Shown here: positions 1-64,000 of the stretch, one piece after another
How positions within the stretch are numbered: the stretch's first letter is position 1
Layout: the number at the start of each line of letters is the position of its first letter
Virus record (IMG/VR): IMGVR_UViG_3300021957_003133
Coordinates: 51,467 to 115,466 of that record
DNA: 64,000 nucleotides
Source: a virus
Reading direction: 5' to 3' (one strand)
Notes under the pieces: model-generated
Databases searched by the model: none
Told to the model about the DNA's origin: nothing
Seen by the model: the letters and a program-made list of their open reading frames with translations, nothing else
Program-made: the position numbers and the translations under genes

Positions 1-1
1 C

Positions 2-1174
2 GGCACTACACAACCAGCAAGCCCAATTACTGGTGACTTATGGTATGACTCAGCTAATGCACAGTTAAAGGTGTGGAGCGGAAGTACTTTTATAACAGTT
101 GGACCTAGCTATACAACATCATCAGGTACATCAGGTGCAGTTGTTGAAACAATATTAGACAGCGGATCAGCAAGTCATGTAGTTGTTAAGTTTTTTATTA
201 GTAACACAGTCACAGCGATATTAAGTAAAGATGCAACATTTACTCCAGCTGTTGGAATTTCAGGATTTACTACAGTAGTTCCGGGCTTTAATTTAAGCTC
301 ATCAATATCGGGAGCGGTATTTACTGGTACAGTAACTAATGCATCAAGTTTGTCGGGTATTACAGCTAGTCAGTTTTTACGTAGCGATCAAGCGGCAAGT
401 ACTTCATATGCATTAACTGTTGGACAGTTGTTGGTCGGAAGTGATTTAACAATCTCTTCAAGCAGTGGCGATATTAACGCCGTTAACGGTACAAGTAATA
501 AAGATTTAAATTTATATGTTAATAAAGGTGGTGTAAGTACCAAAGCACTCGGTATTACAGGATCAACAGCTAAAGTTACAACATCAAATGATTTCCAAGT
601 TACAGGAGCAACCACATTAAGTGGTGCGACTACATGTAGTTCAACACTACAATTAAATGGAGTAACAACGATAGCGGCACAGGCTATCCCAACAGCTGGT
701 AACACTATTGAACTTGGCTCTAGTACTAACAATTTTGCCAACGTGTTTGCAACAACATTCCGTGGTACTGCTATTACTGCAGAATATGCGGATTTGGCTG
801 AGCGTTTTGAAGCAGATGATTCTTACTCACCAGGAACAGTTGTTGAACTTGGCGGAGTAAAAGAAATAACAGCGGCTATGAAAGATTTAAGTGATAAAGT
901 ATTTGGTGTAATTAGTACACGTGCTGGATTCTTAATGAATGGGGCAGCCGGTAATGATCAAACACATCCACCGATAGCAATGGGCGGACGAGTACCTGTC
1001 AGAGTAATTGGTACAGTAGAAAAAGGTGATAGATTAGTTTCAGCTGGTAACGGCTTAGCTAGATCAGCCACTAGAGATGAAGTTACAGCATTCAATGTTA
1101 TTGGTAGAGCACTAGGCAATAAAGACACAGAAGCAGAAGGTACAGTAGAAGCTATCGTTAAGATAAGCAGTTAA
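2..1174 (+). CDS. Tail-fibre-like structural protein, 5' truncated, with C-terminal self-cleavage-type domain
   Basis: The reading frame is open from the first complete codon of the window, so the gene begins upstream; the GTG at 71 is internal. The first residues (Gly-Asp-Leu-Trp-Tyr-Asp then Leu-Lys-Val-Trp) are the short repeat common in marine phage fibre proteins. The middle is Ser/Thr/Ala-rich beta-repeat sequence. The last ~130 residues begin with Glu-Tyr-Ala-Asp-Leu-Ala-Glu-Arg-Phe-Glu and contain Gly-Arg-Val-Pro-Val-Arg-Val, which resembles the Peptidase_G2 / intramolecular chaperone autoproteolytic domain of phage fibres. Role inferred: host-recognition fibre or tail appendage, released by self-cleavage after trimerisation. 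Family assignment rests on motif recognition only. Confidence 0.75.
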   Translation, partial: GTTQPASPITGDLWYDSANAQLKVWSGSTFITVGPSYTTSSGTSGAVVETILDSGSASHVVVKFFISNTVTAILSKDATFTPAVGISGFTTVVPGFNLSSSISGAVFTGTVTNASSLSGITASQFLRSDQAASTSYALTVGQLLVGSDLTISSSSGDINAVNGTSNKDLNLYVNKGGVSTKALGITGSTAKVTTSNDFQVTGATTLSGATTCSSTLQLNGVTTIAAQAIPTAGNTIELGSSTNNFANVFATTFRGTAITAEYADLAERFEADDSYSPGTVVELGGVKEITAAMKDLSDKVFGVISTRAGFLMNGAAGNDQTHPPIAMGGRVPVRVIGTVEKGDRLVSAGNGLARSATRDEVTAFNVIGRALGNKDTEAEGTVEAIVKISS

Positions 1175-1200
1175 TTAAATTCATTTAGGAATATAGAAAC

Positions 1201-2151
1201 ATGGCATACACATCCGGAGGAACTATACAGGCCCAGGACTACAACTGGCTGACATGGGGAGGTAACACCAGTGGTACTTACACTGAATCAGTTAATAACC
1301 TCGCTATAATTTGGGGTCAGGGTACAGGCCAAAAAGGATACGGGCAGGATGTTAGTGCATTCAGTACAGTTTCAGCAACCAATGAAGTAACAGCGGCACA
1401 GTGGAGTGGCTTTATCTATCACCTAAATAAATCATTAGGACACCAGTCCCAGACACAATTAGCAAATGGATCAAACATTGGTATCGTTGCTGGAGCAACT
1501 GTTGAAGCGTTTGCTAACGTACAAACAGCAGTTAACCAAATTAACAGTACTTATTTGACACATCACGCTGTGGGTACAAAAACAACAGGTAGTAACTTAG
1601 ACGAAACACTAAGTTCAACTACTGGACTAAGTATCGGAACAAACTATGACGTAACAGTGACATTTTCTTCAACAGACGCGGCCAGATACTTCTTTAACGC
1701 AGGTGGAGAACTACAATATAGATGTAGTACATACAATAGTGGCGGTAGTGGTAGTGAAAACTCAGTGACACGTATAGTTAACGGCATTGGTGGTGTTAAC
1801 TTTAGAACTACAGACAACGGTGGACGTACTGGTTCAGGTATTACACTAAACACCAATACTACATCGATTGGTTATTACGATCTTACTACCAGTGAACAAA
1901 CGTTAATTAAAGTAACTGATACTACTGCGGCATACACTGCCAGCAATGCTAATTTGAATGTATACTACGTAGGAGCCACAACCAGAGGTGCTAAAGGAAA
2001 TGTAGTTAGATTTAGATTAAATCTAGCAGTTTCCAACAAAACTTGGAACGACACTATCTCAATGGGCTTACGTCACAGAGTGGATATACAGTATCCTTCA
2101 ACAACTTATTTGGCTAATGCCGCAGGCACACCGACACCTGCGTTAGCATAA
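1201..2151 (+). CDS. Probable virion structural protein (tail/fibre associated)
   Basis: A 316-residue protein rich in Gly, Ser, Thr and Asn with no signal peptide or membrane segment. The composition is that of beta-rich phage appendage proteins. The N-terminal part (residues 1-30) is Tyr/Trp/Gly-rich, and a Trp-Ser-Gly-Phe-Ile-Tyr-His-Leu-Asn stretch lies near residue 65. It follows the fibre gene by 26 bp and is followed by a strong hairpin terminator, so it closes the structural transcription unit. No enzymatic motif is visible. The exact virion position cannot be assigned. Confidence 0.6.
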   Translation: MAYTSGGTIQAQDYNWLTWGGNTSGTYTESVNNLAIIWGQGTGQKGYGQDVSAFSTVSATNEVTAAQWSGFIYHLNKSLGHQSQTQLANGSNIGIVAGATVEAFANVQTAVNQINSTYLTHHAVGTKTTGSNLDETLSSTTGLSIGTNYDVTVTFSSTDAARYFFNAGGELQYRCSTYNSGGSGSENSVTRIVNGIGGVNFRTTDNGGRTGSGITLNTNTTSIGYYDLTTSEQTLIKVTDTTAAYTASNANLNVYYVGATTRGAKGNVVRFRLNLAVSNKTWNDTISMGLRHRVDIQYPSTTYLANAAGTPTPALA

Positions 2152-2164
2152 TAAAACGTATACT

Positions 2165-2192
2165 AAAAGCACCTTAAGGGGTGCTTTTTTTT
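2165..2192 (+). terminator. Rho-independent terminator after the structural genes
   Basis: The stem AAAAGCACC (2165-2173) pairs perfectly with GGTGCTTTT (2180-2188) around a 6-nt loop and runs into eight T residues (2185-2192). It sits 14 bp after the stop of the upstream gene and just ahead of the late promoter of the next operon. Confidence 0.9.
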
Positions 2193-2209
2193 GACTCAAA
2201 CTAATGGCC

Positions 2210-2217
2210 GATAAATA
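2210..2217 (+). promoter_or_regulatory. T4-type late promoter octamer (GATAAATA)
   Basis: GATAAATA differs from the T4 late promoter TATAAATA only in its first base. It lies between the terminator and the ATG at 2223 with only 5 nt between octamer and start codon, so the transcript would start at or next to the ATG. No Shine-Dalgarno sequence is present. It is the only such octamer I found on the plus strand and probably drives the whole 2.2-18.2 kb operon. Confidence 0.6.
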
Positions 2218-2222
2218 GTAGT

Positions 2223-2537
2223 ATGAGCGAAATCAATGAACTAGTAGAACAAATCAAGCAGGCAACAGATTTTCAGACTAATAAACAAATTTTACGTGAA
2301 AAGATTAAGACAGACTTACACGTAGCACACAACGGTGGTTTATTTTTAGTTTCTGTTGAACTGATAGCATTCCTTTCAACATGGAATGACGAAGAACTAT
2401 TTGTAGAAGATACATACAACAATCCAATCCCCGTCAATAGACAAGAGTTTCTAACTAAATGCCAAGAACATTATCACTCAGTGATGAATACGTGGCATAT
2501 TGAGTATGCAGAACTTAAACGACAACGCAAAGTCTAG
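2223..2537 (+). CDS. Conserved hypothetical protein, first gene of the late modification operon
   Basis: A 104-residue, acidic, probably helical soluble protein with no membrane segment. I recognise its general look from T4-like marine phages (Gly-Gly-Leu-Phe ... Glu-Leu-Ile-Ala-Phe-Leu core around residues 36-50) but know no function. The start at 2223 follows the late promoter octamer directly and has no ribosome binding site, so translation may be leaderless. Its 3' end overlaps the next gene by about 30 bp. Confidence 0.7.
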   Translation: MSEINELVEQIKQATDFQTNKQILREKIKTDLHVAHNGGLFLVSVELIAFLSTWNDEELFVEDTYNNPIPVNRQEFLTKCQEHYHSVMNTWHIEYAELKRQRKV

Positions 2538-3273
2538 AGGCGTTTTATTATTTGCCTACAACACTGACAGTGTTGACTACGTTAAAATCGCAGAACGTGC
2601 CGCACGATTGATTGAACACAATTTAAAATTACCTGTTACCATTATAACTGATATGCAGAGTCCTCAAACCAATGAGAGGATAGGGTATAAAAACGGTAGC
2701 CAATGGTTTAATGGTGATAGATATCGTGCTTATGAACTCAGTCCTTATGATGAAACTTTATTGTTAGACAGTGACTATTTGATATTTGATAACAGCTTGA
2801 TTAAGATCTTAGACACAGTTGACGATTATAAAATAATGTCAAACAACCAATCACCAACACATAGCCAAGACGGAGATATGGGTGCATTGAGTTTAGCATT
2901 TGTCTGGGCAACTGCGGTAGTATTTAAAAAAACTCAAAAAGCCAAACAGTTATTTGATTTAGTTGGTAGGATACAAAGGAACTACGAATACTACGTAAAG
3001 TTATACCACTTAAGAGAAAATAACTTCCGTAATGATTATGCTTTTGCTATAGCCGATAACATTCTTTCAGGATATCACGCCAGTTCAGGCATACCTTGGT
3101 GTATGTTAACCATCGACCATGCAGTTAAAAAGATTGAAACACAAAACAACAAACTGATAGTGAGAGAAGATAGCAAGGCATACATAATAACAAGACAGAA
3201 TTTACACATCATGGATAAAGATTATCTATTAGGCGATAGCCATCAAAAACTGTTGGATGAAATATGTCTATAG
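2506..3273 (+). CDS. Putative GT-A-type glycosyltransferase
   Basis: About 255 residues. The motif Leu-Leu-Leu-Asp-Ser-Asp-Tyr-Leu-Ile-Phe near residue 90 is a typical metal/nucleotide-sugar binding DxD at the end of a beta-strand. The N-terminal Gly-Val-Leu-Leu-Phe-Ala-Tyr-Asn-Thr-Asp strand fits the first strand of a GT-A fold. The start at ATG 2506 is chosen over an upstream TTG (2500). The gene overlaps both neighbours, which indicates translational coupling. It resembles the next gene in layout (opening Asn-Thr-Asp strand, late DxD-like site), so the two may be diverged paralogues. Sugar and acceptor are unknown; a fibre or host-surface glycan is an inference from context. Confidence 0.6.
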   Translation: MQNLNDNAKSRGVLLFAYNTDSVDYVKIAERAARLIEHNLKLPVTIITDMQSPQTNERIGYKNGSQWFNGDRYRAYELSPYDETLLLDSDYLIFDNSLIKILDTVDDYKIMSNNQSPTHSQDGDMGALSLAFVWATAVVFKKTQKAKQLFDLVGRIQRNYEYYVKLYHLRENNFRNDYAFAIADNILSGYHASSGIPWCMLTIDHAVKKIETQNNKLIVREDSKAYIITRQNLHIMDKDYLLGDSHQKLLDEICL

Positions 3274-4115
3274 ATAGGGGATTTTTAACTATAGCACAGA
3301 ACACAGACGGAGTAGACTATCTACGACTAGCATACGCACAGGCCATGAGTATTAAGTTAACTATGCCTGGTAGTCAATATTGTGTTATTGTTGATCAAGA
3401 CACTAACAAACAAATCACAGACGAGCAAAGACTAGTGTTTGATCATGTTCGAGTTCTAGACAAGGACTATGCCAAACAAGATCAGTGGAAGTTAGCTAAC
3501 GAATGGCAAGTGTTTAATCTAAGTCCTTACAAAGAAACAATAAAAGTAGAAAGCGATATCTTGTTTACACGCAGTATAGAACATTGGTGGCACGCATTTA
3601 GGCTACGCGACATAGTGTTAAGTCTAGGTACACGAAATTTTAAAGGCAAACAAGCCAAGTCGAGAGTGTATAGAAAAATATTTGATGCCAATCAATTGCC
3701 GGACGTTTACAACGGATTGATGTACTTTCGTTATAGCGAAACTGCTAGTGAATTTTTTGAGATAGCAGAACAAGTATTTAAACAATGGGAAACAGTTAAA
3801 GGAAATATATTAAAAGGGTTTAGTTATGAAGAAGCATCAACCGACGTAGTTTATGCCATCGCGGCAAAGACACTAGGAGTTGAACTATGTACATTGCCTG
3901 ATTGTGATTTTATCAACTTTACTCATATGAAAAATGCAATCAATGACTGGCCTGATGATAAATCTTGGACTGAAATGATAATGACAGAAGTAGATCTTCC
4001 AATGATACGTATTAACAATGTTAATCAATATCATCCTGTACACTATCAAGATAAAAACTGGCTCACCGATGAAATAATTGAAAGGTATAAAGAATGTTTA
4101 CACAACAAGAATTAG
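3264..4115 (+). CDS. Putative glycosyltransferase-like protein, paralogue of the preceding gene
   Basis: 283 residues. The opening Gly-Phe-Leu-Thr-Ile-Ala-Gln-Asn-Thr-Asp-Gly-Val-Asp-Tyr parallels the upstream protein. The DxD-equivalent region reads Ile-Lys-Val-Glu-Ser-Asp-Ile-Leu-Phe near residue 97 (E-S-D instead of D-S-D), which may alter metal binding. A following Asn-Gly-Leu-Met-Tyr-Phe strand is also seen in GT-A enzymes. The ATG overlaps the upstream stop by 10 bp. Activity is unproven; a catalytically altered or scaffold paralogue is possible. Confidence 0.55.
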   Translation: MSIDRGFLTIAQNTDGVDYLRLAYAQAMSIKLTMPGSQYCVIVDQDTNKQITDEQRLVFDHVRVLDKDYAKQDQWKLANEWQVFNLSPYKETIKVESDILFTRSIEHWWHAFRLRDIVLSLGTRNFKGKQAKSRVYRKIFDANQLPDVYNGLMYFRYSETASEFFEIAEQVFKQWETVKGNILKGFSYEEASTDVVYAIAAKTLGVELCTLPDCDFINFTHMKNAINDWPDDKSWTEMIMTEVDLPMIRINNVNQYHPVHYQDKNWLTDEIIERYKECLHNKN

Positions 4116-4441
4116 ATCAAGCTATGAAACAATGGCCAGAGATCAATGAAGAGACCGTTGAATATAGATTACACTATGACCATACTGGTTTTATCTACAT
4201 GCAGACGCTACAAAATCATCCAGAGAATACCCAGTATATTGTAGTAGACGAAACTGTTTATTTTGATACCCGAGACTATAAAATAGTTGACGGTAAGCCC
4301 AAAATCATTGACTTACCAACCGGATATCGTGTACAATTAAAGAGTAGCAATAAAGGATATCAAGTGGTCAAAAATCATGCAGGTATCTTGTTGGAAAAAG
4401 AAACATACAACAATGTGGAATACTATGAAGAAAATAGTTGA
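4094..4441 (+). CDS. Hypothetical protein in the late modification operon
   Basis: 115 residues, soluble and Tyr-rich, with no recognised motif. The ATG at 4094 lies inside the 3' end of the previous gene (22-bp overlap), and its own end overlaps the next start at 4425. It is kept as real because codon use and coupling match its neighbours. Function unknown. Confidence 0.6.
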   Translation: MFTQQELDQAMKQWPEINEETVEYRLHYDHTGFIYMQTLQNHPENTQYIVVDETVYFDTRDYKIVDGKPKIIDLPTGYRVQLKSSNKGYQVVKNHAGILLEKETYNNVEYYEENS

Positions 4442-5318
4442 TATAGCTGATTTAGATTGTGTTTACCTCAGCTACGACGAACCTAAAAAAGAAGAGTTTT
4501 GGATTAAAATTTCCAATATGGTTCCTTGGGCAACTCGTGTCGACGGAGTTAAAGGCAGTGATGCCGCACATAAAGCCGCGGCTGATTCTAGCACTACAGA
4601 TAGATTTATTCTAATAGACGGTGATAACTTACCCGACACAGAGTTCTTTAATCAACAGTTGGTATTAGATGACAACAATCAAGATTGTGTATTCCGTTGG
4701 AAAGCCAAGAATAACATAAACGGATTACAGTACGGCAACGGTGGATTAAGTTGTTGGACAAAAGAGTTTATTTACAATATGAAAACTCACGAGAATACAG
4801 ATGGTGATGAAGCCAATGATATAGAGTTTTGCTTTTATGAAAACTATTGGGCAATGCACGACTGCTATTCAACTACATATCCAAATGCTACACCTTTTCA
4901 GGCTTGGCGAGCAGGATTCCGTGAAGGTGTTAAGATGTGTTTAGATAGAGGAACAAAACCTAGTCCAGCAGACTTTAAACAAAAAGCACATGACAGAAAT
5001 TTGGATCACCTCAGCGTATGGCATAATGTAGGTCGAGATGTTGAAAATGGTATATGGGCTATGGCAGGTGCAAGACAAGGCACAGTAATGACTATGTTGT
5101 CAGACTGGGATCATCGAGAAGTACAATGGTTTGACAACTTAGAAAAGATATGGAATGAAGTAGAGTCACAGGATGCTGAAACTATAGCACATGAGAACGG
5201 TACAGAACTCAGAAAATTAGAGTTACCTGCACTTAAATATGATAGCGAACAAAGTAAGTTTTTCAAACATCATTACAAAAGCGGATTTAACAATAAAGGA
5301 ATAATGGAACGTGAGTAA
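4425..5318 (+). CDS. Putative GT-A-like protein related to the C-terminal half of the 16.9-18.2 kb gene
   Basis: 297 residues from ATG 4425, which overlaps the preceding stop; an ORF from 4377 would need a longer overlap and adds a poor N-terminus. Phe-Ile-Leu-Ile-Asp-Gly-Asp-Asn-Leu is a DxD-like site near residue 66. Later blocks Asn-Gly-Leu-Gln-Tyr-Gly, Trp-Arg-Ala-Gly-Phe-Arg-Glu and Ala-Gly-Ala-Arg recur in the same order in the second half of the protein at 16942-18234. The pair is therefore homologous. Function is probably glycan or small-molecule transfer, but no substrate can be read. Confidence 0.6.
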   Translation: MKKIVDIADLDCVYLSYDEPKKEEFWIKISNMVPWATRVDGVKGSDAAHKAAADSSTTDRFILIDGDNLPDTEFFNQQLVLDDNNQDCVFRWKAKNNINGLQYGNGGLSCWTKEFIYNMKTHENTDGDEANDIEFCFYENYWAMHDCYSTTYPNATPFQAWRAGFREGVKMCLDRGTKPSPADFKQKAHDRNLDHLSVWHNVGRDVENGIWAMAGARQGTVMTMLSDWDHREVQWFDNLEKIWNEVESQDAETIAHENGTELRKLELPALKYDSEQSKFFKHHYKSGFNNKGIMERE

Positions 5319-6705
5319 AAGTAAATTTATGAGCTCTGCAGAAGAGATGAAGGAAAAATTAGGGCCTAGTCTCTGCCTGGCAAAATGGCAACAGGTTAGT
5401 TTACATTTACCTACTGGACTCAATAATAGCTGTTATCATCCACCGTTGCATGAAATTGATGTAAAACCGCTAGAGTTCCATCCCAGTGCTTTGCATAATA
5501 CTGTTCATAAGAAAGAGCAACGGAAAAAAATGCTAGAGGGTGAGAAACCTAAAGAGTGTAACTACTGTTGGACTATGGAAGATGCTGGACATCTGAGCGA
5601 TAGACACTATCGTAGTGGTGAGCCCTGGGCCGCAGAACATTATGATAATATTGTTAACCAACCATGGGACAAAGATGTTACTCCAAGTTACGTGGAAGTA
5701 AATTTTAGTCACGGATGCAACCTTGCTTGTAGTTATTGTAGTCCACAGTTTTCAACTGAATGGAATAAAGACATAGAACGCTGGGGTGCTTACCCGACAA
5801 AAAGTCCACATAATGACCCTATGCATTTTAAAGGACGTCGACAACCTATACCAGTTAGAGAAAACAATCCTTATGTAGAAGCATTTTGGCAGTGGTGGCC
5901 CGAGCTATACCCTGAACTTAAACACTTCCGCATGACAGGTGGTGAGCCTCTCATGGACAAAAACACACATAGAGTATTTGACTACATATTAAGTAGTCCT
6001 AAACCAGACTTACACGTTGATGTTACTAGTAATTTTTCAGTAGAGCCAAAACTATTTAATCGCTATATTGACAAGGTGCAACAACTTTGTACTGGAGAAC
6101 GAATAGAACATTTTATGCAATATGTAAGTGTTGACACTGGAATAGCTGAACACGCTGAATATATAAGACATGGGTTAAACTTTAAAAGATTAGAAAACAA
6201 TGTGTATAGATATCTTGAAGAAGTGCCACATAGAAATAGTTTAACATTTATCTTAACCATGAACAATCTTAGCTTATTAGGACTACAAAGACAACTAGAA
6301 TGGATCCTAGAACTAAGACGAGTATATAATACAGACGGTTATCAAAAAATATGGTTTGATACACCGGTGTTAAGAACTCCGAGTTGGCAAAGTCTACAGA
6401 TACTTCCAGAAAGCTATGTAGGTATATTAGAGAATGTTATCAAATGGATGAAACTGCACAAGCTAGATGAAAACAGTGATAGATTTGACGGGTTCAAAGA
6501 TTACGAAATACAGAGAATGGAACGTGATTGTGCTTGGATGAAGAAAGGTAAAAAACTAAATGAAAAATATTTACACGAAACCCGTGCAGACTTTTATAAT
6601 TTTTTCAATGAATATGATAAGCGTAGGAAGATTGACTTTTTGACAGTGTTTCCACAGATGAAAGAGTTCTGGCAGGAGTGCAAATGGCATGCCGAAAATA
6701 GCTAA
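5311..6705 (+). CDS. Twitch-type radical SAM enzyme 1
   Basis: 464 residues from a GTG start overlapping the previous stop. The radical SAM cluster motif CX3CX2C is Cys136-Asn-Leu-Ala-Cys140-Ser-Tyr-Cys143, followed by the SAM-binding Gly-Gly-Glu-Pro at ~210-213. Ahead of it lies a Cys-rich region (Cys22, Cys41, Cys83, Cys86) with a Cys-x-x-Lys-Trp ... Gly ... Cys-x-His-Pro pattern, the kind that holds an auxiliary Fe-S cluster in SPASM/twitch enzymes, here N-terminal to the core. It is closest in design to the next gene. Such enzymes often modify peptides or sugars; the substrate here is unknown. The end overlaps the next start by 17 bp. Confidence 0.85.
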   Translation: MSKSKFMSSAEEMKEKLGPSLCLAKWQQVSLHLPTGLNNSCYHPPLHEIDVKPLEFHPSALHNTVHKKEQRKKMLEGEKPKECNYCWTMEDAGHLSDRHYRSGEPWAAEHYDNIVNQPWDKDVTPSYVEVNFSHGCNLACSYCSPQFSTEWNKDIERWGAYPTKSPHNDPMHFKGRRQPIPVRENNPYVEAFWQWWPELYPELKHFRMTGGEPLMDKNTHRVFDYILSSPKPDLHVDVTSNFSVEPKLFNRYIDKVQQLCTGERIEHFMQYVSVDTGIAEHAEYIRHGLNFKRLENNVYRYLEEVPHRNSLTFILTMNNLSLLGLQRQLEWILELRRVYNTDGYQKIWFDTPVLRTPSWQSLQILPESYVGILENVIKWMKLHKLDENSDRFDGFKDYEIQRMERDCAWMKKGKKLNEKYLHETRADFYNFFNEYDKRRKIDFLTVFPQMKEFWQECKWHAENS

Positions 6706-8044
6706 GGAAACAGACTTAGAGTATAAGCATAGAGTAATTGACATTAAAAGTGAAAGTTTCTGTGCGGCTAAATGGTATAACGCTACTATATGGTTGGGAA
6801 GTGGTATGACTACTAGTTGCCATCATCCGTTGCCACACCCTATTGACATAGAAGCTATTAAAACTAATCCAAGTGCTTTACATAACACTGACAAGAAAAA
6901 ACAAGAACGAGAACAGATGCAGAAAGGTGAACGCCCTAGTGGATGTGAGTACTGCTGGAAAGTAGAAGACATGGGAACTGATGCTATATCAGATAGGGTT
7001 TATAAAACAGTTATATATGAGGACAAAGAAAATGATGAAGCTTTTAACACACCTTGTCAAGAAGATGTTAATCTTAAAACATTAGAGATTGCTTTTGATA
7101 GAACTTGTCAACTTGCTTGTAGTTATTGTAACCCTGCGTTTAGTAGTACTTGGGTTAAAGATGTTAAACGTAACGGAGCATATATTGATTTAGTTTCAGA
7201 TGGTAGGAATCATTTTACTCACACGCACGACAGTAGTCAGTTGTATACTTTTAGTGAAACTAATCCTTACATTGAAGCATTCTTCAAGTGGTGGGAAACA
7301 GACTTACACAAAACATTAAATGAATTACGTATCACTGGTGGCGAACCTCTTATGAGTGGACACACGTGGAAGTTGATTGAATGGTTTAAAACTAATCAAG
7401 GGAGATCAAAAACTAAATTAGCGATTAACAGTAACTTGGCTATCTCTCAAGAAAAGCTCGCAGAGTTTATAGACAGTATACAATCACTTCCACACTTAGA
7501 AGTGTATACCAGTAATGAAAGTGTTGGAGCACAGTCAGAGTATATAAGAGATGGTATAAATTATCTCGAATGGTGTCAAAATATCGAAACCTTAATGGAT
7601 TGTAGTTCTGTAAAAATACTACATGTGATGTTCACTATTAACAGTCTTTGTTTAGACAGCATAACTGATCTATTAGACTATCTTATGAAACTAAAACACC
7701 GGCATGGTAAGTTCAGTCTGAGTTTTAGCTTAAATATATTAAGATTCCCTAGTTTTCAAAGTGCTACAGTACTACCTGATGACATTAGAAATCAGTATAA
7801 AGAAAAATTACAGTCTTGGTTAGATCTAAATAAAGATGATCTAACATTACACGAGTACGAAGTAAATCATGTAGAAAGATTAGTTGATTATTTAGACATA
7901 GTTAAAACTCCGCATGCAGGTGCTGATGAAATAACAACTCTACAGAACGATTTTAAACAGTTTTACAAACAATATGATGAACGTAGAGGAAAGAACTTTA
8001 CAGAAACATTTCCTAGATTAACAGAATGGTATAATACATTATGA
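6689..8044 (+). CDS. Twitch-type radical SAM enzyme 2
   Basis: 451 residues. The CX3CX2C motif is Cys140-Gln-Leu-Ala-Cys144-Ser-Tyr-Cys147, followed further on by Ile-Thr-Gly-Gly-Glu-Pro. The N-terminal Cys set (Cys25, Cys44, Cys86, Cys89) aligns with radical SAM enzyme 1, including Lys-Trp, His-His-Pro and a shared Pro-Ser-Ala-Leu-His-Asn-Thr block, so the two are recent paralogues. The stop overlaps the start of the next small gene as ATGA. Reaction unknown; the two may act sequentially or as a heterodimer. Confidence 0.85.
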   Translation: MPKIAKETDLEYKHRVIDIKSESFCAAKWYNATIWLGSGMTTSCHHPLPHPIDIEAIKTNPSALHNTDKKKQEREQMQKGERPSGCEYCWKVEDMGTDAISDRVYKTVIYEDKENDEAFNTPCQEDVNLKTLEIAFDRTCQLACSYCNPAFSSTWVKDVKRNGAYIDLVSDGRNHFTHTHDSSQLYTFSETNPYIEAFFKWWETDLHKTLNELRITGGEPLMSGHTWKLIEWFKTNQGRSKTKLAINSNLAISQEKLAEFIDSIQSLPHLEVYTSNESVGAQSEYIRDGINYLEWCQNIETLMDCSSVKILHVMFTINSLCLDSITDLLDYLMKLKHRHGKFSLSFSLNILRFPSFQSATVLPDDIRNQYKEKLQSWLDLNKDDLTLHEYEVNHVERLVDYLDIVKTPHAGADEITTLQNDFKQFYKQYDERRGKNFTETFPRLTEWYNTL

Positions 8045-8208
8045 GTGAAGAAATAAGCACACAACGTATTGCAATAAGTACAGACGGCGTTGAAATAGAC
8101 AGCAGTCAAGGTGACTTATTGTCAGAAGCAGTCCTACTTGGCACCATTGTTATAGTAGTAGCTGTATTATACATAGGTAAGAAATGGATAGACAGGAAGT
8201 TTAAATGA
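8041..8208 (+). CDS. Small single-span membrane protein
   Basis: A 55-residue ORF with ATGA overlaps at both ends, linking it to radical SAM genes 2 and 3. Residues ~28-47 form a hydrophobic helix (Ala-Val-Leu-Leu-Gly-Thr-Ile-Val-Ile-Val-Val-Ala-Val-Leu) followed by a basic tail, which predicts an N-out/C-in anchor. The position inside the radical SAM run suggests it could tether a neighbour to the membrane, but this is inference. Confidence 0.7.
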   Translation: MSEEISTQRIAISTDGVEIDSSQGDLLSEAVLLGTIVIVVAVLYIGKKWIDRKFK

Positions 8209-9524
8209 GTGACAAAGAAACAGACGACTACTATAAAAATCACGAGTATCACGATCGTAAACCTGTGTACATTGATGAAAAAGATTTAAGGACAGATCAA
8301 TTAGATAGACTTACAAAGAGTGAAACATTCTGTATGATCCCTTGGATACACATGCATGCATTCCCCAATGGGCAAGCATTTCCTTGCTGTCTTGCTGACA
8401 GTGATCATCCTATAGGCGACTTACATAAGAATACTATTCGAGAAGTATGGAATGACACAGCATACAAAACAATGCGTAAGAATATGCTTGAAGAAAAGAG
8501 CTGTAAAGAATGTACTAAATGTTATGAACAAGAAGATATGGGTTTTGTTAGTATGCGTAATTCATCAAACAAATCTTTTGGACATAATATTGGAATAGTG
8601 GATGACACCAAACCAGATGGTACCTTTGATGATTTCAAACTACGTTACTATGATATTAGATTTAGTAACTTATGCAATATGAGTTGTCGTACCTGTGGTG
8701 GTTGGTTTTCTAGTTCGTGGCATGACGAAGAAACAGCATTATATGGTAAGCGTGAGTATCCTAAATTTATGTTTGCTGGCAAAGACAAAGAAGATATGTG
8801 GAATCAATTACAAGAACACATTCCTTATCTAGAACAAGTATACTTTGCTGGTGGTGAACCTTTGATAATGGAAGAACACTATCGCTTGTTAGATGAACTA
8901 GAAAGACAAGAGTTATTCAATGTTAGACTACAGTATAATACTAACTTTAGTAAGCTAAAACTAAAAACAAAACATGTGTTTGACTATTGGCAGAGATTTA
9001 AAAATGTGTCAGTGGGTGCTAGTTTAGATGCCATGGGAGCTAGAGCAGAATACATGCGTAAAGGCACAGTGTGGGCAGAAACTGTTAGTAATAGAGAACG
9101 GATGTTACAAGAATGTCCTAACACAGACTTTTATGTTAGTAGTACCGTTAGCATTTACAACGCACTACATGTCATGGACTTCCATCGTGACTGGGTTGAA
9201 CGTGGATTAATCAAAGCACAAGACTGGAACATCAATATATTACAGGGTCCTAACAGAGACAGGATTGATGTGCTACCAAAGATTTATAAAGAACAAGTAA
9301 AAGAAAAGATACTAGAACATATTGAATGGTTACGCCCACAGGATCATTTAAATCGTGCTGTTGTTGGTTATGAAAGCATATTGACATTTATGGAAAATCA
9401 AGACCAACAAAACTTGTTACAAGAGTTCTTAGAAGTAAATGATAGACACGACGACTATAGAAAAGAACAGTTTGAAACGGTGTTTCCTGAATACAAGGAG
9501 TTAAGAACATATGTCTCTACCTAA
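8205..9524 (+). CDS. Twitch-type radical SAM enzyme 3
   Basis: 439 residues. The N-terminal half carries Phe-Cys43-Met-Ile-Pro-Trp ... Pro-Asn-Gly ... Pro-Cys61-Cys62, then Cys100, Cys103 and Cys106, the usual auxiliary-cluster pattern of phage twitch proteins. The radical SAM motif is Cys157-Asn-Met-Ser-Cys161-Arg-Thr-Cys164 and Ala-Gly-Gly-Glu-Pro follows. It is linked by ATGA to the small membrane protein upstream and overlaps the next gene by 14 bp. It is more like enzymes 4 and 5 than 1 and 2. Substrate unknown. Confidence 0.85.
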   Translation: MSDKETDDYYKNHEYHDRKPVYIDEKDLRTDQLDRLTKSETFCMIPWIHMHAFPNGQAFPCCLADSDHPIGDLHKNTIREVWNDTAYKTMRKNMLEEKSCKECTKCYEQEDMGFVSMRNSSNKSFGHNIGIVDDTKPDGTFDDFKLRYYDIRFSNLCNMSCRTCGGWFSSSWHDEETALYGKREYPKFMFAGKDKEDMWNQLQEHIPYLEQVYFAGGEPLIMEEHYRLLDELERQELFNVRLQYNTNFSKLKLKTKHVFDYWQRFKNVSVGASLDAMGARAEYMRKGTVWAETVSNRERMLQECPNTDFYVSSTVSIYNALHVMDFHRDWVERGLIKAQDWNINILQGPNRDRIDVLPKIYKEQVKEKILEHIEWLRPQDHLNRAVVGYESILTFMENQDQQNLLQEFLEVNDRHDDYRKEQFETVFPEYKELRTYVST

Positions 9525-10728
9525 GAAAATATGTATGCTACCCTGGATCAGTATCGAAACATCACCTACTGGTACAGCACGTCCTTGCTGTCTGGCTAAG
9601 GATGAAATAACAAAACCTAACGGTGAAAAATATAAGTTAAAAGAAAATACATTAGAAGAAATTTATCATTCAGACTATATGCAAAATCTAAGACAGGAGT
9701 TTTTAGATGGAAATAAACCAGAGACTTGTCAACGCTGTTGGGATGAAGAAGCCGCAGGGCGTACCAGCAAACGTGTTAACAGTCAACTACGTCTAGGACA
9801 ACACTACAAGAAGATTGATTTTCATAATACTGATCCTGATCAACTTTGGTTTTTAGATCTTAAACTAGGAAACATATGTAATTTAAAATGTCGTATATGC
9901 GGAAGTTGGTCAAGTTCAAAGTGGGCAAAAGAAGAAGTAGCATACGTTGACAAGATATGGAAAGGCGATCCTAACTATAGAAGGAAAGAACACCTAGCAT
10001 TTACATATCTCAAAGACGGTGCTTGGCCTCGCGAAAGTATTGACTTTTGGGACAACTTAAAAACACTACTACCTAATATCAAATACTTTGAATTTACTGG
10101 CGGAGAACCTTTCTTGATCAAACAACATTTTGATCTACTAGAATATGCTGTTGAAAAAGGCTATAGTAAAAACATTGAAATACATTACAATACCAATGGC
10201 ACACAGTTTCCTGAGTCTGCAGAGTTGTGGGACAATTTCAAACATGTAGAAATAGCATTCAGTATTGATAATACAAATGAACGTTTTGAGTATGAACGTT
10301 ATGGTGCCAATTGGCTAGAAGTACAAGAGAATATTAAAAAGTTTACAGCTATGCGTAGTAGTAAGATATCAACACAGCTCTGTACTACAATGAATATACA
10401 GAACGTCTACTATCTGCCAGAGCTGTGTGAATGGATCAATACACAGCAATTTGATTTCTTGTTCTTTAATATGTTGCACGATCCTTGGCACATGTGCGTC
10501 AGTAAGATGACCCCGCAAGCACAGAAATTAGTTATAGATAGATTGACTAATCATAACTTTGATCCTAGACACAAGATAGAAGTTATGCGTATAGTTAAGT
10601 TCATTGAACAAGGTGAAGGCAGTGACGGTATAGAGTTTTTAAGACAGATGCAGAGGACCGATGATTATAGAGAACAAAGTTTCATTGACACACATCAAGA
10701 GATAGCTAAGGCAATGGGCTATGAGTAA
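9511..10728 (+). CDS. Twitch-type radical SAM enzyme 4
   Basis: 405 residues. It has Cys8-Met-Leu-Pro-Trp, Pro-Thr-Gly, Pro-Cys26-Cys27, Cys73 and Cys76 before the radical SAM motif Cys123-Asn-Leu-Lys-Cys127-Arg-Ile-Cys130 and Phe-Thr-Gly-Gly-Glu-Pro. The start at 9511 overlaps the upstream stop. It lacks the long N-terminal extension of enzyme 3. Same inferred class: radical chemistry on an unknown substrate, with an N-terminal auxiliary-cluster domain. Confidence 0.85.
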   Translation: MSLPKKICMLPWISIETSPTGTARPCCLAKDEITKPNGEKYKLKENTLEEIYHSDYMQNLRQEFLDGNKPETCQRCWDEEAAGRTSKRVNSQLRLGQHYKKIDFHNTDPDQLWFLDLKLGNICNLKCRICGSWSSSKWAKEEVAYVDKIWKGDPNYRRKEHLAFTYLKDGAWPRESIDFWDNLKTLLPNIKYFEFTGGEPFLIKQHFDLLEYAVEKGYSKNIEIHYNTNGTQFPESAELWDNFKHVEIAFSIDNTNERFEYERYGANWLEVQENIKKFTAMRSSKISTQLCTTMNIQNVYYLPELCEWINTQQFDFLFFNMLHDPWHMCVSKMTPQAQKLVIDRLTNHNFDPRHKIEVMRIVKFIEQGEGSDGIEFLRQMQRTDDYREQSFIDTHQEIAKAMGYE

Positions 10729-11212
10729 TATAGCATTAGGATGTAGCCATACCTACGGTGTAGGAGTAGAAAAAGATGAAGCTTGGCCTAATCTACTTGG
10801 GCTAGTAAATTATGGAGTTCCTGGGTGTAGTACTGATTTAATTTGTCGCACCCTGCCTAAGATTTTAGAGAAAGAACAACCAGACATTGTGTATATACTT
10901 TGGCCTGATTGGACAAGATTTGAATATCGTAAAGATGGAGAATGGATTCAATCACATCCAACAGACAGAAACAGAATTGAATTTATGGAAAGCCACCCAG
11001 AAGAATGGCTACGAGAAAATTTTAAACAGCAGGTAGCACGAGTAAACGAATTGTGTAAAGGTATAAAAGTTAACGCAATGACATTAGATGATTTGATCCC
11101 TTTCATTGACAATGCTGATATGTGGCCGCTCAGTAAATTAGGGCACCACTATGCTCCTGAATGGCACCATTGGGTGGCAGAGATATTTGAGAAACTGAAT
11201 GAAGCAACCTAA
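10721..11212 (+). CDS. Short SGNH-hydrolase-like protein
   Basis: 163 residues. Block I reads Ala-Leu-Gly-Cys-Ser9-His-Thr-Tyr-Gly, the GxSxT-type variant of the GDS motif, and block II is Gly-Val-Pro-Gly-Cys-Ser. The C-terminal Gly-His-His-Tyr-Ala-Pro-Glu-Trp-His-His could supply the catalytic His, but the Asp usually three residues before it is not evident. It is shorter than most SGNH esterases (~200 residues). It overlaps both radical SAM neighbours, so it probably acts on the same product, for example in acyl-group transfer or removal. Confidence 0.6.
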   Translation: MSNIALGCSHTYGVGVEKDEAWPNLLGLVNYGVPGCSTDLICRTLPKILEKEQPDIVYILWPDWTRFEYRKDGEWIQSHPTDRNRIEFMESHPEEWLRENFKQQVARVNELCKGIKVNAMTLDDLIPFIDNADMWPLSKLGHHYAPEWHHWVAEIFEKLNEAT

Positions 11213-12503
11213 GAATAGACCAGAAACGCTGTGTATGGCTCCGTGGACTCATACTTACCTATCGCCACAGACTGAACGTAGAATGTGCTGTGCTAGTCGT
11301 GAGGATGCACAATCATTTGAGCAGTATATAGATACCAAAGCTGGCACAGGCAAATACCAACCAATCACTTTAGAAAAACACTGGAATTCAGACCATATGA
11401 AATCAGTGCGTAAACGCATGATGGCTGGAGAAACCTTAAAGGAATGTGCCGTATGTAACGATAAGCTGTTGAATACTGATGTTTACCGTAGTTATTTCAA
11501 CCGAATGTTTAGCGATAAGTATGATAGTATATGGGACACTACAGATGATACGGGCTACACCACAACAAAGCCTGTAAGCTGGGATTATAGATTCAGCAAT
11601 CTCTGTAACTTTAAGTGTCGCACGTGCGGTGACATGTTGTCAAGTGCATGGGAGTCAGAGCAAAGACAGCATAACACTATCAATTGGGATAATCCTAGAA
11701 ACAATTGGATGAAACCCGACATTAGGAAACAGATATCTGAGTTTCAGGACAATCAAATTGAGAAAGAGTTCGCAGATGCTGTAGAATCTCATCAAATTGA
11801 GGAAGTATATTGGGTTGGTGGTGAGCCATTGATGTACGATCAACACTGGAGATACATGAAACGTATCGTTGATTTAGGAGATGGGAAAAATGTTTACGCT
11901 AGATACAACACAAATCTTAGTCGCATCAATTATCGCGGTATCAACCTCTATACTGATATTCTATCTAGGCTACAGGATTGGCAAATATGTGCAAGCCTTG
12001 ATGGTACAGGAAGAATTGGAGAATATATCAGGACAGGTCTCAACTATCAAACGTGGGTTGAAAACTTTAAGGAAGGTCTTAAGGGAGTTACTAACGATCG
12101 TCAAATGAGAATAGACTTTACACTTACCTTACCGGGTATGTTTGAGGTTAAAGAGATGGACAAGCTAGCTTATAATTTAGATAGTGAGATATTGGCCAAA
12201 GTAATATTCAGTTTCACACCAGACATCATTATGAGTCCGTTAGCACTGCCAAGGAAACTATTAGAAGAGTGGATTGATGATATATTAGAATCCAAGCTAT
12301 GTAAACCTGTACTGATAGATATGCTTACCCAACTAAAAACAAGACCTACGTTCGAAGAACAATGGCCTGATACCTATCAAGAAAGTCTTGCAAAAGGCAA
12401 GCGTCGTGTGTTACAATTAGAGAGTATACGTAAAGATGAATTTACTTTAGCGGATATTTTAAAATCAAGGAAAGAAGTATATGAGTGGTATCAATCAATC
12501 TAA
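11199..12503 (+). CDS. Twitch-type radical SAM enzyme 5
   Basis: 434 residues. Cys12-Met-Ala-Pro-Trp, Cys30-Cys31 and Cys83/Cys86 precede the core motif Cys136-Asn-Phe-Lys-Cys140-Arg-Thr-Cys143; Val-Gly-Gly-Glu-Pro follows. The start lies within the end of the SGNH-like gene and the end overlaps the next gene. It is the fifth member of this family in 7.2 kb. Confidence 0.85.
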   Translation: MKQPKNRPETLCMAPWTHTYLSPQTERRMCCASREDAQSFEQYIDTKAGTGKYQPITLEKHWNSDHMKSVRKRMMAGETLKECAVCNDKLLNTDVYRSYFNRMFSDKYDSIWDTTDDTGYTTTKPVSWDYRFSNLCNFKCRTCGDMLSSAWESEQRQHNTINWDNPRNNWMKPDIRKQISEFQDNQIEKEFADAVESHQIEEVYWVGGEPLMYDQHWRYMKRIVDLGDGKNVYARYNTNLSRINYRGINLYTDILSRLQDWQICASLDGTGRIGEYIRTGLNYQTWVENFKEGLKGVTNDRQMRIDFTLTLPGMFEVKEMDKLAYNLDSEILAKVIFSFTPDIIMSPLALPRKLLEEWIDDILESKLCKPVLIDMLTQLKTRPTFEEQWPDTYQESLAKGKRRVLQLESIRKDEFTLADILKSRKEVYEWYQSI

Positions 12504-13563
12504 GGTTTCAGTAACACTAAGAAATCCTTTAGTTCGCGATGATCAAATAACATATGACATCATCCTGAATGATACCCAATTGGCTAAAGACTGGGTTGAT
12601 GCTCTTAAACAGATATTACAAAACAACAATCTATTAGAAAAGAACTTTTGTTTCTTAGGGTTTCCAGATACACAACGTAATATTAAATATCTCAGTAATG
12701 AACTTAAACAAGCTGTCGACACTATCAATCAATACTTCGACGATTACGAGATTACAGAAACGTACACACCTGAAACACTACGCAACGGCTTAGATCCTAA
12801 TCAAGATCTTATGAATCAATTACATAATCATTTTGAAGTACTGCAAGGAACTGTAGAGAATCTTAGTGATTACTATAGACGTGCTGACCACGAAACAAAG
12901 TATGCCATAAGACAGTTAAACATTATCTGTCACGAGTTAGAAAGTTTGATGTTAAGCTTACGTAAAAAAGTTAACGCTCCTGATTGGGTACGTAGCAGTC
13001 AAATAACTACATTTTTACAGTGTGAAAGATTCGAGTTAACACATGAACATAGACAAGGATTCTTAACCAACGGATATGATAGACAGTTTGGCGGTGTTTA
13101 TATGCACTGGACACAGATAGGTAAAACACTGTTTGAAGTATTCAATGATGAAGGCGCTCCAGAACTAACAGATGCAGTATGTGACGCTATAACACACCTA
13201 CAATACTATTCAGGTGAGTTTGATGTTGAATGGGGTAACACTGTTAACAGAGGAGACAGCACAGTGCCTTGGCATAATCAGGCACAAGATAAATTTGAAC
13301 AATGGTTACGAGATAATCAGTTGGATCCTACGAATACTCAATTGAGTTTAGGATATTTGCCGTTGGGCAATATTGATCTTACTACGTTTGGCACAGACGA
13401 TCCCAATGAGATAAGAGAAATACTAGGACGTTACCTTGATATCTATAAAATTAAAGTTGACGGAGTGTCGAATACTTTCGAATACTGCTGGACTGATGAT
13501 GATTACAAGCAACAACAAATTAATAGGATGATTCCAGGATATGATTTTAGTAGCAGGGGGTGA
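12481..13563 (+). CDS. Conserved hypothetical protein
   Basis: 360 residues, soluble, acidic, with helical predicted stretches in the first half (residues ~95-160) and a Trp/Tyr/His-rich second half containing Val-Pro-Trp-His-Asn. No catalytic signature is recognisable. It overlaps the radical SAM gene upstream (23 bp) and the SGNH gene downstream (23 bp), so it belongs to the same pathway. Possible partner protein or scaffold; function unknown. Confidence 0.65.
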   Translation: MSGINQSKVSVTLRNPLVRDDQITYDIILNDTQLAKDWVDALKQILQNNNLLEKNFCFLGFPDTQRNIKYLSNELKQAVDTINQYFDDYEITETYTPETLRNGLDPNQDLMNQLHNHFEVLQGTVENLSDYYRRADHETKYAIRQLNIICHELESLMLSLRKKVNAPDWVRSSQITTFLQCERFELTHEHRQGFLTNGYDRQFGGVYMHWTQIGKTLFEVFNDEGAPELTDAVCDAITHLQYYSGEFDVEWGNTVNRGDSTVPWHNQAQDKFEQWLRDNQLDPTNTQLSLGYLPLGNIDLTTFGTDDPNEIREILGRYLDIYKIKVDGVSNTFEYCWTDDDYKQQQINRMIPGYDFSSRG

Positions 13564-14359
13564 TAGTTTTGTTTGGGGCAGTGAGTTAGGAGACTGCAAC
13601 CATGATCATGTTGAGACTCTTGGTAGTTCTAGTGGACATAGTAGTCTTACATTTCCAGCTATTTTAGGACAAGACTACGAATACCAATGTTGTGCTTATC
13701 CAGGAAACGGTAATGATACTATTGCTAGAAATGTTATTATAGCATGCGAAAAAAATAAAGAACAAAATCAAGCACAAGTAGTTTCAGTAACATGGACTTT
13801 CCCAGGGAGATACGAATTTCATGTAGAAACTAGTCAAGGTGCTAAATGGGAAACTATTAATTCATGGACAGTAGGTAAGAAATATACTGAAGAATCTGAT
13901 CAACATTTAAATGAATTTGTCGAACAATTTAACGAACATGCTGAAAGTCTGGGTATAGTAAAATTTGCTAAATCTTATTTTGCTAATGTTGGACATTTAG
14001 AGTATTGGGAAACTTATACTGCTATTAAAGAAATAGTATATTTGCAAAATTATCTCAAAGCAAATAATATTCAGTATCTATTTACATGTGCAGATGTTGG
14101 GTTTCTTAATAATCACACAATAAAAGTCGCAGATGATACTATACGTTCGCTGTATAATCAAATTGATTTTGACCGTTGGTACTTGTTTCCTAAAGGTAGC
14201 AGAGCAAACGAAACCACAGTACCAAGAGGTTTTTACCAATGGGCATTGGAAAATAAGTATAGTATAGGCCCGATGAATCACCCGCTAGAGAAAGCACATC
14301 GAGATGCCGCTCTATTAATAAAGGATAAATTTAATGAATTGGTTCAAAAAAATAATTAA
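13541..14359 (+). CDS. SGNH-hydrolase-like protein
   Basis: 272 residues. Block I is Val-Ala-Gly-Gly-Asp-Ser-Phe-Val-Trp-Gly, a clear GDS motif at residues 7-9, and block II-like Tyr-Pro-Gly-Asn-Gly-Asn-Asp follows. A C-terminal Gly-Pro-Met-Asn-His-Pro-Leu offers the catalytic His, but the canonical Asp at His minus 3 is Pro. Expected role: esterase, or acyl- or acetyl-ester chemistry on a glycan or peptide. It overlaps the upstream gene and a 33-codon ORF at its end. Confidence 0.65.
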   Translation: MILVAGGDSFVWGSELGDCNHDHVETLGSSSGHSSLTFPAILGQDYEYQCCAYPGNGNDTIARNVIIACEKNKEQNQAQVVSVTWTFPGRYEFHVETSQGAKWETINSWTVGKKYTEESDQHLNEFVEQFNEHAESLGIVKFAKSYFANVGHLEYWETYTAIKEIVYLQNYLKANNIQYLFTCADVGFLNNHTIKVADDTIRSLYNQIDFDRWYLFPKGSRANETTVPRGFYQWALENKYSIGPMNHPLEKAHRDAALLIKDKFNELVQKNN

Positions 14360-14435
14360 TCGAATAAAGATGGAACTTCGATATCGTAAAAAGTTAAAAG
14401 AACTTAAAAAACGAGATCCGTTTATCTATAAATGA
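14334..14435 (+). CDS. Very small basic protein (33 residues)
   Basis: The frame runs from ATG 14334 inside the end of the SGNH gene to a TGA at 14433-14435 that forms an ATGA overlap with the next gene. The product is strongly basic and Lys/Arg-rich, ending Lys-Lys-Arg-Asp-Pro-Phe-Ile-Tyr-Lys. It fills what would otherwise be a 72-bp gap, and the coupling geometry supports translation. Function unknown. Confidence 0.55.
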   Translation: MNWFKKIINRIKMELRYRKKLKELKKRDPFIYK

Positions 14436-15067
14436 AATTACTAACAGTAGGAGATAGTTTTACTTACGGTGAAGAGCTTGTAGATATAAACAATGCTTGG
14501 CCTTACCTACTAGGTAAACAGATAGACTACGAAGTTACTAATCTAGGAAGTCCAGGATGTAGTAATGCCCGTATGATTCGCAATGTTATAGAAAATGCAG
14601 ACAAGCATGATTTAATTATCATTGCCTGGAGTCATTTTGCTAGATTAGAAGTATCAGATGAGAATGGTACTTATGATCTTTGGCCAGGTGGGTCGGGAGT
14701 ATTCTTTACTGGAGAGTTGAAGTATAGGAAAGAACTAATAAACTATGTAAACAGACACCACAATGATGAATATTTGTATAATCAATACACAACTAATATT
14801 GTGCTAGTACAAAAATATTTAGAATCTAAAGGCAAGCGTTACATCATGATGGATACGTTTGGAAATCATCAAGACAAACAAAGACAGTCTAATGGTTTAA
14901 TCAGTCAAGTAAACGATCAGTATTATATTGGGTGGCCAACAGAAAGCATGATGGAATGGACCTATAAAACACCACAAGGTCCAGCAGGACATTTTTTAGA
15001 AGAAGGACATCAAAAAGTAGCAGAAAAAATCAATGAATATATTAGGAATATCGGCTGGGTTTCATGA
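14432..15067 (+). CDS. SGNH-hydrolase-like protein
   Basis: 211 residues, close to the normal length of SGNH esterases. Block I is Thr-Val-Gly-Asp-Ser-Phe-Thr-Tyr-Gly (Ser at residue 8), block II Leu-Gly-Ser-Pro-Gly-Cys-Ser-Asn, and the C-terminal Gly-His-Phe-Leu-Glu-Glu-Gly-His offers the His. Asp at His minus 3 is missing. It shares this layout with the proteins at 10721, 13541 and 53741. Its 3' end overlaps the carbamoyltransferase gene by 35 bp. Confidence 0.7.
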   Translation: MKLLTVGDSFTYGEELVDINNAWPYLLGKQIDYEVTNLGSPGCSNARMIRNVIENADKHDLIIIAWSHFARLEVSDENGTYDLWPGGSGVFFTGELKYRKELINYVNRHHNDEYLYNQYTTNIVLVQKYLESKGKRYIMMDTFGNHQDKQRQSNGLISQVNDQYYIGWPTESMMEWTYKTPQGPAGHFLEEGHQKVAEKINEYIRNIGWVS

Positions 15068-16523
15068 TGCTGGCATGAGTTGTGTGAGTGATGGTGAAAT
15101 TTTATTTGCCGCACACAGCGAACGTTACAGTAGACAAAAACATGATAGCAAACTGTGCAGTGAAATGCTGTTTGATTGTTTGTCACGAACCGGCTTACCT
15201 GATGTTATTGCCTATTACGAAAGACCCTGGGTTAAAAAAACTAGACAACTGTATGCAGGGCAATGGAACTCTTTATGGTCAGATTGGTCAGTGCGTAGCA
15301 TGATCAATGAGATTGATATAGAAGGGGCTTTAAAACATGTACCCATAAAAACTTATAATCATCACCTGTCACATGCGGCCGCTGGCTTTCAAACATCACC
15401 ATACAAAGACAGCACAGTTGTAGTCATTGATGCCATTGGGGAATGGGACACTATTAGTATATGGGACGCAAGATACGATAGTCAAGGGCAAGCAACATAT
15501 AAAAAATTATGGGGCCAAAAGTATCCACATTCAATTGGGTTAATGTATTCAGCGTTTACTAAAGAAGTTGGACTACGTCCTTTAGATGAAGAATACATTT
15601 TAATGGGAATGGCCGCATACGGGCAAAGTCATTTTAAAGACGCATTTAAAACAGTGTTGTTAGATGAACCCACCAGTTTAACATTTAGACATAATCTACA
15701 TCTTGGGTTACCAGATGGTGGTGAAGGTGGCTATGGAGAAAACTTTGATGTAGCCGCTGGGGCACAAGAACTGGTAGAAGAACTTATCAATGAAGTAATA
15801 CGCATATCTAAAAAATTAGGTATAAGCAAGAACTTAACTTATATGGGTGGTGTGGCTCTAAATTGTTCAGCCAATAGAGACCTAGGACAGTATTATAATA
15901 ATATATGGATTATGCCTAATCCAGGAGATGCTGGCTCAAGTTTAGGTGCCGCGGCATTAACATACGGAAAACAATTAAATTGGAAAGATGCTTATTTAGG
16001 ATATGATATCAAAGGTGAATACCCAGTTAAAGATTTGTTAACAGAATTATTAGAAAACAAGATAGTAGGTGTTGCTAACGGACCTGCAGAGTTTGGTCCT
16101 AGAGCTTTAGGCAACAGAAGTTTACTAGCAGATCCAAGAGGGCCAGAAATAAAAGATCAAGTAAACGAAATTAAACGTAGACAAAAGTTTAGACCATTTG
16201 CTCCTGTTATCTTAGAAGAATACGCCAACGAGTATTTTCAAATGCCTTCGGGTTTTCCTACTAGCGATTATATGCAGGTAACAGCCTTATGCAATTTTCC
16301 TAAACAATTCCCAGCAATTATCCATCACGACGGAACTAGTCGTGTACAAACAGTACCTAAAAATTCACGCAGTGGTATAAGACAATTACTAGAAGCTTGG
16401 CATGTATGGACAGGATGTCCTATGTTACTTAATACTAGCCTTAATATTAGAGGAGAACCAATGGTAAACAGTCGCAGTGACGCAGAAAGATTCCAAGAAC
16501 ATTATGGGATTCGTGTGTTATGA
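15033..16523 (+). CDS. Carbamoyltransferase, NodU/CmcH family
   Basis: 496 residues, somewhat shorter than the usual 550-600. The N-terminal actin-like (Kae1-type) domain begins Ile-Leu-Gly-Ile-Ser-Ala-Gly-Phe-His-Asp-Ala and carries the metal site His-His-Leu-Ser-His-Ala-Ala near residue 110. The C-terminal domain has the hallmark Glu-Phe-Gly-Pro-Arg-Ala-Leu-Gly-Asn-Arg-Ser and Ala-Asp-Pro-Arg. The family uses carbamoyl phosphate and ATP to O-carbamoylate sugars or antibiotic scaffolds. In this operon a carbamoylated glycan or peptide is the likely product. Confidence 0.9.
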   Translation: MNILGISAGFHDAGMSCVSDGEILFAAHSERYSRQKHDSKLCSEMLFDCLSRTGLPDVIAYYERPWVKKTRQLYAGQWNSLWSDWSVRSMINEIDIEGALKHVPIKTYNHHLSHAAAGFQTSPYKDSTVVVIDAIGEWDTISIWDARYDSQGQATYKKLWGQKYPHSIGLMYSAFTKEVGLRPLDEEYILMGMAAYGQSHFKDAFKTVLLDEPTSLTFRHNLHLGLPDGGEGGYGENFDVAAGAQELVEELINEVIRISKKLGISKNLTYMGGVALNCSANRDLGQYYNNIWIMPNPGDAGSSLGAAALTYGKQLNWKDAYLGYDIKGEYPVKDLLTELLENKIVGVANGPAEFGPRALGNRSLLADPRGPEIKDQVNEIKRRQKFRPFAPVILEEYANEYFQMPSGFPTSDYMQVTALCNFPKQFPAIIHHDGTSRVQTVPKNSRSGIRQLLEAWHVWTGCPMLLNTSLNIRGEPMVNSRSDAERFQEHYGIRVL

Positions 16524-16942
16524 AAATATTAATATGCGGATTACCAGGAAGTGGTAAAACAACTTTAGCAAAACCATTTGCGGAACTGTTAGGTGGTGTC
16601 TGGATAAATGCTGATAGTATTAGAAAACAATATGATGATTGGGACTTCAGTGATGAGGGCAGATTACGTCAAGCTGAACGAATGCGTTTACTAGCAGACG
16701 GTGTTGAACTAGCAGGTAAAGTTGCTGTGTGTGATTTTGTTTGCCCTACAGAACAAACACGACAAGCACTTGATGCTGATTATGTAGTATGGATGGATAC
16801 TATTAAGGAAGGACGTTTTAATGATACTAATTTAATATTTAAAAATCCTGATGTTGTCGACTATCGTGTAAGTGCTTGGTTTGACGACACTGATAAGGAA
16901 TTAGTTAAAGTAGTATCAAACTATATAGAGAAAAGTAAATAA
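16520..16942 (+). CDS. P-loop kinase resembling adenylylsulfate (APS) kinase
   Basis: 140 residues. The Walker A motif Gly-Leu-Pro-Gly-Ser-Gly-Lys-Thr-Thr lies at residues 7-15. Asn-Ala-Asp-Ser-Ile-Arg follows, where CysC has Asp-Gly-Asp-Asn-Val-Arg, and Cys-Asp-Phe-Val-Cys-Pro-Thr resembles the CysC Phe-Ile-Ser-Pro region. It is shorter than typical CysC (~180-200). Likely reaction: phosphorylation of APS or of another small metabolite; if APS, it could feed sulfation in the operon. ATGA coupling to both neighbours. Confidence 0.65.
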   Translation: MKILICGLPGSGKTTLAKPFAELLGGVWINADSIRKQYDDWDFSDEGRLRQAERMRLLADGVELAGKVAVCDFVCPTEQTRQALDADYVVWMDTIKEGRFNDTNLIFKNPDVVDYRVSAWFDDTDKELVKVVSNYIEKSK

Positions 16943-18234
16943 TGTACGACATATTCATCATGGATATGGGCGGTCACGACGACAACGTTAAGAGTCTTGT
17001 ACAACGTTTCCCTCACGCTAAGGTGGTAAGATACTACGATAATCATTTAGACACTGTAAAACGCTGTATTTCGCGTTGTAGGACCACATATGCTTGGGTA
17101 ATTTCAAGTTGTTGCGACTATGCTAACTTTGATTTTGACTATCGACCTATACATCATCAAGCCTATCAAATACACTGTTGGGCTAGTGGCAATCAACAGT
17201 TCGGCGACACATTTCTAATACCAAAAGATGAATTCTTAAAGCAACAAGATATAGAACTGTTAGAATGGTATAAAGACATCAATTGGCACCAAGATGGTGT
17301 TCCAAGACTAGCTTGGCCTGTGTTAGAGTGTGAAACAGAAGATATCACCCAGCATTTAAAAGACTGCGAGTTCGATAGCAGTTATGTATGGGTCAACCAA
17401 CGCACAGACTATGATCCTTCACTGTGGAAAGATAGATGTTTTTACAGTTTTAACAAATCCGGTGATGTATCGTTAGCACCGCGTGAAATTCAGACACATT
17501 TAAGCACACAAATCTATGATTATCCATACATTATCAAGCAAAAAGAAGCGTTTTTACCTTCTAAAACGTTGGATATTATCTACATCAGCAATGGCGAGAT
17601 TGAAAGTGATCGTTGGTATGATCATGCAGTATCAACATCGGGTAAAACAATCAAAAGAGTGCAAGATGTTAACGGAAGAGATCTTGCGATCAAACAGGCG
17701 GCCTATTTGAGTACAACACCATGGTTCTTTACTGTGTGGGCTAAGTTAGAAGTCGACACAGATTTTGATTGGCAATGGCAACCAGATTGTCTACAACAAC
17801 CAAAACATTATATATTCCATGCACGTAATCCTGTTAACGGATTACAGTATGGGCACATGGCAATGGTAGCCTATAATCGTGAGTTAGTACTAGAAACACG
17901 TAAGTGGGGATTAGATTTTACCATGAGTAAATTACACGGTGTTGTTCCTATTGTAAGCGGAACTGCTCACTATAATCGTGATCCATTGATGACTTGGCGT
18001 ACAGCATTTCGTGAAGTAGTTAAATTAAAACAAGACAGTGAAACAGGCAACATTGAAAGTCTACATAGACTACAGGTTTGGTTAACTAAAGCTGTTGGTG
18101 AAAATGCAGAATGGAGTCTACGTGGAGCAAAAGATGCTGTTGAATATTATGAAAGCGTTAACGGTATTTTTAATAAGTTAATGTTATCGTTTGATTGGGA
18201 TTGGTTAAAAAGTTATTACGACAAGCGTTACTAA
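16942..18234 (+). CDS. Duplicated GT-A-like protein, end of the late operon
   Basis: 430 residues built of two similar halves: an opening Asp-Ile-Phe-Ile-Met-Asp strand (residue 3) and a second Asp-Ile-Ile-Tyr-Ile-Ser strand (~residue 211), each followed by a Tyr-Ala-Trp / Thr-Pro-Trp strand. The second half contains Asn-Gly-Leu-Gln-Tyr-Gly and Trp-Arg-Thr-Ala-Phe-Arg-Glu blocks shared with the gene at 4425. The start overlaps the kinase stop. The gene ends 4 bp from the convergent minus-strand epimerase gene with no visible terminator between them. Function unknown, probably sugar-related. Confidence 0.6.
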   Translation: MYDIFIMDMGGHDDNVKSLVQRFPHAKVVRYYDNHLDTVKRCISRCRTTYAWVISSCCDYANFDFDYRPIHHQAYQIHCWASGNQQFGDTFLIPKDEFLKQQDIELLEWYKDINWHQDGVPRLAWPVLECETEDITQHLKDCEFDSSYVWVNQRTDYDPSLWKDRCFYSFNKSGDVSLAPREIQTHLSTQIYDYPYIIKQKEAFLPSKTLDIIYISNGEIESDRWYDHAVSTSGKTIKRVQDVNGRDLAIKQAAYLSTTPWFFTVWAKLEVDTDFDWQWQPDCLQQPKHYIFHARNPVNGLQYGHMAMVAYNRELVLETRKWGLDFTMSKLHGVVPIVSGTAHYNRDPLMTWRTAFREVVKLKQDSETGNIESLHRLQVWLTKAVGENAEWSLRGAKDAVEYYESVNGIFNKLMLSFDWDWLKSYYDKRY

Positions 18235-18238
18235 ATCG

Positions 18239-19207
18239 CTACTTCCATTCGTGTTCTTTCCACAGTGAAGGATGTTGTTGATACCATTCATAATACTTTA
18301 CTAGACCCTGTTCAAAATTAACTTGGGGATTGTAACCTAATTCTTTCTTAGCTAGTTCTGAACTAAGTCTACCACGTTTAGGAAATGCTAGGTCACGTTG
18401 ATTTATTTTAATAGTTCCTTTACCTGCGATAGAGATAGCAAGTTCGGCGGCCATTTTCAGTGTCCATAGTTTATCGCTTGAACGTGTTATGTTGTATATT
18501 TTATTTCGAGCTTGTTCACTGGTACTAGCTAGTGCGATTCCTTTTGCTGTGTCTTCTACATAGGTAAAGTCTAAGACTTCATCAGCACCATTTACCTGTA
18601 AGCATTCTCCACGCATTGCTTGAGTTATAAATTTACCAACCACACGATCCTCAACGTCCCATTCACCGTAGACAGCACTTGGACGTACAATGGTATAATC
18701 AAAATGCTTGCTATAATCTTCTACTAACTTTTCTCCAGCATACTTTAAGATAGCATAACTGCCACGAGGGTCGCAGACTGCTGTTTCTGTTACATCATTG
18801 TCGAAGTCACCATAGACCATTGAGCTTGATATATAAACAAATTTTTTAATTGTATATCTCTTACTGGCTTCTAGTAAATTCATTAGGCCCGATGACATCA
18901 CATCACTTGCTAGTACAGGATTTTGATTTGCTATCTTTTGTCTTGGAAAACTTGCTAGGTGTATGACTACATCTGGATTGAATTTCTTAAACACAGTATT
19001 AACAGCAGGGTCTCTGATATCTCCGATGTTTTGTTCACAGTCAACTCGTTTAAGTCTGTGATTGGCAAGATAAACTATTTCCTGCTCTGGAATAATTCCA
19101 TACCCAGTCAAGCTGTCTAAGATCGAACATTGATGTCCTTGTTGTTCAAGTTCTCGGACTACATTGTGTCCTATAAACCCAGCACCACCTGTTAACAGTA
19201 TTCTCAA
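18239..19207 (-). CDS. NAD-dependent nucleotide-sugar epimerase/dehydratase (extended SDR)
   Basis: 322 residues. The Rossmann motif Thr-Gly-Gly-Ala-Gly-Phe-Ile-Gly (residues 6-13) and the catalytic Tyr-Ala-Ile-Leu-Lys (YxxxK) place it in the extended SDR family with UDP-glucose 4-epimerase and related enzymes. Val-Tyr-Gly and the Arg-Pro-Ser-Ala-Val-Tyr-Gly block are also present. The exact sugar cannot be deduced. The start overlaps the MazG-like stop by 4 bp. It may supply nucleotide sugars to the convergent operon's transferases. Confidence 0.85.
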   Translation of the reverse strand: MRILLTGGAGFIGHNVVRELEQQGHQCSILDSLTGYGIIPEQEIVYLANHRLKRVDCEQNIGDIRDPAVNTVFKKFNPDVVIHLASFPRQKIANQNPVLASDVMSSGLMNLLEASKRYTIKKFVYISSSMVYGDFDNDVTETAVCDPRGSYAILKYAGEKLVEDYSKHFDYTIVRPSAVYGEWDVEDRVVGKFITQAMRGECLQVNGADEVLDFTYVEDTAKGIALASTSEQARNKIYNITRSSDKLWTLKMAAELAISIAGKGTIKINQRDLAFPKRGRLSSELAKKELGYNPQVNFEQGLVKYYEWYQQHPSLWKEHEWK

Positions 19208-19569
19208 TCTTGTGTTTTTATGAAAGGTTTAAGATTAGGCCCAACCCATCCTTCAGGTTTAAGAACTTTGCCATCTTCACGTTTTGTAACTTTGCCTGTA
19301 TTGGGATCGATCTTAGCAAAGTTTGTGTCCATTACTTCTTTCCAGGCACCTTGTCCATCAAAGCCGCCTGCTCTGATAGCACCCATAGTAACAACTAAGA
19401 TATCTACTAGTGCATCTAACTGCTCTACTTTATCTTGTGCCATCAATGCTTCAGCAAGTTCTCCAATTTCTTCATTAATGAGACCTAAATACATTTGATA
19501 GTTTTGATCGTTTGCTGGTTGATCGCATGCTTCAGCGAATCGATTAATGTCATTAAATACATCAGTCAT
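19204..19569 (-). CDS. MazG-like nucleotide pyrophosphohydrolase
   Basis: 121 residues from ATG 19569, chosen because AAAGAGGA lies 8 nt upstream; an ATG 33 bp further upstream lacks this. Asn-Glu-Glu-Ile-Gly-Glu-Leu-Ala-Glu-Ala followed by Asp-Ala-Leu-Val-Asp-Ile-Leu-Val is the EExxE...ExxD metal-binding pattern of the all-alpha NTP pyrophosphatase superfamily. Likely hydrolyses NTPs or dNTPs; phage homologues are thought to adjust nucleotide pools or ppGpp signalling. It overlaps the 43-residue ORF upstream. Confidence 0.8.
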   Translation of the reverse strand: MTDVFNDINRFAEACDQPANDQNYQMYLGLINEEIGELAEALMAQDKVEQLDALVDILVVTMGAIRAGGFDGQGAWKEVMDTNFAKIDPNTGKVTKREDGKVLKPEGWVGPNLKPFIKTQD

Positions 19570-19693
19570 TGTTTGGGTCCTCTTTACAATTTGAAAAGTC
19601 ACTTATAAGTTGTAGTAAACGTTTACGTGTAGCTTCGTCATCGATACTGTAAATTGCTGTACGTAAGTTTACAAGAAATGATTGTAGTTTCAT
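19562..19693 (-). CDS. Small hypothetical protein (43 residues)
   Basis: ATG 19693 is preceded by GGAGAT at 9-14 nt, and the frame ends TGA at 19562-19564, overlapping the MazG-like start by 8 bp. The product is a short amphipathic helix-rich peptide with Arg-Lys-Arg-Leu-Leu-Gln-Leu. It fills the gap between thyA and the MazG-like gene. Function unknown. Confidence 0.55.
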   Translation of the reverse strand: MKLQSFLVNLRTAIYSIDDEATRKRLLQLISDFSNCKEDPNND

Positions 19694-19705
19694 TGATAAT
19701 ATCTC

Positions 19706-20530
19706 CTATACCGCCATAGGGGCTTTTATTGAATCCATTGGATTGTAGTTGTCTAATTTAAAGTCGGTCATAGTAAATTCGTTAATATTTTTAATCTTAG
19801 TATTCATAATTAATGTCGGAGCAGGTAATGGTTCACGTTGGAGTTGTTCTTTTACCTGCCCTAAATGGTTCAAATATATGTGAGCGTCTCCTAACACGTG
19901 AACGAGCTCGCCTACCCGAAGGTCACACACCTGTGCAATCATGTGTGTGAATAAGGCATAAGATGCTATGTTAAAAGGTACTCCTAAAAACATATCACAG
20001 GATCGCTGATATATTTGACACGACAACTTTTGATCACTGCTAACATAAAATTGTGCAAAGCAATGACATGGCGGCAAAGCCATTTGATCTAATTCGCCTG
20101 GATTCCACGCAGTTAAGATATGTCTGCGGCTTTCAGGATTTGTTTTTATTGATTCTATTAGTTCTTGTAGTTGATCTATAACCAAACGATCAGTTTCCCA
20201 CTCTCTCCATTGCTTGCCATACACAGGACCTAGGTCATTGCTACCAAAGTCTTTGGCATTAGCTGTCCATATAGTTTTCTTTTCTTCGTCTCTTGTACCA
20301 TGTAGTATTTCTGCTAGTCTACGTTCGTCTGTTGATCCTTCTATAAACCATAACAGTTCACTTAAACAACTTTTGAATGCTAATTTTTTTGTAGTTACTG
20401 CTGGGAATGATTTAGATAGATCATAGCGTTGTTGCATGCCAAATACTGACAATGTACCCACACCCGTTCTATCAGTACGAGTTTCACCGTTGTCTAAGAT
20501 ATGTTGTAAAGAATCGAGGTAGGTTTTCAT
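19706..20530 (-). CDS. thyA: Thymidylate synthase
   Basis: 274 residues, normal length. The catalytic Cys lies in Leu-Pro-Pro-Cys155-His-Cys; Arg-Thr-Asp-Arg-Thr-Gly (residues 18-23), Tyr-Gly-Lys-Gln-Trp-Arg-Glu-Trp, Gln-Arg-Ser-Cys-Asp and Gly-Asp-Ala-His-Ile-Tyr are all conserved ThyA blocks. It converts dUMP to dTMP with methylene-tetrahydrofolate, and the adjacent DHFR recycles the dihydrofolate. A sigma70-type promoter ends 6 nt before the ATG and there is no Shine-Dalgarno sequence, predicting a leaderless mRNA. Confidence 0.97.
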   Translation of the reverse strand: MKTYLDSLQHILDNGETRTDRTGVGTLSVFGMQQRYDLSKSFPAVTTKKLAFKSCLSELLWFIEGSTDERRLAEILHGTRDEEKKTIWTANAKDFGSNDLGPVYGKQWREWETDRLVIDQLQELIESIKTNPESRRHILTAWNPGELDQMALPPCHCFAQFYVSSDQKLSCQIYQRSCDMFLGVPFNIASYALFTHMIAQVCDLRVGELVHVLGDAHIYLNHLGQVKEQLQREPLPAPTLIMNTKIKNINEFTMTDFKLDNYNPMDSIKAPMAV

Positions 20531-20536
20531 AGTATT

Positions 20537-20565
20537 AGTATACTAAAGATCTGTCATCCTGTCAA
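20537..20565 (-). promoter_or_regulatory. Sigma70-type promoter of thyA
   Basis: TTGACA (20560-20565), a 17-bp spacer, and TATACT (20537-20542). The -35 box overlaps the end of the DHFR gene. Six nucleotides separate the -10 box from the thyA ATG, so transcription should begin at the start codon. Confidence 0.85.
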
Positions 20566-21053
20566 TTAAAAGATATTCGATTCCATGTTTCGTAGGTACA
20601 GTTATGTCCAGGACGTACTGAATAAAGTCTAAAATCTAATAGATATTGCTCTAGATCAATCCGTGTATCACTGAACCAAGCACCTTTTATTCTAGTCAAG
20701 TAAACACGCTCAACTATGTTTTGTGTAGCTTCGTATATTGATTTACCGCCAATAACAAATACTTTCTTGTCTGGAAATCTTTCTTTTATCTCTGTTACTT
20801 CTTGACTGATGTCACCATTGATAGTACGTGCCTGTATAACATTAAGTTTACGATTAGTAACTACAAAATTAGCCCTATTAGGTAATGGATTCGGCATCAT
20901 TGGGTCGTCCCAAGTGTTACGACCCATGACTACAATTTGATTTTCTGTGTGTTTTTTAAACTGATATAAATCTTCGCTGTTCTTAGGCCACGGCAGTGTT
21001 CCGTTATTACCAATACCGCCTTGACTCGTTGATGCTAATATACTACAGATCAT
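20562..21053 (-). CDS. folA: Dihydrofolate reductase
   Basis: 163 residues. Gly-Gly-Ile-Gly-Asn-Asn-Gly-Thr-Leu-Pro-Trp (M20-loop region), Val-Val-Met-Gly-Arg-Asn-Thr-Trp and Val-Phe-Val-Ile-Gly-Gly are diagnostic DHFR blocks. It reduces dihydrofolate produced by ThyA. The ATG overlaps the preceding stop (ATGA), with AAAGGA upstream. Confidence 0.95.
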   Translation of the reverse strand: MICSILASTSQGGIGNNGTLPWPKNSEDLYQFKKHTENQIVVMGRNTWDDPMMPNPLPNRANFVVTNRKLNVIQARTINGDISQEVTEIKERFPDKKVFVIGGKSIYEATQNIVERVYLTRIKGAWFSDTRIDLEQYLLDFRLYSVRPGHNCTYETWNRISFN

Positions 21054-21403
21054 AATCCTTTAAGTGCCTTGTCTGTAGCAGGTTGTACTTCATGTTGTAC
21101 CTTGTCGATATCAACAAAAAAGTCAACATTCTTAATGTAAATATCAAGTTCGTTGAACTTTTCGTCGAGCATTGACTCGATATCATCTGGATCTTGCCCA
21201 TCAGATATCAAATCTTTAACATTAATAGTAATTTGAGTTCCATCAACCAATGATACCAATATTTTTTGTAGTATACTTATTGGTACTTCTTTCTTGTCAA
21301 CTCCGTTAACTATGTCCTGCCAGCTCTTTCTTTTATTGATATTGAGCTTTTTAGCTTTACTGCGTTTACGCGGTTGCTTTGGTTTTTTTGGATTTTCCGA
21401 CAT
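21050..21403 (-). CDS. Conserved hypothetical protein, basic N-terminus
   Basis: 117 residues. The first 35 are Lys/Arg/Pro-rich (possible nucleic acid contact); the rest is acidic with Val-Asp-Gly-Thr-Gln-Ile-Thr-Ile and a Pro-Asp-Asp-Ile-Glu helix. The start lies 38 bp inside the preceding gene and the end couples to folA. Function unknown. Confidence 0.65.
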   Translation of the reverse strand: MSENPKKPKQPRKRSKAKKLNINKRKSWQDIVNGVDKKEVPISILQKILVSLVDGTQITINVKDLISDGQDPDDIESMLDEKFNELDIYIKNVDFFVDIDKVQHEVQPATDKALKGL

Positions 21404-22055
21404 TTTTAGCCTTTTTTGCTTTTGGTTTTAAAGATTTCGCCTCACTTTTTAAACGTGTTGCTTCTGCTAACAATGTCTTAGCCTGAGCCTCCATCTGTTT
21501 AGCTTGTGATAGGCTCATTTCAGCTAAGTCAGAATCTGATAATGCTTTATCTCGACCAGCAGGTTGATTACCACCAACACTACTATTTACCGGCGGAGGA
21601 GTTTGTCTATACGCTTCACCCACCTCACGACCTTGATTTTTATCTGGGTCTGCCATTCCACGACCTGCATCAATCTCAGCCATCTTTTTAATAGCTTCAT
21701 CACCACCTGCCATCTGATCTAAGATTTTATTTAATTCGTCTAAACGAACGCTAGATTTAGCATTAGGTGTTAATATAACTTGTTTAGTCTGTACTTTTTT
21801 AAAAAATCCACCACCGTGTATTGATCCAAGAAGATTTTGACCATCTGGCATAATATGTCTAAATAAGGCATCAGCTAGTTGTTGTGCTTGCTGTCCTTCT
21901 TGACCTTCTACAACTTTCATTACTTCGTCATGTATCATTGAAGGTAGCATGTCGCTATACATAACCAACGCCATGTGATCTTCTCCTGGTACTTTATTAT
22001 ATGCCACGATAACTTTTTTCTCTCCGTGTCTTCCAATATGTTTTAATATAGCCAT
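21366..22055 (-). CDS. Conserved hypothetical protein with coiled-coil, Lys-rich tail
   Basis: 229 residues. The N-terminal ~120 residues are a compact domain (Gly-Arg-His-Gly-Glu-Lys-Lys-Val ... Asp-His-Met-Ala-Leu-Val-Met-Tyr). A Pro/Gly linker follows, then a heptad-like Ala/Leu/Glu/Lys coiled coil and a Lys-Ala tail. It lies downstream of the VWA/MoxR pair and is probably cotranscribed with it. A scaffold or adaptor role is possible; function unknown. Confidence 0.65.
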   Translation of the reverse strand: MAILKHIGRHGEKKVIVAYNKVPGEDHMALVMYSDMLPSMIHDEVMKVVEGQEGQQAQQLADALFRHIMPDGQNLLGSIHGGGFFKKVQTKQVILTPNAKSSVRLDELNKILDQMAGGDEAIKKMAEIDAGRGMADPDKNQGREVGEAYRQTPPPVNSSVGGNQPAGRDKALSDSDLAEMSLSQAKQMEAQAKTLLAEATRLKSEAKSLKPKAKKAKNVGKSKKTKATA

Positions 22056-22357
22056 TACTTTTTCTCCGTAGTTTTTGCTTGTTCGGGTGCTGTTTGATTT
22101 GGTGTTATAGCACCAACACTTGTTAAAAATTTAATTAATTTATTATATAATTCACCAACCTGTGCCAGCTCGTCTGCTTGGAATGCACCTCTTTGTGACG
22201 TTAAGTTTATTATCTGAGCAACTGTAACTAAGTCTGTTAGTGTTAGTCCTATTGCATTTTCTGGTGTTACATTCTGTTGAGTAGTACTTGGTTTAGCCTT
22301 AGGCTTACTTTTTGTAGTAACCTTTGCTTTTGATTTTACTTCTTTCTTTGTAGCCAT
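22055..22357 (-). CDS. Conserved hypothetical protein, Lys-rich N-terminus
   Basis: 100 residues. Residues 1-27 are Lys/Thr/Ser-rich and disordered; residues ~37-85 form helices (Leu-Thr-Asp-Leu-Val-Thr-Val-Ala-Gln-Ile-Ile). AAGGAG precedes the ATG at suitable spacing, and the stop overlaps the next ATG. Function unknown. Confidence 0.65.
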   Translation of the reverse strand: MATKKEVKSKAKVTTKSKPKAKPSTTQQNVTPENAIGLTLTDLVTVAQIINLTSQRGAFQADELAQVGELYNKLIKFLTSVGAITPNQTAPEQAKTTEKK

Positions 22358-22420
22358 TGTTATAATTCTCCTTAAGGAACAATTATATTTAACAGCATAG
22401 CGATGGATGGAAAAATTTTC

Positions 22421-22711
22421 TTATGACGGTAAATTTTTATCTAGTGAAGGAAGTACAAGACTAAAGTAAGTAGCTTCGCCATGCAACTCAAAGCCTACTA
22501 TTTGCTTTCGATCAACTTTACCAGAGTCTGCAACTACATCAATGTTTCCTACATAAAAACGCCCTCGGAGATTCTCGTAAAGCCAATCTGATATTTGCTT
22601 ATTTGTTACTCCAGATAAGTTAATTATAACTTGTTCGAAGTGTGGAGGTAGGTGGGCTAATTCTCTAAGCTGATGTACATTGAGTGGATTTGGAGTACCA
22701 TCTTTAAGCAC
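22421..22711 (-). CDS. Hypothetical protein downstream of the VWA gene
   Basis: 96 residues, alpha/beta pattern, with no recognised motif. The start overlaps the VWA gene stop by 8 bp, indicating coupling. The 63-bp gap after it holds only the ribosome binding site of the next gene. Confidence 0.6.
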   Translation of the reverse strand: MLKDGTPNPLNVHQLRELAHLPPHFEQVIINLSGVTNKQISDWLYENLRGRFYVGNIDVVADSGKVDRKQIVGFELHGEATYFSLVLPSLDKNLPS

Positions 22712-23996
22712 TATCTTTTCCTAAATCATAATATGTAGTAATACCAAACGGTGCTTCGATTGTAGTTGATCCGTGTATCACAAACAGTGTATCACAGTAG
22801 TTAGGATCTCCCCATGAATCCCATGGATAACCATCTGTAAACATCACAAACTTTTTAGGTTCGAGACCTTCGGATTTCATGTATTCCCAATTACTGTCAA
22901 AGTCAGTACCACCACCACCGATACATTCATAATCTAACAGTTCGTCGATGTTATCTTCTGTGAATATTTGTGGATTATGTACGGCTGTATCGAAGCACCA
23001 TATATGTAAATTAAAACTACCAAATGCCTCCATGATGCCTTTAACTTCGCTTTTAATGTTATGCAGTGTTTCATCACTCATCGAACCAGATGTATCAATT
23101 GAAAGTGCGATGTCAATCTTTTGTTCTAAATCGTTGCCCGGCAGTATAGCATCCATGTGCCATCCTCTACGACTAGGACGGGCAAATGTATAGTCTGCTT
23201 TGATAGTACTTAATAACTGCTGTTGTAGCAACTCGTTCCAATTTAATTGTGGTGCAGTTAAATCTTTAATCATTTTCCTTACACCACTAGGTAGATTATC
23301 AGCACCCGAGCTTTGTGCGGCTGTCATCACAGCTTCTTTCATTTCGTCTCTGATCTCTTTTCTCTCAGCCGCTGATATTTTCGGCTTAGCACTGCTTTTA
23401 TCTTTGCCATCTCCATCCCCGTCTTTACCTTTACCGGAATCACCTTCGCCATTTTCTTCTCCATCCAAATGTTCATCTATTAATTGATCTAATAGATCAT
23501 CTACATTAATTTTCTCAGCATTTTCGTATAAGTCATCATACACTTCCTCAGCACTCATATTACGATACTTTGTATCAAACAAACCAATTGGAATCTTTTC
23601 ACCAATACGTTGATCTACTAGGTCTTGATTTACACAATAGTCGTCAGCTATGTTCCATAACCTAGGATCTCTGTCTCCACGTCTTCCCATATGATCATAG
23701 ACGCAGTGTAACACTTCGTGACCAATAAGAAACTCTAATTGTTTACTTGGTAATGTTTTAATAAATTCTGAATTGTAGTAAAACTTACGACCGTCTGTTG
23801 CGGCTGTTCCACACCATGCATCAGCGTTAACGATTTCTAAACGTGTAGCTAGATTACCAAAGAAAGGTGCTTTTAGTAATAGTGCGATACGAGCACCAAT
23901 GATTTTCTCACGTGCATCAGCATCAGTTTTTGGATTTGTTTTACAACCTACGAAGTTTTTAAATTCTTCTTTGTTTGCTGTGGTGTCTTTACTCAT
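22704..23996 (-). CDS. VWA-domain protein with N-terminal metallopeptidase-like domain (DUF2201 type)
   Basis: 430 residues. The N-terminal domain has Gly-His93-Glu94-Val-Leu-His97-Cys-Val-Tyr-Asp-His, an HExxH zinc site with a nearby further His. The middle is acidic and Gly/Asp/Lys-rich. The C-terminal domain opens Ile-Ala-Leu-Ser-Ile-Asp-Thr-Ser-Gly-Ser-Met-Ser, the MIDAS motif (DxSxS) of VWA-like domains. This is the DUF2201 layout, usually encoded beside MoxR ATPases, as here. Such pairs act as chaperone-like machines that insert metals or remodel complexes. It has its own promoter 30 bp upstream. Confidence 0.85.
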   Translation of the reverse strand: MSKDTTANKEEFKNFVGCKTNPKTDADAREKIIGARIALLLKAPFFGNLATRLEIVNADAWCGTAATDGRKFYYNSEFIKTLPSKQLEFLIGHEVLHCVYDHMGRRGDRDPRLWNIADDYCVNQDLVDQRIGEKIPIGLFDTKYRNMSAEEVYDDLYENAEKINVDDLLDQLIDEHLDGEENGEGDSGKGKDGDGDGKDKSSAKPKISAAERKEIRDEMKEAVMTAAQSSGADNLPSGVRKMIKDLTAPQLNWNELLQQQLLSTIKADYTFARPSRRGWHMDAILPGNDLEQKIDIALSIDTSGSMSDETLHNIKSEVKGIMEAFGSFNLHIWCFDTAVHNPQIFTEDNIDELLDYECIGGGGTDFDSNWEYMKSEGLEPKKFVMFTDGYPWDSWGDPNYCDTLFVIHGSTTIEAPFGITTYYDLGKDSA

Positions 23997-24026
23997 TGTC
24001 GGCTCATTCCTTTATTGTATATATGT

Positions 24027-24055
24027 ATTATACTGTCAATCTAACCAAAAGTCAA
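24027..24055 (-). promoter_or_regulatory. Sigma70-type promoter of the VWA gene
   Basis: TTGACT (24050-24055), 17-bp spacer, perfect TATAAT (24027-24032), about 30 bp before the ATG. The spacer starts with TTTGGTTA, shared with the promoter at 26632. Confidence 0.85.
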
Positions 24056-24057
24056 CT

Positions 24058-24129
24058 AAAAAGGAGGAAGGATGCTCTAGGTCCAGCTTGTAAGTTAGGA
24101 GCAGTTGGACCGATTGAAACACCCTTCCT
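24058..24129 (-). terminator. Structured RNA, probable terminator after the MoxR gene
   Basis: Read on the minus strand, 24129-24120 and 24074-24065 form a 10-bp stem (one G-U pair that would be A-C on the plus strand). It encloses a second hairpin, GGTCCA/TGGACC (24111-24106 with 24085-24080), extendable by 2 bp past a mismatch. CC and five T residues follow (24062-24058). It starts 5 bp after the MoxR stop. It may be a bulky rho-independent terminator or an unrecognised structured RNA. Confidence 0.5.
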
Positions 24130-24134
24130 GTGAA

Positions 24135-25226
24135 CTATGCTACTGCTTGAACGATATACTTACCAAAGCGTTTATGAAACTCATCAAATGATTTTACTTT
24201 GTTTGGAATAAATGGCAAGTTGTAAACAGTTAGAGCTACTCTCACTCCCATAACAGTAAGCTCTGTTGTAAAGTTGTCCATCATAAATCTAAAGAAATTA
24301 TCTACCATGGTATGCCATACTTCATCTTTCTTATCGGTTTTCTTATTATAGGCCTTGAGCTCATAGCACATCGACACAGTCAGAGAATACATAGCTGATA
24401 CTTCTTTTACTTCTAAAGTCTTTACTTTTCCCTCTAAGATCTCAGTGGGATTAGGCATCTTACCTGCAATCTTTCTATGAGCCATAAACTTAATAGCAGT
24501 ACCATCTCCAACAGTACCACTTACTAGATCAGTTTCGACATCAGTAGGAAGATCGTCCCCTAATAGATCACTAACAAATGTCCATGAACGAGGCGTAGCA
24601 AAAGCACGTGAGCTTGATTTAGGATCAAAGTCAAATAAATCTTGTTTAGCAAACGACACGTACCCTACAACATCTTTATGTATGCCATTACTAACTGCCC
24701 ACTTCTGCCACGACTCAAAATCTACTCTCATTTCTAAATGCACAAAACGATTACTTAGTGGTGCTGGCATTTTATAAGTAACACCTTTATCACCTTCTCT
24801 GTTACCAGCGGCAACAATAACAACGTTATCTGGAAGTTCGTACTTACCAATACGTCTGTTTAACACTAGCTGATAAGCCGCGGCCTGTACACTAGGAGCC
24901 GCTGAGTTCATCTCATCAAAGAATAATACTACGATAGGATATTTTGCGGCTAACTCTTTGCTTGGAAGATCAATTGGAGGTGCCCAATCCATTAGACCGT
25001 TGTCTTTGTTATAAAATGGAATACCTCTGATATCTGTTGGATCCATCTGACCTAAACGTAGATCAATCATATGACCTTTCATTTCGTCAGTAATACTTTG
25101 CACTAATTCTGATTTACCTATACCTGGAGGCCCCCAAAGAAAGATTGGACGCTTACGATCAAAACATCTACTTATTGCTACTTGTGCTTCTTCACTTGTG
25201 ACTGTTCTATTCTCTGTTGCTGACAT
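24135..25226 (-). CDS. MoxR-family AAA+ ATPase
   Basis: 363 residues. Walker A is Trp-Gly-Pro-Pro-Gly-Ile-Gly-Lys-Ser (residues 31-39). Walker B is Val-Val-Leu-Phe-Phe-Asp-Glu-Met-Asn. Ala-Ala-Gly-Asn-Arg (sensor 1) and Leu-Ser-Asn-Arg-Phe (arginine finger region) follow. MoxR ATPases act with VWA partners as chaperones for metal-cofactor enzymes or membrane complexes, and the partner lies just downstream. TAGGAG precedes the ATG, and its own promoter lies 46 bp upstream. Confidence 0.9.
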   Translation of the reverse strand: MSATENRTVTSEEAQVAISRCFDRKRPIFLWGPPGIGKSELVQSITDEMKGHMIDLRLGQMDPTDIRGIPFYNKDNGLMDWAPPIDLPSKELAAKYPIVVLFFDEMNSAAPSVQAAAYQLVLNRRIGKYELPDNVVIVAAGNREGDKGVTYKMPAPLSNRFVHLEMRVDFESWQKWAVSNGIHKDVVGYVSFAKQDLFDFDPKSSSRAFATPRSWTFVSDLLGDDLPTDVETDLVSGTVGDGTAIKFMAHRKIAGKMPNPTEILEGKVKTLEVKEVSAMYSLTVSMCYELKAYNKKTDKKDEVWHTMVDNFFRFMMDNFTTELTVMGVRVALTVYNLPFIPNKVKSFDEFHKRFGKYIVQAVA

Positions 25227-25271
25227 ATTTTGCTCCTAACTAAATTTGTCTAAATTTTAACTTACAAAAAC

Positions 25272-25300
25272 AGTATAGCACCAAATTGACTATTTGTCAA
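25272..25300 (-). promoter_or_regulatory. Sigma70-type promoter of the MoxR gene
   Basis: TTGACA (25295-25300), 17-bp spacer, TATACT (25272-25277). The -35 region is part of an inverted repeat TTGAC-5nt-GTCAA (25286-25300) that could also be an operator. Confidence 0.85.
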
Positions 25301-25307
25301 TCACTCT

Positions 25308-25484
25308 TTAATGTAACCCGATCGGTGCATCATACACCACAGTCAATCCTTGATCTGACTTTCTCCTCATATATTCAGCCATCATTATTACGCCATTGAC
25401 AATATGTTCGACTTCTTCCTGGGTTTCTATTGGTTCTCGATCTCCCCAAATAGCTTTTACGATACGTTCTTGTTCTTCAGTCAT
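25308..25484 (-). CDS. Small hypothetical protein
   Basis: 58 residues from ATG 25484, which has AAGAGGA at ideal spacing overlapping the previous stop; a 27-bp longer start lacks this. Acidic N-terminal helix, no motif. Function unknown. Confidence 0.65.
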   Translation of the reverse strand: MTEEQERIVKAIWGDREPIETQEEVEHIVNGVIMMAEYMRRKSDQGLTVVYDAPIGLH

Positions 25485-25485
25485 A

Positions 25486-25734
25486 TTAATCCTCTTTTTC
25501 AAATAATTCAAACTGTTCAGGTAAACTATATACTTTTACCATCTCAACCAATGGATCGTTAAAGTCTGTTTCAATTAATTCTGGGTCGTCATAGTAGTCA
25601 TAAAAGTCACCAGTGTCACTGTCCTCAATATCACCACTGTTAACTTTTTCCCAAGCTTCTTTCTCAGAGTCTGCCTTGACATATTCGTATTCAGTATAAA
25701 TTACTCTACGTTCAAATGTATAATTATTAGCCAT
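25486..25734 (-). CDS. Small acidic hypothetical protein
   Basis: 82 residues from ATG 25734, which overlaps the upstream stop as TAATG. It begins Met-Ala-Asn-Asn-Tyr-Thr-Phe-Glu and has a Tyr-Val-Lys-Ala-Asp-Ser-Glu-Lys-Glu-Ala-Trp block seen in small phage proteins with a DpnD/PcfM-like beta-alpha fold. The second half is very acidic (Asp-Phe-Tyr-Asp-Tyr-Tyr-Asp-Asp). A nucleic-acid mimic is conceivable, but there is no direct evidence. Confidence 0.6.
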   Translation of the reverse strand: MANNYTFERRVIYTEYEYVKADSEKEAWEKVNSGDIEDSDTGDFYDYYDDPELIETDFNDPLVEMVKVYSLPEQFELFEKED

Positions 25735-25880
25735 TAAAAAATAATAATTCCTTTTAAACTTAAATATACTGCGGACAAATACCATAATAACACAGTTCCA
25801 GATCCTACGAATACTATTATAAATCCCAAACTACATTGAGTATCTAAGGCGTCTTCTTTATCTTGTTTACAGTCTCTCAT
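25734..25880 (-). CDS. Small membrane protein (48 residues)
   Basis: The frame starts at ATG 25880 (ATGA overlap with the gene upstream) and ends at TAA 25734-25736 (TAATG overlap with the gene downstream). Residues ~17-41 are hydrophobic (Ser-Leu-Gly-Phe-Ile-Ile-Val-Phe-Val-Gly-Ser-Gly-Thr-Val-Leu-Leu), one or two short membrane spans. Function unknown. Confidence 0.65.
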   Translation of the reverse strand: MRDCKQDKEDALDTQCSLGFIIVFVGSGTVLLWYLSAVYLSLKGIIIF

Positions 25881-26146
25881 TTTTTAAACAATCTGGTAAC
25901 CAGATCGATAGCCTCTTGTTTAGTTGTAGTTTCTGAAGAATTAAGTTCATCTAGTTCCTTTAATAGTTTTTTTCTTTCTTCACTGCTTAACTCCTTCAAC
26001 CTTGGCAGTATCACCTGATCATAGAATTCGCGTCGTTCATTTTCTTTTTTAAGTGTTGTATGTTTTTCAGTTCCAATAAGATCCCAAACGACAAAAGCCA
26101 AAATACATAAACCAAGCCACTCGTACCAAGTAAAGTTAAATTCCAT
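25877..26146 (-). CDS. Membrane-anchored helical protein
   Basis: 89 residues. Residues ~7-24 form one transmembrane span, followed by a charged Lys/Glu helix with heptad character (Leu-Lys-Glu-Leu-Ser-Ser-Glu-Glu-Arg-Lys-Lys-Leu). It is coupled at both ends (ATGA-type overlap at the 3' end, 1-bp overlap at the 5' end). A cytoplasmic-facing membrane protein; a role in lysis or membrane remodelling is only a possibility. Confidence 0.65.
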   Translation of the reverse strand: MEFNFTWYEWLGLCILAFVVWDLIGTEKHTTLKKENERREFYDQVILPRLKELSSEERKKLLKELDELNSSETTTKQEAIDLVTRLFKK

Positions 26147-26580
26147 TATGATATCACCTTGCCAGTGAAAACATCAACAACTTCTTCATCACCAAACTCA
26201 GCACGCATTTCCATTTGCTCTTCTTCTGAGTAACCATGTTTCTCACGCATAGCTTGATAACGTCCAAGAAACTCTTGAGTTTCAATTGAGTTTTGTTTAG
26301 TTGAACGCTCAAACATTTCCCAAGTAATTGTACCGTCAACCACAGCCATTTCTAAGATGTCTGTTGGAGGAATGTTATTTGATGATATCCAACGAACTTC
26401 ACCTTGTTTACCAAGTTTCCATTCCTTGTTACCTAACACAGCAACACCGTCACGGTGCCATTCACCTTCTGTTACAGAACCACCTCTGATTGCTTCGCCT
26501 TTGTAGTTTAATTTTAGTGCAGTAGAGTTGTATTTTTCTTGTAGTATTTCTAGTGTTGGATTTTCAGTTGTGTGTGTCAT
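26146..26580 (-). CDS. Conserved hypothetical protein
   Basis: 144 residues, soluble. It contains Trp-His-Arg-Asp-Gly-Val-Ala-Val-Leu-Gly and a C-terminal helical Glu/Met-rich region. Start with TTAGGAG about 10 nt upstream, in the same leader style as the MoxR gene. First gene of a promoter-led group. Function unknown. Confidence 0.65.
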   Translation of the reverse strand: MTHTTENPTLEILQEKYNSTALKLNYKGEAIRGGSVTEGEWHRDGVAVLGNKEWKLGKQGEVRWISSNNIPPTDILEMAVVDGTITWEMFERSTKQNSIETQEFLGRYQAMREKHGYSEEEQMEMRAEFGDEEVVDVFTGKVIS

Positions 26581-26631
26581 TTTGTCTGCTCCTAAGTAAT
26601 AAAAAATGTCTTTTCCTTATTTCTTACTTAC

Positions 26632-26660
26632 AGTATATGACAAATTTAACCAAAAGTCAA
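26632..26660 (-). promoter_or_regulatory. Sigma70-type promoter
   Basis: TTGACT (26655-26660), 17-bp spacer beginning TTTGGTTA, TATACT (26632-26637), about 51 bp before the ATG at 26580. Confidence 0.85.
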
Positions 26661-26678
26661 CCAAAATATTGATTTATT

Positions 26679-26768
26679 TTAAAAGAATAAGTACCAAGCT
26701 AGGACAAGGACAGCTATTTGTGCAGATATTAGTAATACACCAAAAATCCAATGTAAGAATTTCTCCAT
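26679..26768 (-). CDS. Tiny hydrophobic protein (29 residues)
   Basis: ATG 26768 overlaps the upstream stop as TAATG and the frame ends TAA at 26679-26681, immediately before the next promoter. Nearly the whole peptide is a membrane helix (Phe-Leu-His-Trp-Ile-Phe-Gly-Val-Leu-Leu-Ile). Translational coupling is the main evidence. Confidence 0.5.
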   Translation of the reverse strand: MEKFLHWIFGVLLISAQIAVLVLAWYLFF

Positions 26769-27016
26769 TAGCCGAACAGATGTCTTGCAACACCGAAGCC
26801 GTATATGACAGTCATTAAGATATTAATAGTTATGAGACTCCATTCTTTCCATTTCCAGGCTACCCAAGTCCACCCAAAACCAGCAAGCCAACCAAACCAT
26901 ACGTTTAACGGATATATATCCATAGCACTCATAGCGGCACATCCTACTGCTAGTGCAGTAGATATCCATTTGGTCCACCATATCAGTCTTTCTTCGTAGT
27001 CTATAATTTCATTCAT
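26768..27016 (-). CDS. Small multi-span membrane protein
   Basis: 82 residues, Trp-rich, with about three hydrophobic segments (residues ~15-33, 37-53, 58-78). The start codon lies 8 nt from a perfect-spacer promoter with no Shine-Dalgarno sequence, so it is probably leaderless. It could be a holin-type or membrane-modifying protein; not assignable. Confidence 0.65.
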   Translation of the reverse strand: MNEIIDYEERLIWWTKWISTALAVGCAAMSAMDIYPLNVWFGWLAGFGWTWVAWKWKEWSLITINILMTVIYGFGVARHLFG

Positions 27017-27024
27017 AGTGTTTT

Positions 27025-27053
27025 AGTATATTATCATTTTTCCTGATTGTCAA
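27025..27053 (-). promoter_or_regulatory. Sigma70-type promoter
   Basis: TTGACA (27048-27053), 17-bp spacer, TATACT (27025-27030), 8 nt before the ATG at 27016. It lies inside the 3' end of the upstream gene. Confidence 0.8.
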
Positions 27054-27429
27054 GATACTGCTGTAGGTTGTTTCCATGTAGTGCCATCATCATTGCTTCA
27101 CTTTCACCAAACAATACTATAGTTTGTGCATTCAGCAAGTAGTACGGACTAGTGACAAATCTTTCAAGTTGAACAAATGTTTTAGGTCTATACTTTTCTG
27201 TTGTTTTAAATTTAAACACAGGCACTTTAGCTTGAATCAACATTCGATATGCCATTTTAGTCAATCGAAGACTGTCTGGATTTACTGGATTAAACCACCA
27301 AGTTTTCGGCTCATCCAAGCTGTTGTAGTGCAACTTATCACGTCCTAAGGACTGAAATGGATTTAGTATATAATCTTTTTGGAATTTAGTTTGCCAAATA
27401 ACCTGCAATGACTCGCTAGTTCGTGCCAT
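27034..27429 (-). CDS. Conserved hypothetical protein
   Basis: 131 residues, basic and aromatic-rich, with no recognised motif. The start touches the stop of the preceding gene. Trp-Trp-Phe-Asn-Pro and Val-Gln-Leu-Glu-Arg-Phe-Val are notable surface blocks. Function unknown. Confidence 0.6.
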   Translation of the reverse strand: MARTSESLQVIWQTKFQKDYILNPFQSLGRDKLHYNSLDEPKTWWFNPVNPDSLRLTKMAYRMLIQAKVPVFKFKTTEKYRPKTFVQLERFVTSPYYLLNAQTIVLFGESEAMMMALHGNNLQQYLDNQEK

Positions 27430-27717
27430 TTAGGCGACCACTACAGTCCCGCTATTTAATAGCACCACAGTGAATAAGTCACATTTAAATAATGCGTTTA
27501 ATTTTTTAGCTAGGTTGTGTGCATGCCCAGGATTACTGAATGAAACTTTTTTATATTTTGGTCCAGGATACTGCACTAGGATATTCTGAGTCTTAAGATT
27601 GATAGGTTTGCCGTCATAGAAAACTGCCCAAATACCATCTGAGCTTAAAATTTGATCACTCTTATAGGTTGTTTTGTTTACGTGTTCTAAAAGTACATTG
27701 GGTTTAGGTCTTGACAT
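27430..27717 (-). CDS. Hypothetical protein with late promoter
   Basis: 95 residues, alpha/beta pattern; a Lys-Pro-Ile-Asn-Leu ... Pro-Gly-Pro-Lys-Tyr-Lys-Lys-Val region and a His-Ala-His-Asn-Leu-Ala-Lys-Lys-Leu helix. Preceded by a late-type octamer 27 bp upstream. Function unknown. Confidence 0.6.
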   Translation of the reverse strand: MSRPKPNVLLEHVNKTTYKSDQILSSDGIWAVFYDGKPINLKTQNILVQYPGPKYKKVSFSNPGHAHNLAKKLNALFKCDLFTVVLLNSGTVVVA

Positions 27718-27744
27718 TACTTACTCTCTAATATTAACTACTAT

Positions 27745-27752
27745 TATTTATG
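27745..27752 (-). promoter_or_regulatory. T4-type late promoter octamer (CATAAATA)
   Basis: CATAAATA on the minus strand, 27 bp before the ATG at 27717. Unlike most octamers in this window it leaves room for a normal leader. Confidence 0.5.
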
Positions 27753-27772
27753 CCTATTATCAGAGTATTTAA

Positions 27773-27988
27773 TTAGAAATCGCCACCATCAAAATCCACA
27801 TTTACTGCTTGATTATCTTCTTTTTGTATGTTGGTAAGGTCGTTGATTTTAGTAAGTAATGCAAAAAGATCACTATGTATGTTACGTGCATCCGTTGGAG
27901 TTAACACTAATTCTTTAGCGTTAGTCTGATTCATAGCCTTAATTTTCTCGTTAAACTTCTTCAGATGCAGACTTAATTGTTGTTCCAT
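27773..27988 (-). CDS. Small hypothetical protein
   Basis: 71 residues from ATG 27988, which has ACGGAG at good spacing; the ORF could extend 66 bp upstream but that part lies inside the neighbour. Helical, with a Leu-Thr-Pro-Thr-Asp-Ala-Arg block and acidic tail. Function unknown. Confidence 0.6.
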   Translation of the reverse strand: MEQQLSLHLKKFNEKIKAMNQTNAKELVLTPTDARNIHSDLFALLTKINDLTNIQKEDNQAVNVDFDGGDF

Positions 27989-28454
27989 GTAGGGCTCCGT
28001 TAGCAATACGCAAATTTTCTTGCATTTCTTCCAATGACTGATATGGACCAGCATAAGCGTATCGATTTAATGTAATTAGTTTTGGGCAGTAACTTTTAAC
28101 CCACCCATTGTTAAATTTAAGTATATAATATCCAGCACAGAAAAAACTTTTACTTTTTTTTCCTTTAGTAAATACTGGCAATTTTCTAGGAACGTCCCAA
28201 AGAATATTTTGTGCTTTGTAGTCACACGGAAATCCGTAGATACCATGCGATTCTTTTGGTTTGTTTTTGATCGTTGTTTCTACAACAATGTTGTATCTGT
28301 CACTGAGACGTTTTAAACTAGTAAACTGTTCCCTTTCGTCATCGTGCGTGTAAACAACACCTTTTTGGTTAGCTAATATAGTCCCTATTTTATTGCCGTT
28401 ATCTTCAACTACCCAACATTTATTTTTAACTATTGCTTTTGCTAGTAAGCTCAT
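27951..28454 (-). CDS. Conserved hypothetical protein
   Basis: 167 residues from ATG 28454, chosen because AAGGAGG lies about 7 nt upstream; the longer frame runs back into queD. Beta-rich, with Gly-Tyr-Tyr-Ile-Leu-Lys-Phe and a C-terminal Gly-Pro-Tyr-Gln-Ser-Leu-Glu-Glu-Met helix. It directly follows queD (1-bp gap), which suggests cotranscription but not function. Confidence 0.65.
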   Translation of the reverse strand: MSLLAKAIVKNKCWVVEDNGNKIGTILANQKGVVYTHDDEREQFTSLKRLSDRYNIVVETTIKNKPKESHGIYGFPCDYKAQNILWDVPRKLPVFTKGKKSKSFFCAGYYILKFNNGWVKSYCPKLITLNRYAYAGPYQSLEEMQENLRIANGALHGTTIKSASEEV

Positions 28455-28455
28455 C

Positions 28456-28908
28456 TTACCCTCCTTGATATATCGCTGAGTTAGCACCATGCTCTGCACA
28501 CTCTACTGAATGTACCCAGCAACGATCGTTTGTTTGTTCTCTAATTAATTTGTCTGCAAACACAAATGCGTGTTCTGCAAACTTCTCTGCACCAACTCCG
28601 TCCATTACTACAATCTCTGCTAGGTCAAACAGTTCAAGTTCTTTAAATTTTTCTAAGAAAGGGTCATTCTTATCAATCGCTGTCTTATGATCAAAGTGAT
28701 CTTCTAACCATTTCTTAACCTGTTTAAGTCCACCAAAGTCTACTGCCCAGTTTTTATTATCTAGTTCACTACAAGCAAACGTAAATTTAAATTGTAAACT
28801 GTAGCCATGTAATAAATGACAGTGTGAATGATCAGCATTAGGTTGCCTAAAGCAGGCTGATAAACCAATGTTGTGTCCGTACGTTTTAGTTGAATAATAT
28901 GTTGCCAT
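28456..28908 (-). CDS. queD: 6-pyruvoyl-tetrahydropterin / 6-carboxytetrahydropterin synthase family (QueD)
   Basis: 150 residues. T-fold signatures: Cys30-His-Leu-Leu-His34-Gly-Tyr36, Val-Asp-Phe-Gly-Gly-Leu-Lys, Phe-Asp-His-Lys-Thr and Glu-His-Gly-Ala-Asn-Ser-Ala. The family makes 6-carboxy-tetrahydropterin from the FolE product, the second step toward 7-deazaguanines. Oddity: the usual HGH zinc pair reads His-Gly-Tyr, and the earlier zinc His position reads Ser-Ala-Cys19, so metal binding is altered compared with bacterial QueD. CTAGGAG precedes the start. Confidence 0.88.
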   Translation of the reverse strand: MATYYSTKTYGHNIGLSACFRQPNADHSHCHLLHGYSLQFKFTFACSELDNKNWAVDFGGLKQVKKWLEDHFDHKTAIDKNDPFLEKFKELELFDLAEIVVMDGVGAEKFAEHAFVFADKLIREQTNDRCWVHSVECAEHGANSAIYQGG

Positions 28909-28979
28909 CGCTTTCTCCTAGTCTAATAAGCGGCAGAGTATTTAAAGAGGGTTGACACTGATAAGTCCTCTGTAGTAAT

Positions 28980-29008
28980 ATTATATTGTCATTTGTGGCC
29001 GAAGTCAA
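28980..29008 (-). promoter_or_regulatory. Sigma70-type promoter of queD
   Basis: TTGACT (29003-29008), 17-bp spacer, perfect TATAAT (28980-28985), 71 bp before the queD ATG. The intervening leader holds no obvious hairpin. Confidence 0.85.
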
Positions 29009-29568
29009 AATAAATTTTCAACTATCTGATTTTGTTTTTTCATCATACTAAAATAAAACTTTAATGTATTAAAAGCATCTTGATCTGCTCTGTGTTGCTC
29101 ACCATCAAAAGGTATGCTAAACTTTGCCATTGCTTCTGACAATCCACCTTTAGGATCTGAATTACTACTGAACATCATAAAGTTAAAGATAGTTTTAAGA
29201 TCAATGATACGACCACCTAGATGTTCAAATGCTACATTACGTTCCTGGAACTCTTTGCGTAGTACTGAAACATCATCAAACCCCCATACCACACAGTTTA
29301 ACCAAGGTCTATGTTCTTTTATTAAAGCTTCAAGTTCTTGTGCTATGTATTCGTGACTATAACTTTCAGTACGAATATCGTGATCAGTGATACCTGTTAA
29401 TCTTGTTATGTAAGGGTCAATGGGTTCTTTTGGATCTACATACCATTTGGTTGTTACATAGTTTTCAGGTTTTTGACAAGCATTGCCGATAGCAACACCT
29501 ACTTGTATAATCTTATTGCTGGGTTGATTTAATTCTAAATCGATTGATATAAAGTTTTGTTTATTCAC
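29005..29568 (-). CDS. DnaQ-like 3'-5' exonuclease (DEDDh)
   Basis: 187 residues. Exo I is Ile-Ser-Ile-Asp-Leu-Glu-Leu (D10, E12 region), Exo II Val-Val-Trp-Gly-Phe-Asp, and Exo III His-Arg-Ala-Asp-Gln-Asp-Ala, the DEDDh arrangement. It lies next to the 5'-3' exonuclease gene, so both probably serve replication or host DNA degradation. Its start overlaps the upstream stop by 4 bp. Confidence 0.85.
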   Translation of the reverse strand: MNKQNFISIDLELNQPSNKIIQVGVAIGNACQKPENYVTTKWYVDPKEPIDPYITRLTGITDHDIRTESYSHEYIAQELEALIKEHRPWLNCVVWGFDDVSVLRKEFQERNVAFEHLGGRIIDLKTIFNFMMFSSNSDPKGGLSEAMAKFSIPFDGEQHRADQDAFNTLKFYFSMMKKQNQIVENLF

Positions 29569-30566
29569 ACCATTTCTAAATCTGGATAACTAGCACTCAT
29601 CCAGTGAGCCATAGCGGCCGCATTATCTCCCAATTTAACTAAATTATATTTTCCACAGAATTTAAGAAACTGTGCTCCAATCATTTGTTTTTGCTTGACA
29701 TTCATCCCTACAGCTATAGTTTCGGCTATCTGTACTTTAACATCTTCAGGCTGTGCTGTAAGATCTACTAGAGTGCAATTACGGTTGTAGTCATCTAGCA
29801 CACGGTGTTCAACTTCGTTATGATCTACCCATCGCTGTAACATTAAGTTGTTCCAATTAAACCCTTTTTTCTTCTTATCTGCAAATGCTTCTAATAGTCC
29901 AACTTTATTTTTACTTCCTTTCTCTCTAACACCTGGATAAGCTGAAAACACATTATCACTTGAGTCTCCTCTCATACATTTTTTAAACAAGAGATACTCT
30001 GGATCTGGTACTACCTTGGGCTCTTTAGTTTTCTTATCTATCACACGCTCACCTTTTTTATTAAAAATACCTTCAATGGTGTGTAGTTCATCTGATATAC
30101 CGTTGTACTGTTTAACATTGCCTGCCAGTAACTGATAAAAGTCAGAGTCTGAACTTACAATAACGTGTTCATCCTTAGGATGACTCTGTATCCATCCTGC
30201 TATCAAATCATCAGCTTCTAGATTAGGATGTTGTAAAGTAGTACAATTAGTTTTTTCTCTAATAAACTCGTTTATATTATCAAAGGCTTCCCAAAACAGT
30301 TTATCTTCTTCAGCTTCTGTTTCTGTTAGTGCTTGTCTAGCCACTGATCTATTCTTTTTGTAAGGCTCATAAAAGTCTTTACGCCATGAGCGGCCTTCTA
30401 AACAAAATATAACATGATTGGCCTGTTGATCTCTCCAAGCTTTGTTTATGCTAGCTAGTGTAACATGCATCGCAAAGGCTACTTTTTCTTCTGGACTAGC
30501 GGCTCTATAGGCAGAGTGTCTAGCTCTAAAGAATGTGTTTGCAGTGTCTATTAATAAATATTTCAA
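29565..30566 (-). CDS. rnh: 5'-3' exonuclease / RNase H (flap nuclease family, T4 Rnh-like)
   Basis: 333 residues. Leu-Leu-Ile-Asp-Thr-Ala-Asn and Leu-Glu-Ala-Asp-Asp-Leu-Ile-Ala, then Ser-Ser-Asp-Ser-Asp-Phe-Tyr-Gln-Leu and Gly-Asp-Ser-Ser-Asp-Asn-Val, are the acidic metal-binding blocks of the FEN/5'-3' exonuclease family. In T4 this protein removes RNA primers from lagging-strand fragments. Size matches phage homologues (~305-335). Confidence 0.85.
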   Translation of the reverse strand: MKYLLIDTANTFFRARHSAYRAASPEEKVAFAMHVTLASINKAWRDQQANHVIFCLEGRSWRKDFYEPYKKNRSVARQALTETEAEEDKLFWEAFDNINEFIREKTNCTTLQHPNLEADDLIAGWIQSHPKDEHVIVSSDSDFYQLLAGNVKQYNGISDELHTIEGIFNKKGERVIDKKTKEPKVVPDPEYLLFKKCMRGDSSDNVFSAYPGVREKGSKNKVGLLEAFADKKKKGFNWNNLMLQRWVDHNEVEHRVLDDYNRNCTLVDLTAQPEDVKVQIAETIAVGMNVKQKQMIGAQFLKFCGKYNLVKLGDNAAAMAHWMSASYPDLEMV

Positions 30567-30931
30567 CTAATCTCCGATCTACCATTGCCAAGATCACGTT
30601 TGTTTGTCTGTGCTTGACGTATTTCTGGATCTGCTTGCTCTTGTTCAAAATTCTCCATTACTACATTACGACATACTGATTGGAACCAGTTGTCGACAAT
30701 GTCGTTGTCAGTTTTACCTTGATACCCAGCTTTCATTAATCTAGCTACAAAGATATCGTTCCAGTCTAGTTCAAATGCTCCGTCACTAGGATTATCTGGG
30801 TCAATTTCCATACTAAGAACAGTAATATAAGGCTCTTTATTTTTGTCTGCTAGTTCCTTATCTGACAGTTTCTTTTTATTTTTCTTAGGCTCTTCTTTCT
30901 TACCTATTAGTTTCTTAAGTTTATCTAACAT
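30563..30931 (-). CDS. Conserved hypothetical protein
   Basis: 122 residues. A Lys-rich N-terminus (residues 1-30) is followed by an acidic domain with Leu-Ser-Met-Glu-Ile-Asp-Pro-Asp-Asn-Pro and Glu-Leu-Asp-Trp-Asn. It resembles conserved proteins next to the exonuclease in marine T4-like phages. Function unknown. Confidence 0.65.
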   Translation of the reverse strand: MLDKLKKLIGKKEEPKKNKKKLSDKELADKNKEPYITVLSMEIDPDNPSDGAFELDWNDIFVARLMKAGYQGKTDNDIVDNWFQSVCRNVVMENFEQEQADPEIRQAQTNKRDLGNGRSEIS

Positions 30932-30932
30932 A

Positions 30933-32015
30933 TTATTCCCATCCTATTTTCTCCCAGGGTACGTTTTTATTACCAAAGTGTCCGTAAACACAGTTCTCAC
31001 TATAGTTATTATACTTGAATAAATCAAATCTGTCAATGATTCCTAACGGTGTTAAATCAACATTGGATCTAATAAACTTTTCTATAGAACGATTATGCCC
31101 ATTTGATTCTATGTATATTGATGTAGGTTCTTTAACACCAATAGCATAACTTAACTGTATTTGACACCAGTCAGCCATTTCACTAGCTACTACATTTTTT
31201 GCTAGCCAACGAGACATATAAGCCGCCGAACGATCTACTTTAGTTGGATCCTTACCGCTAAATGCGCCTCCACCGTGTGGTGCCCAACCTCCATAAGTAT
31301 CTACGATAATTTTTCTACCTGTTAATCCCGAATCTCCATCTGGACCACCTACTACAAAGTTACCAGTAGGATTGAGATGCCATACAGTATCATCATCTAC
31401 CAGATGCCCTAACACTGATTGTGCAATCAGTTTTGTTTCTTTTCTAGCCTCTTCACAATCGCCTTCAGTGTGTTGAGTGCTTATTACCACTTGGTCGATA
31501 CGCTGTATTTGATCACCTCTATATTCAACACTGACTTGACTTTTAGCATCTGGCAAGAATATATCATTGTTTTGTCTTGCTTGCTTTAGTCGTTTAAGTA
31601 TCTCATGGCTGTAATAGATAGGTGCAGGCAAGTATGCTTCATTATCTCTATTAGCATATCCAAACATAATACCTTGATCACCTGCCCCAAAATCGTCTGT
31701 ACCTAAGGCAATGTCAGCTGATTGGCTATGTATATGATTGTCTATTTCTAATGTATTCCAATGGAATCCTTCTTGTTCATAACCAATCTTTTTTACTGTA
31801 TCTCTAACTATTTGATTAACATCAACAACATTAAAGTTTTTAACTTCACCAGCTAGTGTTACGTGATTTGTTGCTACTAATGTTTCAATCGCTACTCTTG
31901 TTGTGCGATCACCTTCTGTTAACCCAGCATCTACTAAGGCATCGGATATCTGATCTGCTACTTTATCTGGATGTCCGTCTGATACTGATTCACTTGTAAA
32001 TATATATTTGTCCAA
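30933..32015 (-). CDS. metK: S-adenosylmethionine synthetase
   Basis: 360 residues (bacterial MetK ~384). Glu-Ser-Val-Ser-Asp-Gly-His-Pro-Asp-Lys (residues 9-18), Gly-Ala-Gly-Asp-Gln-Gly and Gly-Gly-Ala-Phe-Ser-Gly-Lys-Asp-Pro-Thr-Lys-Val-Asp-Arg-Ser are the ATP/methionine-binding blocks. It makes SAM, which the window's seven radical SAM enzymes, methyltransferase-like proteins and SpeD-like enzyme would consume. It ends next to the Lys-rich gene and starts 1 bp after queE. Confidence 0.95.
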   Translation of the reverse strand: MDKYIFTSESVSDGHPDKVADQISDALVDAGLTEGDRTTRVAIETLVATNHVTLAGEVKNFNVVDVNQIVRDTVKKIGYEQEGFHWNTLEIDNHIHSQSADIALGTDDFGAGDQGIMFGYANRDNEAYLPAPIYYSHEILKRLKQARQNNDIFLPDAKSQVSVEYRGDQIQRIDQVVISTQHTEGDCEEARKETKLIAQSVLGHLVDDDTVWHLNPTGNFVVGGPDGDSGLTGRKIIVDTYGGWAPHGGGAFSGKDPTKVDRSAAYMSRWLAKNVVASEMADWCQIQLSYAIGVKEPTSIYIESNGHNRSIEKFIRSNVDLTPLGIIDRFDLFKYNNYSENCVYGHFGNKNVPWEKIGWE

Positions 32016-32879
32016 TTATTTTCCCCAACTGTTTCCCCAAAGATCAACGTGTAATCTTGGGCTATAATTGTAGCCACGTTTCATACACTCGTCTGCTACA
32101 TTAAATTTATTATTTTCATATACTGATACAACACCACCTACAGGCATAATATATACTACACCTTTAAGTCCGGCTTCTCTATATGCTTTGACAGCACGAT
32201 CAACTTCGTCAAAGTCCTTAGGATTTTCAACTACAAACTTGAGATAGGTTGTGCCATACTGCTCATAGTCAGCAACAATCTCAGGCTTAACAGCATCTTC
32301 CCACTTCTCGCCACTAGCACTTAACTTAGCACTAACTGAAAATGTTATATCGCTGTGATAACTATCACCTCGTGCCTTACTCCAAGATTTCATATACTCA
32401 CCAAACTCTGGATGTATCTTTTGTGTGCCGTTAGTTTCAAATGTTATATTAATCAAATCTTTCATCTTGTCATTTTCTAATAACTCAGGAAAAGCACGTT
32501 GCCAGCCTAGTAAAGGTTCGCCGCCTGTAATTACTAAGTGTACATCATTACCGTTAGATTGTACCCATTTATTGTTTGGTGTTAGTTGTGTTAATCTATC
32601 TGCTACTGCTTCTGTCTGTAACATAGGTGACAAATGTTTGAATCTTGGATCCCATGATGCATAACTATCGCACCCTGTATCTACTAAAGGTAATCCTTCG
32701 TATTGATTAAATAGTTCTACTTTAACTTCGTCACGCTCTGTTGACAGTTCGCCTCTATTCATACCAAAGCCGCCACATGTGAAGTTACAACCAAATGTAC
32801 GCAAGAATATACTAGGAACGCCTACAAAACGTCCTTCGCCTTGTGCTGAATAAAATATTTCACTAATTTTAAGTTTCAT
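32016..32879 (-). CDS. queE: 7-carboxy-7-deazaguanine synthase (QueE), phage type with long cluster loop
   Basis: 287 residues. Ser-Ala-Gln-Gly-Glu-Gly-Arg near the N-terminus and Ile-Thr-Gly-Gly-Glu-Pro-Leu-Leu are QueE features. The [4Fe-4S] cysteines are Cys31, Cys35 and Cys70 (followed by Asp-Ser-Tyr-Ala-Ser-Trp), i.e. CX3CX34C instead of the usual CX3CX2C. The enzyme is a radical SAM ring-contractase converting the QueD product to 7-carboxy-7-deazaguanine. AAAGGCG ribosome binding site; promoter 23 bp upstream. Confidence 0.9.
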   Translation of the reverse strand: MKLKISEIFYSAQGEGRFVGVPSIFLRTFGCNFTCGGFGMNRGELSTERDEVKVELFNQYEGLPLVDTGCDSYASWDPRFKHLSPMLQTEAVADRLTQLTPNNKWVQSNGNDVHLVITGGEPLLGWQRAFPELLENDKMKDLINITFETNGTQKIHPEFGEYMKSWSKARGDSYHSDITFSVSAKLSASGEKWEDAVKPEIVADYEQYGTTYLKFVVENPKDFDEVDRAVKAYREAGLKGVVYIMPVGGVVSVYENNKFNVADECMKRGYNYSPRLHVDLWGNSWGK

Positions 32880-32901
32880 TTACGCCTTTCGTTAATAGTT
32901 T

Positions 32902-32930
32902 ATTATACACTTATTTAGGTCGTATGTCAA
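32902..32930 (-). promoter_or_regulatory. Sigma70-type promoter of queE-metK
   Basis: TTGACA (32925-32930), 17-bp spacer, perfect TATAAT (32902-32907). It should drive queE, metK and the following small gene and exonuclease genes. Confidence 0.87.
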
Positions 32931-33388
32931 TGTTCCCATGGAAAAACTATCCATTCATCTTTTTCTGATTTGTCTATTTCAGTAGCACAATAGTCTACTT
33001 CCTGACAGAAACCACTGGACAAGTTGTCAAATAATACAGCAAACTTAACATTATGTTGCGGAGTTTGATTTAACTTCCAATCATTGACGATCCAGTTAAG
33101 TGTTGCTCCAGTATCATTAATGTCATCTAACACTAATATTTTTTTGCCTTCACGTGCATCATCTTGCATCCATAGATTATCATCTGTGTCTATGTGATCT
33201 CTAAGACTAACCTTTAGTGCGTGCATCGGTATATCCAATCTATGACTCATATATACTGCTGGCATTAATCCTCCGCGAGTCAACCCAACTATATAATCGG
33301 GTCTAAAGTTATCTTTATACATTTCAAAGCTCACTCGATTGACATAGTCATCAATAGTGGGCCATCCTACGTAACGTTTATTATCCAC
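32927..33388 (-). CDS. Phosphoribosyltransferase family protein
   Basis: 153 residues. The PRPP-binding loop is Ile-Leu-Val-Leu-Asp-Asp-Ile-Asn-Asp-Thr-Gly-Ala-Thr-Leu. The N-terminal Val-Gly-Leu-Thr-Arg-Gly-Gly-Leu is the usual second block. The size fits Gpt/xanthine-guanine-type or similar salvage enzymes; which base is used cannot be told. The start lies inside the preceding gene's end (8-bp overlap). Confidence 0.85.
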   Translation of the reverse strand: MDNKRYVGWPTIDDYVNRVSFEMYKDNFRPDYIVGLTRGGLMPAVYMSHRLDIPMHALKVSLRDHIDTDDNLWMQDDAREGKKILVLDDINDTGATLNWIVNDWKLNQTPQHNVKFAVLFDNLSSGFCQEVDYCATEIDKSEKDEWIVFPWEH

Positions 33389-33707
33389 GGTATGCCCTTA
33401 TGTTTGATATTTTACCATCAACAAATGTAATTACATCAACCACTAACAGTGTATCTGTGTCGTCTATTAAAACACTGAGTTCAGCAGTTATAGTATCCAT
33501 TTCTTGGTATATTGCCAATGGAGTTACTTCGATAGTTTCTACTGCATCAAATATTGTTTGATTGGCCGCTAGTACATCTGTACGACCTTCTGCACTTGTT
33601 TCCCAATCACGTAAGACAACATCGTCTGTAAACATTGCATCAAGCCCATTGATATCTTTACTACTGAATGTAGTAAAATACTGTGTTGCTAACTCTTTTA
33701 ATTCCAT
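33381..33707 (-). CDS. SnoaL-like (NTF2-fold) protein
   Basis: 108 residues. Tyr-Phe-Thr-Thr-Phe-Ser-Ser-Lys-Asp ... Leu-Asp-Ala-Met-Phe-Thr-Asp-Asp-Val-Val-Leu-Arg-Asp-Trp is the SnoaL-like helix-strand start, and the C-terminus ends with Phe-Val-Asp-Gly-Lys-Ile-Ser-Asn-Ile-Arg-Ala-Tyr. Such small cone-shaped domains bind small ligands or act as isomerases or cyclases. Role here unknown. It directly follows the subtilase gene. Confidence 0.75.
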   Translation of the reverse strand: MELKELATQYFTTFSSKDINGLDAMFTDDVVLRDWETSAEGRTDVLAANQTIFDAVETIEVTPLAIYQEMDTITAELSVLIDDTDTLLVVDVITFVDGKISNIRAYRG

Positions 33708-33708
33708 A

Positions 33709-36700
33709 TTAAAAACTCCATTGTAAAGAAACTCCGACGATGTTATTAGTTTCGCCTTCTTGATTTAAGTAATTCAATTGATGTTCCCCATAAGTTACTA
33801 GTTCTAAATCACTATCATCACTTTTAAATTTATAATACATACCTACATTATATGCATTTACATCTGGTGACATATCAACTGAACTTCTATCATATGCTAT
33901 GCTACCATCTCTATAGTACCCAACTGGTACACTAACATCAACAGTACCTTCGTGTATAGTAACGGGCTGACTAAATGTAGTACCAATACTGTGTTCATCC
34001 ACAGTGTAGTCTAATCCTACATTCCAGCTGTATGATTGTGTGTCACTGACGTCAGTTACTAGTCCTGTTTTATTCATACCACTTTGTGTGTATCCATACC
34101 ACACACCCCCAAACATGCTTAGTCTCTTATTTAACTTCTGGGTACCAGTTATGTTAGTGTATGTGGTATAACTGTCTTCCATTTCACCTAAGGCACCATT
34201 AATTTCGTTACCCATCCAAGCTTGATCTTCGTTTAGCATACCAAAACCAACTCTTACTGATAAATCATTGGTATACTTTGTGGTGTGCCCAAATTCAAAG
34301 TTACCGACACCAGTGTCTTGATTCATTTTCATAGTCATATCAATAAATGATGTACCATCTTGATCTGTTGCTAAACTAACCTTGCTACTTGAAGTATAAT
34401 AATTTAGATTATCATATGGATTATGGTCTGTAAAGAACTGGCCTTTGCTTATTGGATTAAATGGTGTAGCTTTCTTTTTCTTAGTGTTACTTCCGTAACT
34501 CATGTCAACATAATAATCACGACCAAACTCATCAGTAACCATAACACTGCTTAACGCACCTACATCTGATAATCCGTCTGAACCACTTGCTAAAAATGAT
34601 CCACTTATAGGAATAGTTTTTCCATATCTACCATCTACAGGAATACCAACAACACCATATGGTCTGGTAGCCGCTTCTAAATCTAGCAGTCCAGCACCCA
34701 TTATGTCCTTATCATACCCTGGTAAATCTTTATTAGCAGTAGCAGTTAATAATTTAACGATATTACTACCGGTCATTAACGGCCATTGTTGATGTATAAT
34801 AGCAACAGCACCCGAAACAACTGCGGCCGCTTCTGATGTTCCTGTACCTATTACATACCCATCTCCACTGGTATGTCCTGGACTGTACATGTTGCCTGGT
34901 GCTAGTATATAAAAATCACTCATTCTATATGTGTCATTACAATTACCATCACTGGTAACATTGAACCCTTGGCATATATGTCCGGCCTTGTTACTGTAAC
35001 TAGCAACAGTACCTGCGTCAATATCATATGCACCAACTACTAGCATTTGTCCGTTCATATACAGTGAACCGTCTTCTCGGGTAGCATAGGCCATTGGAGC
35101 TGGATTTTCAGGAAATGCTAGCCCCGAGTTACCAGCCGAGACAACAACAACCATTTCACTATTGCCTAAAGCTGAAGACCATCTTTTAGGATCCTCGTTA
35201 TTATAAAATCCTGTGCTTCTTCTTCCGGTATGGTAATATTCTATGTATTTAGGATCACTGTTGCTCCAACTTCCATCTTTTAGTTGTACCCACTTACTTT
35301 GATAGTTATTAGAGTATCCTGCGTTGGCACTTATATTTGCTACAGTAGCATCTATACTAGCACCCCAAGCAATAGCATCTCTGGCTTGACTGAATCCGAT
35401 CCTACTACTATTAGTTACTTTGGCTATAGCTAGATCAGCGTCAGGGGCAACACCAACCATGCCAACACCATCTCTACTTGCTCCTGCGATACCAGCCATT
35501 TTAGTACCATGGCCGACATTGTCGATGATGTCCGTTTCCCCTCTAAGGAAGTTCTTTTTATCTGTTATCCTTCCTTTGAATTCATTATGTTCTTCATTGA
35601 TACCACTGTCAATGATAAGAATTTTACTGCCCTTACCTGTATACCCTCTATCCCAAGCGGATTGAGCTTTAATTGCACTTAAAAAGTTGTCATTTGTTTT
35701 ACCAGGAGCAAGATCATCAGCAATATATTCTCGTTCAAAATCTGTCCTAGTATCTACAACCTCTTCTTCAACAGGCTCTTCTACTGTAGTTTCTTCTTCA
35801 ACAAGCTCTTCTGTATCACCGTATACTGAAGCTAATAATCGAGCCTCCTCAGCTAACCTTGCATCTTCTTCTGCTTTTAATTCGGCTTCTCTGGCCGCTT
35901 TAGCATCTGCAACTTCTTTGGCCGCAATTTCTTCTGCTGTACGTACAGATTCTAATTCATCAGCAATACGTTTAGCCTCGGCTTCATCAGCAATACGTTT
36001 AGCTTCTAATTCATCAGCTATTCTTTTAGCTTCAGCGGCATCGGCTATTCTTTTTGCTTCTAGTTCGTCAGCAATACGTTTAGCTTCTAATCTATCGGAT
36101 TCTTCTTTAGCGATTCGAATTGCTTCGGCTTCGTCAGCTAGTCTTTTAGCTTCGGCTTCGTCAGCTAGTCTTTTAGCTTCTAATTCATCAGCTAGTCTTT
36201 TAGCTTCAACGGCATCAGCTAACCTTTTTGCTTCTAATTCATCAGCTATTCTTTTTGCTTCTTCTGCTAATCTAGCAACTTCTGCCAACCTTGCTATTTC
36301 TGCAAGTGCTAGTTCATCAGCTATTCTTTTAGCTTCAGCTTCTTCTGCTAATCTTTTAGCTTCGGCTTCTAACCTGGCAACTTCAGCTAATCTAGCCTCT
36401 TCAGCTATTCTTGCAAGCTCAGCTAATCTAGCCACTTCTGCTAAACGTGCTTCTTCAGCTACCCTTGCGATTTCAGCTAATCTAGCAACTTCAGCTAATC
36501 TAGCAATTTCATCTAAACGAGCAACCTCGGCCAATCTAGCAACCTCTGCTAACCGTGCTTCTTCAGCTAATCTGGCTTCTTCAGCTACCCTTGCAACTTC
36601 TGCTAACCGTGCTTCTTCAGCTACCCTTGCGATTTCAGCTAATCTAGCAACTTCTGCTAAACGTGTTTCCTCAGCTTTCAATCGGGCAATTTCAGCTAAT

Positions 36701-37053
36701 CTGGCTTCTTCTGCTAATCTAGCAACTTCGGCTTTTTCTAGTTCTTGTGCTATTTTTTCTGCTTTGGCTATGTCAGCTAGACGTTTGGCTTCAATGGCTT
36801 CTGAAGAGCGTAATATGCCTGGACTACTATAAGGATTGGGTATACCGTAGACTCTTTCAAGTTCTGCAGATTGATCATATTTAATTTGATCATCTTGTGC
36901 TTTTATTCTGGCTCGATACGCCTCTTTAGCGTCAATGACTTCCTGTTTGGCTTTGGCTATACGTTCAGCTTTAGTTAAAGCCTCTGCCTGTGACGGAAAG
37001 CTAGTTACGATACCAGCGGCTACTAAAACTGCTATTATCTGCTTGATTTTCAT
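33709..37053 (-). CDS. Secreted subtilisin-like protease with coiled-coil repeat and autotransporter-type beta-barrel
   Basis: 1114 residues from ATG 37053 (AAAGGG ~6 nt upstream). A signal peptide occupies ~1-25 (Val-Leu-Val-Ala-Ala-Gly-Ile ... Ser-Gln-Ala-Glu-Ala). Residues ~88-410 are long Ala/Arg/Leu/Glu helical repeats. The S8 domain has Asp~481 (Ile-Asp-Ser-Gly-Ile), His~514 (Gly-His-Gly-Thr) and Ser~741 (Gly-Thr-Ser-Glu-Ala-Ala), a full triad. The last ~260 residues alternate polar and hydrophobic, with many Tyr/Gly, ending Gly-Val-Ser-Leu-Gln-Trp-Ser-Phe, a terminal aromatic as in outer-membrane barrels. This is the layout of classical (type Va) autotransporter proteases. A bacterial gene acquired by the phage is the simplest reading; surface display on the infected cell is inferred. 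Confidence 0.85.
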   Translation of the reverse strand: MKIKQIIAVLVAAGIVTSFPSQAEALTKAERIAKAKQEVIDAKEAYRARIKAQDDQIKYDQSAELERVYGIPNPYSSPGILRSSEAIEAKRLADIAKAEKIAQELEKAEVARLAEEARLAEIARLKAEETRLAEVARLAEIARVAEEARLAEVARVAEEARLAEEARLAEVARLAEVARLDEIARLAEVARLAEIARVAEEARLAEVARLAELARIAEEARLAEVARLEAEAKRLAEEAEAKRIADELALAEIARLAEVARLAEEAKRIADELEAKRLADAVEAKRLADELEAKRLADEAEAKRLADEAEAIRIAKEESDRLEAKRIADELEAKRIADAAEAKRIADELEAKRIADEAEAKRIADELESVRTAEEIAAKEVADAKAAREAELKAEEDARLAEEARLLASVYGDTEELVEEETTVEEPVEEEVVDTRTDFEREYIADDLAPGKTNDNFLSAIKAQSAWDRGYTGKGSKILIIDSGINEEHNEFKGRITDKKNFLRGETDIIDNVGHGTKMAGIAGASRDGVGMVGVAPDADLAIAKVTNSSRIGFSQARDAIAWGASIDATVANISANAGYSNNYQSKWVQLKDGSWSNSDPKYIEYYHTGRRSTGFYNNEDPKRWSSALGNSEMVVVVSAGNSGLAFPENPAPMAYATREDGSLYMNGQMLVVGAYDIDAGTVASYSNKAGHICQGFNVTSDGNCNDTYRMSDFYILAPGNMYSPGHTSGDGYVIGTGTSEAAAVVSGAVAIIHQQWPLMTGSNIVKLLTATANKDLPGYDKDIMGAGLLDLEAATRPYGVVGIPVDGRYGKTIPISGSFLASGSDGLSDVGALSSVMVTDEFGRDYYVDMSYGSNTKKKKATPFNPISKGQFFTDHNPYDNLNYYTSSSKVSLATDQDGTSFIDMTMKMNQDTGVGNFEFGHTTKYTNDLSVRVGFGMLNEDQAWMGNEINGALGEMEDSYTTYTNITGTQKLNKRLSMFGGVWYGYTQSGMNKTGLVTDVSDTQSYSWNVGLDYTVDEHSIGTTFSQPVTIHEGTVDVSVPVGYYRDGSIAYDRSSVDMSPDVNAYNVGMYYKFKSDDSDLELVTYGEHQLNYLNQEGETNNIVGVSLQWSF
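35838..36795. repeat. Degenerate 15-48 bp tandem repeats coding a coiled coil
   Basis: About 320 codons made of variations on Glu-Ala-Arg-Leu-Ala-Glu-Val-Ala-Arg-Leu-Ala and Glu-Ala-Lys-Arg-Ile-Ala-Asp-Glu-Leu. On the plus strand the DNA reads as repeated GCTAATCTAGCAACTTC-like units. The first part favours the Arg-Leu-Ala-Glu type and the second the Lys-Arg-Ile/Leu-Ala-Asp type, so two successive expansions are likely. Length probably varies between strains through recombination. Confidence 0.85.
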
Positions 37054-37086
37054 CAAATACCCTTTGATTAATTAAGATACTAGTAT

Positions 37087-37115
37087 ATTATAACACCAAA
37101 CTGTTATAAAATCAA
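37087..37115 (-). promoter_or_regulatory. Sigma70-type promoter of the subtilase gene
   Basis: TTGATT (37110-37115), 17-bp spacer, perfect TATAAT (37087-37092), 33 bp before the ATG. The spacer ends TTTGGTGT, like the one at 25272. Confidence 0.8.
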
Positions 37116-37120
37116 GTATT

Positions 37121-37855
37121 TTATCTAGGAGCAAATTCTTGTTGTAGTTTAATATTATCCATAAACTCTTTCTTAGTAGCTGGATCGTCTTTGAATGCAC
37201 CTTTGAGTACAGTAGTCTGTGTTAGACTTGAATGTGCCATAACACCTCTATTTTCAACACAACCGTGTGTTGCTTGTACATAAACACCTAGGTGTTCTGC
37301 ACCTGTTGCTTTCTGTATCTCACGTACAATATCGTTTGCAAGTTCTTCTTGTAGTGTACCTCTGCTAGCACACCATTGTGCTATTCTTGTGTACTTTGAT
37401 AAGCCAATAAGTTTATCACTAGCAATAATACCAATGTACGCAGTACCTTTTACAGTCTGATGATGATGTGAACACATGCTTGTGAGTTCACTTCTGACTA
37501 CCAACATACCCTCATAACGATCATCGCTATCATTAGGAAATGCAGTTGCGTCTGGCATAGGTTCATATCTACCTGACATTATTTCATTGATATACATTTT
37601 AGCTAAACGTTTAGCTGTACCTTTTGAGTTTGGATCGTTGTGTCTATCAATCAATAATGAATCAAGTACACCTTCAAACTTGTTTGCGAGTTCATCTATT
37701 AGTATTTCTTTCTCACCATGATGAATGTGTTTTGAAATATTGTCACCTGCCCAATATCTGTCACCTGCTTTTTTAATTCTTTCTCTAATATCTTTACTGA
37801 CTGGTTGAGTACGTTGCTCAAGCTCTGACCAATCTATTCTGTTTTCTACTGACAT
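37121..37855 (-). CDS. folE: GTP cyclohydrolase I
   Basis: 244 residues. The zinc site is Ser-Met-Cys128-Ser-His-His131-His plus the Cys in Ala-Thr-His-Gly-Cys-Val-Glu. Gly-Leu-Ser-Lys-Tyr-Thr-Arg-Ile-Ala and Val-Tyr-Val-Gln-Ala-Thr-His are conserved. It makes dihydroneopterin triphosphate, the entry point for QueD/QueE and for folate. Slightly longer than the usual 185-222 owing to N- and C-terminal extensions. GGAG lies 8 nt before the ATG. Confidence 0.93.
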   Translation of the reverse strand: MSVENRIDWSELEQRTQPVSKDIRERIKKAGDRYWAGDNISKHIHHGEKEILIDELANKFEGVLDSLLIDRHNDPNSKGTAKRLAKMYINEIMSGRYEPMPDATAFPNDSDDRYEGMLVVRSELTSMCSHHHQTVKGTAYIGIIASDKLIGLSKYTRIAQWCASRGTLQEELANDIVREIQKATGAEHLGVYVQATHGCVENRGVMAHSSLTQTTVLKGAFKDDPATKKEFMDNIKLQQEFAPR

Positions 37856-37910
37856 GTTTCTTTCTCCGAGTTATTGACGACGAGGATGTCGTTGTTTATT
37901 ATTACATACT

Positions 37911-37939
37911 ATTATATAGGCCTAGTATAGTAAAGTCAA
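37911..37939 (-). promoter_or_regulatory. Sigma70-type promoter of folE
   Basis: TTGACT (37934-37939), 17-bp spacer, perfect TATAAT (37911-37916), 55 bp before the ATG. Confidence 0.87.
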
Positions 37940-37961
37940 ATCTTTTTGGTAGTATTACTTA

Positions 37962-39842
37962 TTAGTTGGTGATTTCGATTGAAAGTTTTTCTAATTTAGA
38001 TCTAGCTGTAGGTATTTCTGTAAATGTGTTTACTAACTCATGTCGTTCGTGTAAGAGGGAAAATGATCCACTACCTTTCCAATATTTCTTAATAAATTCT
38101 TTTTTAGCTAGTTTCTGAGTAATTTGATACTTTACCTCTTTCTGAACAAATGTAACTATATCAAATTGACTAGTAAATTCAATACTACTATTTAAAGAGA
38201 CATCAAATATATAGTTTTTTTGTAACTCTTGCACAGCATCTGCAGTTTGATTATTGCATTTTGTAAGTTTTCTAAAGGCTTCTATAGCCAATTGCATAAT
38301 CTTATTTTTTAGTTTAAAGAAAGGCTGGTAACTAAGGTAATCAAGTCTTCCGGTATCCCTATACTTAGGATCTTTTATCCTACCAGTATTAAATACCTCA
38401 TATAACAACGACTTAATAAGATTCAGTTGTACACTTGCATCAGGATCAGCATACATAAGTCTTTCCATCTCTAAATAGAAATCTAGCATAGATACTTTGA
38501 ACTGTTTATTTGCAATTTGGCTAATAATATAGCTGTATCCGGTACTGTGTATATGATTTATTATTTGACTGAACAAATAACAATCAATTATTTCATCTGA
38601 TGACATCGTTGATGTTCCGGTTACAATTTCACTATTTTCTAATATTTGAAAGTCACTTTCAGAGGACGGAGCAACGGAATTAAGATCCGGAGTCAGCACC
38701 GATGTAATTTTATATTTTTCTCTGTAAACAACATTGGCCATCTCAGTATTTGGTAGTATGCTACACATAAATACATCAAATATTTTATGCTTGCCTTCGT
38801 CTAATCTGCCGGTCATTGCCTCATACCAAGACTCTTTAGTTTCCAATGGTAGGCCAACGATGTATTCCTGCTCATGAGATATATTATTTTCATCAGCAAA
38901 TTTGATTAAATTTGCAATATCTTTTTCTGGAAGATTTTTTCTCTTGATAGCTTTAAGTGTATCCACATTATCTGATTGTAGGCTTATATTAAATCCTGTG
39001 TCTTGATTCAAGAGCAGAACTATGTCGTCCATCTCTTTGTTATATTTTTTAGCATATGACACCCAAATTGATTCTACATACCCATGATCAATTCCTTCTC
39101 TAATAATCTTTGCGGCGGCGAGGTCTCTTTGTTTGAAGATACCAAAATTAGCATCAGCAACATTAACATGTATTAATGTCTTTTTATTTTTGGTCCAATC
39201 AATATCATCCTGTAGTCGGTCTAATCCCATGTTATACACTTTACTAGCTGTTAGACTGCCCCAATCACAGAAAGAACAAGAGTACGGACAACCACGATTG
39301 GTTTCTATCGTCGCGGCCCAATAAAGTTCGGGGTTGTCATCTAGTAGTTGATTAAATACTCCACTGCCATATGGACTAGGTAATATAGTAAGATCATTGA
39401 TTCGTTCTCTTTGGTATATTTTCTGCAGATTTTTATTTATGAAATCTTCAAGTAATTGCTTAAAATTAATTTCACCTTCTGCAATGATTATTGAATCAAT
39501 ATGCGTGTGTTGGTCTATGGTTTGTTTATTGATATGCGGACCACCAAATACTATCTTACAATTAGGGTATCTTAGTTTAATTTTTTTGCTTAGTGCTATA
39601 TTATAATTAAAATTCCAAACGTAACAACTAAAACCGACCATATCAGGGTCGTCTAATCTATCAGTTAGTTCGTCGATTGGCTCTTTGACCGCTAGTATTT
39701 CTTTAAGATTAATGTGATTAGTTATTTCTTTAAATTGAATTACATATGCCCACAAACATCCAATACTATAGGGTAGCCAGGCAAGAAGTCTGCCGTCAAC
39801 ACCTTCAAGATTGCTAGGCTGGATAAGATATATATTCTTCAT
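37962..39842 (-). CDS. Cobalamin-binding-type radical SAM protein
   Basis: 626 residues. The N-terminal ~150 residues form a Rossmann-like B12-binding-type domain (Val-Gly-Phe-Ser-Cys-Tyr-Val-Trp; Val-Phe-Gly-Gly-Pro-His), although no clear DxHxxG is seen. The radical SAM motif is Cys185-Pro-Tyr-Ser-Cys189-Ser-Phe-Cys192-Asp-Trp-Gly. The C-terminal ~200 residues are helical and unassigned. Such enzymes often methylate unreactive carbons or rearrange sugars. The ATG abuts a late-type octamer (7 nt) with no Shine-Dalgarno, so it is a leaderless candidate. It heads a surface-modification-like group. Confidence 0.8.
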   Translation of the reverse strand: MKNIYLIQPSNLEGVDGRLLAWLPYSIGCLWAYVIQFKEITNHINLKEILAVKEPIDELTDRLDDPDMVGFSCYVWNFNYNIALSKKIKLRYPNCKIVFGGPHINKQTIDQHTHIDSIIIAEGEINFKQLLEDFINKNLQKIYQRERINDLTILPSPYGSGVFNQLLDDNPELYWAATIETNRGCPYSCSFCDWGSLTASKVYNMGLDRLQDDIDWTKNKKTLIHVNVADANFGIFKQRDLAAAKIIREGIDHGYVESIWVSYAKKYNKEMDDIVLLLNQDTGFNISLQSDNVDTLKAIKRKNLPEKDIANLIKFADENNISHEQEYIVGLPLETKESWYEAMTGRLDEGKHKIFDVFMCSILPNTEMANVVYREKYKITSVLTPDLNSVAPSSESDFQILENSEIVTGTSTMSSDEIIDCYLFSQIINHIHSTGYSYIISQIANKQFKVSMLDFYLEMERLMYADPDASVQLNLIKSLLYEVFNTGRIKDPKYRDTGRLDYLSYQPFFKLKNKIMQLAIEAFRKLTKCNNQTADAVQELQKNYIFDVSLNSSIEFTSQFDIVTFVQKEVKYQITQKLAKKEFIKKYWKGSGSFSLLHERHELVNTFTEIPTARSKLEKLSIEITN

Positions 39843-39849
39843 GATATAG

Positions 39850-39857
39850 TATTTATT
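39850..39857 (-). promoter_or_regulatory. T4-type late promoter octamer (AATAAATA)
   Basis: AATAAATA followed by CTATATC and the ATG at 39842; the same 18-bp string occurs before the gene at 52793. No ribosome binding site in between. Confidence 0.6.
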
Positions 39858-39866
39858 GGTTAGTGA

Positions 39867-40442
39867 TTAACCTAAAATAATAGGTTCGTGCTGATCTAAG
39901 AAAGCAGATACTTCCTTATAACTGCGGCGAAACTTAAATTGTAGTGCTTCTCTCGAACCGTTACATTGAATCTCATGAGGTAAGCTTGGGTCTATTAACC
40001 AAGCAGTGTTTACTATAGACGGGTATGAGTAAGGAACATCATTGTCCCAGCTGGTAGTAACAGCATCGGGGTCTTCACAGCTAATAACGAAATTTATATT
40101 GCATACGTCCGATGAGTCTTTGTAATCCGTATGTTTTTTTACATTTTGTAAAGATTTATGATAAAGTATAATAGGATCAAAGTCTGCAAAAAGATCTATT
40201 GCTTGTTTGGCCCACGGAAGTTTAGAAAGCAATAGATCACCACTTAAAAATCCCCAATTTTTTGAATGGATGCCGGTATGATCAACAGCTAAGGTAGTGT
40301 TCCCAAAAAGATATCGTTTTGCATAATCAGTATCATAATCAACATCGGGCGTACAATGTTTACTTTTTTCATATATGATATCATGTATTTTTCTTACATC
40401 AGCCCAATCTTGATGTATGGTTATGTCTACTGATCTTATCAT
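39867..40442 (-). CDS. Putative 2-oxoglutarate/Fe(II) oxygenase-like protein
   Basis: 191 residues from ATG 40442, whose ATGA overlap with the small gene upstream decides the start; the ORF could run 48 bp further. Lys-Lys-His-Thr-Asp-Tyr gives an HxD, Leu-Pro-His-Glu-Ile gives the distal His, and Ser-Arg-Glu-Ala-Leu-Gln-Phe supplies an Arg, which fits a 2OG oxygenase or aspartyl-hydroxylase core. Assignment is by motif spacing only. It may hydroxylate a sugar or peptide made by its neighbours. Confidence 0.5.
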   Translation of the reverse strand: MIRSVDITIHQDWADVRKIHDIIYEKSKHCTPDVDYDTDYAKRYLFGNTTLAVDHTGIHSKNWGFLSGDLLLSKLPWAKQAIDLFADFDPIILYHKSLQNVKKHTDYKDSSDVCNINFVISCEDPDAVTTSWDNDVPYSYPSIVNTAWLIDPSLPHEIQCNGSREALQFKFRRSYKEVSAFLDQHEPIILG

Positions 40443-40573
40443 ATTAGTACAAATATCACTAGGAATACTGCGACTACATACAAAGCCCATTTCTCAGGTC
40501 CTTCTATGTTACCGCGTTTTTTAGATTCGTTACGTGCTTGTCTCCAAACGTCTTTCCAATCGATCTTCTTCAT
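40439..40573 (-). CDS. Small single-span membrane protein (44 residues)
   Basis: ATG 40573 lies 7 nt after a late-type octamer, without Shine-Dalgarno, and the TGA at 40439-40441 overlaps the next ATG. The N-terminal half is basic (Trp-Lys-Asp-Val-Trp-Arg-Gln-Ala-Arg-Asn) and the last ~18 residues are a hydrophobic helix. A C-tail-anchored protein; function unknown. Confidence 0.65.
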   Translation of the reverse strand: MKKIDWKDVWRQARNESKKRGNIEGPEKWALYVVAVFLVIFVLI

Positions 40574-40580
40574 AGTAAAG

Positions 40581-40588
40581 TATTTATG
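40581..40588 (-). promoter_or_regulatory. T4-type late promoter octamer (CATAAATA)
   Basis: CATAAATA, then CTTTACT and the ATG at 40573. It lies just inside the intergenic end of the DegT-like gene. Confidence 0.6.
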
Positions 40589-40591
40589 AAC

Positions 40592-41179
40592 TTACCAGAT
40601 ACTAAGTTTTCTTAAATCAGGATATTGTTTGAATTTATATTGTTCTTGATGAGAGCCTAGTAGTTCTAGCCCTCTTTTAGCTTCTTCAGGTGTAGGACGA
40701 TAATGATATCCCATTTGGAATGTTTTTTGTTTGGACCAAGGAGTTATTGATAAGTCTCTACCATCGTAACACATAAGCTTTAATTTTTTGTGAAGCTCTT
40801 GATCATCTAGTAGGATAGCACCACCACGCCCAATAGTCATTGGTTTATCATAACCAAAACTCAAACACATTATCTGCCCAGCTTTGTACATATTTTCATA
40901 TAAAGCTCTAGCACTATCCCATATGTTTGTATGCCAAAAGTAATACATACCATTCCAGTTGATGTTATCGTTAAACTCATATTCAACATCAATCTTTTTA
41001 AGCATCATTGGTATTGAAATATAAGTGTGGGGAGTAAGCTGAGTTCTTTTGTAACCTGTTGCTAGAAATGATAGCTCAAGTGCGTGTGTACAACAATCAG
41101 TCATTACTGCGTACTTGGCACCCGTGTATTCTGCTAGTGCTTGTTCAAATTCTGTTATGAGATCAAATGGATTACTCAA
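40592..41179 (-). CDS. Short DegT/DnrJ/EryC1-type aminotransferase-like protein
   Basis: 195 residues, about half the usual ~370. Ala-Leu-Ala-Glu-Tyr-Thr-Gly-Ala-Lys-Tyr-Ala-Val is the family N-terminus, and Cys-Leu-Ser-Phe-Gly-Tyr-Asp-Lys-Pro ... Gly-Arg-Gly-Gly-Ala-Ile-Leu is the PLP-lysine block (canonical Ser-Phe ... Lys ... Gly-Gly-Ala). The C-terminal domain is missing and the gene ends cleanly. It might work as a mini-enzyme or with a partner, or be a sensor remnant. It overlaps the GT gene by 8 bp. Confidence 0.7.
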   Translation of the reverse strand: MSNPFDLITEFEQALAEYTGAKYAVMTDCCTHALELSFLATGYKRTQLTPHTYISIPMMLKKIDVEYEFNDNINWNGMYYFWHTNIWDSARALYENMYKAGQIMCLSFGYDKPMTIGRGGAILLDDQELHKKLKLMCYDGRDLSITPWSKQKTFQMGYHYRPTPEEAKRGLELLGSHQEQYKFKQYPDLRKLSIW

Positions 41180-42260
41180 TGTTGTCTAGCAATTCTTGTG
41201 CTGAAAAGAATTTTTCAGTAAGACTGTGTGCCTGTGCTTTAACTAGATGTATATTAGTATCATAGTTTTCTACAAACCAACGAACAGTTTCTACGATAAA
41301 CGTTTTGTTCTTTTGATAGCTGTCCCAACTTTCAGTCCATTCGCTTGGATACTTAAACTTATTAGTATACATTTCACTATAACTTAATCTATCAGGAACA
41401 AATGGTACACTATCGACTACTGCTCCTTCGTAACAGCTGATACCTAGTGTTTCCTGCAAGTTAGCACTAAAAACCATTTTACTTTCGCCAAGTAATTTAT
41501 GATATTCATCTTTACTCAATGACTGCTCTTGACATATTACCCAGTCAAATTGTGGCAAACTTTTAGCTAAGTCTTTAAATATATCTACCTGTTTCTCTGG
41601 TGCTATACGATGTGGAAATAATACAAGATCTCGTTTAGCAAGACCTTTGTATTCGTTGAGTGTATCACTCATATACTCCATAGGCCAACCTGTACGCACA
41701 ATCTTTTTCTGATACTTCCATATAGCTAGTTGCCCATCTCTTTCTTTAGCAAGATCCATACCTAACAAGTTCTCGCAGAACATATCAATATGAAAGTCTG
41801 TGGCAAAGTAGTTATGATCAATTGATTCAAAGAAAGCGTGCTCAGTGTGTCTTACCCAATTAGCATCACCTATCAGTCTACCTAAGAAGTCCTGCGGGTC
41901 ATATGATCCAGCGTGCCATAGTGCATGTATAGTTACTTTTATTCCAAGTAACTCACTCATATACTTTAGGTTAATGATACCAGGATGCCAAGCGTCAGTA
42001 AAGATAACGTGATCCCCACTGTGTACTTTACCACTAGTGAACAAGCGACTGAGTTCCTCAACTTGTCTAGCCTTGTATATGTTAGTACCACCAAAGTTAA
42101 GAAAAGCGCCAGGAGTAGTGGCATTGGGAATATCACTAGGTCCTTCAATAATTGTAACATTGTGTCCGTTGTCCTTTAATAGTTTAGGTACGTGAGTTTT
42201 CCATTGTCCAGTGTATCTGGATTCAACTGCTTCTAGATCAACTAAGAACACATTGCTCAC
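41172..42260 (-). CDS. GT-B-type glycosyltransferase
   Basis: 362 residues. Two Rossmann-like halves; the C-terminal half has Leu-Phe-Pro-His-Arg-Ile-Ala-Pro-Glu-Lys-Gln and Ser-Ala-Asn-Leu-Gln-Glu-Thr-Leu-Gly-Ile-Ser-Cys-Tyr-Glu-Gly, the EX7E-like donor-binding region of GT4-type enzymes. Donor and acceptor unknown. With the DegT-like and radical SAM genes it suggests modification of a surface or virion glycan, or of DNA. Confidence 0.75.
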   Translation of the reverse strand: MSNVFLVDLEAVESRYTGQWKTHVPKLLKDNGHNVTIIEGPSDIPNATTPGAFLNFGGTNIYKARQVEELSRLFTSGKVHSGDHVIFTDAWHPGIINLKYMSELLGIKVTIHALWHAGSYDPQDFLGRLIGDANWVRHTEHAFFESIDHNYFATDFHIDMFCENLLGMDLAKERDGQLAIWKYQKKIVRTGWPMEYMSDTLNEYKGLAKRDLVLFPHRIAPEKQVDIFKDLAKSLPQFDWVICQEQSLSKDEYHKLLGESKMVFSANLQETLGISCYEGAVVDSVPFVPDRLSYSEMYTNKFKYPSEWTESWDSYQKNKTFIVETVRWFVENYDTNIHLVKAQAHSLTEKFFSAQELLDNIE

Positions 42261-42688
42261 AGTGTTATTCTCTGTGAAGGTCTTGTAGTATTGTATTCAG
42301 TTTCACTACCATTTTCGTTATCTTCTGCAACTGAAATTTTAACATCTCTAGCTGGATACTTTTCAGCAATCTTCAAGTAAAGTGCATCTGATATCATTTC
42401 ACAGCTTTGATAGTCAAGTTCTAATTCACCACCTGTTTGATATAAACTTTCACACCAGCGTTTGAACTGTATAAACTCTAGATCTCTGTCATCGTGGAAT
42501 ACTTGTATCCAAACACGGAAATGGAATATGTGTCTGTGAGGATGACCTAAGAAACTAACGTCTGCTAGTTTAGGATCATCAAGTGCGGCTGGATAATAGT
42601 GAATACCTTCACGCTGGAAAGTAACCCATATCATCTTTCTAGCATCAGCCATGATTTTGTCTACACGTTCTCTTTGTTCTTGGTTCAT
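42257..42688 (-). CDS. Divergent T-fold protein, QueD/PTPS-like
   Basis: 143 residues. His-Pro-His-Arg-His-Ile-Phe-His-Phe-Arg-Val matches the metal-binding HxH strand, and Ile-Ser-Val-Ala-Glu-Asp-Asn-Glu-Asn-Gly matches the terminal Val-x-Glu strand of PTPS/QueD enzymes. Between them lies Cys-Glu-Met-Ile-Ser-Asp-Ala-Leu, parallel to the helix of QueD. It may be a second pterin enzyme or a repurposed one. The start overlaps the preceding stop and the end overlaps the GT gene. Confidence 0.5.
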   Translation of the reverse strand: MNQEQRERVDKIMADARKMIWVTFQREGIHYYPAALDDPKLADVSFLGHPHRHIFHFRVWIQVFHDDRDLEFIQFKRWCESLYQTGGELELDYQSCEMISDALYLKIAEKYPARDVKISVAEDNENGSETEYNTTRPSQRITL

Positions 42689-42882
42689 AGTTCGTCTAAT
42701 GCCTCTAACATGTCATGTGCATGTGCAATTTTTTCTAATTCTTTCTCTACTGTTTCTGAATAATCAATATGCTCTGCAACACCTTGTGGATTATTTATAA
42801 ACAGTGTGATATTAGTTTTGCTAATTTCAATTTGATTCTCATACTTTGCTCTAAGATTATTAAGTATCACTGATGTTGCCAT
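42685..42882 (-). CDS. Small hypothetical protein
   Basis: 65 residues, helical, acidic C-terminus (Lys-Glu-Leu-Glu-Lys-Ile-Ala-His). Coupled at both ends by 1-4 bp overlaps. Function unknown. Confidence 0.6.
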   Translation of the reverse strand: MATSVILNNLRAKYENQIEISKTNITLFINNPQGVAEHIDYSETVEKELEKIAHAHDMLEALDEL

Positions 42883-43406
42883 TATTCTTCCTCCTTAATG
42901 ATTTCGTCTTTTCCATATTCTGACCATATAGTCATTCGATCGTAACTTTTTAATTTGTCTAATGAATGACACCACACACCGTCATTGGTTGCATTAAAGT
43001 CTATGTCATCTATCTTAATAGTAGTGTTATCGTTATACTGCTCAATGTTAGGTAGTTTAACTGATATCTGTGTTATGAAACCTTCAAACTCATTGAGTTG
43101 TTCTAACCATTTACACTTCTTTTGAACGTGCTTAATGTCTAAGTCCAATGTTACTTTATAACCTAAACGTAAGACATGTTCAATTTGACGTACCCACTCA
43201 CCAATGTTCTCTCCATCAAATGATTGGTTGGCTCCGAAGTATACATGATCGCATTCATGTTTTGTGGCGATATCGGTAATTTGCTCCGGAGCCATAACTC
43301 CAACAACAAACAGTGTGCGTAAATTAAATGCAGGCGTAACTTCTACTTCATCACCCACAAAATATTTTACGTCTGTTGCACTACCTGTTGCGTAATCTCT
43401 TTTCAT
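42882..43406 (-). CDS. Conserved hypothetical protein, possible TIM-barrel fragment
   Basis: 174 residues from ATG 43406, which lies 6 nt after a promoter -10 box; no Shine-Dalgarno, so probably leaderless. Strand-helix alternation (Leu-Phe-Val-Val-Gly-Val; Val-Tyr-Phe-Gly-Ala-Asn; Val-Thr-Leu-Asp-Leu-Asp-Ile) suggests an alpha/beta fold. It lies between the T-fold gene and the DpdA-like region, so a link to deazaguanine chemistry is possible but unproven. Confidence 0.6.
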   Translation of the reverse strand: MKRDYATGSATDVKYFVGDEVEVTPAFNLRTLFVVGVMAPEQITDIATKHECDHVYFGANQSFDGENIGEWVRQIEHVLRLGYKVTLDLDIKHVQKKCKWLEQLNEFEGFITQISVKLPNIEQYNDNTTIKIDDIDFNATNDGVWCHSLDKLKSYDRMTIWSEYGKDEIIKEEE

Positions 43407-43412
43407 AATAGT

Positions 43413-43441
43413 ATTATACAGTATATTATGTTCAAAGTCAA
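43413..43441 (-). promoter_or_regulatory. Sigma70-type promoter
   Basis: TTGACT (43436-43441), 17-bp spacer, perfect TATAAT (43413-43418), 6 nt before the ATG at 43406. The -35 box overlaps the end of the HIT gene. Confidence 0.85.
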
Positions 43442-43785
43442 TACTTCTGTTTCTCAGCAATAACACCACGTACACCGCCTCTAGGATCTGCACAATCGCC
43501 GTCTGTGCGTGGAATCATGTGTATATGAGGATACATAACAGTCTGTCCTGCTGACTCGCCTATGTTTTGTCCTATGTTAAATCCAGTGCAATATTCTTTT
43601 TGAAATAGATCTATACCCCATTCGTATGCGGCCAAGTATGTGATCATAAAACAGTTAGGAGTATCTTGCTTAGGAACAAACAGCAAGTGTCCTTTGGTTA
43701 CAGGATACTTGTCTTCAAACACTAGATAATCTTTATTCTCTACTAAAGGTGTTGATTCGTACCAGGGAGTGTCTTCTAGTTTCAT
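43438..43785 (-). CDS. HIT-family nucleotide hydrolase-like protein
   Basis: 115 residues. Gly-His-Leu-Leu-Phe-Val-Pro-Lys and Asn-Ile-Gly-Glu-Ser-Ala-Gly-Gln-Thr-Val ... Pro-His-Ile-His-Met-Ile-Pro-Arg are HIT-fold blocks. The last segment has two His rather than the full HxHxH triad. The family cleaves dinucleoside polyphosphates or AMP conjugates. ATGA coupling to the upstream small gene. Confidence 0.8.
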   Translation of the reverse strand: MKLEDTPWYESTPLVENKDYLVFEDKYPVTKGHLLFVPKQDTPNCFMITYLAAYEWGIDLFQKEYCTGFNIGQNIGESAGQTVMYPHIHMIPRTDGDCADPRGGVRGVIAEKQKY

Positions 43786-43904
43786 ATCTTTTTGTTAATC
43801 CATCTAATGATTGCGTAAACAACGAGACCAAGTATTATATACATAATCCCATCGAACCAACTAATGTCGTTTAATAAATCTGCTGTAATAAATGATAAGT
43901 CCAT
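43782..43904 (-). CDS. Small single-span membrane protein (40 residues)
   Basis: ATG 43904 to TGA 43782-43784, which overlaps the HIT ATG. Residues ~17-34 are hydrophobic (Ile-Met-Tyr-Ile-Ile-Leu-Gly-Leu-Val-Val-Tyr-Ala-Ile-Ile), with a basic C-terminus. Function unknown. Confidence 0.6.
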   Translation of the reverse strand: MDLSFITADLLNDISWFDGIMYIILGLVVYAIIRWINKKI

Positions 43905-43905
43905 T

Positions 43906-44088
43906 TTATACTATTCCTTTTTCGAGGTCTTGTTCTATCTTTTGTATGTGTGCTTTGACCTGTGCTTTTTCCATCTTCATCTTATTAAGACTAACATCAT
44001 CTAGGTAATCAGTGTACCCTTGTGAGCACTTTTGGTCAAGTTCTCGGTGTTTAATTTTAAGTGCTTCTAAATGATCTAAATTGCTCAT
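43906..44088 (-). CDS. DUF465/YdcH-like helical hairpin protein
   Basis: 60 residues, two helices: Leu-Lys-Ile-Lys-His-Arg-Glu-Leu-Asp and Leu-Asn-Lys-Met-Lys-Met-Glu-Lys-Ala ... Ile. This is the pattern of the small DUF465 family. The start overlaps the DpdA-like stop by 4 bp. Function unknown. Confidence 0.6.
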   Translation of the reverse strand: MSNLDHLEALKIKHRELDQKCSQGYTDYLDDVSLNKMKMEKAQVKAHIQKIEQDLEKGIV

Positions 44089-45656
44089 GTTTCCTCCATT
44101 TCGAGTTTGTCTAATTTATCTTCATCTAATTCAACTTCTTGGTCTGTGGTTTCCTCCTCTGCTTCTTGTTCAAACAAATTACTAAACATAGCACTAGCGT
44201 TAACAGTTTTCTTGCCAATGGCACCTCTGGTACCTATAATCGACATCCAAAACTTACTGAATTCTTCAATGATTGCCAATGCTTCACTTTTGTCTGCTGT
44301 AGCAAATATTGCGTCAACAATGTCTTTAAAGTATAAACGATCAAAACTTTCTTGAACTAACATCTTAGGAACTATACCGTTATCATACTTGATGTTTGCT
44401 TGTTGCACGGCATTCAAATGACTCCAAACATTATGCCCCATCTGTAATGCGTAGCTAAATGAGTCCCATGATGTTTTACCTTCTTTACCTATTTTATTTA
44501 GGTCACCTGGAGCATAGTGACAAATATCATTTATCTGCAATCTAGCACTTATAGGAGATTCAGTAAAGTTTTCAAATATTTTATCTTGTAGTACAGCATC
44601 TCTCAAACGTCTAGTATCTGTTGCATATTTCTTATCATCAACACTAGGCACCATTCTGTAAGTCCATTTTGCTCTGTCTTCAGTTTCTGTTTGTATATAC
44701 ACCTGCCCGTTGGCACTAGCTAAGAAAGGTGACGCACAATCAAATGATATAGTAAAGTTAGGATTAACGTATTTCCTAACTGCACGTTGTACATCAGTTA
44801 ATAAACATGCCCACTCTAGTTTCGATGTTCCTAAAAAGTGCATCCAATCATGTAAGCCTTCTTGTAACAGATTATCATGCCTTAGTTCAACTAGTCTGCG
44901 TAAGACTAAATGTATATCACACATATTCTGTCCACCCATTGCCCAACCATTGAATGGTTTTTCATATTGCGTAGGATCACAGTATTTTTTCATCCTATCA
45001 TACCAATCATCTGCTTCTGCGTGATTCTCACCTTGTAATACATTTAAGAACTTACACGCACCAGTACGGTTAGCCATAAAGTAGTCGTTGTTTATATAAG
45101 TTCCTTCAACGGCCTCAATATATGAAGTTATGCCTGTTTTCTCACGTCCATTAGGACTACGACATACCCATGCTGGAATATCTAATATCATACCATAGTC
45201 CATATAAGCATCCATCCACGCTAGCACTTGCTCACGTTTCTTTTGTGCTTTAGGACACGCAGGGTTTTTCCAATCACCTTCCCATACACCTTTACCTATC
45301 TGGAACCCGCCACTGTCACCTAATACAAAACTATTAGCTCGATCTCTATTACGTATCATATCTTCTTTTGGTGCATGCTTGTTAATATCTAATTCAGCAT
45401 GTCCTGCTGAGTACAAAGCCCATTTATAAGGGAAGTATGCTTCATCTTTATTAAGCCAATTTAATCCTTCTACGCCATTTTCGAAATCTTTAGGAACACG
45501 TCCCATTGGAACATAATTACCATTGTCGTACTTTTTGTTGTCAGGTTCTTTATGCCTTTGCTTACCTATATACGTAGCATAAAATCCACTAAGTGCTGGT
45601 AAGAATACTGCATAGTCCTTTTGTTTTGCTGTTAAGTTGTCTATTTCAAATGTCAT
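44085..45656 (-). CDS. dpdA: DpdA-like DNA 7-deazaguanine transglycosylase (TGT fold)
   Basis: 523 residues. Phe-Val-Leu-Gly-Asp114-Ser-Gly-Gly-Phe-Gln-Ile is the catalytic Asp motif of tRNA-guanine transglycosylases; Ile-Leu-Asp-Ile-Pro-Ala, Gly-Gly-Gln-Asn and His-Phe-Leu-Gly-Thr further along fit the TIM-barrel. The CxCxxC zinc motif of bacterial TGT is not seen and an acidic C-terminal tail is present, both more like phage DpdA. It would exchange guanine in DNA for a 7-deazaguanine made by FolE-QueD-QueE. DNA rather than tRNA as target is inferred from phage context. Confidence 0.8.
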   Translation of the reverse strand: MTFEIDNLTAKQKDYAVFLPALSGFYATYIGKQRHKEPDNKKYDNGNYVPMGRVPKDFENGVEGLNWLNKDEAYFPYKWALYSAGHAELDINKHAPKEDMIRNRDRANSFVLGDSGGFQIGKGVWEGDWKNPACPKAQKKREQVLAWMDAYMDYGMILDIPAWVCRSPNGREKTGITSYIEAVEGTYINNDYFMANRTGACKFLNVLQGENHAEADDWYDRMKKYCDPTQYEKPFNGWAMGGQNMCDIHLVLRRLVELRHDNLLQEGLHDWMHFLGTSKLEWACLLTDVQRAVRKYVNPNFTISFDCASPFLASANGQVYIQTETEDRAKWTYRMVPSVDDKKYATDTRRLRDAVLQDKIFENFTESPISARLQINDICHYAPGDLNKIGKEGKTSWDSFSYALQMGHNVWSHLNAVQQANIKYDNGIVPKMLVQESFDRLYFKDIVDAIFATADKSEALAIIEEFSKFWMSIIGTRGAIGKKTVNASAMFSNLFEQEAEEETTDQEVELDEDKLDKLEMEET

Positions 45657-46387
45657 TATTTGCTTTGTGCTGGTAATATATAATTGTAAGTTGCTAATCC
45701 ACTGTTTACAGTAATCTGTGCCGCTCCTTCATCTGATATACTAAATGTTTTATCGCCCGATAAACCTAAGATTGCTATCACAGCATTTACTGGCCATGCC
45801 CATGCTTTTGTCAATGTCCCAGTAATATCACCTTGGAACACAAAGTTGCCTGCATGACTTGAATGATCACCAAAGAATAATTTAAGATCTGTTCCTTCAG
45901 TTTTAGCTGTAAAGTTAAGTTCCTCAGCATTAGCCTGAGCCATGAACTTTAATCTTTGTATGTTTGCAACACTAGGTTCAAACTCTACATTCCACGATAC
46001 CTGTCTCATTTTTACAGTTTTAAGTTTATCATTGACAATTTCTTGACTCATAAAACGATAGTTATTTTTAAAGTCTCCGTTTGCATTTTCAAAATTAAGT
46101 CCAACTGCTACATTTTCACCGTTGCGTTCTTGTGTAGCAAGTTCTATTTTAGCATTATCTTTATATTCTGAAATACCTAAAATAGTGCTTAGTTTACCAA
46201 GATTGGGCATACCAAATGTACCTTTAAATTCTGGCACTGCGTTGTTTAATTTTGCTTGTACAATAACACTACGATCTTCTGCTAATGCTTCGATCGCTGT
46301 TTCTGTATCTGTTCCTGTAATTTTAACTAGGTCAATTATACCTAGTCCATATGTGTTCTTAACAATGTCTAATAGATGATCTTTCAT
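45656..46387 (-). CDS. Probable sliding clamp (gp45-like)
   Basis: 243 residues (T4 gp45 is 228). Beta-rich with two similar halves. Val-Pro-Glu-Phe-Lys-Gly-Thr-Phe-Gly-Met-Pro-Asn-Leu-Gly-Lys-Leu-Ser-Thr resembles the gp45 segment around its Leu-Asn-Gly-Phe-Leu turn, and Ser-Val-Ala-Asn-Ile-Gln-Arg-Leu-Lys-Phe-Met its second-domain helix. It lies near gp43 and has its own promoter. Identification is by size, pattern and location, not by an exact motif. Confidence 0.65.
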   Translation of the reverse strand: MKDHLLDIVKNTYGLGIIDLVKITGTDTETAIEALAEDRSVIVQAKLNNAVPEFKGTFGMPNLGKLSTILGISEYKDNAKIELATQERNGENVAVGLNFENANGDFKNNYRFMSQEIVNDKLKTVKMRQVSWNVEFEPSVANIQRLKFMAQANAEELNFTAKTEGTDLKLFFGDHSSHAGNFVFQGDITGTLTKAWAWPVNAVIAILGLSGDKTFSISDEGAAQITVNSGLATYNYILPAQSK

Positions 46388-46408
46388 TTAGTTCTCCTTT
46401 GATATATT

Positions 46409-46437
46409 ATTATATACATATTATTTAGGTTTTGCAA
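46409..46437 (-). promoter_or_regulatory. Sigma70-type promoter of the clamp gene
   Basis: TTGCAA (46432-46437), 17-bp spacer, perfect TATAAT (46409-46414), 21 bp before the ATG, which has AAAGGAG. Confidence 0.78.
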
Positions 46438-46451
46438 GTAGTTTGATAAAT

Positions 46452-47387
46452 TTAATTTGGCGACTTTAATACTACCTTTCCTAGAGCTTGATGTAACTTT
46501 GATGTAGTTAGTTTACCAGGTTTTTTAATCTCTGCAAAACTACCAAATTCATCATAATCTGTTAACGCCACAATCTCGTATCCTATTTTTTCAACTAGTT
46601 GTTTAAGTTTGTTTGCGTTATAGTAACTAATTTTTTGATCTTCGCAGTGATCTATTAGATTACTAGTTATGCAGTCGTTAAACCCAAACATCAAAACTCC
46701 TCCTGGTCTTAACAAATCAAATATCCTAGTAATTGCAAGTTCTACATAATCACTATGCAAATATTTAAATGCCCACAAACAAAACACTAGACTAAATTGT
46801 CCTTGCGGAAAACTTCGGAAATTTAAATTTCTAAGTTCATACGATCTTAATCTATTCTGGTATCCACGTGGGTACTCTTCTACGATATCATTCAATGCAC
46901 TTAAAGAAGTTCCTGTAATATACAACGGATCCATGGTTGTCATCGGTTTAATCCATTCAGCATCATTGGGGAATATTTGCAATCCTGGATACCGCCAGTT
47001 ACTACCGTAGAGTCTGACTTTATTTTTTATGTCTTCTTTAACTTTATCTGGTATTTGTAATTTCAATAAATGTTGATATACGATATCAACCGTAAAGATT
47101 TCTTTATATTCTTCAAACATTTCGTCTGACCATTTGTTAATATCATTATCAACTTCGACAATGAGCTCTTGTAATTGATCAGTAACTTTATCGTATTCTT
47201 TTGCTAATGTTTCACACTGCTGATGCATTGATAATAAGCTGTCTGAGTATTGGTTGAAGGTTTCTCTTGTAGTTACTAGTGTTCTATCTAGTAATCCGAT
47301 GTTATCAGATAGAGGAGTACGAGTTAATCTACTGTTGATTAAATCTAGTAAAAGTTTTCGATAGAGACATAAGTCTCTCAGTTTCAT
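46452..47387 (-). CDS. SAM-dependent methyltransferase-like protein
   Basis: 311 residues from ATG 47387, 13 bp after the gp43 stop; a longer frame would lie inside gp43. The N-terminal half is helical; the second half has Phe-Ser-Leu-Val-Phe-Cys-Leu-Trp-Ala-Phe-Lys-Tyr-Leu and Leu-Leu-Arg-Pro-Gly-Gly-Val-Leu-Met-Phe-Gly, the motif 4/5 region of class I methyltransferases. The glycine-rich SAM loop is weak. The substrate is unknown and cannot be inferred from the location. Confidence 0.65.
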   Translation of the reverse strand: MKLRDLCLYRKLLLDLINSRLTRTPLSDNIGLLDRTLVTTRETFNQYSDSLLSMHQQCETLAKEYDKVTDQLQELIVEVDNDINKWSDEMFEEYKEIFTVDIVYQHLLKLQIPDKVKEDIKNKVRLYGSNWRYPGLQIFPNDAEWIKPMTTMDPLYITGTSLSALNDIVEEYPRGYQNRLRSYELRNLNFRSFPQGQFSLVFCLWAFKYLHSDYVELAITRIFDLLRPGGVLMFGFNDCITSNLIDHCEDQKISYYNANKLKQLVEKIGYEIVALTDYDEFGSFAEIKKPGKLTTSKLHQALGKVVLKSPN

Positions 47388-47400
47388 AGTCGGGTTCGTA

Positions 47401-50067
47401 TTATTCAAATGTAAACAGGTCGTCAAATGTTGTTGAAATCTGTGTATTTTCACTTATCTTCCAGTTCAATACACCTAATAAGTTTTCTACTTTTTGATCT
47501 ACGATACCAGTCTCCATGGCGGCATCATCAAATGGAAGTTCTTTAAACCAATCGGGTATATGTGTTTCATCAATTGGATATCCAACACTGGTATATCCTA
47601 AAGGATTGTCTTTGAGTTTACACACAATAGTTTTCATTCCATCAACTATGCTCATTGAATAGTTGTCACTGTGCATACGTCTTAGATTATTCCAGTTCAT
47701 TGCGGCTCTAACGTGTCCAGGCATATTTGCTTTACCTAGTCGTTCTTCTTCTTTACTATATTTTGTTAGGTTGTTGACACGCTTAGGAGTTCCTTTTTCC
47801 CAAGCTGGGCGTTCTGTAAACAGTAGCTTAAACTCTCTTACTTTGGCAATTAGCCGTTCTCTATCAGCACCAGTCAGTGTTTCTAACAGTACTTCACTCA
47901 AGAAGTCCTGTACTACCTTAGGTGTATCTGAACGCTTTAAGTCCAAGCCCATAGCTTTTACTTTGCCAGGTGAACCGTGACTGTCTAATCTGTTACCTTC
48001 CATATCATAGATAAGCACAGCATAACGTTTCTTCTTGATAAACAGTCCTTTCAATGCTACTAGTTCTCTACCACCTCTAATTAGCTCGCCCTGTTTGCGT
48101 GTAACGTGGAATGCTTTTTCACAGAATGCTGGAAAGCTGGCATTGACTTGATCTGAAATTGAATCATATAGTTGAACTGCGATGTCTTTGTTCCATTCCA
48201 TCTTGCCTGCTTCAACATCATCTTTGACAGCGGGCCACGCAGTAAAATAACAACTATCAGTATCACCATACACTATACTTTCTCCAACGTGATCATATTC
48301 GCCCATGATACATTCATTAATATAAGCATCCATATGGCGTGCAATAACACGTCCAGTCAGTGTTGTTGATTGACCAATACGATGATCAAAGAATCTACAA
48401 CCTGGATTAAGCAGTGCACCATACAAACTATTTAGGTTAATCTTCTTAACTAGCTGTCGCTTATCCCAGAATGCTGTGTCTTCTTTGTTTTCAGTTTTGA
48501 TGCTTTCACGCATCTTACTTTGCATTTCCTTACGTTCTGCGTACCATCGTTCCAATAGTCCTGGAATGATACCTTTTGTTTCGTTGTTAAAGATGGTTCC
48601 GTTAGCACTCAGTATCCAAGGTTTGTTACTATCAAATATTAGCCTCCATACATCCGCGGCACTTAATACATCACTTTCACCGTTCTTCCAGTCGATAGTT
48701 ATTTCAGTGCCTGGCTCACCATTCATAACAGCAGTGTATTCCATACTACCAAACACATTCTCCCAAGCATCAGCAAATGACTTGCCTTCTTGTTGTTTAG
48801 TTTTAATATGATGTTCAGTCATAGTAGGTCTTAGCTGTCCTATAATAGTTTCTGGACCCATATTCAAAGCACGAATAGCCGACGGATAAAGTGAATTAAT
48901 ATCAATAGCACCTATGTAGTCATGCATACCTTTCTTAGGAAACGCCACATAAGCACCTGCGGCCTGTGTAGTGCCTTCATCGCCAAATTTTCTATTAGGA
49001 ACTATCATACCTAACTGATGTGCTTCGTTGATAATAGCTTGTTCAGTAACAGCAACAGCACCCATTGTTGTTTGTAGTAGTACTGTGTTGTCATGTGCTA
49101 ATTCATTAGCAAGATCAATAAATCTTAATTTCTTGTCTAATTTATCTAATAGAGCAGTATCTTGTCTATTATACTCAATGAACTTTTCAAAATCTTTATT
49201 ATATAGTTGATCTAGGGTACCTTCATATGGAGTTTTTGTTTCTGCTAGTTCAAACTCAGCAATAGCATCCAACGAGTAACTATGTCTTTCTTCGTATGTA
49301 TATTTTCTATACAGTTGCATATAATCTAAATGCACACGACCAATCAAATCAAATGTTAAGTTGCTGGCTCCAAAGCGTTCAAACTCACGTTTCTTAGGAA
49401 ATTGATTCCATAAACAAAAACGTCTGGTATCATCTTTTGACAGCACACGATTAGTTCTCATTACCATGTAGGGAATATCAAATCCTTCTGAGTTCCACCC
49501 ACTCAATATATCAGCATCTTCAATTATATCTAAGAAAGTTTTTATAAGATCTTCTTCACGTTCCATTAAAAAGCAATTATCATACTTGCTAGCAATTTCT
49601 TCGGCAGTTTCCCAACTCATTGACTTAGGTGGGATCACCATAGTAACTAGTTTTTCCATCCAATCAAGATATACTGATACTGCTGTAATTGGATTAAAAG
49701 GATCATCGGGCTTACTAAATCCTCTTACTGGATCAAAGTCAACCTCAATATCAAAAAATGCTGTTTGTAGTTTAGGTGACGGCTTGCCTAGATAATTATT
49801 CTCTAAGCAACGGAATACAGGATTAATATCACTTTCCCAAGTCTGCTTGCCTGAGTTTACTTTTAATTCTCTGTGAAACTCTTTTGAATTTTTAGTTTGG
49901 AATCGATCTACAGGAGTACCATATATGGTACGGTGTTTACCCTTAGGAGCATCATAATAAAATACATACTCTGCTGGGTATTCTACATATTCTCTTTGGC
50001 CATTGTTGCGTTCAACAATGTATATACGATCTTTTTGCCTGTCAAACAGGGCATCTACGTAACTCAT
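47401..50067 (-). CDS. 43: DNA polymerase, family B (T4 gp43 type)
   Basis: 888 residues (T4 gp43 is 898). The exonuclease domain has Phe-Phe-Asp106-Ile-Glu108; later Asp-Ile-Asn-Ser-Leu-Tyr-Pro-Ser-Ala-Ile (motif A), Lys-Lys-Ile-Asn-Leu-Asn-Ser-Leu-Tyr-Gly-Ala-Leu (motif B) and Tyr-Gly-Asp-Thr-Asp-Ser (motif C). It replicates the phage genome with an editing function. AAAGGAG lies 5 nt before the ATG. The leader carries a small hairpin that could be an autoregulatory operator as in T4. Confidence 0.98.
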   Translation of the reverse strand: MSYVDALFDRQKDRIYIVERNNGQREYVEYPAEYVFYYDAPKGKHRTIYGTPVDRFQTKNSKEFHRELKVNSGKQTWESDINPVFRCLENNYLGKPSPKLQTAFFDIEVDFDPVRGFSKPDDPFNPITAVSVYLDWMEKLVTMVIPPKSMSWETAEEIASKYDNCFLMEREEDLIKTFLDIIEDADILSGWNSEGFDIPYMVMRTNRVLSKDDTRRFCLWNQFPKKREFERFGASNLTFDLIGRVHLDYMQLYRKYTYEERHSYSLDAIAEFELAETKTPYEGTLDQLYNKDFEKFIEYNRQDTALLDKLDKKLRFIDLANELAHDNTVLLQTTMGAVAVTEQAIINEAHQLGMIVPNRKFGDEGTTQAAGAYVAFPKKGMHDYIGAIDINSLYPSAIRALNMGPETIIGQLRPTMTEHHIKTKQQEGKSFADAWENVFGSMEYTAVMNGEPGTEITIDWKNGESDVLSAADVWRLIFDSNKPWILSANGTIFNNETKGIIPGLLERWYAERKEMQSKMRESIKTENKEDTAFWDKRQLVKKINLNSLYGALLNPGCRFFDHRIGQSTTLTGRVIARHMDAYINECIMGEYDHVGESIVYGDTDSCYFTAWPAVKDDVEAGKMEWNKDIAVQLYDSISDQVNASFPAFCEKAFHVTRKQGELIRGGRELVALKGLFIKKKRYAVLIYDMEGNRLDSHGSPGKVKAMGLDLKRSDTPKVVQDFLSEVLLETLTGADRERLIAKVREFKLLFTERPAWEKGTPKRVNNLTKYSKEEERLGKANMPGHVRAAMNWNNLRRMHSDNYSMSIVDGMKTIVCKLKDNPLGYTSVGYPIDETHIPDWFKELPFDDAAMETGIVDQKVENLLGVLNWKISENTQISTTFDDLFTFE

Positions 50068-50112
50068 TTATACTCCTTTTTGTGCGACTTCTAGCTCACA
50101 CACACTCTTCAT

Positions 50113-50125
50113 GCCCACTGTGGGC
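50113..50125 (-). promoter_or_regulatory. Hairpin in the gp43 mRNA leader, possible translational operator
   Basis: GCCCA/TGGGC with a 3-nt loop, about 46 nt before the gp43 ATG and within ~10 nt of the predicted transcript start. T4 gp43 represses its own translation through a leader hairpin, but that one overlaps the ribosome binding site, which this one does not. Confidence 0.4.
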
Positions 50126-50140
50126 GTAACTCTTACTATT

Positions 50141-50169
50141 ATTATACTTTACTTCAACAACTAAGTCAA
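50141..50169 (-). promoter_or_regulatory. Sigma70-type promoter of gene 43
   Basis: TTGACT (50164-50169), 17-bp spacer, perfect TATAAT (50141-50146), 73 bp before the gp43 ATG. Confidence 0.87.
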
Positions 50170-50427
50170 CTATAAAGTTCGACCAGCAGTTTCTAACACA
50201 GTTGTTAGTGTTTCGTGATCTGTGTTTGTGTCTGTAAATGAGGATTTTTGTGCAATTTTAATTGCTTTTTTAAGAATACTTGGTTTAACTTGTAGTTCTT
50301 CAGCTACAGCTTTTACAGTATCACTAAGCCCAGCATTCAAATCTTCTACTTCTGAAAGTACTTGAATCCCTTCGTTAATTAACTGAACCAGCTTTGCTTT
50401 TTGTTCTGAATTGAATACTTCTGACAT
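50170..50427 (-). CDS. Small helical protein, possibly DsbA-like dsDNA-binding protein
   Basis: 85 residues. Size and helical layout resemble T4 DsbA (89 residues, binds DNA at late promoters): Asn-Ser-Glu-Gln-Lys-Ala-Lys-Leu, Asp-Thr-Val-Lys-Ala-Val-Ala-Glu-Glu-Leu and Pro-Ser-Ile-Leu-Lys-Lys-Ala-Ile-Lys form a helix-turn-helix-like core. A clear promoter and AAGGAG precede it. Similarity to DsbA is by pattern only. Confidence 0.55.
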   Translation of the reverse strand: MSEVFNSEQKAKLVQLINEGIQVLSEVEDLNAGLSDTVKAVAEELQVKPSILKKAIKIAQKSSFTDTNTDHETLTTVLETAGRTL

Positions 50428-50459
50428 ATTAATGCCTCCTTGATTTATAGTTATAAAAT

Positions 50460-50488
50460 ATTATACTATAATTACTTATTGTTTGCAA
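50460..50488 (-). promoter_or_regulatory. Sigma70-type promoter of the DsbA-like gene
   Basis: TTGCAA (50483-50488), 17-bp spacer, perfect TATAAT (50460-50465), 32 bp before the ATG. Confidence 0.78.
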
Positions 50489-50895
50489 CAACTTTGTAGA
50501 ATTTTTGATACAGTAGTGAACTCAACAGCTAATTCATCATACAATGTTTCAGGTGGGCGTCTTAGGAATGCTCTAGTAACATAGGCTGTTTGCCCCATTT
50601 CTTGATAATAACTTTCTGTGGGCCATTTTGACTTACCCCAACCCAATGAATGTACCAGAAGACATTCATCCCCTACTTCTTTTAGAATCGGTATTCGTTC
50701 TCTAATTGGTTTGTGTGTGCTTTCTAGTAATTTAATACAGACGGGTTCTGTATTAATCTGTGGCTTGTCCATGTAGTTAGCAAACAGGTGTACAAGGTAC
50801 GCTTCGAGATCGTCTTCGAGGTCGATTAACAACATGTCTTCTGCTCTTTTAACAGCATCATAGCTGTGTTTCAGATAATGCTCGTAGTTTGTCAT
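50476..50895 (-). CDS. Hypothetical protein
   Basis: 139 residues from ATG 50895, 1 bp after the upstream stop; a longer frame would lie in the preceding gene. Helical, with a Cys-rich end (Ser-Cys-Cys-Lys-Gln). Ser-Leu-Gly-Trp-Gly-Lys-Ser and Leu-Arg-Arg-Pro-Pro-Glu-Thr are notable. Function unknown. Confidence 0.6.
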   Translation of the reverse strand: MTNYEHYLKHSYDAVKRAEDMLLIDLEDDLEAYLVHLFANYMDKPQINTEPVCIKLLESTHKPIRERIPILKEVGDECLLVHSLGWGKSKWPTESYYQEMGQTAYVTRAFLRRPPETLYDELAVEFTTVSKILQSCCKQ

Positions 50896-50896
50896 T

Positions 50897-51322
50897 TTAC
50901 CACTTACGACATGACCAATATCTTGCTTTAGTTTTTGGCCCAGGACTATCGCAATTATGTCTAGCACGGAAACTTTTACGTGCCGCAGGGTTATTTTTTC
51001 TAATACGCATTGTTTTGCCTTTTACACTTGACCCACCGTGTCCAAAATTTACTTTTTTAATGTTACCTGTTTTAGGATCCTTAACATAAACTTTAAACTT
51101 CTTAACATCACCTTGCATAGGTTTGTTTAGTTGGACTTTACGTCCTTGATATTCTGCTTCTTCAAGAGTTTCTTCTACGTCTCCGTAAGCTTCAAAGAAT
51201 TTGTCATCATCTTCGTAAGTTTCTTCTGATTCAGCATGCATTGCCGCCATATGTTTTTTGTACTTTTCGGTACCTTTCTTATGTGGGCTCTTGCCTTCGT
51301 TTAAGATTTCATTAATTTTCAT
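50897..51322 (-). CDS. Virion-linked conserved protein with capsid-targeting-like N-terminus
   Basis: 141 residues. It starts Met-Lys-Ile-Asn-Glu-Ile-Leu-Asn-Glu-Gly, with a Leu-x-Glu site like T4 gp21 cleavage sites. The C-terminal ~70 residues (Val-Tyr-Val-Lys-Asp-Pro-Lys-Thr-Gly ... Arg-Lys-Ser-Phe-Arg-Ala-Arg-His-Asn-Cys) form a basic, Cys-containing domain that I recognise as common in marine phages (DUF5872-like). Probably a packaged DNA-binding protein, by inference. Ends one base before the following gene's ATG. Confidence 0.7.
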   Translation of the reverse strand: MKINEILNEGKSPHKKGTEKYKKHMAAMHAESEETYEDDDKFFEAYGDVEETLEEAEYQGRKVQLNKPMQGDVKKFKVYVKDPKTGNIKKVNFGHGGSSVKGKTMRIRKNNPAARKSFRARHNCDSPGPKTKARYWSCRKW

Positions 51323-51326
51323 GATA

Positions 51327-51569
51327 TTAGCCTTCTATTGTTTCTAATGTTATTGTTTCTGATATCGGTTCTTTTTCAGGAACTGCATGTGGTGTAGCTT
51401 TGTTTTTTGCTCCGCAATCAAGTTTTAAAAGTAGTATAGCACATAGTAAAGGATTTGGTTTCTTTTTATCTTGTGTTTGCACTTGTTCAGTGTCAACAGT
51501 GTCTTGTACAGTTGTACACCCAGATTGAAGCATTAATATTACTACTAATACAAAAAATAATATTTTCAT
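51327..51569 (-). CDS. Small lipoprotein
   Basis: 80 residues. A signal sequence (Phe-Phe-Val-Leu-Val-Val-Ile-Leu-Met) ends in the lipobox Leu-Gln-Ser-Gly-Cys17-Thr. The mature part is short and Pro/Glu-rich. With the membrane peptide encoded directly upstream (overlapping by 4 bp) it could form an o-/i-spanin pair for outer membrane disruption, but the partner is short for a spanin. Confidence 0.75.
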   Translation of the reverse strand: MKILFFVLVVILMLQSGCTTVQDTVDTEQVQTQDKKKPNPLLCAILLLKLDCGAKNKATPHAVPEKEPISETITLETIEG

Positions 51570-51712
51570 CTATTTGGCTCCACATGTAAGGTGCATATAG
51601 TACCTGGCTCTGTACATTTTAGTATTGTGTCATAGTCTATTAGATAACCATTAGCTATATGACTAAGTCCTAGTATTACAGACGCAATAATAATTGCCTT
51701 ACTTGTTGTCAT
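51566..51712 (-). CDS. Small secreted or membrane peptide (48 residues)
   Basis: ATG 51712 overlaps the upstream stop (ATGA) and the TGA overlaps the lipoprotein ATG. Residues ~4-20 are a hydrophobic signal or anchor, followed by a short region with two Cys (Leu-Lys-Cys ... Ile-Cys). Possible partner of the lipoprotein. Confidence 0.6.
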   Translation of the reverse strand: MTTSKAIIIASVILGLSHIANGYLIDYDTILKCTEPGTICTLHVEPNR

Positions 51713-52284
51713 TTCTTCTTACCACTTTTCATATTAGCACACCAGTGATACATTTTTGCTTTTTCACCAGATGCTTTTTTTGCCTTTGCTCTTAAGTCTG
51801 TTACTGAACCTTTACAACTAGCACCAGCCTTTTTTACTCTACCTGGACGACTTTTACCTTTTTTTTTACCGTCGGCGAAGTTTTCGTTCATACTAGCACG
51901 TTTGCCCCAATCTAAACTTATTTTGTCATCTGTGATTGGACCACCTGCGGCCCATGTTTCACATGTACGTGCTGAATGACATTTAAAATGATGCATCCAA
52001 CAGTACCCAAGTTTACCGTAGTCATCGGATGTTTTACCAGGCATACATTTTTCCATCCTTGGTGATACATCAAACGCTACACAGTTACCACATAGGCTTT
52101 CTTTAGCTGATTCTTCTGTAGTGTCCCAAAGTTTAGCGGCCTTCTTCCAATAGTCAGCTGGGTTTTTAAAGTTCAATGGTCCATACATATAATTCTTGAT
52201 TGTTGAATTTCTATTGTCTGTATTAATAGCTATGTCCTGTGTAGCTGGCGGACATTTTGCTTCAAGTATTTCCTGGACTTTCAC
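51709..52284 (-). CDS. Cys-rich virion-linked protein with capsid-targeting-like N-terminus
   Basis: 191 residues from GTG 52284, whose GTGA overlap with the upstream stop decides the start; the N-terminus then reads Met-Lys-Val-Gln-Glu-Ile-Leu-Glu-Ala. The core Cys-Gly-Asn-Cys-Val-Ala-Phe ... Gly-Tyr-Cys-Trp ... Cys-His-Ser-Ala-Arg-Thr-Cys is a metal- or Fe-S-type Cys cluster found in marine phages. The basic tail ends His-Trp-Cys-Ala-Asn-Met-Lys. Function unknown. Confidence 0.65.
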   Translation of the reverse strand: MKVQEILEAKCPPATQDIAINTDNRNSTIKNYMYGPLNFKNPADYWKKAAKLWDTTEESAKESLCGNCVAFDVSPRMEKCMPGKTSDDYGKLGYCWMHHFKCHSARTCETWAAGGPITDDKISLDWGKRASMNENFADGKKKGKSRPGRVKKAGASCKGSVTDLRAKAKKASGEKAKMYHWCANMKSGKKK

Positions 52285-52793
52285 TGATTTTCTCCAATTA
52301 TTGGTTTTACTTCCATAAACTCTGGACACTGTTTGTTGAACAATCGCATAATAATACCAGCTTCACTGTTAGCTTCGTTTTCAGCATCGCTACCAGTCAT
52401 CCAACTATCGTCGACAAGTTTGCTATCACAGTCTTGTTTATAGTGTACCATTTCGTGTGCGAGTGTTCTAAGAATATCAACAGGATGTCTGTCAGAAATA
52501 CTTAGATGTATATTCTTGTTGTTTGGATCATAGCCGCCAAAGCTGGCTTGATGTGTACCTGTTTGTTTTTTGCAAAGATGTATTTTAGGAAGTTTTGTTA
52601 TATTTAGATGCTTACAAGCGATAGGCAGTAGTTGTCGAAATCCTTCCATGAGATCTAGATCGTGTTTTTGTTCTTCGTTTGTTTTTTTCTTACCGTCGCA
52701 ATGAGCTTGCTGACTAAACCCTTTTGGGTTTGAACAGTCGATTGAACGCTTATATTTCTCCGTCCATTTTTCAAATAAGTCTAAAGCTAGCAT
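52281..52793 (-). CDS. Zinc metallopeptidase-like protein with capsid-targeting-like N-terminus
   Basis: 170 residues. It starts Met-Leu-Ala-Leu-Asp-Leu-Phe-Glu-Lys (Leu-Phe-Glu site). Asp-Cys-Ser-Asn-Pro-Lys-Gly-Phe-Ser-Gln-Gln-Ala-His-Cys is a separate small motif recurring in marine phage proteins. Leu-Ala-His113-Glu114-Met-Val-His117-Tyr is the HExxH zinc site. The ATG is 7 nt from a late octamer and lacks Shine-Dalgarno. Likely packaged peptidase; target unknown. Confidence 0.75.
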   Translation of the reverse strand: MLALDLFEKWTEKYKRSIDCSNPKGFSQQAHCDGKKKTNEEQKHDLDLMEGFRQLLPIACKHLNITKLPKIHLCKKQTGTHQASFGGYDPNNKNIHLSISDRHPVDILRTLAHEMVHYKQDCDSKLVDDSWMTGSDAENEANSEAGIIMRLFNKQCPEFMEVKPIIGENQ

Positions 52794-52800
52794 GATATAG

Positions 52801-52808
52801 TATTTATT
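52801..52808 (-). promoter_or_regulatory. T4-type late promoter octamer (AATAAATA)
   Basis: AATAAATA, CTATATC, then the ATG at 52793, the same string as at 39857-39840. Implies leaderless late transcription of the metallopeptidase gene and those behind it. Confidence 0.6.
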
Positions 52809-53370
52809 TCAGACCAATCTTCATAAAACGATTGTATTGGGTACCTTCCACACATTCTAAAGGCATTTGTTTAAGGCAGTAAGTTTCAACTAACGGATAA
52901 GCTTCATCAAATACTGTCAGTGTTTGATATAAATTTTCTTTGTTCCCCCGTTGTTGGTCTCTACCTTGTAATGCTACTATGGTTCCATTAGGGATATTGT
53001 CAAACCATTCTTGACCTTCGATATCATTGGTGCTGGTATTAATTACTAACGAATCGTTGTCTTTGAATTTGGTATTATTGCAGTCCTGCGTAACTGGCAC
53101 GACTTTTTCGCAACAAGCGTTTTGTTTGGCATATTCGGTATTTTTAGGGTCAATATCTATCAAAAATAGCTTATTACATACAATATTTCGGTCTAATATG
53201 TACTGTGCTATACTTCCGTACCAACTACCTAAAGCATATACATTGTCAAATTTATCATGCCCTAATCGTTTAAGAGTCCGACATAACCATAGCTTACCTA
53301 GATTGAGATCTTGACTCATGCTACCGGCTGGGGTGTTCGGAGAACTTTCAAAGAGTTCAATAGCTATCAT
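52804..53370 (-). CDS. Methyltransferase-fold protein with capsid-targeting-like N-terminus
   Basis: 188 residues. Met-Ile-Ala-Ile-Glu-Leu-Phe-Glu-Ser resembles the start of T4 Alt (Leu-Phe-x-Glu style). The rest has Val-Tyr-Ala-Leu-Gly-Ser-Trp-Tyr-Gly-Ser-Ile and Leu-Ile-Asp-Ile-Asp, motifs I and II of class I methyltransferases, then Val-Ile-Asn-Thr-Ser-Thr-Asn-Asp (motif IV-like). The start overlaps the upstream stop by 4 bp. Substrate unknown. Confidence 0.65.
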   Translation of the reverse strand: MIAIELFESSPNTPAGSMSQDLNLGKLWLCRTLKRLGHDKFDNVYALGSWYGSIAQYILDRNIVCNKLFLIDIDPKNTEYAKQNACCEKVVPVTQDCNNTKFKDNDSLVINTSTNDIEGQEWFDNIPNGTIVALQGRDQQRGNKENLYQTLTVFDEAYPLVETYCLKQMPLECVEGTQYNRFMKIGLK

Positions 53371-53744
53371 TTGGTTCCCTTTGTTTTTATCTGTCGTATC
53401 CTTCCTGGAGTACGTACTCTTACTGGTTTAGTTACTTTCCTTTTAAATCTTTTAGGAGTTTCGCCTCTCCATTTATTTAATTTTTTAACTGTTCTACTAG
53501 CACGTGATCTTGTTTTAGTACGATTACTTTTAAAAGCCTGCATTTTGTGTGTTCTAGCTCTAACTTTCTTAAATCTATTTGACTTTGCTACATCTAATGC
53601 TTGGTTACAGTTACTGACATCCGGTACCGTTCTTCCTTTACGTTGCCCAGTTTCACATCTCCAAAAGAGGTTGATATGCCCTGTGTTAGGATTACGCCTA
53701 AACACAGCTCTATGCTCTTTAACTATAAACTCTTTTGCTCTCAT
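53367..53744 (-). CDS. Highly basic packaged-type protein
   Basis: 125 residues, very rich in Lys and Arg throughout, starting Met-Arg-Ala-Lys-Glu-Phe-Ile-Val-Lys-Glu. Asn-Pro-Asn-Thr-Gly-His-Ile-Asn-Leu-Phe-Trp-Arg-Cys forms a small N-terminal domain. Composition and N-terminus fit a T4 internal-protein-like DNA-associated virion protein. ATGA coupling at both ends. Confidence 0.7.
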   Translation of the reverse strand: MRAKEFIVKEHRAVFRRNPNTGHINLFWRCETGQRKGRTVPDVSNCNQALDVAKSNRFKKVRARTHKMQAFKSNRTKTRSRASRTVKKLNKWRGETPKRFKRKVTKPVRVRTPGRIRQIKTKGTK

Positions 53745-54415
53745 AATTTAAAGTAATCAATGAATAACCTAGCTATTCTTTTATGTCCTAGTTCATTTGG
53801 ATGTGTTCTGCATCCTTCAAAATACTGTCCTTGGAAGTCTTCCTCGGCTGGTCCGTCCCACAGATCAGCATTGTATGTTTGGAACAACCTTAAAAACTTA
53901 TTTCTTTCGGTTAGTATTTCTGTTAAGCTTTTACTATCTAAAAACTTTTTTCTATCAATGGCTAATCCGAATTCATGTATTTTATCAATCTGACCGTAGT
54001 TATGTATCATACTATACCGACACCCTTGATCATTTAATATCTTTTGTATGGTATAAACAAACACAGCGTGGTGATATTCAAACCACCTCAAACTTTTATT
54101 ACCTAAGAACTCTTTATACCGTTTAGTTAAGTTGCCGGTCCCTTCCATACTATACATATTATGGAATCCGTCTTCTTCACTTTCATCATACCATCTTACA
54201 TCTGGCGGAATAATTACAGTAACTATGTCATCGTTTTCTATTTGCTTAACATTTGCTACAATAGTTTGTAACACATTGCCAAGACTAAATCCTTCTACTC
54301 CATAATTACTATATTCTACACCTAACTGCTGAGCCATCCAGTGCGGATACGGTTTTTCACCTTCATTTAATTCAGCTCCGTATGCCCAACTATCTCCAAA
54401 TGCTATTATTTTCAT
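53741..54415 (-). CDS. SGNH-hydrolase-like protein
   Basis: 224 residues. Block I is Ala-Phe-Gly-Asp-Ser9-Trp-Ala-Tyr-Gly; block V reads Cys-Arg-Thr-His-Pro-Asn-Glu-Leu-Gly-His, where the usual Asp three residues before His is Cys. It is related to the three SGNH proteins of the plus-strand operon but lies in the cargo cassette. It has no targeting-like N-terminus. Confidence 0.7.
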   Translation of the reverse strand: MKIIAFGDSWAYGAELNEGEKPYPHWMAQQLGVEYSNYGVEGFSLGNVLQTIVANVKQIENDDIVTVIIPPDVRWYDESEEDGFHNMYSMEGTGNLTKRYKEFLGNKSLRWFEYHHAVFVYTIQKILNDQGCRYSMIHNYGQIDKIHEFGLAIDRKKFLDSKSLTEILTERNKFLRLFQTYNADLWDGPAEEDFQGQYFEGCRTHPNELGHKRIARLFIDYFKL

Positions 54416-54496
54416 ATTATTGTATGCCCACTTCGGTGTTTTAATCCTAGGCAGGAGCCTCCTAACATAACGGTCCTATGGCTATGTTCTTTTATA

Positions 54497-54504
54497 TATT
54501 TATT
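54497..54504 (-). promoter_or_regulatory. T4-type late promoter octamer (AATAAATA)
   Basis: AATAAATA overlaps the stop codon of the upstream gene, 81 nt before the SGNH ATG. The 84-bp intergenic space also holds a short imperfect palindrome AGGAGCCTCCT (54456-54466) of unknown role. Confidence 0.45.
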
Positions 54505-55717
54505 GCTCTTTAGGTGGCGGAACGTACTCTACAGTTATTTTACCGTCTTTGAGTGTTACCTGTATCTGTCTGTATATTGTAGTTGGTAATCCATCTTGTC
54601 TATCTATTGCGTTTTCTACACTAATACTAAACACATTTTCTAAATCGCCTATGTATTGATTACGTCCGTCATCTTCCTCAATTTGTCTAGCTAGTTCACG
54701 CACTTCATCTACAGTTATATCAAGGGCACCGTAAACATTACCATAATATGCACTAGCAGAATCATTGTATTCTGTGTATGAAGGATAATCATCTTTGTAT
54801 TCACCTTCTTCATCAACGTAACCCTCGTCTCGAAGATACTCATAATACCCGTCATCGCTCATTTCCCAATCCATCATAACTTCATTTAAGAATTCTAAAC
54901 TCATCTGTTTAATTTCTTCACAGGCTTTCCTAAGTTCATCTTCATTAGGGAAAAATATTATACGTCCACCCAAGTCTGGGTCAACAGTTAGCCACCACTC
55001 TCTAAAGTCTTCACCGAAGCGTTCTATTAAATCTCCTGCGTCTACGTCACGATCCTGTTCGTCCATGTACTGTCCAGACTCTGGATGTACCTGATACTTT
55101 TCACCTTCGTATTGGGCTTTGGTAGGAAGTAAGATGTACATTGGGCCATCTCGATTGTATCTATCAAACATATTGTTACTGTCTGCGGCTGTACACCAGC
55201 GTGTGCCTTGTCCATAGTAGCAAGCGGCACTGGTATCTTCAGGCTGTATGACACGCACACCTGCGTCTTTATAAATTTCTTTTGCTTGACCTTTATCTCG
55301 CTGTTCCTTGCCTTCAGGTTCTTCATATTGATCAACTGCATCATAGAATGATTTTAAATCTTTAAATCTATTAAAGTCTGAGTGTTCAGGTTTAAGTAAT
55401 TTTTTAACTGCTAGAGTAGCAAACTTGGTTAGATAGTCACGCATTGTACTACCTATGTCTTCCCATTTGAGTAAACCGTTGGCATACATACGAGCAAGTG
55501 CCTGTGTATACTTTTTCTGTTTAGTAGGATCGCCCACTTCAATTTGATTTTTAAGTATCATCTCAGCGGCTTCTACAGGAGTTAAGTTGTCCTGTATATT
55601 TTTTCTAACAGCACCCGGAACAGTGTTATCAGCCATAGCAGTATTAACTAGCTTGGCGGCAAATGCCTGTGCTGTTTTTGATCTATCGTATTCTATTATA
55701 AAGTGTCTTGCTCTCAT
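54500..55717 (-). CDS. Cargo-type protein with Trp-Cys-Thr domain, paralogue of the gene at 56573
   Basis: 405 residues. The start Met-Arg-Ala-Arg-His-Phe-Ile-Ile-Glu-Tyr has an Ile-Ile-Glu cleavage-like site. The central domain (~150-230) reads Ala-Cys-Tyr-Tyr-Gly-Gln-Gly-Thr-Arg-Trp-Cys-Thr-Ala-Ala, then Tyr-Ile-Leu-Leu-Pro-Thr-Lys and Met-Asp-Glu-Gln-Asp-Arg. The same order occurs in the paralogue. The C-terminal part is acidic and unlike the paralogue. Domain function unknown to me. Confidence 0.7.
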   Translation of the reverse strand: MRARHFIIEYDRSKTAQAFAAKLVNTAMADNTVPGAVRKNIQDNLTPVEAAEMILKNQIEVGDPTKQKKYTQALARMYANGLLKWEDIGSTMRDYLTKFATLAVKKLLKPEHSDFNRFKDLKSFYDAVDQYEEPEGKEQRDKGQAKEIYKDAGVRVIQPEDTSAACYYGQGTRWCTAADSNNMFDRYNRDGPMYILLPTKAQYEGEKYQVHPESGQYMDEQDRDVDAGDLIERFGEDFREWWLTVDPDLGGRIIFFPNEDELRKACEEIKQMSLEFLNEVMMDWEMSDDGYYEYLRDEGYVDEEGEYKDDYPSYTEYNDSASAYYGNVYGALDITVDEVRELARQIEEDDGRNQYIGDLENVFSISVENAIDRQDGLPTTIYRQIQVTLKDGKITVEYVPPPKEQ

Positions 55718-55718
55718 T

Positions 55719-56573
55719 TTACTTCCTAAATATTGATACTACGATTGGGTATTCACCGTCACCCGCTATTAATTGTTCGTATGCTTTCTTACCTTGACGT
55801 TGTTCGTGATCACGCCATACTTCATCAATCACTGCATCTGGATCCTCACAGTAATCTTCGTCTGATTGACAATCATCAGTAAAGCCTTCAACGTGTACTA
55901 CCCAAGTGTTGCCTTTACTATCTTTAATCTCATCAACTGAAACGTCTTCTGGTGATCTTCCTTCAATCCACCTTTCTACTTCAGGTGGCAACGGCTTTTC
56001 TTCATCTTCATTTACTTGTTCATCCCAAGGTGTAACTAGTCCCCAACTGTCTGGATTTCTTTGTAGCGTATCTATGTTAATAAGACCATAGGGCTTAAAA
56101 TCTAAATCTATTAGATGACGTTCAAACCATAGTACTTCATCACCATAGCCTTCTGCGTTTTGTTCATCATTAGTAACATTAATAACTGCTGTTCCTTCGA
56201 CTTCTTTCTGTAGTTCCCATGCTTCTTCATCATCAATACCTAAGTAATCCATTACTTCATTGTCCATTGGTATTGGAACAGCACTAGGCTTAGGTAATCC
56301 ACCTCGTCTAATGTTATCAGCTTCTTGTTTACTAATGCCACGATACCAGCCAGCATCGTCCTCACCTTCTGCAACTACTTTTTTTAAATCGTGTTCAACA
56401 CCCTTAGATAAATCTTTTGTGTGATGCTTGTGTGGCAACGCAAATGTTTCACCGGTATCATCATTCTTATATACTTCGTGACTACCGTGTGCTCTTTCTT
56501 TATGAAAGTTATTCTTTTTTAATATCTTTTCTGCCTCACGATGTGACATTTCTTTAAATTCTTGATATCTCAT
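55719..56573 (-). CDS. HicA-like toxin domain fused to a possible ADP-ribosyltransferase-like domain
   Basis: 284 residues. After Met-Arg-Tyr-Gln-Glu-Phe-Lys-Glu, residues ~12-70 match the HicA mRNA-interferase pattern: Glu-Ala-Glu-Lys-Ile-Leu-Lys-Lys-Asn ... Gly-Ser-His-Glu-Val-Tyr-Lys ... Leu-Pro-His-Lys ... Asp-Leu-Ser-Lys-Gly. The catalytic-type His of Gly-Ser-His is present. Then Trp-Tyr-Arg-Gly-Ile-Ser ... Ile-Asn-Val-Thr-Asn-Asp ... Ala-Glu-Gly-Tyr resembles the Arg and STS regions of ADP-ribosyltransferases, weaker evidence. No HicB antitoxin is seen nearby. Confidence 0.6.
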   Translation of the reverse strand: MRYQEFKEMSHREAEKILKKNNFHKERAHGSHEVYKNDDTGETFALPHKHHTKDLSKGVEHDLKKVVAEGEDDAGWYRGISKQEADNIRRGGLPKPSAVPIPMDNEVMDYLGIDDEEAWELQKEVEGTAVINVTNDEQNAEGYGDEVLWFERHLIDLDFKPYGLINIDTLQRNPDSWGLVTPWDEQVNEDEEKPLPPEVERWIEGRSPEDVSVDEIKDSKGNTWVVHVEGFTDDCQSDEDYCEDPDAVIDEVWRDHEQRQGKKAYEQLIAGDGEYPIVVSIFRK

Positions 56574-57895
56574 TATGCTCTCTCCGGCTCCCCACCTACG
56601 TATCCTGTTACTGACATTGGATAACCATAACTATCTAACAGTTGGTTAATCGCTTTCTCATACTGTTCTTCAGCTAAACTACTCGTTTGAGCTTCATCTT
56701 CTATTCGTACCATACCTTTTAAGAATTTTTCTAATTTCTCAACTTCAGGCTCATTACTTAATTCCTCAGCCTTTTCAAAATCAACACTACTAACTGTAAG
56801 AACTGCTGATTCTGGTTCTTCGCCTAGTTCAGCATATGTTAAACCTAAACAATCATCACTTGTTGCGTCAAACCAACCGTAGGCTATGTATTCTGTACCT
56901 GCTAGATTTGCCCAACTGTTGCCTTTCATCATGTTCTTTTCAACTAACATGTCAATGGTACTACGACTAATCTCCCAGGTGTCTAATGAAGTTCCAGGTT
57001 GATTTAGACTTAGAGTATACATATCACCGTGCATTACACGATTATTAATTATCTTTGCATCAGTCTCTTTTTTCCACTCAGCATAATCTTCATCAGTCAT
57101 TAGTGCTGGTATAGTTTTACGTTTAGCCCAATCAGTTATTGTTTTAATATTACGTATTGAAGGATACTGTTCTAGTACCTTGTACATATCTACTTCACGA
57201 TCTTGCTCGTCCATAAACTGTCCACTTTGGAAATGGAACTGATACTTTTCACCCTCATACTTGGGTTTAGTAGGCATTATGATATACATGTCGCCCATCT
57301 TGTGATACTGATCAAACATATTGTTACTACGTGCCGCAGTACACCATTTAGTACCTTGCCCATAATAACAAGCCGCCGCTTTGTCTTTAGGCACTATAAC
57401 TCTAATCTCACTGTCACGATATATTTCACGACTGCTACCTCTGTCTGTAACAGGTGCTTCTAAGTCTTCTTCACTGTAATCTGCCATTGCTGTTAATAGA
57501 TTAACAGGCTGTTTCATTTGATTAATGTCTTTGTGTTCAGGCTTTAGTTTCTTTCTTAACTTGAGAGTCACATACTTTTCTAGTGCATCTCTCATTTTAC
57601 TCTTAATGTCTTCTAATGGAATAATTTCTTTTGAATACATACGGGCCAACCATTGACTGTATTCTTTATTTTTTGTAGGATCTCCCATTTCAATCTGAGT
57701 AAACACTTTGTTTAATAAATCTTGTTTGTCGTTAGGATGTAGTTCTTTCCAACTACCGCTACGTGAGTGTAAGTTCCATATATCTAAATCGGCACGAGGT
57801 TGCTTATCTCTCTGTAGTGCTTGTATGATTTTTTCACCATGCACCTGCTGAGTTTTTTCTCTGGAGTACTCTAAGATAAATTGTTTTGCTCTCAT
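56573..57895 (-). CDS. Cargo-type protein with Trp-Cys-Thr domain, paralogue of the gene at 54500
   Basis: 440 residues, starting Met-Arg-Ala-Lys-Gln-Phe-Ile-Leu-Glu-Tyr. The central domain has Ala-Cys-Tyr-Tyr-Gly-Gln-Gly-Thr-Lys-Trp-Cys-Thr-Ala-Ala, Met-Phe-Asp-Gln-Tyr, Glu-Lys-Tyr-Gln-Phe-His and Phe-Met-Asp-Glu-Gln-Asp. The flanks (helical N-terminal part, Leu/Glu-rich C-terminal part) differ from the paralogue. It overlaps its neighbours by 1-4 bp. A conserved Trp-Cys-Thr-Ala core suggests an enzymatic Cys, but this is inference. Confidence 0.7.
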   Translation of the reverse strand: MRAKQFILEYSREKTQQVHGEKIIQALQRDKQPRADLDIWNLHSRSGSWKELHPNDKQDLLNKVFTQIEMGDPTKNKEYSQWLARMYSKEIIPLEDIKSKMRDALEKYVTLKLRKKLKPEHKDINQMKQPVNLLTAMADYSEEDLEAPVTDRGSSREIYRDSEIRVIVPKDKAAACYYGQGTKWCTAARSNNMFDQYHKMGDMYIIMPTKPKYEGEKYQFHFQSGQFMDEQDREVDMYKVLEQYPSIRNIKTITDWAKRKTIPALMTDEDYAEWKKETDAKIINNRVMHGDMYTLSLNQPGTSLDTWEISRSTIDMLVEKNMMKGNSWANLAGTEYIAYGWFDATSDDCLGLTYAELGEEPESAVLTVSSVDFEKAEELSNEPEVEKLEKFLKGMVRIEDEAQTSSLAEEQYEKAINQLLDSYGYPMSVTGYVGGEPERA

Positions 57896-58626
57896 TTTTT
57901 AAATATATTTCCTTTTGTATCTTCGGCTATAACATGTACTTTGCCGTCGTATTTAAATTTTATATATGGATCCTGTGATATAGATATCTTAGTATCTGCT
58001 TGCATAATAATATATTCTTCTTCGTCAACCCAAGTAATAGTTTTAATAATCCATTCTGGTATATAACCGCCTGACTCTAAATCTTTCTGTAGTCCACTAA
58101 ACATTGGATGTTTAATTCTAGTTGTTTTATAACCTTCTTTATCTTTAAACAATATCTTACCTAGGTCTTTTGTCAATGCCGGATCATGTACATCCATGTA
58201 ACCTGAACAACCACCACTAGCTCTAATACCAGTTTTGTGTGTAAACAAGTCACCCATAGCTGTTTCTCCAACTATACGAACATAACTATCTGTTTCCATT
58301 CTAACACGTGTTGATATTTCAGTGTTTTGTGTTCTGTCTGTTAATTTAAATGTTGCTACATGTTGTACTGGATTAGCATCAATGACCAAGTAAAGTTTAA
58401 CAAAACGATCAGTATTAACAGTAATAGTTACAGGTACCTGAGCACCACTGGCCGCTCTTTTAGGACCCGATATTGTTAACTCATCATTTTTATCTAGTTC
58501 AACTGCTGTTCTAACACCAAACATTCTTTCTTGTATGTAAGGCCATAGATCAGGATTAAAATGTTTGTCGTCATACGCAAACACCTGACTTGTAAACAAC
58601 ATTAACGCTATTAGTAATAGTTTCAT
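57892..58626 (-). CDS. SoxYZ-like carrier protein, quinoprotein-dehydrogenase-associated type
   Basis: 244 residues from ATG 58626, right after the upstream stop. Signal peptide 1-17 (ending Val-Phe-Ala). A SoxY-like beta-sandwich contains Val-Pro-Val-Thr-Ile and Leu-Tyr-Leu-Val-Ile-Asp-Ala-Asn-Pro, and its carrier swinging arm is Ala-Ser-Gly-Gly-Cys140-Ser-Gly. A SoxZ-like domain follows (His-Pro-Met ... Ile-Pro-Glu-Trp-Ile-Ile). Fused SoxYZ carriers of this kind accompany PQQ-dependent dehydrogenases in the periplasm. Role in infection unknown. Confidence 0.8.
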   Translation of the reverse strand: MKLLLIALMLFTSQVFAYDDKHFNPDLWPYIQERMFGVRTAVELDKNDELTISGPKRAASGAQVPVTITVNTDRFVKLYLVIDANPVQHVATFKLTDRTQNTEISTRVRMETDSYVRIVGETAMGDLFTHKTGIRASGGCSGYMDVHDPALTKDLGKILFKDKEGYKTTRIKHPMFSGLQKDLESGGYIPEWIIKTITWVDEEEYIIMQADTKISISQDPYIKFKYDGKVHVIAEDTKGNIFKK

Positions 58627-58627
58627 A

Positions 58628-58963
58628 TTATGACTTTGCCTTATCAAATAGCATGGCTAATATCATAGCACCAATACCTGTGACTAATGCTTCTGTCCAC
58701 CACGCACCAAAGTGACTAGATACAAAGATTAAATCAGCGCCTGCTGTTGCAACTCCTGTAAGCCAAACTATAGTCCATTTGTTATCCAATTTTGGTATAA
58801 AACTTGCTAATAGGACAACTAGTCCTGCTATTGCTCCTGTCTTAGAAGCAACTCCAGCATGATATAAACTTAGTACACTCAAGTCACCTTGAACCATACA
58901 AACCATACAAGCTGTCCAAGCTTCACTAAACTTTTGAAACCATAGCTTAAATTTAATTTTCAT
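58628..58963 (-). CDS. Multi-span membrane protein
   Basis: 111 residues with about four hydrophobic segments (residues ~15-35, 43-58, 64-82, 88-105). TAAGGAG precedes the ATG. It is coupled to the SoxYZ-like gene by a 1-bp gap. No family recognised; a partner of the carrier or a membrane component of virion release are alternatives. Confidence 0.65.
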   Translation of the reverse strand: MKIKFKLWFQKFSEAWTACMVCMVQGDLSVLSLYHAGVASKTGAIAGLVVLLASFIPKLDNKWTIVWLTGVATAGADLIFVSSHFGAWWTEALVTGIGAMILAMLFDKAKS

Positions 58964-58966
58964 ATG

Positions 58967-59338
58967 TTACTCCTTAACAGGATAGTATGCTGGTATTTGT
59001 TGCATACCTAACTGTTTTGCTTTAAAAGCACGGTGGTTCCCATCTATTATAACACCATTATGGTCAATTACAATAGGTCTTGCTAGTATTTCTTCTTTAC
59101 TGATTCTATCAATTGTGTCATCATCAAAGTCTTGTATACGATTATATGGATCCGATGTTTCATCATCATCATAGTCTTTTACTTTGACCATTGACATAGG
59201 TACTCGATCCATGTCCCAATCTGGATGATCAGTTACTGCGTGATCTAAATGATCTGACCAATCGTGATGTTGTTGCTTAACGTATTTTAAAACATCAGTA
59301 TTCAGATAACTTTCAATTATGAACTCAGTTGCTCGCAT
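58967..59338 (-). CDS. ParB-like nuclease-domain protein with capsid-targeting-like N-terminus
   Basis: 123 residues. Met-Arg-Ala-Thr-Glu-Phe-Ile-Ile-Glu-Ser gives the Ile-Ile-Glu site. The C-terminal half has Ala-Arg-Pro-Ile-Val-Ile-Asp ... Val-Ile-Ile-Asp-Gly99-Asn-His-Arg102-Ala-Phe-Lys-Ala, the GxxR signature of ParB/Srx-fold proteins (which use CTP or ATP or act as nucleases). The size is only the core domain. Likely packaged; target unknown. Confidence 0.7.
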   Translation of the reverse strand: MRATEFIIESYLNTDVLKYVKQQHHDWSDHLDHAVTDHPDWDMDRVPMSMVKVKDYDDDETSDPYNRIQDFDDDTIDRISKEEILARPIVIDHNGVIIDGNHRAFKAKQLGMQQIPAYYPVKE

Positions 59339-59676
59339 TATATCGTTTTATCCTTGAGCATATCTTTTACTATTGGGTACGTCTTACTCTGATTTGGCAT
59401 ACCTTGTAAAAATCTTAATATATTATTAAACTCCACTCTTGCTTCTTCTTTCATTCCTGCACTGCTTAATTCTTTGATATTTTTTATTGCTCGAAATATG
59501 CTTAAAGCTATACCACCAGCTTTTTTAGCTTGCTCTTGAGATTGTGGTTCAGATTTTTGCATTGGATTATCTGTCATCGATGCCATAGCTGGATCGTACG
59601 TCAATGCGGCTAACAAAGCGGCTATTGCCGCATTAGTTCTTATACCTTCGTTTACTATGATTTCTTCAGCTTTCAT
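59338..59676 (-). CDS. Small cargo-type protein
   Basis: 112 residues from ATG 59676. Met-Lys-Ala-Glu-Glu-Ile-Ile-Val-Asn-Glu-Gly fits the shared N-terminus. The rest is helical with an Ala-Ala-Ile-Ala-Ala-Leu-Leu-Ala-Ala-Leu segment. The start is 6 nt after a promoter -10 box and lacks Shine-Dalgarno; an in-frame GTG 15 bp upstream is the alternative. Function unknown. Confidence 0.6.
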   Translation of the reverse strand: MKAEEIIVNEGIRTNAAIAALLAALTYDPAMASMTDNPMQKSEPQSQEQAKKAGGIALSIFRAIKNIKELSSAGMKEEARVEFNNILRFLQGMPNQSKTYPIVKDMLKDKTI

Positions 59677-59682
59677 AACTTT

Positions 59683-59711
59683 ATTATACACTCTTTGTTA
59701 ATATTTGTCTA
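59683..59711 (-). promoter_or_regulatory. Sigma70-type promoter, likely leaderless
   Basis: TAGACA (59706-59711), 17-bp spacer, perfect TATAAT (59683-59688), 6 nt before the ATG at 59676. The -35 box has one mismatch and lies in the upstream coding end. Confidence 0.55.
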
Positions 59712-60418
59712 AACCATTCACCAGTACCAGGCAAACATGCTCGATCCTCTGGAAGTACCAGTTGTGCTTTTTCAAATGATTCTTTAGCATCCTTAACTAA
59801 TTGTTCATAGTTAGGATCGTTTTTAATTTTCCTAATAATACTTTCAACTGATTGCATATCTTTCACAGTACCACCTAAAAGTTTATCTGCTATTTCTTGA
59901 GGGTCTTTAGTAATTACCTCATTACTGGCACGGCTTATTAAGCCATACTTTTGACTCCATTTTAATCCGTAGAACTTAGCAATACTTGATAATAAAATAT
60001 GTCTATGCAATCCCTTATAAGGCGACCCTTCCGGAGAACCTGTTAGACTAAATTTCTGCCATTCTGGATCACCAAACATAAAGTCTACTTGTACGTAACC
60101 ATTAGCTTCATCGCCTAAGATAGGTGCTTTATAATGTACTGAGTCTCCACTCTTACGTAGGTCTTCTGCTTTAACTTTCTTACCTAGCAATTGATTAATT
60201 AGTGTTTGCTTATCTATTTTGGTTTCATCAACACCTAGATCCAAATCACCTGATGTTTCCTTGCGTCCAGTTGATCCTAACATGTTGTCTACAAGATTGA
60301 GTCCTGTTAATCGTTCTAACCACTGTACTGTAGGAACAACATTATCACGTGTAATACGTTGTGTTAAAGGTTCACCCTTTTCATTTTTAAAAACATTACC
60401 GCCTTCTAGTAATATCAT
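59684..60418 (-). CDS. Nucleotidyltransferase-fold protein
   Basis: 244 residues. Gly48-Ser49-Thr-Gly-Arg-Lys-Glu-Thr-Ser-Gly-Asp58-Leu-Asp60-Leu is the GS...DxD signature of the polymerase-beta-type nucleotidyltransferase fold, and Val-Gln-Val-Asp-Phe-Met supplies the third Asp. It begins Met-Ile-Leu-Leu-Glu-Gly, which has a Leu-Leu-Glu site but a shorter targeting-like segment. Likely transfers NMP to an unknown acceptor, possibly an RNA or protein of the host. Confidence 0.7.
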   Translation of the reverse strand: MILLEGGNVFKNEKGEPLTQRITRDNVVPTVQWLERLTGLNLVDNMLGSTGRKETSGDLDLGVDETKIDKQTLINQLLGKKVKAEDLRKSGDSVHYKAPILGDEANGYVQVDFMFGDPEWQKFSLTGSPEGSPYKGLHRHILLSSIAKFYGLKWSQKYGLISRASNEVITKDPQEIADKLLGGTVKDMQSVESIIRKIKNDPNYEQLVKDAKESFEKAQLVLPEDRACLPGTGEWFRQILTKSV

Positions 60419-61386
60419 TTTTTCGTCCTTTTACTAACGTATTTTGCATGCGGAACTTTAAGATTCTTTTTACCGTACACTTTACCAATTTTATGTCTAT
60501 AACTTAGATTGTTTGGATCTAATCCATAAAAATGATCCATTGATTCATCCATTTCTTTAATCACATACTGCTCGTCCCACATTTTGTTCAATGTTCTTTC
60601 AGGATACTTAGTTTCCGCATTAGGATCGAATTGACTAGCACTTGGATCCAGCACAGTTGTTCCCATCTTAACTACATAGTGTTTCCAATATTTTTTAGGT
60701 ATTTCTTTCCATCGCTCATCTGCTTTACTGTCATCACCTTGATAACCTGCTACCTGTATCAGTTTAGCATCTAGTCCTTTTTGTTTAGCACGAGTGTATA
60801 ATTGTTCAGCATAGTCGTAGCACTTGTTGAACTCATCTTCTTTTAATGCAACTGTGCTATATGCTTGATCTAACTGATCTTTAACTATTTGTAGACTGTC
60901 CTCATCAGCTTGATATTTAATTCCAATACCACCAGCTTTCCTCCAGGCATCTATGTTTGTTCCTTTGTCATCTATTAGTATGTTAGGTGTCTGCCCATTG
61001 GTTGCAAATTGTGCCTTATTGCTAGTAATCTGTATTGTTTGAGGTTGAGGGTTAAGATGTTCTTTGATCCAAATCTTTTTCCATTTTTCACTGTTAGCAT
61101 AGTCGTTACGCAATGGAGAACTACAAATACTGTAACTGCCGGCATAACTGATTGCAAGATTTACTAATTGGTCTGCTGTAGGGAATTTAGGTAGTCTAGC
61201 AAAGAAGTCCGTTCCTATTAGGCTATCTAATATCGGATCAACTTTGGCCGCTGGTATGTCTCTATATGATTCTACATCTGCTAGTTTAGCGTACTCAGCA
61301 AAAAAGTTCGCAAGAACACCATCCATATCTAGATAGATTATAGTGTCCTTAGTTGCTTTAATTTTTACTAGTTCACTTGCTCTCAT
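60415..61386 (-). CDS. HAD-type phosphatase fused to a papain-like domain
   Basis: 323 residues. Ile-Tyr-Leu-Asp20-Met-Asp22-Gly-Val-Leu is HAD motif I, and Ile-Leu-Ile-Asp139-Asp140 is motif IV. The second domain has Asn-Lys-Cys189-Tyr-Asp-Tyr-Ala, Trp-Lys-His236-Tyr-Val-Val and Val-Leu-Asp247-Pro-Ser-Ala, a Cys-His-Asp arrangement seen in papain/transglutaminase folds. Met-Arg-Ala-Ser-Glu-Leu-Val-Lys at the start is a weak version of the shared N-terminus. ATG 6 nt after a late octamer; no Shine-Dalgarno. Confidence 0.7.
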   Translation of the reverse strand: MRASELVKIKATKDTIIYLDMDGVLANFFAEYAKLADVESYRDIPAAKVDPILDSLIGTDFFARLPKFPTADQLVNLAISYAGSYSICSSPLRNDYANSEKWKKIWIKEHLNPQPQTIQITSNKAQFATNGQTPNILIDDKGTNIDAWRKAGGIGIKYQADEDSLQIVKDQLDQAYSTVALKEDEFNKCYDYAEQLYTRAKQKGLDAKLIQVAGYQGDDSKADERWKEIPKKYWKHYVVKMGTTVLDPSASQFDPNAETKYPERTLNKMWDEQYVIKEMDESMDHFYGLDPNNLSYRHKIGKVYGKKNLKVPHAKYVSKRTKK

Positions 61387-61392
61387 AACTAG

Positions 61393-61400
61393 TATTTATC
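61393..61400 (-). promoter_or_regulatory. T4-type late promoter octamer (GATAAATA)
   Basis: GATAAATA, CTAGTT, then the ATG at 61386, with no ribosome binding site. It would drive the cargo cassette from its upstream end. Confidence 0.6.
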
Positions 61401-61410
61401 GTGGTTTGAA

Positions 61411-61779
61411 CTATCCGGCTTGTCTAGTGAGATAGTTAATTCTGGTTTTTGTTGGTCTGAAAAACTCATCAACAGTATCATTCACAGTCTCAACATCAAA
61501 CTGTTTACACGAAAATACGTCTAGATATAGGTCACCAGTCGAATCAATAAAGTGAGCTACGATAGTTGATGTAACAATAATCTGTACAGCAGTTAGTCCA
61601 GCTTTATCTGGAAATTCTGCCGCGGTGTATTCTATGTGTGTATCGCCGATAGGTTTCATATCAATACGTACCAATAACGCATCAATAAAGTCTTTAACTA
61701 CTGTAGCATCTTTGATATTATCTCGATTGCAATCGTGGCAATCTAAAGTGAGGTGATACCCCCAATACAATGAACTCAT
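61411..61779 (-). CDS. SpeD-like S-adenosylmethionine decarboxylase
   Basis: 122 residues, the size of prokaryotic SpeD. Ser71, His76 and Cys91 have exactly the +5 and +20 spacing of the pyruvoyl Ser, His and Cys of prokaryotic AdoMet decarboxylase (Ser63/His68/Cys83 in Thermotoga). The residue before Ser is Thr, not Glu, so self-processing may differ. Leu-Tyr-Leu-Asp-Val-Phe-Ser-Cys is typical. It would make decarboxylated SAM for polyamines. AGGAG precedes the start. Confidence 0.75.
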   Translation of the reverse strand: MSSLYWGYHLTLDCHDCNRDNIKDATVVKDFIDALLVRIDMKPIGDTHIEYTAAEFPDKAGLTAVQIIVTSTIVAHFIDSTGDLYLDVFSCKQFDVETVNDTVDEFFRPTKTRINYLTRQAG

Positions 61780-61805
61780 TGAACTCTCCTAATTGAAATA
61801 TTATA

Positions 61806-62261
61806 TTACTTACCTTCCATTAGTTTAACAGCTTTGTTATACGCTGTCAAGTTAATGGCGCCTTCACGCAAAAGTTTTTCTCTATTAACTAAATGTTTTG
61901 CTTCAACTTCATCTTTTGATCCACCAAAGTATGCTACACAATGTCCTGATTCAATCATTACATCTGTTGCCATTTTGCCGTCATTGGTTATAAAGTCACC
62001 TAATATACGTCCAAACTTACCTTTGGCATCATACTTCTTACATTTTAGAACTGATTTTTTACCTAGCAATGATTTAAGTTTATCCTTTGCGGCTAACCCA
62101 AATACTTTTTCTACTTTGTCTCTTGTGCGACTTTCTGGTGTGTCAATGCCCATTATGCGAACACGTTCTTTAACTAATACTACGCCAAAGCCTAGGTCAA
62201 TGTCTACATCGACAGTGTCGCCATCTACTACTCTTTTAATTGTTACTGCATATTCGTACAT
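61806..62261 (-). CDS. Thermonuclease-type (SNase-like) nuclease
   Basis: 151 residues. Val-Val-Asp-Gly-Asp-Thr-Val-Asp, then Val-Arg-Ile-Met-Gly-Ile-Asp-Thr-Pro-Glu-Ser-Arg and Gly-Arg-Ile-Leu-Gly-Asp form the SNase active-site set (Asp, Arg, Glu, Arg). No signal peptide, so it acts inside the cell, probably on host nucleic acid. A late octamer lies 33 bp upstream. Confidence 0.88.
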   Translation of the reverse strand: MYEYAVTIKRVVDGDTVDVDIDLGFGVVLVKERVRIMGIDTPESRTRDKVEKVFGLAAKDKLKSLLGKKSVLKCKKYDAKGKFGRILGDFITNDGKMATDVMIESGHCVAYFGGSKDEVEAKHLVNREKLLREGAINLTAYNKAVKLMEGK

Positions 62262-62294
62262 GTTTAATCATCCCCAGTTTAACTGTTAATGATA

Positions 62295-62302
62295 TATTTA
62301 TA
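62295..62302 (-). promoter_or_regulatory. T4-type late promoter octamer (TATAAATA, exact)
   Basis: Perfect T4 late consensus TATAAATA on the minus strand, 33 bp before the nuclease ATG and directly after the stop of the upstream gene. Confidence 0.65.
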
Positions 62303-62906
62303 TCACAGGAATCCAAGTATTAAGGAGGTAAGGAGTAGATTGTATGTAGTGCATAGGAACGAAATCCATTGAAACACCTATCCTTGGTTCGTCTTGTTGC
62401 CATTCATTGACCATATGTGTATCACCTTCATCTTCGTATATGCTGAATGTATTATTTTCAGCGTGGTGATCAAATATTTTTCCATCTGCCCACTTGTATC
62501 TGGTAACAGAGGGTTCAGTATTAATGTAGTATGAAGCAACATAAGTTTCGTCTAAGTCACTGAGTGCTTTCCAATGATTATGCCAAGGTATGCTTTCACC
62601 TTTTTGTTGATAGTTTAACCAAGCGTGTACATAATATTTGTTGTCGTAGGTATTAATCTTATTAAATTCACTACAGACTTTTCGATACAGTTCGTTGATA
62701 CTGGTGTAAGGGAACGTAAACACATTATAGAAATCGTGTAGTCGTGAACTGGTAGGTGCCTGTTCTAACTGTTTGCTCAGTGCGTTCTCATACTTTTTAG
62801 CGTGGGGGACTTCTTGTTTGCCGTATGCTTTTGTGACTTTGTTGTTTATTCTACGACAATCTTTTGTTAGTTGTTTGAGGTCTAGATCAAATTCTATGAT
62901 CTTCAT
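62298..62906 (-). CDS. Putative 2-oxoglutarate/Fe(II) oxygenase-like protein
   Basis: 202 residues. Ile-Pro-Trp-His-Asn-His-Trp, then Thr-His-Met-Val and Pro-Arg-Ile-Gly-Val-Ser-Met-Asp-Phe-Val have the spacing of a 2OG-oxygenase core (metal His, distal His, 2OG Arg), although the usual HxD reads HxH. It overlaps the desaturase stop by 4 bp. Substrate unknown. Confidence 0.5.
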   Translation of the reverse strand: MKIIEFDLDLKQLTKDCRRINNKVTKAYGKQEVPHAKKYENALSKQLEQAPTSSRLHDFYNVFTFPYTSINELYRKVCSEFNKINTYDNKYYVHAWLNYQQKGESIPWHNHWKALSDLDETYVASYYINTEPSVTRYKWADGKIFDHHAENNTFSIYEDEGDTHMVNEWQQDEPRIGVSMDFVPMHYIQSTPYLLNTWIPVI

Positions 62907-63652
62907 TTACTTAATATCCTAGTTATTTCGTATGTTATATCACGTTCACCAGAATCGCTGTGAATGTCTAAGCTTGGATTATCGTGATGATTTTTATGCC
63001 ACGTTTCTCCAAAGCTGAACCACATATAGTTTTTAGTATTGCTTGGCCCTAGGCTATCGTGTTGTAGTAATAACACCAAAGCCACAGCCCATAAAGTTAA
63101 GCTGGCTGGTATAGCCCAAGCAAATAAAAATAATTCCCAACTGATTAGATACATTATAAAAGCATTACCAAATACAAATAGCCAATAGTATTCGTGTACC
63201 CAATGATACTGTCTCATTAATCCAATTAAGTTTTTACTAAACACGATGTCATTGCCGTGTATAAATTTGTGATAGCAAAAGAAAACACTACGCCATCCTC
63301 TAGTTCTACCGTGTGGATCGTTTGCTTGATCTGAATGCCTATGATGTATATTGTGTACAGCAACAAAACTCAATGGTGAACCTAGTCCAGGCATAAAAGC
63401 ACACCAAGCCACGAACCATTCAACAGGTTTACGCATTTCAAAGTACCTATGACTAAAGTACCTGTGCATTCCTATGTTGTTGCCTATACAGAGATATAAG
63501 AAATAAAATACAAAACTAACTAACCACCAATACCAATCTGCTCCTACACCTAGTACGAGGAATACAGGTAACAATAACTGTATCATTGTCATCCATACAT
63601 AGTTAGGTTTTAATAGATACTTAATCACGGTTAGGTTGCCCTTGCCAATCAA
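62903..63652 (-). CDS. Membrane fatty-acid desaturase (delta-9 type)
   Basis: 249 residues with about four membrane spans. The three His boxes are His-Arg-Tyr-Phe-Ser-His, His-Asn-Ile-His-His-Arg-His and His-Lys-Asn-His-His, the acyl-CoA/acyl-lipid desaturase pattern. It would introduce double bonds into host membrane lipids. It overlaps the next desaturase by 32 bp. Confidence 0.9.
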   Translation of the reverse strand: MIGKGNLTVIKYLLKPNYVWMTMIQLLLPVFLVLGVGADWYWWLVSFVFYFLYLCIGNNIGMHRYFSHRYFEMRKPVEWFVAWCAFMPGLGSPLSFVAVHNIHHRHSDQANDPHGRTRGWRSVFFCYHKFIHGNDIVFSKNLIGLMRQYHWVHEYYWLFVFGNAFIMYLISWELFLFAWAIPASLTLWAVALVLLLQHDSLGPSNTKNYMWFSFGETWHKNHHDNPSLDIHSDSGERDITYEITRILSK

Positions 63653-64000
63653 ATTCAGGTTTAAATAATTTACTAGTTTGATATGTCCAATCTATTTCGC
63701 CTGGATTAATTGCTGTGTCAGGAGCCGCTGGGTGTAAATGATGATTCAAATGTAATCCTTCGTATAGGTAGTCCCAACGATGTAACGGTGAGTTGTTAGC
63801 TTCTAAGTGCCAATGCTGTCTCCATACTGCCCAACCTATTCCCCAACAGGCCGCACTAGCAGGAATCAACCATACAAATAAAAATAACTTGTAATCAATC
63901 CACCACAATATACCTGCGTTGATTAAAAGAAATGGTATGTAAAATTTATGTAGTAGAGCATATTTTCTGCCTAGTCTAGCGATATGTTTACTAAACACAG
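63621..64000 (-). CDS. Second membrane desaturase, truncated by the window end
   Basis: The frame is open to the last base, so the N-terminal part lies outside. The visible 125 residues carry the third His box Gly-Leu-His-Leu-Asn-His-His-Leu-His-Pro and hydrophobic spans; the segment Val-Phe-Ser-Lys-His-Ile-Ala-Arg-Leu parallels Val-Phe-Ser-Lys-Asn-Leu-Ile-Gly-Leu of the neighbour. The GTG at 63998 is internal. Tandem homologue of the desaturase at 62903. Confidence 0.75.
   Translation of the reverse strand, partial: VFSKHIARLGRKYALLHKFYIPFLLINAGILWWIDYKLFLFVWLIPASAACWGIGWAVWRQHWHLEANNSPLHRWDYLYEGLHLNHHLHPAAPDTAINPGEIDWTYQTSKLFKPEFDWQGQPNRD

Follow-up and report, generated by a model that had tools for sequence, protein, structure and literature searches.

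Fixed glycosyltransferase-like genes and a variable layer of twitch radical SAM genes behind the tail-fibre genes of uncultured T4-like phages: a possible pathway for glycan tailoring on virion proteins

The operon described here is no local oddity: many uncultured bacterial viruses of lakes and oceans carry it behind their tail-fibre genes. We give an even chance to the reading that it encodes a cytosolic pathway by which a fibre protein, or some other protein of the virion, receives a tailored glycan, and in which glycosyltransferases (GTs) would form a fixed core and radical SAM, carbamoyl and acyl chemistry a variable layer. The window (i.e. the whole stretch of DNA analysed) comprises 64,000 nt, positions 51,467 to 115,466 of record IMGVR_UViG_3300021957_003133, and derives from a T4-like phage; positions are numbered from the window start. 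The operon spans 2223-18234. Every gene named in the preliminary description was recovered in place and formed, as described there, one coupled unit, with overlaps at 16 of 17 junctions and a single gap of 72 nt (counting the 55-aa ORF that bridges RS2 and RS3). The features are as follows.

71..1174, + strand: FIB1, fibre-like, Peptidase_G2 / intramolecular-chaperone-like C-terminus (PF11962, E 6.3e-6; phrog_19602, tail fiber); start possibly before the window
1201..2151, + strand: FIB2, fibre-module protein by linkage, fixed neighbour upstream of A; unmatched in Pfam and PHROG
2164..2192, + strand: terminator-like inverted repeat and T-run between FIB2 and A (sequence reading)
2210..2217, + strand: GATAAATA, late-promoter octamer of the window phage (sequence; motif counts)
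2223..2537, + strand: A, small conserved protein; relatives encoded at 219 viral stretches
2500..3273, + strand: GT1, GT-A-like, LLLDSDY motif; homologous to GT2, no Pfam match
3264..4115, + strand: GT2, GT-A-like; homologous to GT1, Pfam match sub-threshold only
4094..4441, + strand: B, small variable protein, conserved position between GT2 and GT3 (phrog_3971, E 4.4e-5)
4377..5318, + strand: GT3, GT-A-fold glycosyltransferase-like, DGDN motif (alignment, structure model, fold matches); judged by the alignment of orthologues, its start may lie near 4425 rather than at the annotated 4377
5311..6705, + strand: RS1, N-terminal-twitch radical SAM (NF033640, 307.7 bits)
6689..8044, + strand: RS2, N-terminal-twitch radical SAM (NF033640, 305.3 bits)
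8041..8208, + strand: 55-aa ORF with one hydrophobic stretch; same place in one other locus (L012)
8205..9524, + strand: RS3, N-terminal-twitch radical SAM (NF033640, 405.4 bits)
9511..10728, + strand: RS4, N-terminal-twitch radical SAM (NF033640, 339.5 bits)
10721..11212, + strand: SG1, SGNH-like by similarity to SG3, GCSH replacing GDS
11199..12503, + strand: RS5, N-terminal-twitch radical SAM (NF033640, 291.7 bits)
12481..13563, + strand: U, modelled as a beta-barrel that carries a helical insert (pLDDT 85.9); resemblance to cyclophilins borderline
13541..14359, + strand: SG2, SGNH-like (motif, homology to SG1/SG3)
14432..15067, + strand: SG3, SGNH-like, DUF6071 (PF19547, E 1.3e-7)
15033..16523, + strand: NODU, O-carbamoyltransferase of the NodU/TobZ/NovN superfamily (PF16861, E 8.8e-50; PF02543; phrog_1601; PDB matches)
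16520..16942, + strand: KIN, P-loop kinase, APS-kinase-like N-terminal part (phrog_10255, E 2.7e-33; PF01583, 30.2 bits)
16942..18234, + strand: GT4, larger, with a GT3-like C-terminal domain (BLAST E 9.9e-13 to GT3; profile comparison)
18239..19207, - strand: EPI, convergent NAD-dependent sugar epimerase (PF01370, E 8.9e-43), adjoining the cluster in several relatives

Conservation was examined in searches seeded separately with three genes (i.e. A, RS1 and GT2, the last yielding 160 distinct sequences). The same gene order beside fibre genes, which the preliminary description had suggested seeking in other phages, was found as fibre-FIB2-A-GT1-GT2-B-GT3. The order from FIB2 to GT3 was kept in every testable viral locus, whether A-seeded (71/71), RS1-seeded (72/72) or GT2-seeded (66/66), and 79 of the 80 loci from the A-seeded search had FIB2 beside A, upholding the description of a cluster behind fibre genes. 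This degree of conservation is unusual. The upstream genes are fibre genes, with Tail Collar, Gp10_C and Peptidase_G2 domains in marine homologues and a tail-fibre PHROG in the window. Downstream of GT3, relatives carry a variable radical SAM layer, which is missing in 2 of 64 marine loci (i.e. L235 and L267); the variation is confined to this downstream layer, the glycosyltransferase core being fixed. DegT aminotransferases lie in or beside the cluster in relatives, whose accessory genes, judged by eye from translations, also include a UDP-sugar dehydrogenase, a cytidylyltransferase and a nucleotidyltransferase. T4-like phages of this type are common in lake and ocean metagenomes, but the collection of deposited phages that was searched includes no close relative; none of its 50,697 genomes matched GT2, GT3, FIB2, A or B.

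A late-type octamer, GATAAATA, leads the operon as claimed. Nine copies were found in the 115-kb record, all shortly upstream of an ORF start (9/9), whereas 167 permuted motifs averaged 0.49 copies and never exceeded 3, and in the window phage this promoter octamer of the operon is common to virion genes. The proposed late timing held in part: 28 of 79 A-seeded loci start from a near-consensus sigma-70 promoter, and 'late' is therefore limited to the window phage and some relatives. Such sigma-70-like operon promoters occurred in 22 of 58 distinct regions, and 21 of the 28 loci carry the exact late octamer at a fibre gene. As the promoter class is not conserved, the operon is probably switched on early in many relatives, preceding fibre synthesis.

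The description of five paralogous twitch radical SAM enzymes was confirmed, all five scoring 292-405 bits against NF033640 ('twitch domain-containing radical SAM protein', N_Twi_rSAM; curated cut-off 170 bits). The whole record encodes six members of this family, and each of 20 related records (73-357 kb) encodes 6-21. The four twitch cysteines and those of CxxxCxxC were invariant in 17/17 aligned paralogues; among radical SAM ORFs of at least 330 aa, CxxxCxxC was present in 181/181 and the N-terminal twitch pattern in 179/181, one of the two exceptions being cut by a contig end. In a tree of the paralogues, a supported branch set RS2 apart from all other sequences and another did so for RS5; the labels RS1-RS5 needed six changes as compared to a mean of 93 after shuffling. 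RS1-RS5 are five old paralogues maintained as orthologue groups. Their N-terminal part matches the twitch domain that BtrN carries at its C-terminus; among radical SAM enzymes with an N-terminal twitch, none with an established activity was found from which a function could be transferred.

Four GT-A-like proteins had been proposed, of which GT3 was supported by fold comparison and GT4 by homology to GT3 (BLAST and profile comparison), while GT1 and GT2 were placed by motif and mutual homology only. The best Foldseek match of GT3 was TarP (6h21; E 5.9e-4, probability 0.93, TM about 0.3), and its matches include TarS, STIV A197 and a PBCV-1 capsid glycosyltransferase; VIA-align matched it to BcsA (Z 8.5, 219 residues, rmsd 4.9). 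GT3 combines a modelled nucleotide-diphospho-sugar transferase fold of the GT-A type with a DxD-like motif (DGDN), and is a putative enzyme. GT1 and GT2 are homologous by BLAST and profile comparison, 'DSD/DGD'-type motifs being common among GT1 sequences and infrequent among those of GT2; both were assigned as GT-A-like candidate glycosyltransferases.

The three SGNH-like proteins are mutually homologous, with the GDS block I pattern in 28/30 SG3, 24/36 SG2 and 3/13 SG1 sequences. Hydrolase activity, as proposed for all three, is only putative, since GDSL scores fell below cut-off (Pfam GDSL_2, 16.5 vs 32.9 bits) and the Asp preceding the last His is not kept. NODU clearly belongs to the proposed carbamoyltransferase superfamily, with PF02543 and PF16861 both above cut-off and HHxxHA in 29/29 orthologues, but not to NodU itself (NF041651 equivalog, 140.2 vs 1000 bits). 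KIN is a P-loop kinase (Walker A in 21/21 sequences) but weak as the APS kinase first suggested, as PF01583 exceeded its cut-off of 21.1 bits over residues 3-83 only and AAA_18 and AAA_33 ranked above it. For U, Foldseek gave no match below E 0.5; a second structure comparison placed a mitoribosomal protein first (Z 8.4, 143 residues, rmsd 3.5) and cyclophilins next (Z 7-8).

This enzyme set suits the tailoring of a macromolecule-bound product. In the proposed glycan pathway, GT1, GT2 and GT3 with their small partners A and B would attach and lengthen a sugar chain on a protein acceptor, and GT4 may extend it further. RS1-RS5, each with its N-terminal auxiliary Fe-S domain, could oxidise, epimerise, dehydrate or cross-link the sugar or nearby positions; NODU would carbamoylate hydroxyls, the SGNH-like proteins might add or trim acyl groups, and KIN with nearby epimerase and aminotransferase genes may supply or activate sugars. 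We infer the acceptor, the order of reactions, each chemical step and the purpose. The acceptor is most likely a fibre-module protein encoded by the neighbouring genes; fibre adjacency is no proof of this. A fixed GT core with a varying tailoring layer would be expected if hosts or competitors impose diversifying selection on the decoration. A product released at lysis, the other outcome envisaged initially, found no support.

O-antigen pathways also contain carbamoyltransferases, epimerases and aminotransferases, and the operon might instead alter host LPS or capsule during infection, blocking superinfection or progeny re-adsorption. The sigma-70-like promoters of many relatives would mean early expression, as host-surface remodelling predicts, and the available text of PMC7029224 proposes such a role for GTs in the pelagimyophage host recognition cluster. 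This reading is nevertheless unlikely: the 17 cluster proteins include no flippase, polymerase, lipid-carrier transferase or other predicted membrane protein (2/584 ORFs were membrane-like in related-locus spans vs 2/65 in the rest of the window), and the GT core is strictly fixed to fibre genes.

That linkage, together with the late octamer of the window phage, also argues against hypermodification of DNA, in which the GTs and radical SAM enzymes would add groups to modified bases in the phage's own DNA. DNA-acting phage glycosyltransferases are well known, soluble cytosolic enzymes and the early-type promoters of relatives would fit, and QueE- and QueD-type genes in the phage point to some base modification. 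The only thymidylate-synthase-family gene of the record, however, is one ordinary-looking TS, and we consider this reading improbable; a search of the genome for TET/JBP dioxygenases gave no match, but its control gave none anywhere either, so that this negative does not count as absence.

A RiPP-like or other peptide product, with radical SAM enzymes modifying A, B or the 55-aa ORF before glycosylation and release or display, would accord with family matches of twitch/SPASM radical SAM enzymes that include peptide maturases, and with the fixed place of A and B in the operon. It is nonetheless highly improbable, as A and B lack PqqD/RRE or precursor-family matches, A is conserved over its whole length, unlike a leader-core precursor, and the 55-aa ORF recurs in one other locus only.

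Help to host metabolism, with the radical SAM enzymes and phage SAM synthetase serving PQQ/methanol dehydrogenase or another host process, is hardly credible: the available text of PMC7678222 ties radical SAM and methionine adenosyltransferase genes of Lake Baikal T4-like methylophages to PQQ, the window phage has a SAM synthetase and 1/20 relatives a strong PQQ-repeat match (603-residue frame), but the enzymes are of the N_Twi family and not PqqE (for TIGR02109, equivalog 381 bits, RS3 at 14.3 bits, E 0.014, was best among the matches listed, RS1, RS2 and RS5 not being listed), the record has no PQQ-repeat protein, relatives match in 2/20 (one weakly), SAM synthetase occurs in 3/20 relatives and the invariant fibre linkage is left unexplained.

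More tentatively than the glycan pathway itself, we suggest that a fixed, fibre-attached GT core, combined with N-terminal-twitch radical SAM enzymes whose set is modular and expandable (as many as 21 in one genome), may make radical-tailored, carbamoylated glycans on the virion, a form of glycan diversification unlike any described for viruses. If true, this would assign a function to a radical SAM family that is widespread but biochemically blank, add new chemistry to virion decoration and explain why at least 16 kb is given to one locus in these T4-like phages.

BtrN, a twitch radical SAM dehydrogenase, likewise contains one single auxiliary-cluster twitch domain, which is C-terminal, whereas that of RS1-RS5 is N-terminal. 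NODU shares both carbamoyltransferase domains with TobZ, NovN and GdmN but lies outside NodU by the NCBIfam cut-off. The statement that no such phage pathway is described holds for function within the literature searched, but radical SAM expansions and fibre-region GT islands are reported from T4-like aquatic phages in the available texts of PMC5332604, PMC7029224 and PMC7678222. As in the present proposal, mycobacteriophage GTs decorate virion proteins (Freeman et al. 2023, as summarised in the available text of PMC12619734), but on capsid and tail tube rather than fibre, and that summary contains no radical SAM, carbamoyl or SGNH layer. So far, the available phage literature on the radical SAM family concerns Fe-S metabolism or PQQ genes (PMC5332604, PMC7678222). 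The genomes of PMC5332604 are of the same phage kind as the window phage with many radical SAM genes (12 in one 183-kb T4-like environmental genome), which its available text treats as Fe-S cluster supply only, with operon, fibre linkage and glycan role absent. Lake Baikal methylophages VP_139/VP_266 share with the window phage a T4-like type, 35% GC, radical SAM and methionine adenosyltransferase genes; they are read in the available text as synthesising PQQ (PMC7678222), whereas the window record lacks a PQQ-repeat protein. The pelagimyophage host recognition cluster, placed between VrlC and gp14, combines fibre genes and GTs in one island, as does the window locus; radical SAM cassettes differ between two pelagimyophages and freshwater members have no radical SAM genes according to the available text (PMC7029224). 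That text describes the cluster as hypervariable and non-syntenic and does not name a common GT core, the twitch family or a carbamoyltransferase, whereas the operon has all three, keeps its core order and varies only in its downstream layer.

The seventeen open reading frames of the cluster (window 2223 to 18234) all lie on the same strand and, with a 55-aa frame at 8041-8208 included, 16 of 17 junctions overlap while one is a gap of 72 nt. The source viral record comprises 115,466 bases, with the window spanning 51467-115466, and its structural genes were read from their open reading frames as probably T4-like.

All five radical SAM proteins of the cluster (RS1-RS5) scored 292-405 bits against the N-terminal-twitch family NF033640 (cut-off 170). 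Six genes of this family were present in the whole record, the sixth being located at genome positions 20575-21747. Two cysteines of the N-terminal domain, the CxxC of that domain and the CxxxCxxC triad were invariant in 17 aligned paralogues. The N-terminal 70 positions of the paralogue profile matched the twitch domain that is C-terminal in BtrN, which places the auxiliary domain N-terminal to the radical SAM core. In a FastTree tree of 155 sequences, which has several long branches and is uncertain in its details, RS2 and RS5 each made up one side of a supported branch and RS1, RS3 and RS4 nearly so; the five labels required 6 changes as compared to 93 in shuffles. The sixth gene bears an N-terminal extension, and a further radical SAM gene appears to carry its Cys domain at the C-terminus; the pair (L044 560-2092 and L043 17069-18172) adjoins genes read as gp46/gp47-like.

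The conservation of gene order was examined with four seeds. RS4 yielded 34 viral loci that repeated the order of the window, plus inserted cassettes; these bring a 26-member family of ~350 aa (glycosyltransferase-like by eye) and more SGNH-like and DegT genes. The small protein A matched 219 stretches, and among the best 80 of these the fibre gene FIB2 directly preceded A in 79 of 80 and the GT-A-like GT1 came next in all 78 cases; all 71 testable loci contained the core A-GT1-GT2-(B)-GT3. With an RS1 alignment at least 586 relatives were found and 80 retained; 78 loci were new, and in these FIB2 lay no more than two genes upstream of A in 72/72 and the core was present in 72/72. Corresponding values for the 80 loci obtained with a distant marine GT2 were 74/75 for FIB2 and 66/66 for the core. 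The A, RS1 and GT2 sets overlap and were picked by similarity to the seed; adding the RS4 set brings the total to 160 distinct GT2 sequences. A radical SAM gene followed GT3 in 62 of 64 testable loci of the marine set and was absent from two (L235 and L267). The fixed unit thus consists of the fibre and glycosyltransferase core, with the radical SAM series as a variable addition. Matches to the radical SAM family ranged from 6 to 21 per record in 20 larger records, our own selection from the loci found. A 590-aa insert between RS3 and RS4 in two loci (L025 and L026, 8242-10014) looks like a radical SAM protein of the B12 type, and a protein resembling an alternative oxidase as read (L132 528-1136, minus strand) is inserted between radical SAM genes in a marine version.

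The preliminary description had proposed a late operon that modifies fibre or other virion proteins, or makes a product released at lysis. The octamer GATAAATA occurred in nine copies in the 115-kb record, each just upstream of an open reading frame start, as compared to a mean of 0.49 and a maximum of 3 such placements for 167 permuted motifs. Eight copies precede A or genes read as virion genes and the ninth a deoxyribonucleotidase-like gene, suggesting that the operon is probably late in the window phage. Late-type promoters were not general. The 58 distinct FIB2-A regions contained the exact octamer in 13 cases, a sigma-70 promoter (at most one mismatch of 12; 0.3% in shuffles) in 22 and both in none. 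Of 79 loci, 28 belonged to the sigma-70 class and 15 to the late class, with 36 in neither; a fibre gene carried the exact octamer in 21 of the 28 sigma-70 loci and a sigma-70 promoter in none of them. Across these intergenic regions (L051-L130), the same operon is preceded alternately by a late octamer or a near-consensus sigma-70 promoter; mapped on a quick GT3 tree, the two promoter classes call for three or more changes. As many relatives carry sigma-70 promoters, late timing was ruled out as a general argument for a fibre role. Of the two features named beforehand as jointly contrary to such a role, early-type expression is thus predicted for many relatives, and no locus was seen with the cluster distant from fibre genes.

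Of the other cluster proteins, NODU was unambiguously predicted to be a carbamoyltransferase; the SGNH and APS-kinase assignments are less secure. The GT3 model (mean pLDDT 83) has a GT-A-like fold; its best Foldseek match was TarP (E 5.9e-4), TM scores being low at about 0.3, and in a second fold comparison cellulose and hyaluronan synthases reached Z values of at most 8.5. The C-terminal domain of GT4 resembles GT3, and GT1 and GT2 are mutually homologous. The freshwater and marine forms of the small protein B exhibited weak homology (E 3e-5 over 38 columns). Protein U gave a good model (pLDDT 86) with no convincing match in the PDB, Foldseek returning nothing below E 0.5; cyclophilin-like matches in the second comparison were borderline.

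None of the 17 proteins had a hydrophobic segment above threshold, and membrane-like frames numbered 2/584 in related spans versus 2/65 in the rest of the window. The pathway therefore looks soluble, which argues against lipid-linked sugar export and leaves protein or DNA as the acceptor. A virion protein would be the likeliest, because the glycosyltransferases never leave the fibre genes. The radical SAM, carbamoyl and acyl steps would then represent tailoring. Fibre modification is, from this linkage, the best available reading.

Further genes were located elsewhere in the window:
30933-32015, minus strand: full-length S-adenosylmethionine synthetase with three Pfam domains, directly beside the QueE-like radical SAM gene
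28456-28908, minus strand: QueD/PTPS-like gene
32016-32879, minus strand: QueE-like gene
37962-39842, minus strand: B12-binding radical SAM protein, in a gene block other than the operon
40592-41179, minus strand: DegT aminotransferase, in the same separate block
The QueD/PTPS-like and QueE-like genes point to a 7-deazaguanine pathway. The synthetase was rejected as an obligate partner, being found in just 3 of 20 relatives, and no A-type Fe-S carrier was matched in the record. PQQ-repeat matches occurred in 2 of 20 relatives; one such protein (G017, the record behind L021, 5760-7358, minus strand; 603-residue frame) is possibly a methanol dehydrogenase, in a carrier phage.

RS4 had matches in 3 of the 50,697 deposited phage records and RS1 in 2, and neither the GT3, A, B and FIB2 proteins of the window, the marine GT2, GT3 and FIB2 counterparts nor the cluster DNA had a match there. 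Relatives on the isolate side were limited to two Vibrio phages, K566 and K567, whose twin radical SAM genes are distant, and one marine single-cell contig of 7.9 kb. Relatives of the carbamoyltransferase alone were common (138 deposited records, mostly cyanophages); its neighbourhoods in HTVC008M and C48C1 contained no comparable annotated operon. A single-protein scan of cellular genomes for a bacterial origin found nothing, and a degenerate motif scan returned three contigs (L131-L133) from a Pelagibacter bin, Verrucomicrobia TMED56 and Betaproteobacteria TMED41. All three show the same phage-like gene order and are probably mis-binned phage contigs. The system is real and strongly conserved, without a cultivated carrier in the deposited collection searched.

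No description of the operon was found among open-licence PMC papers, and its chemistry is undescribed in that literature. PMC5332604 discusses 12 radical SAM genes of a T4-like genome as Fe-S metabolism, and PMC7678222 proposes a connection with PQQ for the radical SAM genes and the methionine adenosyltransferase of T4-like methylophages. In contrast to the latter, a PQQ pathway is unsupported here, as the radical SAM family is not PqqE and the record has no PQQ-repeat protein. PMC7029224 describes a fibre region containing glycosyltransferases and mentions radical SAM cassettes; PMC12619734 lists, for another aquatic jumbo lineage, four groups of core glycosyltransferases and cites virion glycosylation in mycobacteriophages. 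The system described here is a sort of phage glycan locus and not a proven new category.

Follow-up and report, generated by a model that had tools for sequence, protein, structure and literature searches.

A MoxR-type ATPase and DUF2201 VWA/zincin-like gene pair with conserved early-type promoters in phages: a possible two-component remodelling machine

The locus and its two main proteins

The window (the whole stretch of 64,000 nucleotides of viral DNA analyzed here, positions 51,467 to 115,466 of IMG/VR record IMGVR_UViG_3300021957_003133) carries on its minus strand a gene for an AAA+ ATPase and, next in the direction of transcription, a gene for a DUF2201 protein with a VWA domain (the VWA protein). 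A preliminary description made from the sequence alone had named the two as a MoxR ATPase and a DUF2201-type VWA/metallopeptidase, an identification on which open reading frames, Pfam and PHROG agree. The features of the locus are summarized in Table 1.

Table 1. Features of the locus in window coordinates, in the order of transcription
Feature	Coordinates	Strand	Remarks
σ70-type promoter of the ATPase gene (predicted)	25272..25300	(-)	TTGACA-17-TATACT, TG ahead of the -10 element
MoxR/NorQ-type AAA+ ATPase, 363 aa	24135..25226	(-)	PHROG 1297; N4 gp24 family
Terminator-like bipartite hairpin and T run	24058..24129	(-)	directly 3' of the ATPase stop; fold z -2.5
σ70-type promoter of the VWA gene (predicted)	24027..24055	(-)	TTGACT-17-TATAAT
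DUF2201 protein, 430 aa, N-terminal zincin-like and C-terminal VWA domain	22704..23996	(-)	PHROG 1314; N4 gp25 family
p96, small protein	22421..22711	(-)	overlaps the end of the VWA gene; downstream, same strand, in 36 of 70 eligible relatives
p100, small protein	22055..22357	(-)	PHROG 13789; downstream, same strand, in 65 of 66 eligible relatives
p229	21366..22055	(-)	PHROG 15894; downstream, same strand, in 60 of 60 eligible relatives
p117, small protein	21050..21403	(-)	downstream, same strand, in 58 of 58 eligible relatives

In the VWA protein both DUF2201 families exceed their curated Pfam cut-offs and stand in the expected order, DUF2201_N (PF13203) at 1.5e-38 (133.4 bits, cut-off 23.2) and DUF2201 (PF09967) at 3e-16 (60.1 bits, cut-off 26.4); the match to PHROG 1314 is 2.3e-107. 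The N-terminal domain is identified from Pfam as zincin-like. Its zinc-site motif H93 E94 H97 H102 (HExxHxxxxH) and the complete MIDAS of the VWA domain (D301, S303, S305, T364 and D388) show no variation among 42 sequences. Of 117 distinct VWA proteins, 112 carry HExxHxxxxH; the remaining five are N-terminally incomplete open reading frames (four at contig ends and one, L135, inside its contig). The motif is also present in 10 of the 11 members compared, the window counted; the protein of phage Atu_ph07 has HQxxHxxxxH, in which the catalytic Glu is replaced by Gln and the His residues are kept. The database label 'HNH endonuclease' for PHROG 1314 is, judging from the domain content, wrong, and the evidence for this is new here: Pfam gave no HNH family for the window protein at E≤1, nor for eight further VWA proteins, including N4 gp25, at E≤0.01. 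Relabelling would halt misannotation in RefSeq records, e.g., that of N4 gp25.

Regarding the ATPase, the Pfam cut-offs were passed for AAA (6.9e-9) and for AAA_3 (1.8e-6; 28.3 bits against a cut-off of 27), the latter of which we take to be the MoxR family in Pfam, and PHROG 1297 was matched at 1.6e-98. Walker A, Walker B, sensor 1, Arg finger and sensor 2 were all found, and the residues G32, G35, G37, K38, S39, D104, E105, N142, R160 and R213 do not vary among 27 sequences. The same motifs occur in 11 of 11 members compared, except that the first Walker A Gly is missing in N4 and Axy11; mutation of the ATPase motif in homologs, which the preliminary description had named as speaking against its reading, was not seen, the catalytic motifs being intact in the relatives compared. 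Beyond the clade of the window both AAA profiles of Pfam are weak, with N4 gp24 slightly below the AAA cut-off and no match of the 4MG ATPase in a Pfam search at E≤0.01; PHROG 1297 is matched by both. No NCBIfam family was matched by the ATPase above the cut-off, and none by the VWA protein. Two further assignments were rejected: a defence system, the top PADLOC hit (DolB, 1.5e-5) being confined to the AAA part of the ATPase and the VWA protein giving none, and cobalt chelatase CobS as the family of the ATPase, PHROG 249 ('porphyrin biosynthesis'), presumably the CobS of phages, being matched at only 4.3e-5 and in the AAA core only.

Structure models of the ATPase and the VWA protein were of middling confidence (pLDDT 74 and 77, pTM 0.53). 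With Foldseek against the PDB, the top 16 rows for the ATPase model were all NorQ or CbbQ, CbbQ2 included and several of them NorQ-NorD complexes, at identities of 12-17% and TM-scores of about 0.4-0.55, and with VIA-align NorQ/CbbQ reached Z values of 12.9-14.3, level with the AAA domains of dynein and Clp. The VWA fold was recovered with a Z of about 12 for residues 290-427 (the VIA-align rows span 263-427), and the Foldseek matches of this domain include MIDAS domains of midasin with bound UBL partners. When solved structures were searched by sequence, midasin was top for the ATPase (2.5e-9), and the VWA protein gave nothing at a meaningful E-value (best 0.15).

Promoters, hairpin and flanking genes

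The window has 12 matches to the pattern TTGAC[AT]-N16-18-TATA[AC]T, whereas 100 first-order Markov shuffles gave 0.47 on average and never more than 4. All but one of the 12 sites belong to the minus strand, and two of them stand just 5' of the ATPase and VWA genes. A looser promoter scan of the window showed no excess (30 sites, 34.8 expected). Among distinct relatives, a σ70 site scoring at least 11/12 and located at most 180 bases upstream was found in 46 of 60 cases for the ATPase gene and in 45 of 63 for the VWA gene, where chance predicts 0.3 for either. Such a site was not found upstream of p100 (0/56), p229 (0/55), p117 (0/55), DHFR (0/31) or p95 (0/37); 11 of 20 genes for a 5'-3' exonuclease have one, so that the pair is not alone in this respect. 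The early promoter that had been ascribed to each gene is thus borne out as a strong promoter-like site of the early type, in the window and in most relatives examined, and the conservation of these predicted early promoters is new here.

The structured terminator described between the two genes likewise stands, as a terminator-like element. In the window, a 13-bp stem that encloses an inner hairpin is followed by a T run, and equally good folds arose in 3 of 200 shuffles. Of 61 distinct relatives, 41 have a hairpin with a T run at most 140 bases past the ATPase stop, where 9.4 would be expected by chance; some of these hairpins may fall inside the next gene. Two RNA models from other subgroups match at the post-ATPase position only, the window being matched by neither; 13 of the 14 matches of one model (R1) begin at the ATPase stop, and for L051 the ATPase lies beyond the contig end. 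The window hairpin was not listed by a consensus scan, and Rfam gave no hit on the window and, on six relatives, only tmRNA and tRNA located elsewhere. The position-specific hairpin predicted 3' of the ATPase is new here.

Four small proteins had also been said to follow the pair, which is true in the direction of transcription (p96, p100, p229 and p117), with linkage supported by the relatives (Table 1). The conserved part of p229 is N-terminal and comprises about 125 aa; starting from p229, the VWA gene was found upstream in 72 of 77 loci, and the other five have less than 6 kb upstream. The small open reading frames at 25308-26580, on the higher-coordinate side, are upstream of the pair and poorly conserved (2-11 of 67 loci).

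Distribution and comparison with known systems

Among 80 IMG/VR loci with a VWA protein, 77 have the ATPase gene 5' of the VWA gene and in the same orientation, and the families PHROG 1297 and PHROG 1314 occur together in all 24 records that were picked for having the pair. ATPase and VWA identities are correlated among 11 members (Spearman 0.80, 55 pairs). Both families are very widespread in phages: among 50,697 phage records, tblastn (E≤1e-5) found the ATPase family in 816, weak hits within which may be other AAA+ proteins, and the VWA family in 752 (rows inspected behind these counts: the best 60 and 60 spread rows per protein). PHROG 1297 is partly a general AAA+ profile and matches 14 of 14 control genomes too, PHROG 1314 matching 5 of 14 and PF13203 2 of 14; in the 24 records, the two genes of the pair have profile scores of 4e-76 or lower, far ahead of the controls. 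Both families extend to N4-like and rV5-like phages and to one Thermus phage. A genome scan for cellular relatives yielded three MAG contigs, of which L090 and L091 have both genes (L090 also p96, p100, p229 and p117) and are taken as phage contigs inside bins.

The pair is already in print for phages, and that of the window is not new. No experimental role of either family was found in the open-access literature searched, which included PMC7159879, PMC5735904, PMC2784036, PMC7247149, PMC10638138 and PMC2147016. In 2021, Iyer et al. reported a MoxR ATPase with a vWA protein bearing an N-terminal metallopeptidase from group 2.2 jumbo phages and proposed a role in virion assembly (PMC7824862); judged by that description, the two-gene architecture is the same as here, the differences being the early-type promoters and position in our case and the virion assembly proposed there. 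N4 gp24/gp25 (Schitoviridae) belong to PHROG 1297 and PHROG 1314 in the same gene order as in the window, with DUF2201_N in gp25 at 3.1e-87, but are only 24% identical to the window pair, and N4 lacks p229 in its genome and p100 and p117 in the 30 kb examined. Because N4 is a tractable coliphage that carries the pair, the function is directly testable there. NorQ/NorD and CbbQ/CbbO resemble the pair in the ATPase fold match and in having a MIDAS-bearing VWA partner, the mechanism being carried over by analogy. They differ in that the identity of the ATPases is only about 15% and in that, to our knowledge, the zincin domain found here is absent from NorD and CbbO. In a NorQD-type complex, a hexameric ring is engaged by the VWA partner via a pore finger and the C-terminus. 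The N-terminal part of CbbO is described in PMC4660213 as having no known homology. The p618/p892 pair of Acidianus two-tailed virus, as cited in PMC7824862 and PMC4660213, is a viral MoxR and VWA pair like that of the window, but is reported without a peptidase domain and with a role in tail development (PMC7824862). Bacillus phage 0305phi8-36 also has a MoxR-like gene.

Position in the genome and possible function

Taking promoter class as a proxy for expression timing, raw counts were compared between two regions of the same ten records from relatives. Sites of the σ70 type scoring at least 11/12 number 61 in the 212 kb around the pair versus 5 in the 191 kb around the Gp23 capsid gene, whereas the T4-type late motif TATAAATA occurs twice around the pair versus 26 times around the capsid gene. 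The distance between pair and capsid gene is 71-82 kb in nine of ten records and 14 kb in one. The location in an early-promoter region and this distance in 9 of 10 relatives argue against a purely late role.

We consider it somewhat probable that the pair forms an early two-component remodelling machine of the NorQ/NorD or CbbQ/CbbO kind. The ATPase would assemble as a MoxR/NorQ-type AAA+ ring with the DUF2201 protein as its adaptor; the VWA domain would bind an acidic residue of the client via the MIDAS metal, and the zinc-site domain would hold or trim the client, or give metal to it, during twisting or pulling by the ring. Both proteins would be made early from their own host-σ70 promoters, which may allow independent supply levels. 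In the CbbQO system, the activation of rubisco is reported to be lost in every MIDAS mutant tested and to require an acidic rubisco residue (PMC4660213), and in NorQD the linker of NorD is reported to be twisted and stretched (PMC13036017). Among possible clients, we favor a protein of the host or one with which the phage replicates or handles nucleotides, and neither a virion nor a radical SAM protein.

A chaperone of virion assembly with proteolytic processing, as in the proposal of Iyer, appears unlikely. This proposal is published with an archaeal virus precedent (PMC7824862), and in Cronobacter phage GAP32 the pair lies close behind the virion structural genes. Virion mass spectrometry of phage phAPEC6 includes gp265c with six peptides, which is probably the pair ATPase, judging from its spacing to thymidylate synthase as compared with GAP32; a 'MoxR-like ATPase' is in the virion mass spectrometry of jumbo phage UFV_DC4, and the record of the PA5oct ATPase notes ESI-MS/MS. 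However, the phAPEC6 list also has the non-virion enzymes thymidylate synthase, RecA-like protein and SSB, and that of UFV_DC4, for which its authors want confirmation, also has the non-virion proteins GroEL and UvsX. The early-type promoters and few late motifs at the pair, the opposite being seen at the capsid gene, stand against virion assembly together with the capsid distance and with the arrangement in N4, whose pair has the RNA polymerase genes gp15-16 on one side and the replication genes on the other and is followed by dCTP deaminase. The evidence from promoters and position thus favors an early role over the published one.

It is also rather doubtful that the two proteins are a split AAA+ metalloprotease, in which the ring would feed the client to the zincin domain for cleavage, with regulators of the host or of the phage as early targets. 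FtsH likewise joins an AAA+ ring to a HExxH zinc protease, but is a single chain, membrane bound and of another AAA+ class. The near-constant HExxHxxxxH motif and the early-type promoters of both genes favor such a protease, whereas the Glu to Gln replacement in Atu_ph07 means that cleavage is not required in every member. More doubtful still is the full version of this idea, according to which a protease made from two σ70 promoters at the start of infection would unfold and cut a specific host protein, would be common to otherwise unrelated phages (N4-like, rV5-like, T4-like large phages and phage G), and would have its ATPase message ended by the conserved position-specific RNA hairpin, perhaps in a regulated manner.

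The preliminary description had further suggested Fe-S or other metal enzymes, such as radical SAM proteins, as clients; the refitting of a host complex, another of its suggestions, may be a role of the pair. That the pair matures radical SAM or other Fe-S enzymes encoded by the phage is very improbable: metals are reported to be inserted by MoxR-VWA partners such as NorQD (PMC13036017), the term metalloprotein chaperonin was applied to a pair of a Bacillus phage in a 2007 paper, and PF04055 is found in all but one of 16 large IMG/VR relatives (14 matches at most), but six of the eight isolate genomes with the pair (N4, Axy11, 4MG, phiFa, phage G and PA5oct) gave no PF04055 match, PA5oct not being a clean negative because one of its CDSs is annotated as a QueE-like radical SAM protein. 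The suggested co-occurrence accordingly holds in the IMG/VR relatives and fails in most isolates, and since the 24 records were picked for carrying the pair, this comparison addresses necessity only. Pair identity, early-type promoters, hairpin and linked genes are thus retained from the preliminary description, and radical SAM enzymes as a general client are not; their co-occurrence with the pair in the clade of the window is best read as a property of that clade.

Identity and motif conservation of the gene pair

The source record is a virus contig of 115,466 bases, of which the window forms the second part; because 10 of 16 large relatives carry a T4-type Gp23 capsid gene, we take its clade for T4-like large phages, an assignment that rests on the Gp23 genes of these relatives. 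The MoxR/NorQ-type AAA+ ATPase gene is transcribed first and the VWA gene second. The preliminary description had named a MoxR-type ATPase and a DUF2201 VWA/metallopeptidase, which is borne out by the Pfam and PHROG matches; Pfam describes DUF2201_N as a 'putative metallopeptidase domain' and DUF2201 as VWA-like.

Coordinates of features in the window and in loci of its relatives
Feature	Source	Position	Strand	Matches and remarks
ATPase gene	window	25226-24135	minus	Pfam AAA and AAA_3 above cut-off; PHROG 1297 (1.6e-98)
VWA gene (430 aa)	window	23996-22704	minus	Pfam DUF2201_N (1.5e-38) and DUF2201 (3e-16); PHROG 1314 (2.3e-107)
p96	window	22421-22711	minus	
p100	window	22055-22357	minus	
p229	window	21366-22055	minus	
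p117	window	21050-21403	minus	
Four successive proteins	window	5311-16523		radical SAM PHROGs; Nol-like carbamoyltransferase further along
S-adenosylmethionine synthetase	window	30933-32015		
1115-aa protein	window	33709-37056		subtilase domain
B12-binding radical SAM protein	window	37962-39842		
284-aa ORF	window	55719-56573		begins with HicA toxin-like stretch (residues 12-59)
SoxY-SoxZ fusion (sulfur oxidation carrier proteins)	window	57892-58647		SoxY (4.5e-25), SoxZ (1.6e-16)
VWA gene	Atu_ph07 (L083)	8232-9521		
gp25	N4 (L087)	11164-12306		DUF2201_N (3.1e-87), DUF2201 (1.4e-46)
Tandem VWA genes	L025	8355-9587, 9929-11239		
tmRNA match	L066 (viral contig)	3579-3909		beta_tmRNA (138.5 bits), tmRNA_permuted (133 bits)

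RefSeq names N4 gp25 and several relatives 'HNH endonuclease', as does PHROG 1314. Since DUF2201_N and DUF2201 are matched and no HNH domain is found by Pfam in N4 gp25, seven other VWA proteins or the VWA protein of the window, this label is very probably wrong.

The VWA proteins of 42 clade members are invariant at H93, E94, H97 and H102 and at the MIDAS residues D301, S303, S305, T364 and D388. Among 27 ATPases, Walker A (G32, G35, G37, K38, S39), Walker B (D104, E105), N142, R160 and R213 do not vary. When eight isolate phages and two MAG contigs are brought into the comparison, the motifs of the ATPase prove intact, except that N4 and Axy11 are without the first Gly of Walker A; mutation of these motifs in homologues, which the preliminary description had considered, was seen at this glycine only. 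The MIDAS is complete in all VWA proteins of this comparison, and HExxHxxxxH is kept in all but Atu_ph07, where it reads HQxxHxxxxH, the catalytic Glu being replaced by Gln and the His residues retained. Two locus sets together yield 117 distinct VWA proteins; HExxHxxxxH occurs in 112 of these, and the other five ORFs are N-terminally incomplete (four at contig ends, L135 inside its contig); simple pattern matching gave DxSGS in 117, GxT in 116 and TD in 115. In locus L025 the VWA gene is duplicated in tandem after the ATPase gene, and the extra copy retains HExxHxxxxH, DxSGS and TD.

Distribution and neighbouring genes

A search of IMG/VR with the VWA protein provided the loci examined (best 80 of 196 relatives). 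In 77 of these 80 the ATPase gene precedes the VWA gene on the same strand; two of the other three have less than 2.6 kb of upstream sequence, and in the third (L059) the ATPase gene likewise precedes the VWA gene on its strand, at a distance of about 10 kb. The gap between the genes (stop codon not counted) ranges from 2 bases to 4.8 kb with a median of 479 (n = 77) and is at most 200 bases in 20 of 77 loci, the gene order being preserved despite intervening genes. Both families were found in all 24 records inspected, namely 16 large IMG/VR relatives (16 of the 17 contigs of at least 100 kb among the 80 loci) and eight isolate genomes, which had been picked for carrying one pair member or (N4) by name, some of the IMG/VR records resembling near duplicates. 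Escherichia phage 4MG carries them on opposite strands, some 4 kb from each other. Identities of the two proteins are correlated (Spearman 0.80; 55 pairs, 11 members), as is expected of any co-inherited genes. For the subtilase-domain protein of the window, one identical homologue turned up in the 80 loci; most of their flanks stop short of that distance.

Of 50,697 phage records searched by tblastn (E <= 1e-5), 816 gave a match to the ATPase and 752 to the VWA protein; among the matches listed are N4-like, rV5-like and RaK2/121Q-like phages and phages of Vibrio, Rhizobium and Aeromonas. Direct examination showed the pair in phage G and in Thermus phage phiFa as well, and N4 gp24/gp25 are the same pair. 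The pair is not new. According to the portions of these sources consulted, the MoxR pair of a Bacillus phage was termed a 'metalloprotein chaperonin' in 2007 (likened here by description only), gp24 and gp25 appeared in 2009, in work on N4-like roseophages, as AAA and vWFA proteins without a known function, and the exact two-gene architecture was described for jumbo phages in 2021 (Iyer et al., PMC7824862). Early promoters, a position-specific hairpin and a linked p100-p229-p117 block are absent from these portions of the published descriptions, and no experimental function for the pair was found in the open-access literature searched.

After the VWA gene come p96, p100, p229 and p117, as described earlier; Pfam gave no meaningful match for any of them. 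Where the flank of a relative is long enough, they lie downstream on the same strand in 36/70, 65/66, 60/60 and 58/58 cases, respectively. Conversely, among 77 loci centred on p229 (from the best 80 of 579 relatives, the other three having been covered already and some contigs being common to the VWA set), 72 have the VWA gene upstream in the same orientation, the remaining five having less than 6 kb of upstream sequence each, and the ATPase gene is visible in 65. While p229 is present in PA5oct, Atu_ph07 and GAP32, it was not found in N4, Axy11, 4MG, phiFa or phage G. These five isolates carry the pair; p100, p229 and p117 thus do not belong to the core machine; the suggestion that the small proteins are partners may hold for these three in large T4-like phages.

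Promoter-like sites and the hairpin after the ATPase gene

The window contains 12 strong sigma70-type promoter-like sites (0.47 expected), 11 of them on the minus strand, and two immediately precede the ATPase and VWA genes, in agreement with the earlier claim of a promoter for each; a looser scan over 10 kb gave no excess. In relatives, sites matching at least 11 of 12 consensus positions precede the ATPase gene in 46/60 and the VWA gene in 45/63 distinct upstream regions (0.3 expected in each case), as well as 11/20 of the 5'-3' exonuclease genes, and were found before 0/56 p100, 0/55 p229, 0/55 p117, 0/31 DHFR and 0/37 p95 genes. In ten records, two of which (G006 and G015) appear near-identical, 61 such sites and 2 copies of the T4 late motif TATAAATA occur around the pair (212 kb), versus 5 sites and 26 copies around the Gp23 capsid gene (191 kb). 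Pair and capsid gene are 71-82 kb apart in nine of the ten and 14 kb apart in G002. Judged by promoters and position as a proxy, the region of the pair bears an early-region signature.

The proposed structured terminator between the genes corresponds to a terminator-like fold 3' of the ATPase stop (z = -2.5), and of 61 distinct relatives, 41 have a hairpin with a T run after this stop (9.4 in shuffles). In a first subgroup (n = 10; L062, L064, L066, L067, L069, L072, L074, L077, L045, L030), located directly after the stop, the outer stem is altered on both sides at 5 of 17 pairs, the inner hairpin is nearly invariant and the covariation term is small (-0.76). In 1.57 Mb from 80 chosen sources, an RNA model of this subgroup gave 17 matches (E <= 1), 14 on the plus strand, of which 13 begin at an ATPase stop and one (L051) at the contig's cut end; ten of the 14 had built the model and four are new, one of them (L073) weak (E 0.32), and the remaining three fall on known sites in reverse orientation. 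The model of a second type (L026, L029, L032, L033, L061, L068, L075, L080, L081, L046) gave 22 matches, all of them no more than about 22 bases from an ATPase stop. Nine of these had built the model; the other 13 are new, and four of them are weak (E above 0.2). An invariant TAAG occurs in a subgroup other than the covarying one. The window is matched by neither model, its hairpin being similar to those of L002 and L004, and no Rfam match was found for the post-ATPase hairpins in the sources searched. In our reading, the hairpin has been conserved because it terminates the transcript of the ATPase gene; it may also have a regulatory role. The contig of L066 also contains a tmRNA match.

Proposed function and alternatives

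By Foldseek, the ATPase model (pLDDT 74) most resembles CbbQ2 and NorQ, the latter in structures that include the NorD VWA domain; by VIA-align, NorQ/CbbQ tie with other AAA+ domains. The C-terminal half of the VWA protein model is a VWA domain, whose Foldseek matches include midasin MIDAS-UBL complexes. In the parts of the sources consulted, it is proposed for CbbQO that the VWA MIDAS binds the client at an acidic residue and that the ring remodels this client (PMC4660213), and for NorQD that the ring twists and stretches the NorD linker, allowing metal insertion (PMC13036017). By analogy, the MIDAS of the phage VWA protein would bind a client and the ATPase ring would remodel it, and the additional zincin domain might cut this client, hold it or supply it with metal. 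The Gln form of the zinc motif in Atu_ph07 suggests that cleavage is dispensable in some members.

That the pair serves virion assembly, as proposed for jumbo phages (Iyer et al. 2021), appears less likely. Gene order in GAP32, an annotation note on the PA5oct ATPase and, in the sections consulted, ATPase peptides detected in virions prepared from phAPEC6 (their assignment to this ATPase is our inference) and UFV_DC4 speak for it; however, both virion lists, in these sections, also contain non-virion enzymes, and the early-type promoters, the position of the pair and the gene order in N4 argue against it. Radical SAM enzymes, among the clients suggested in the preliminary description, are unlikely as a general one, because the pair is present in N4, Axy11, 4MG, phiFa and phage G, none of which gave a PF04055 match; this family is matched in 15 of 16 IMG/VR relatives but in just 2 of 8 isolates carrying the pair (17 of 24 records overall).
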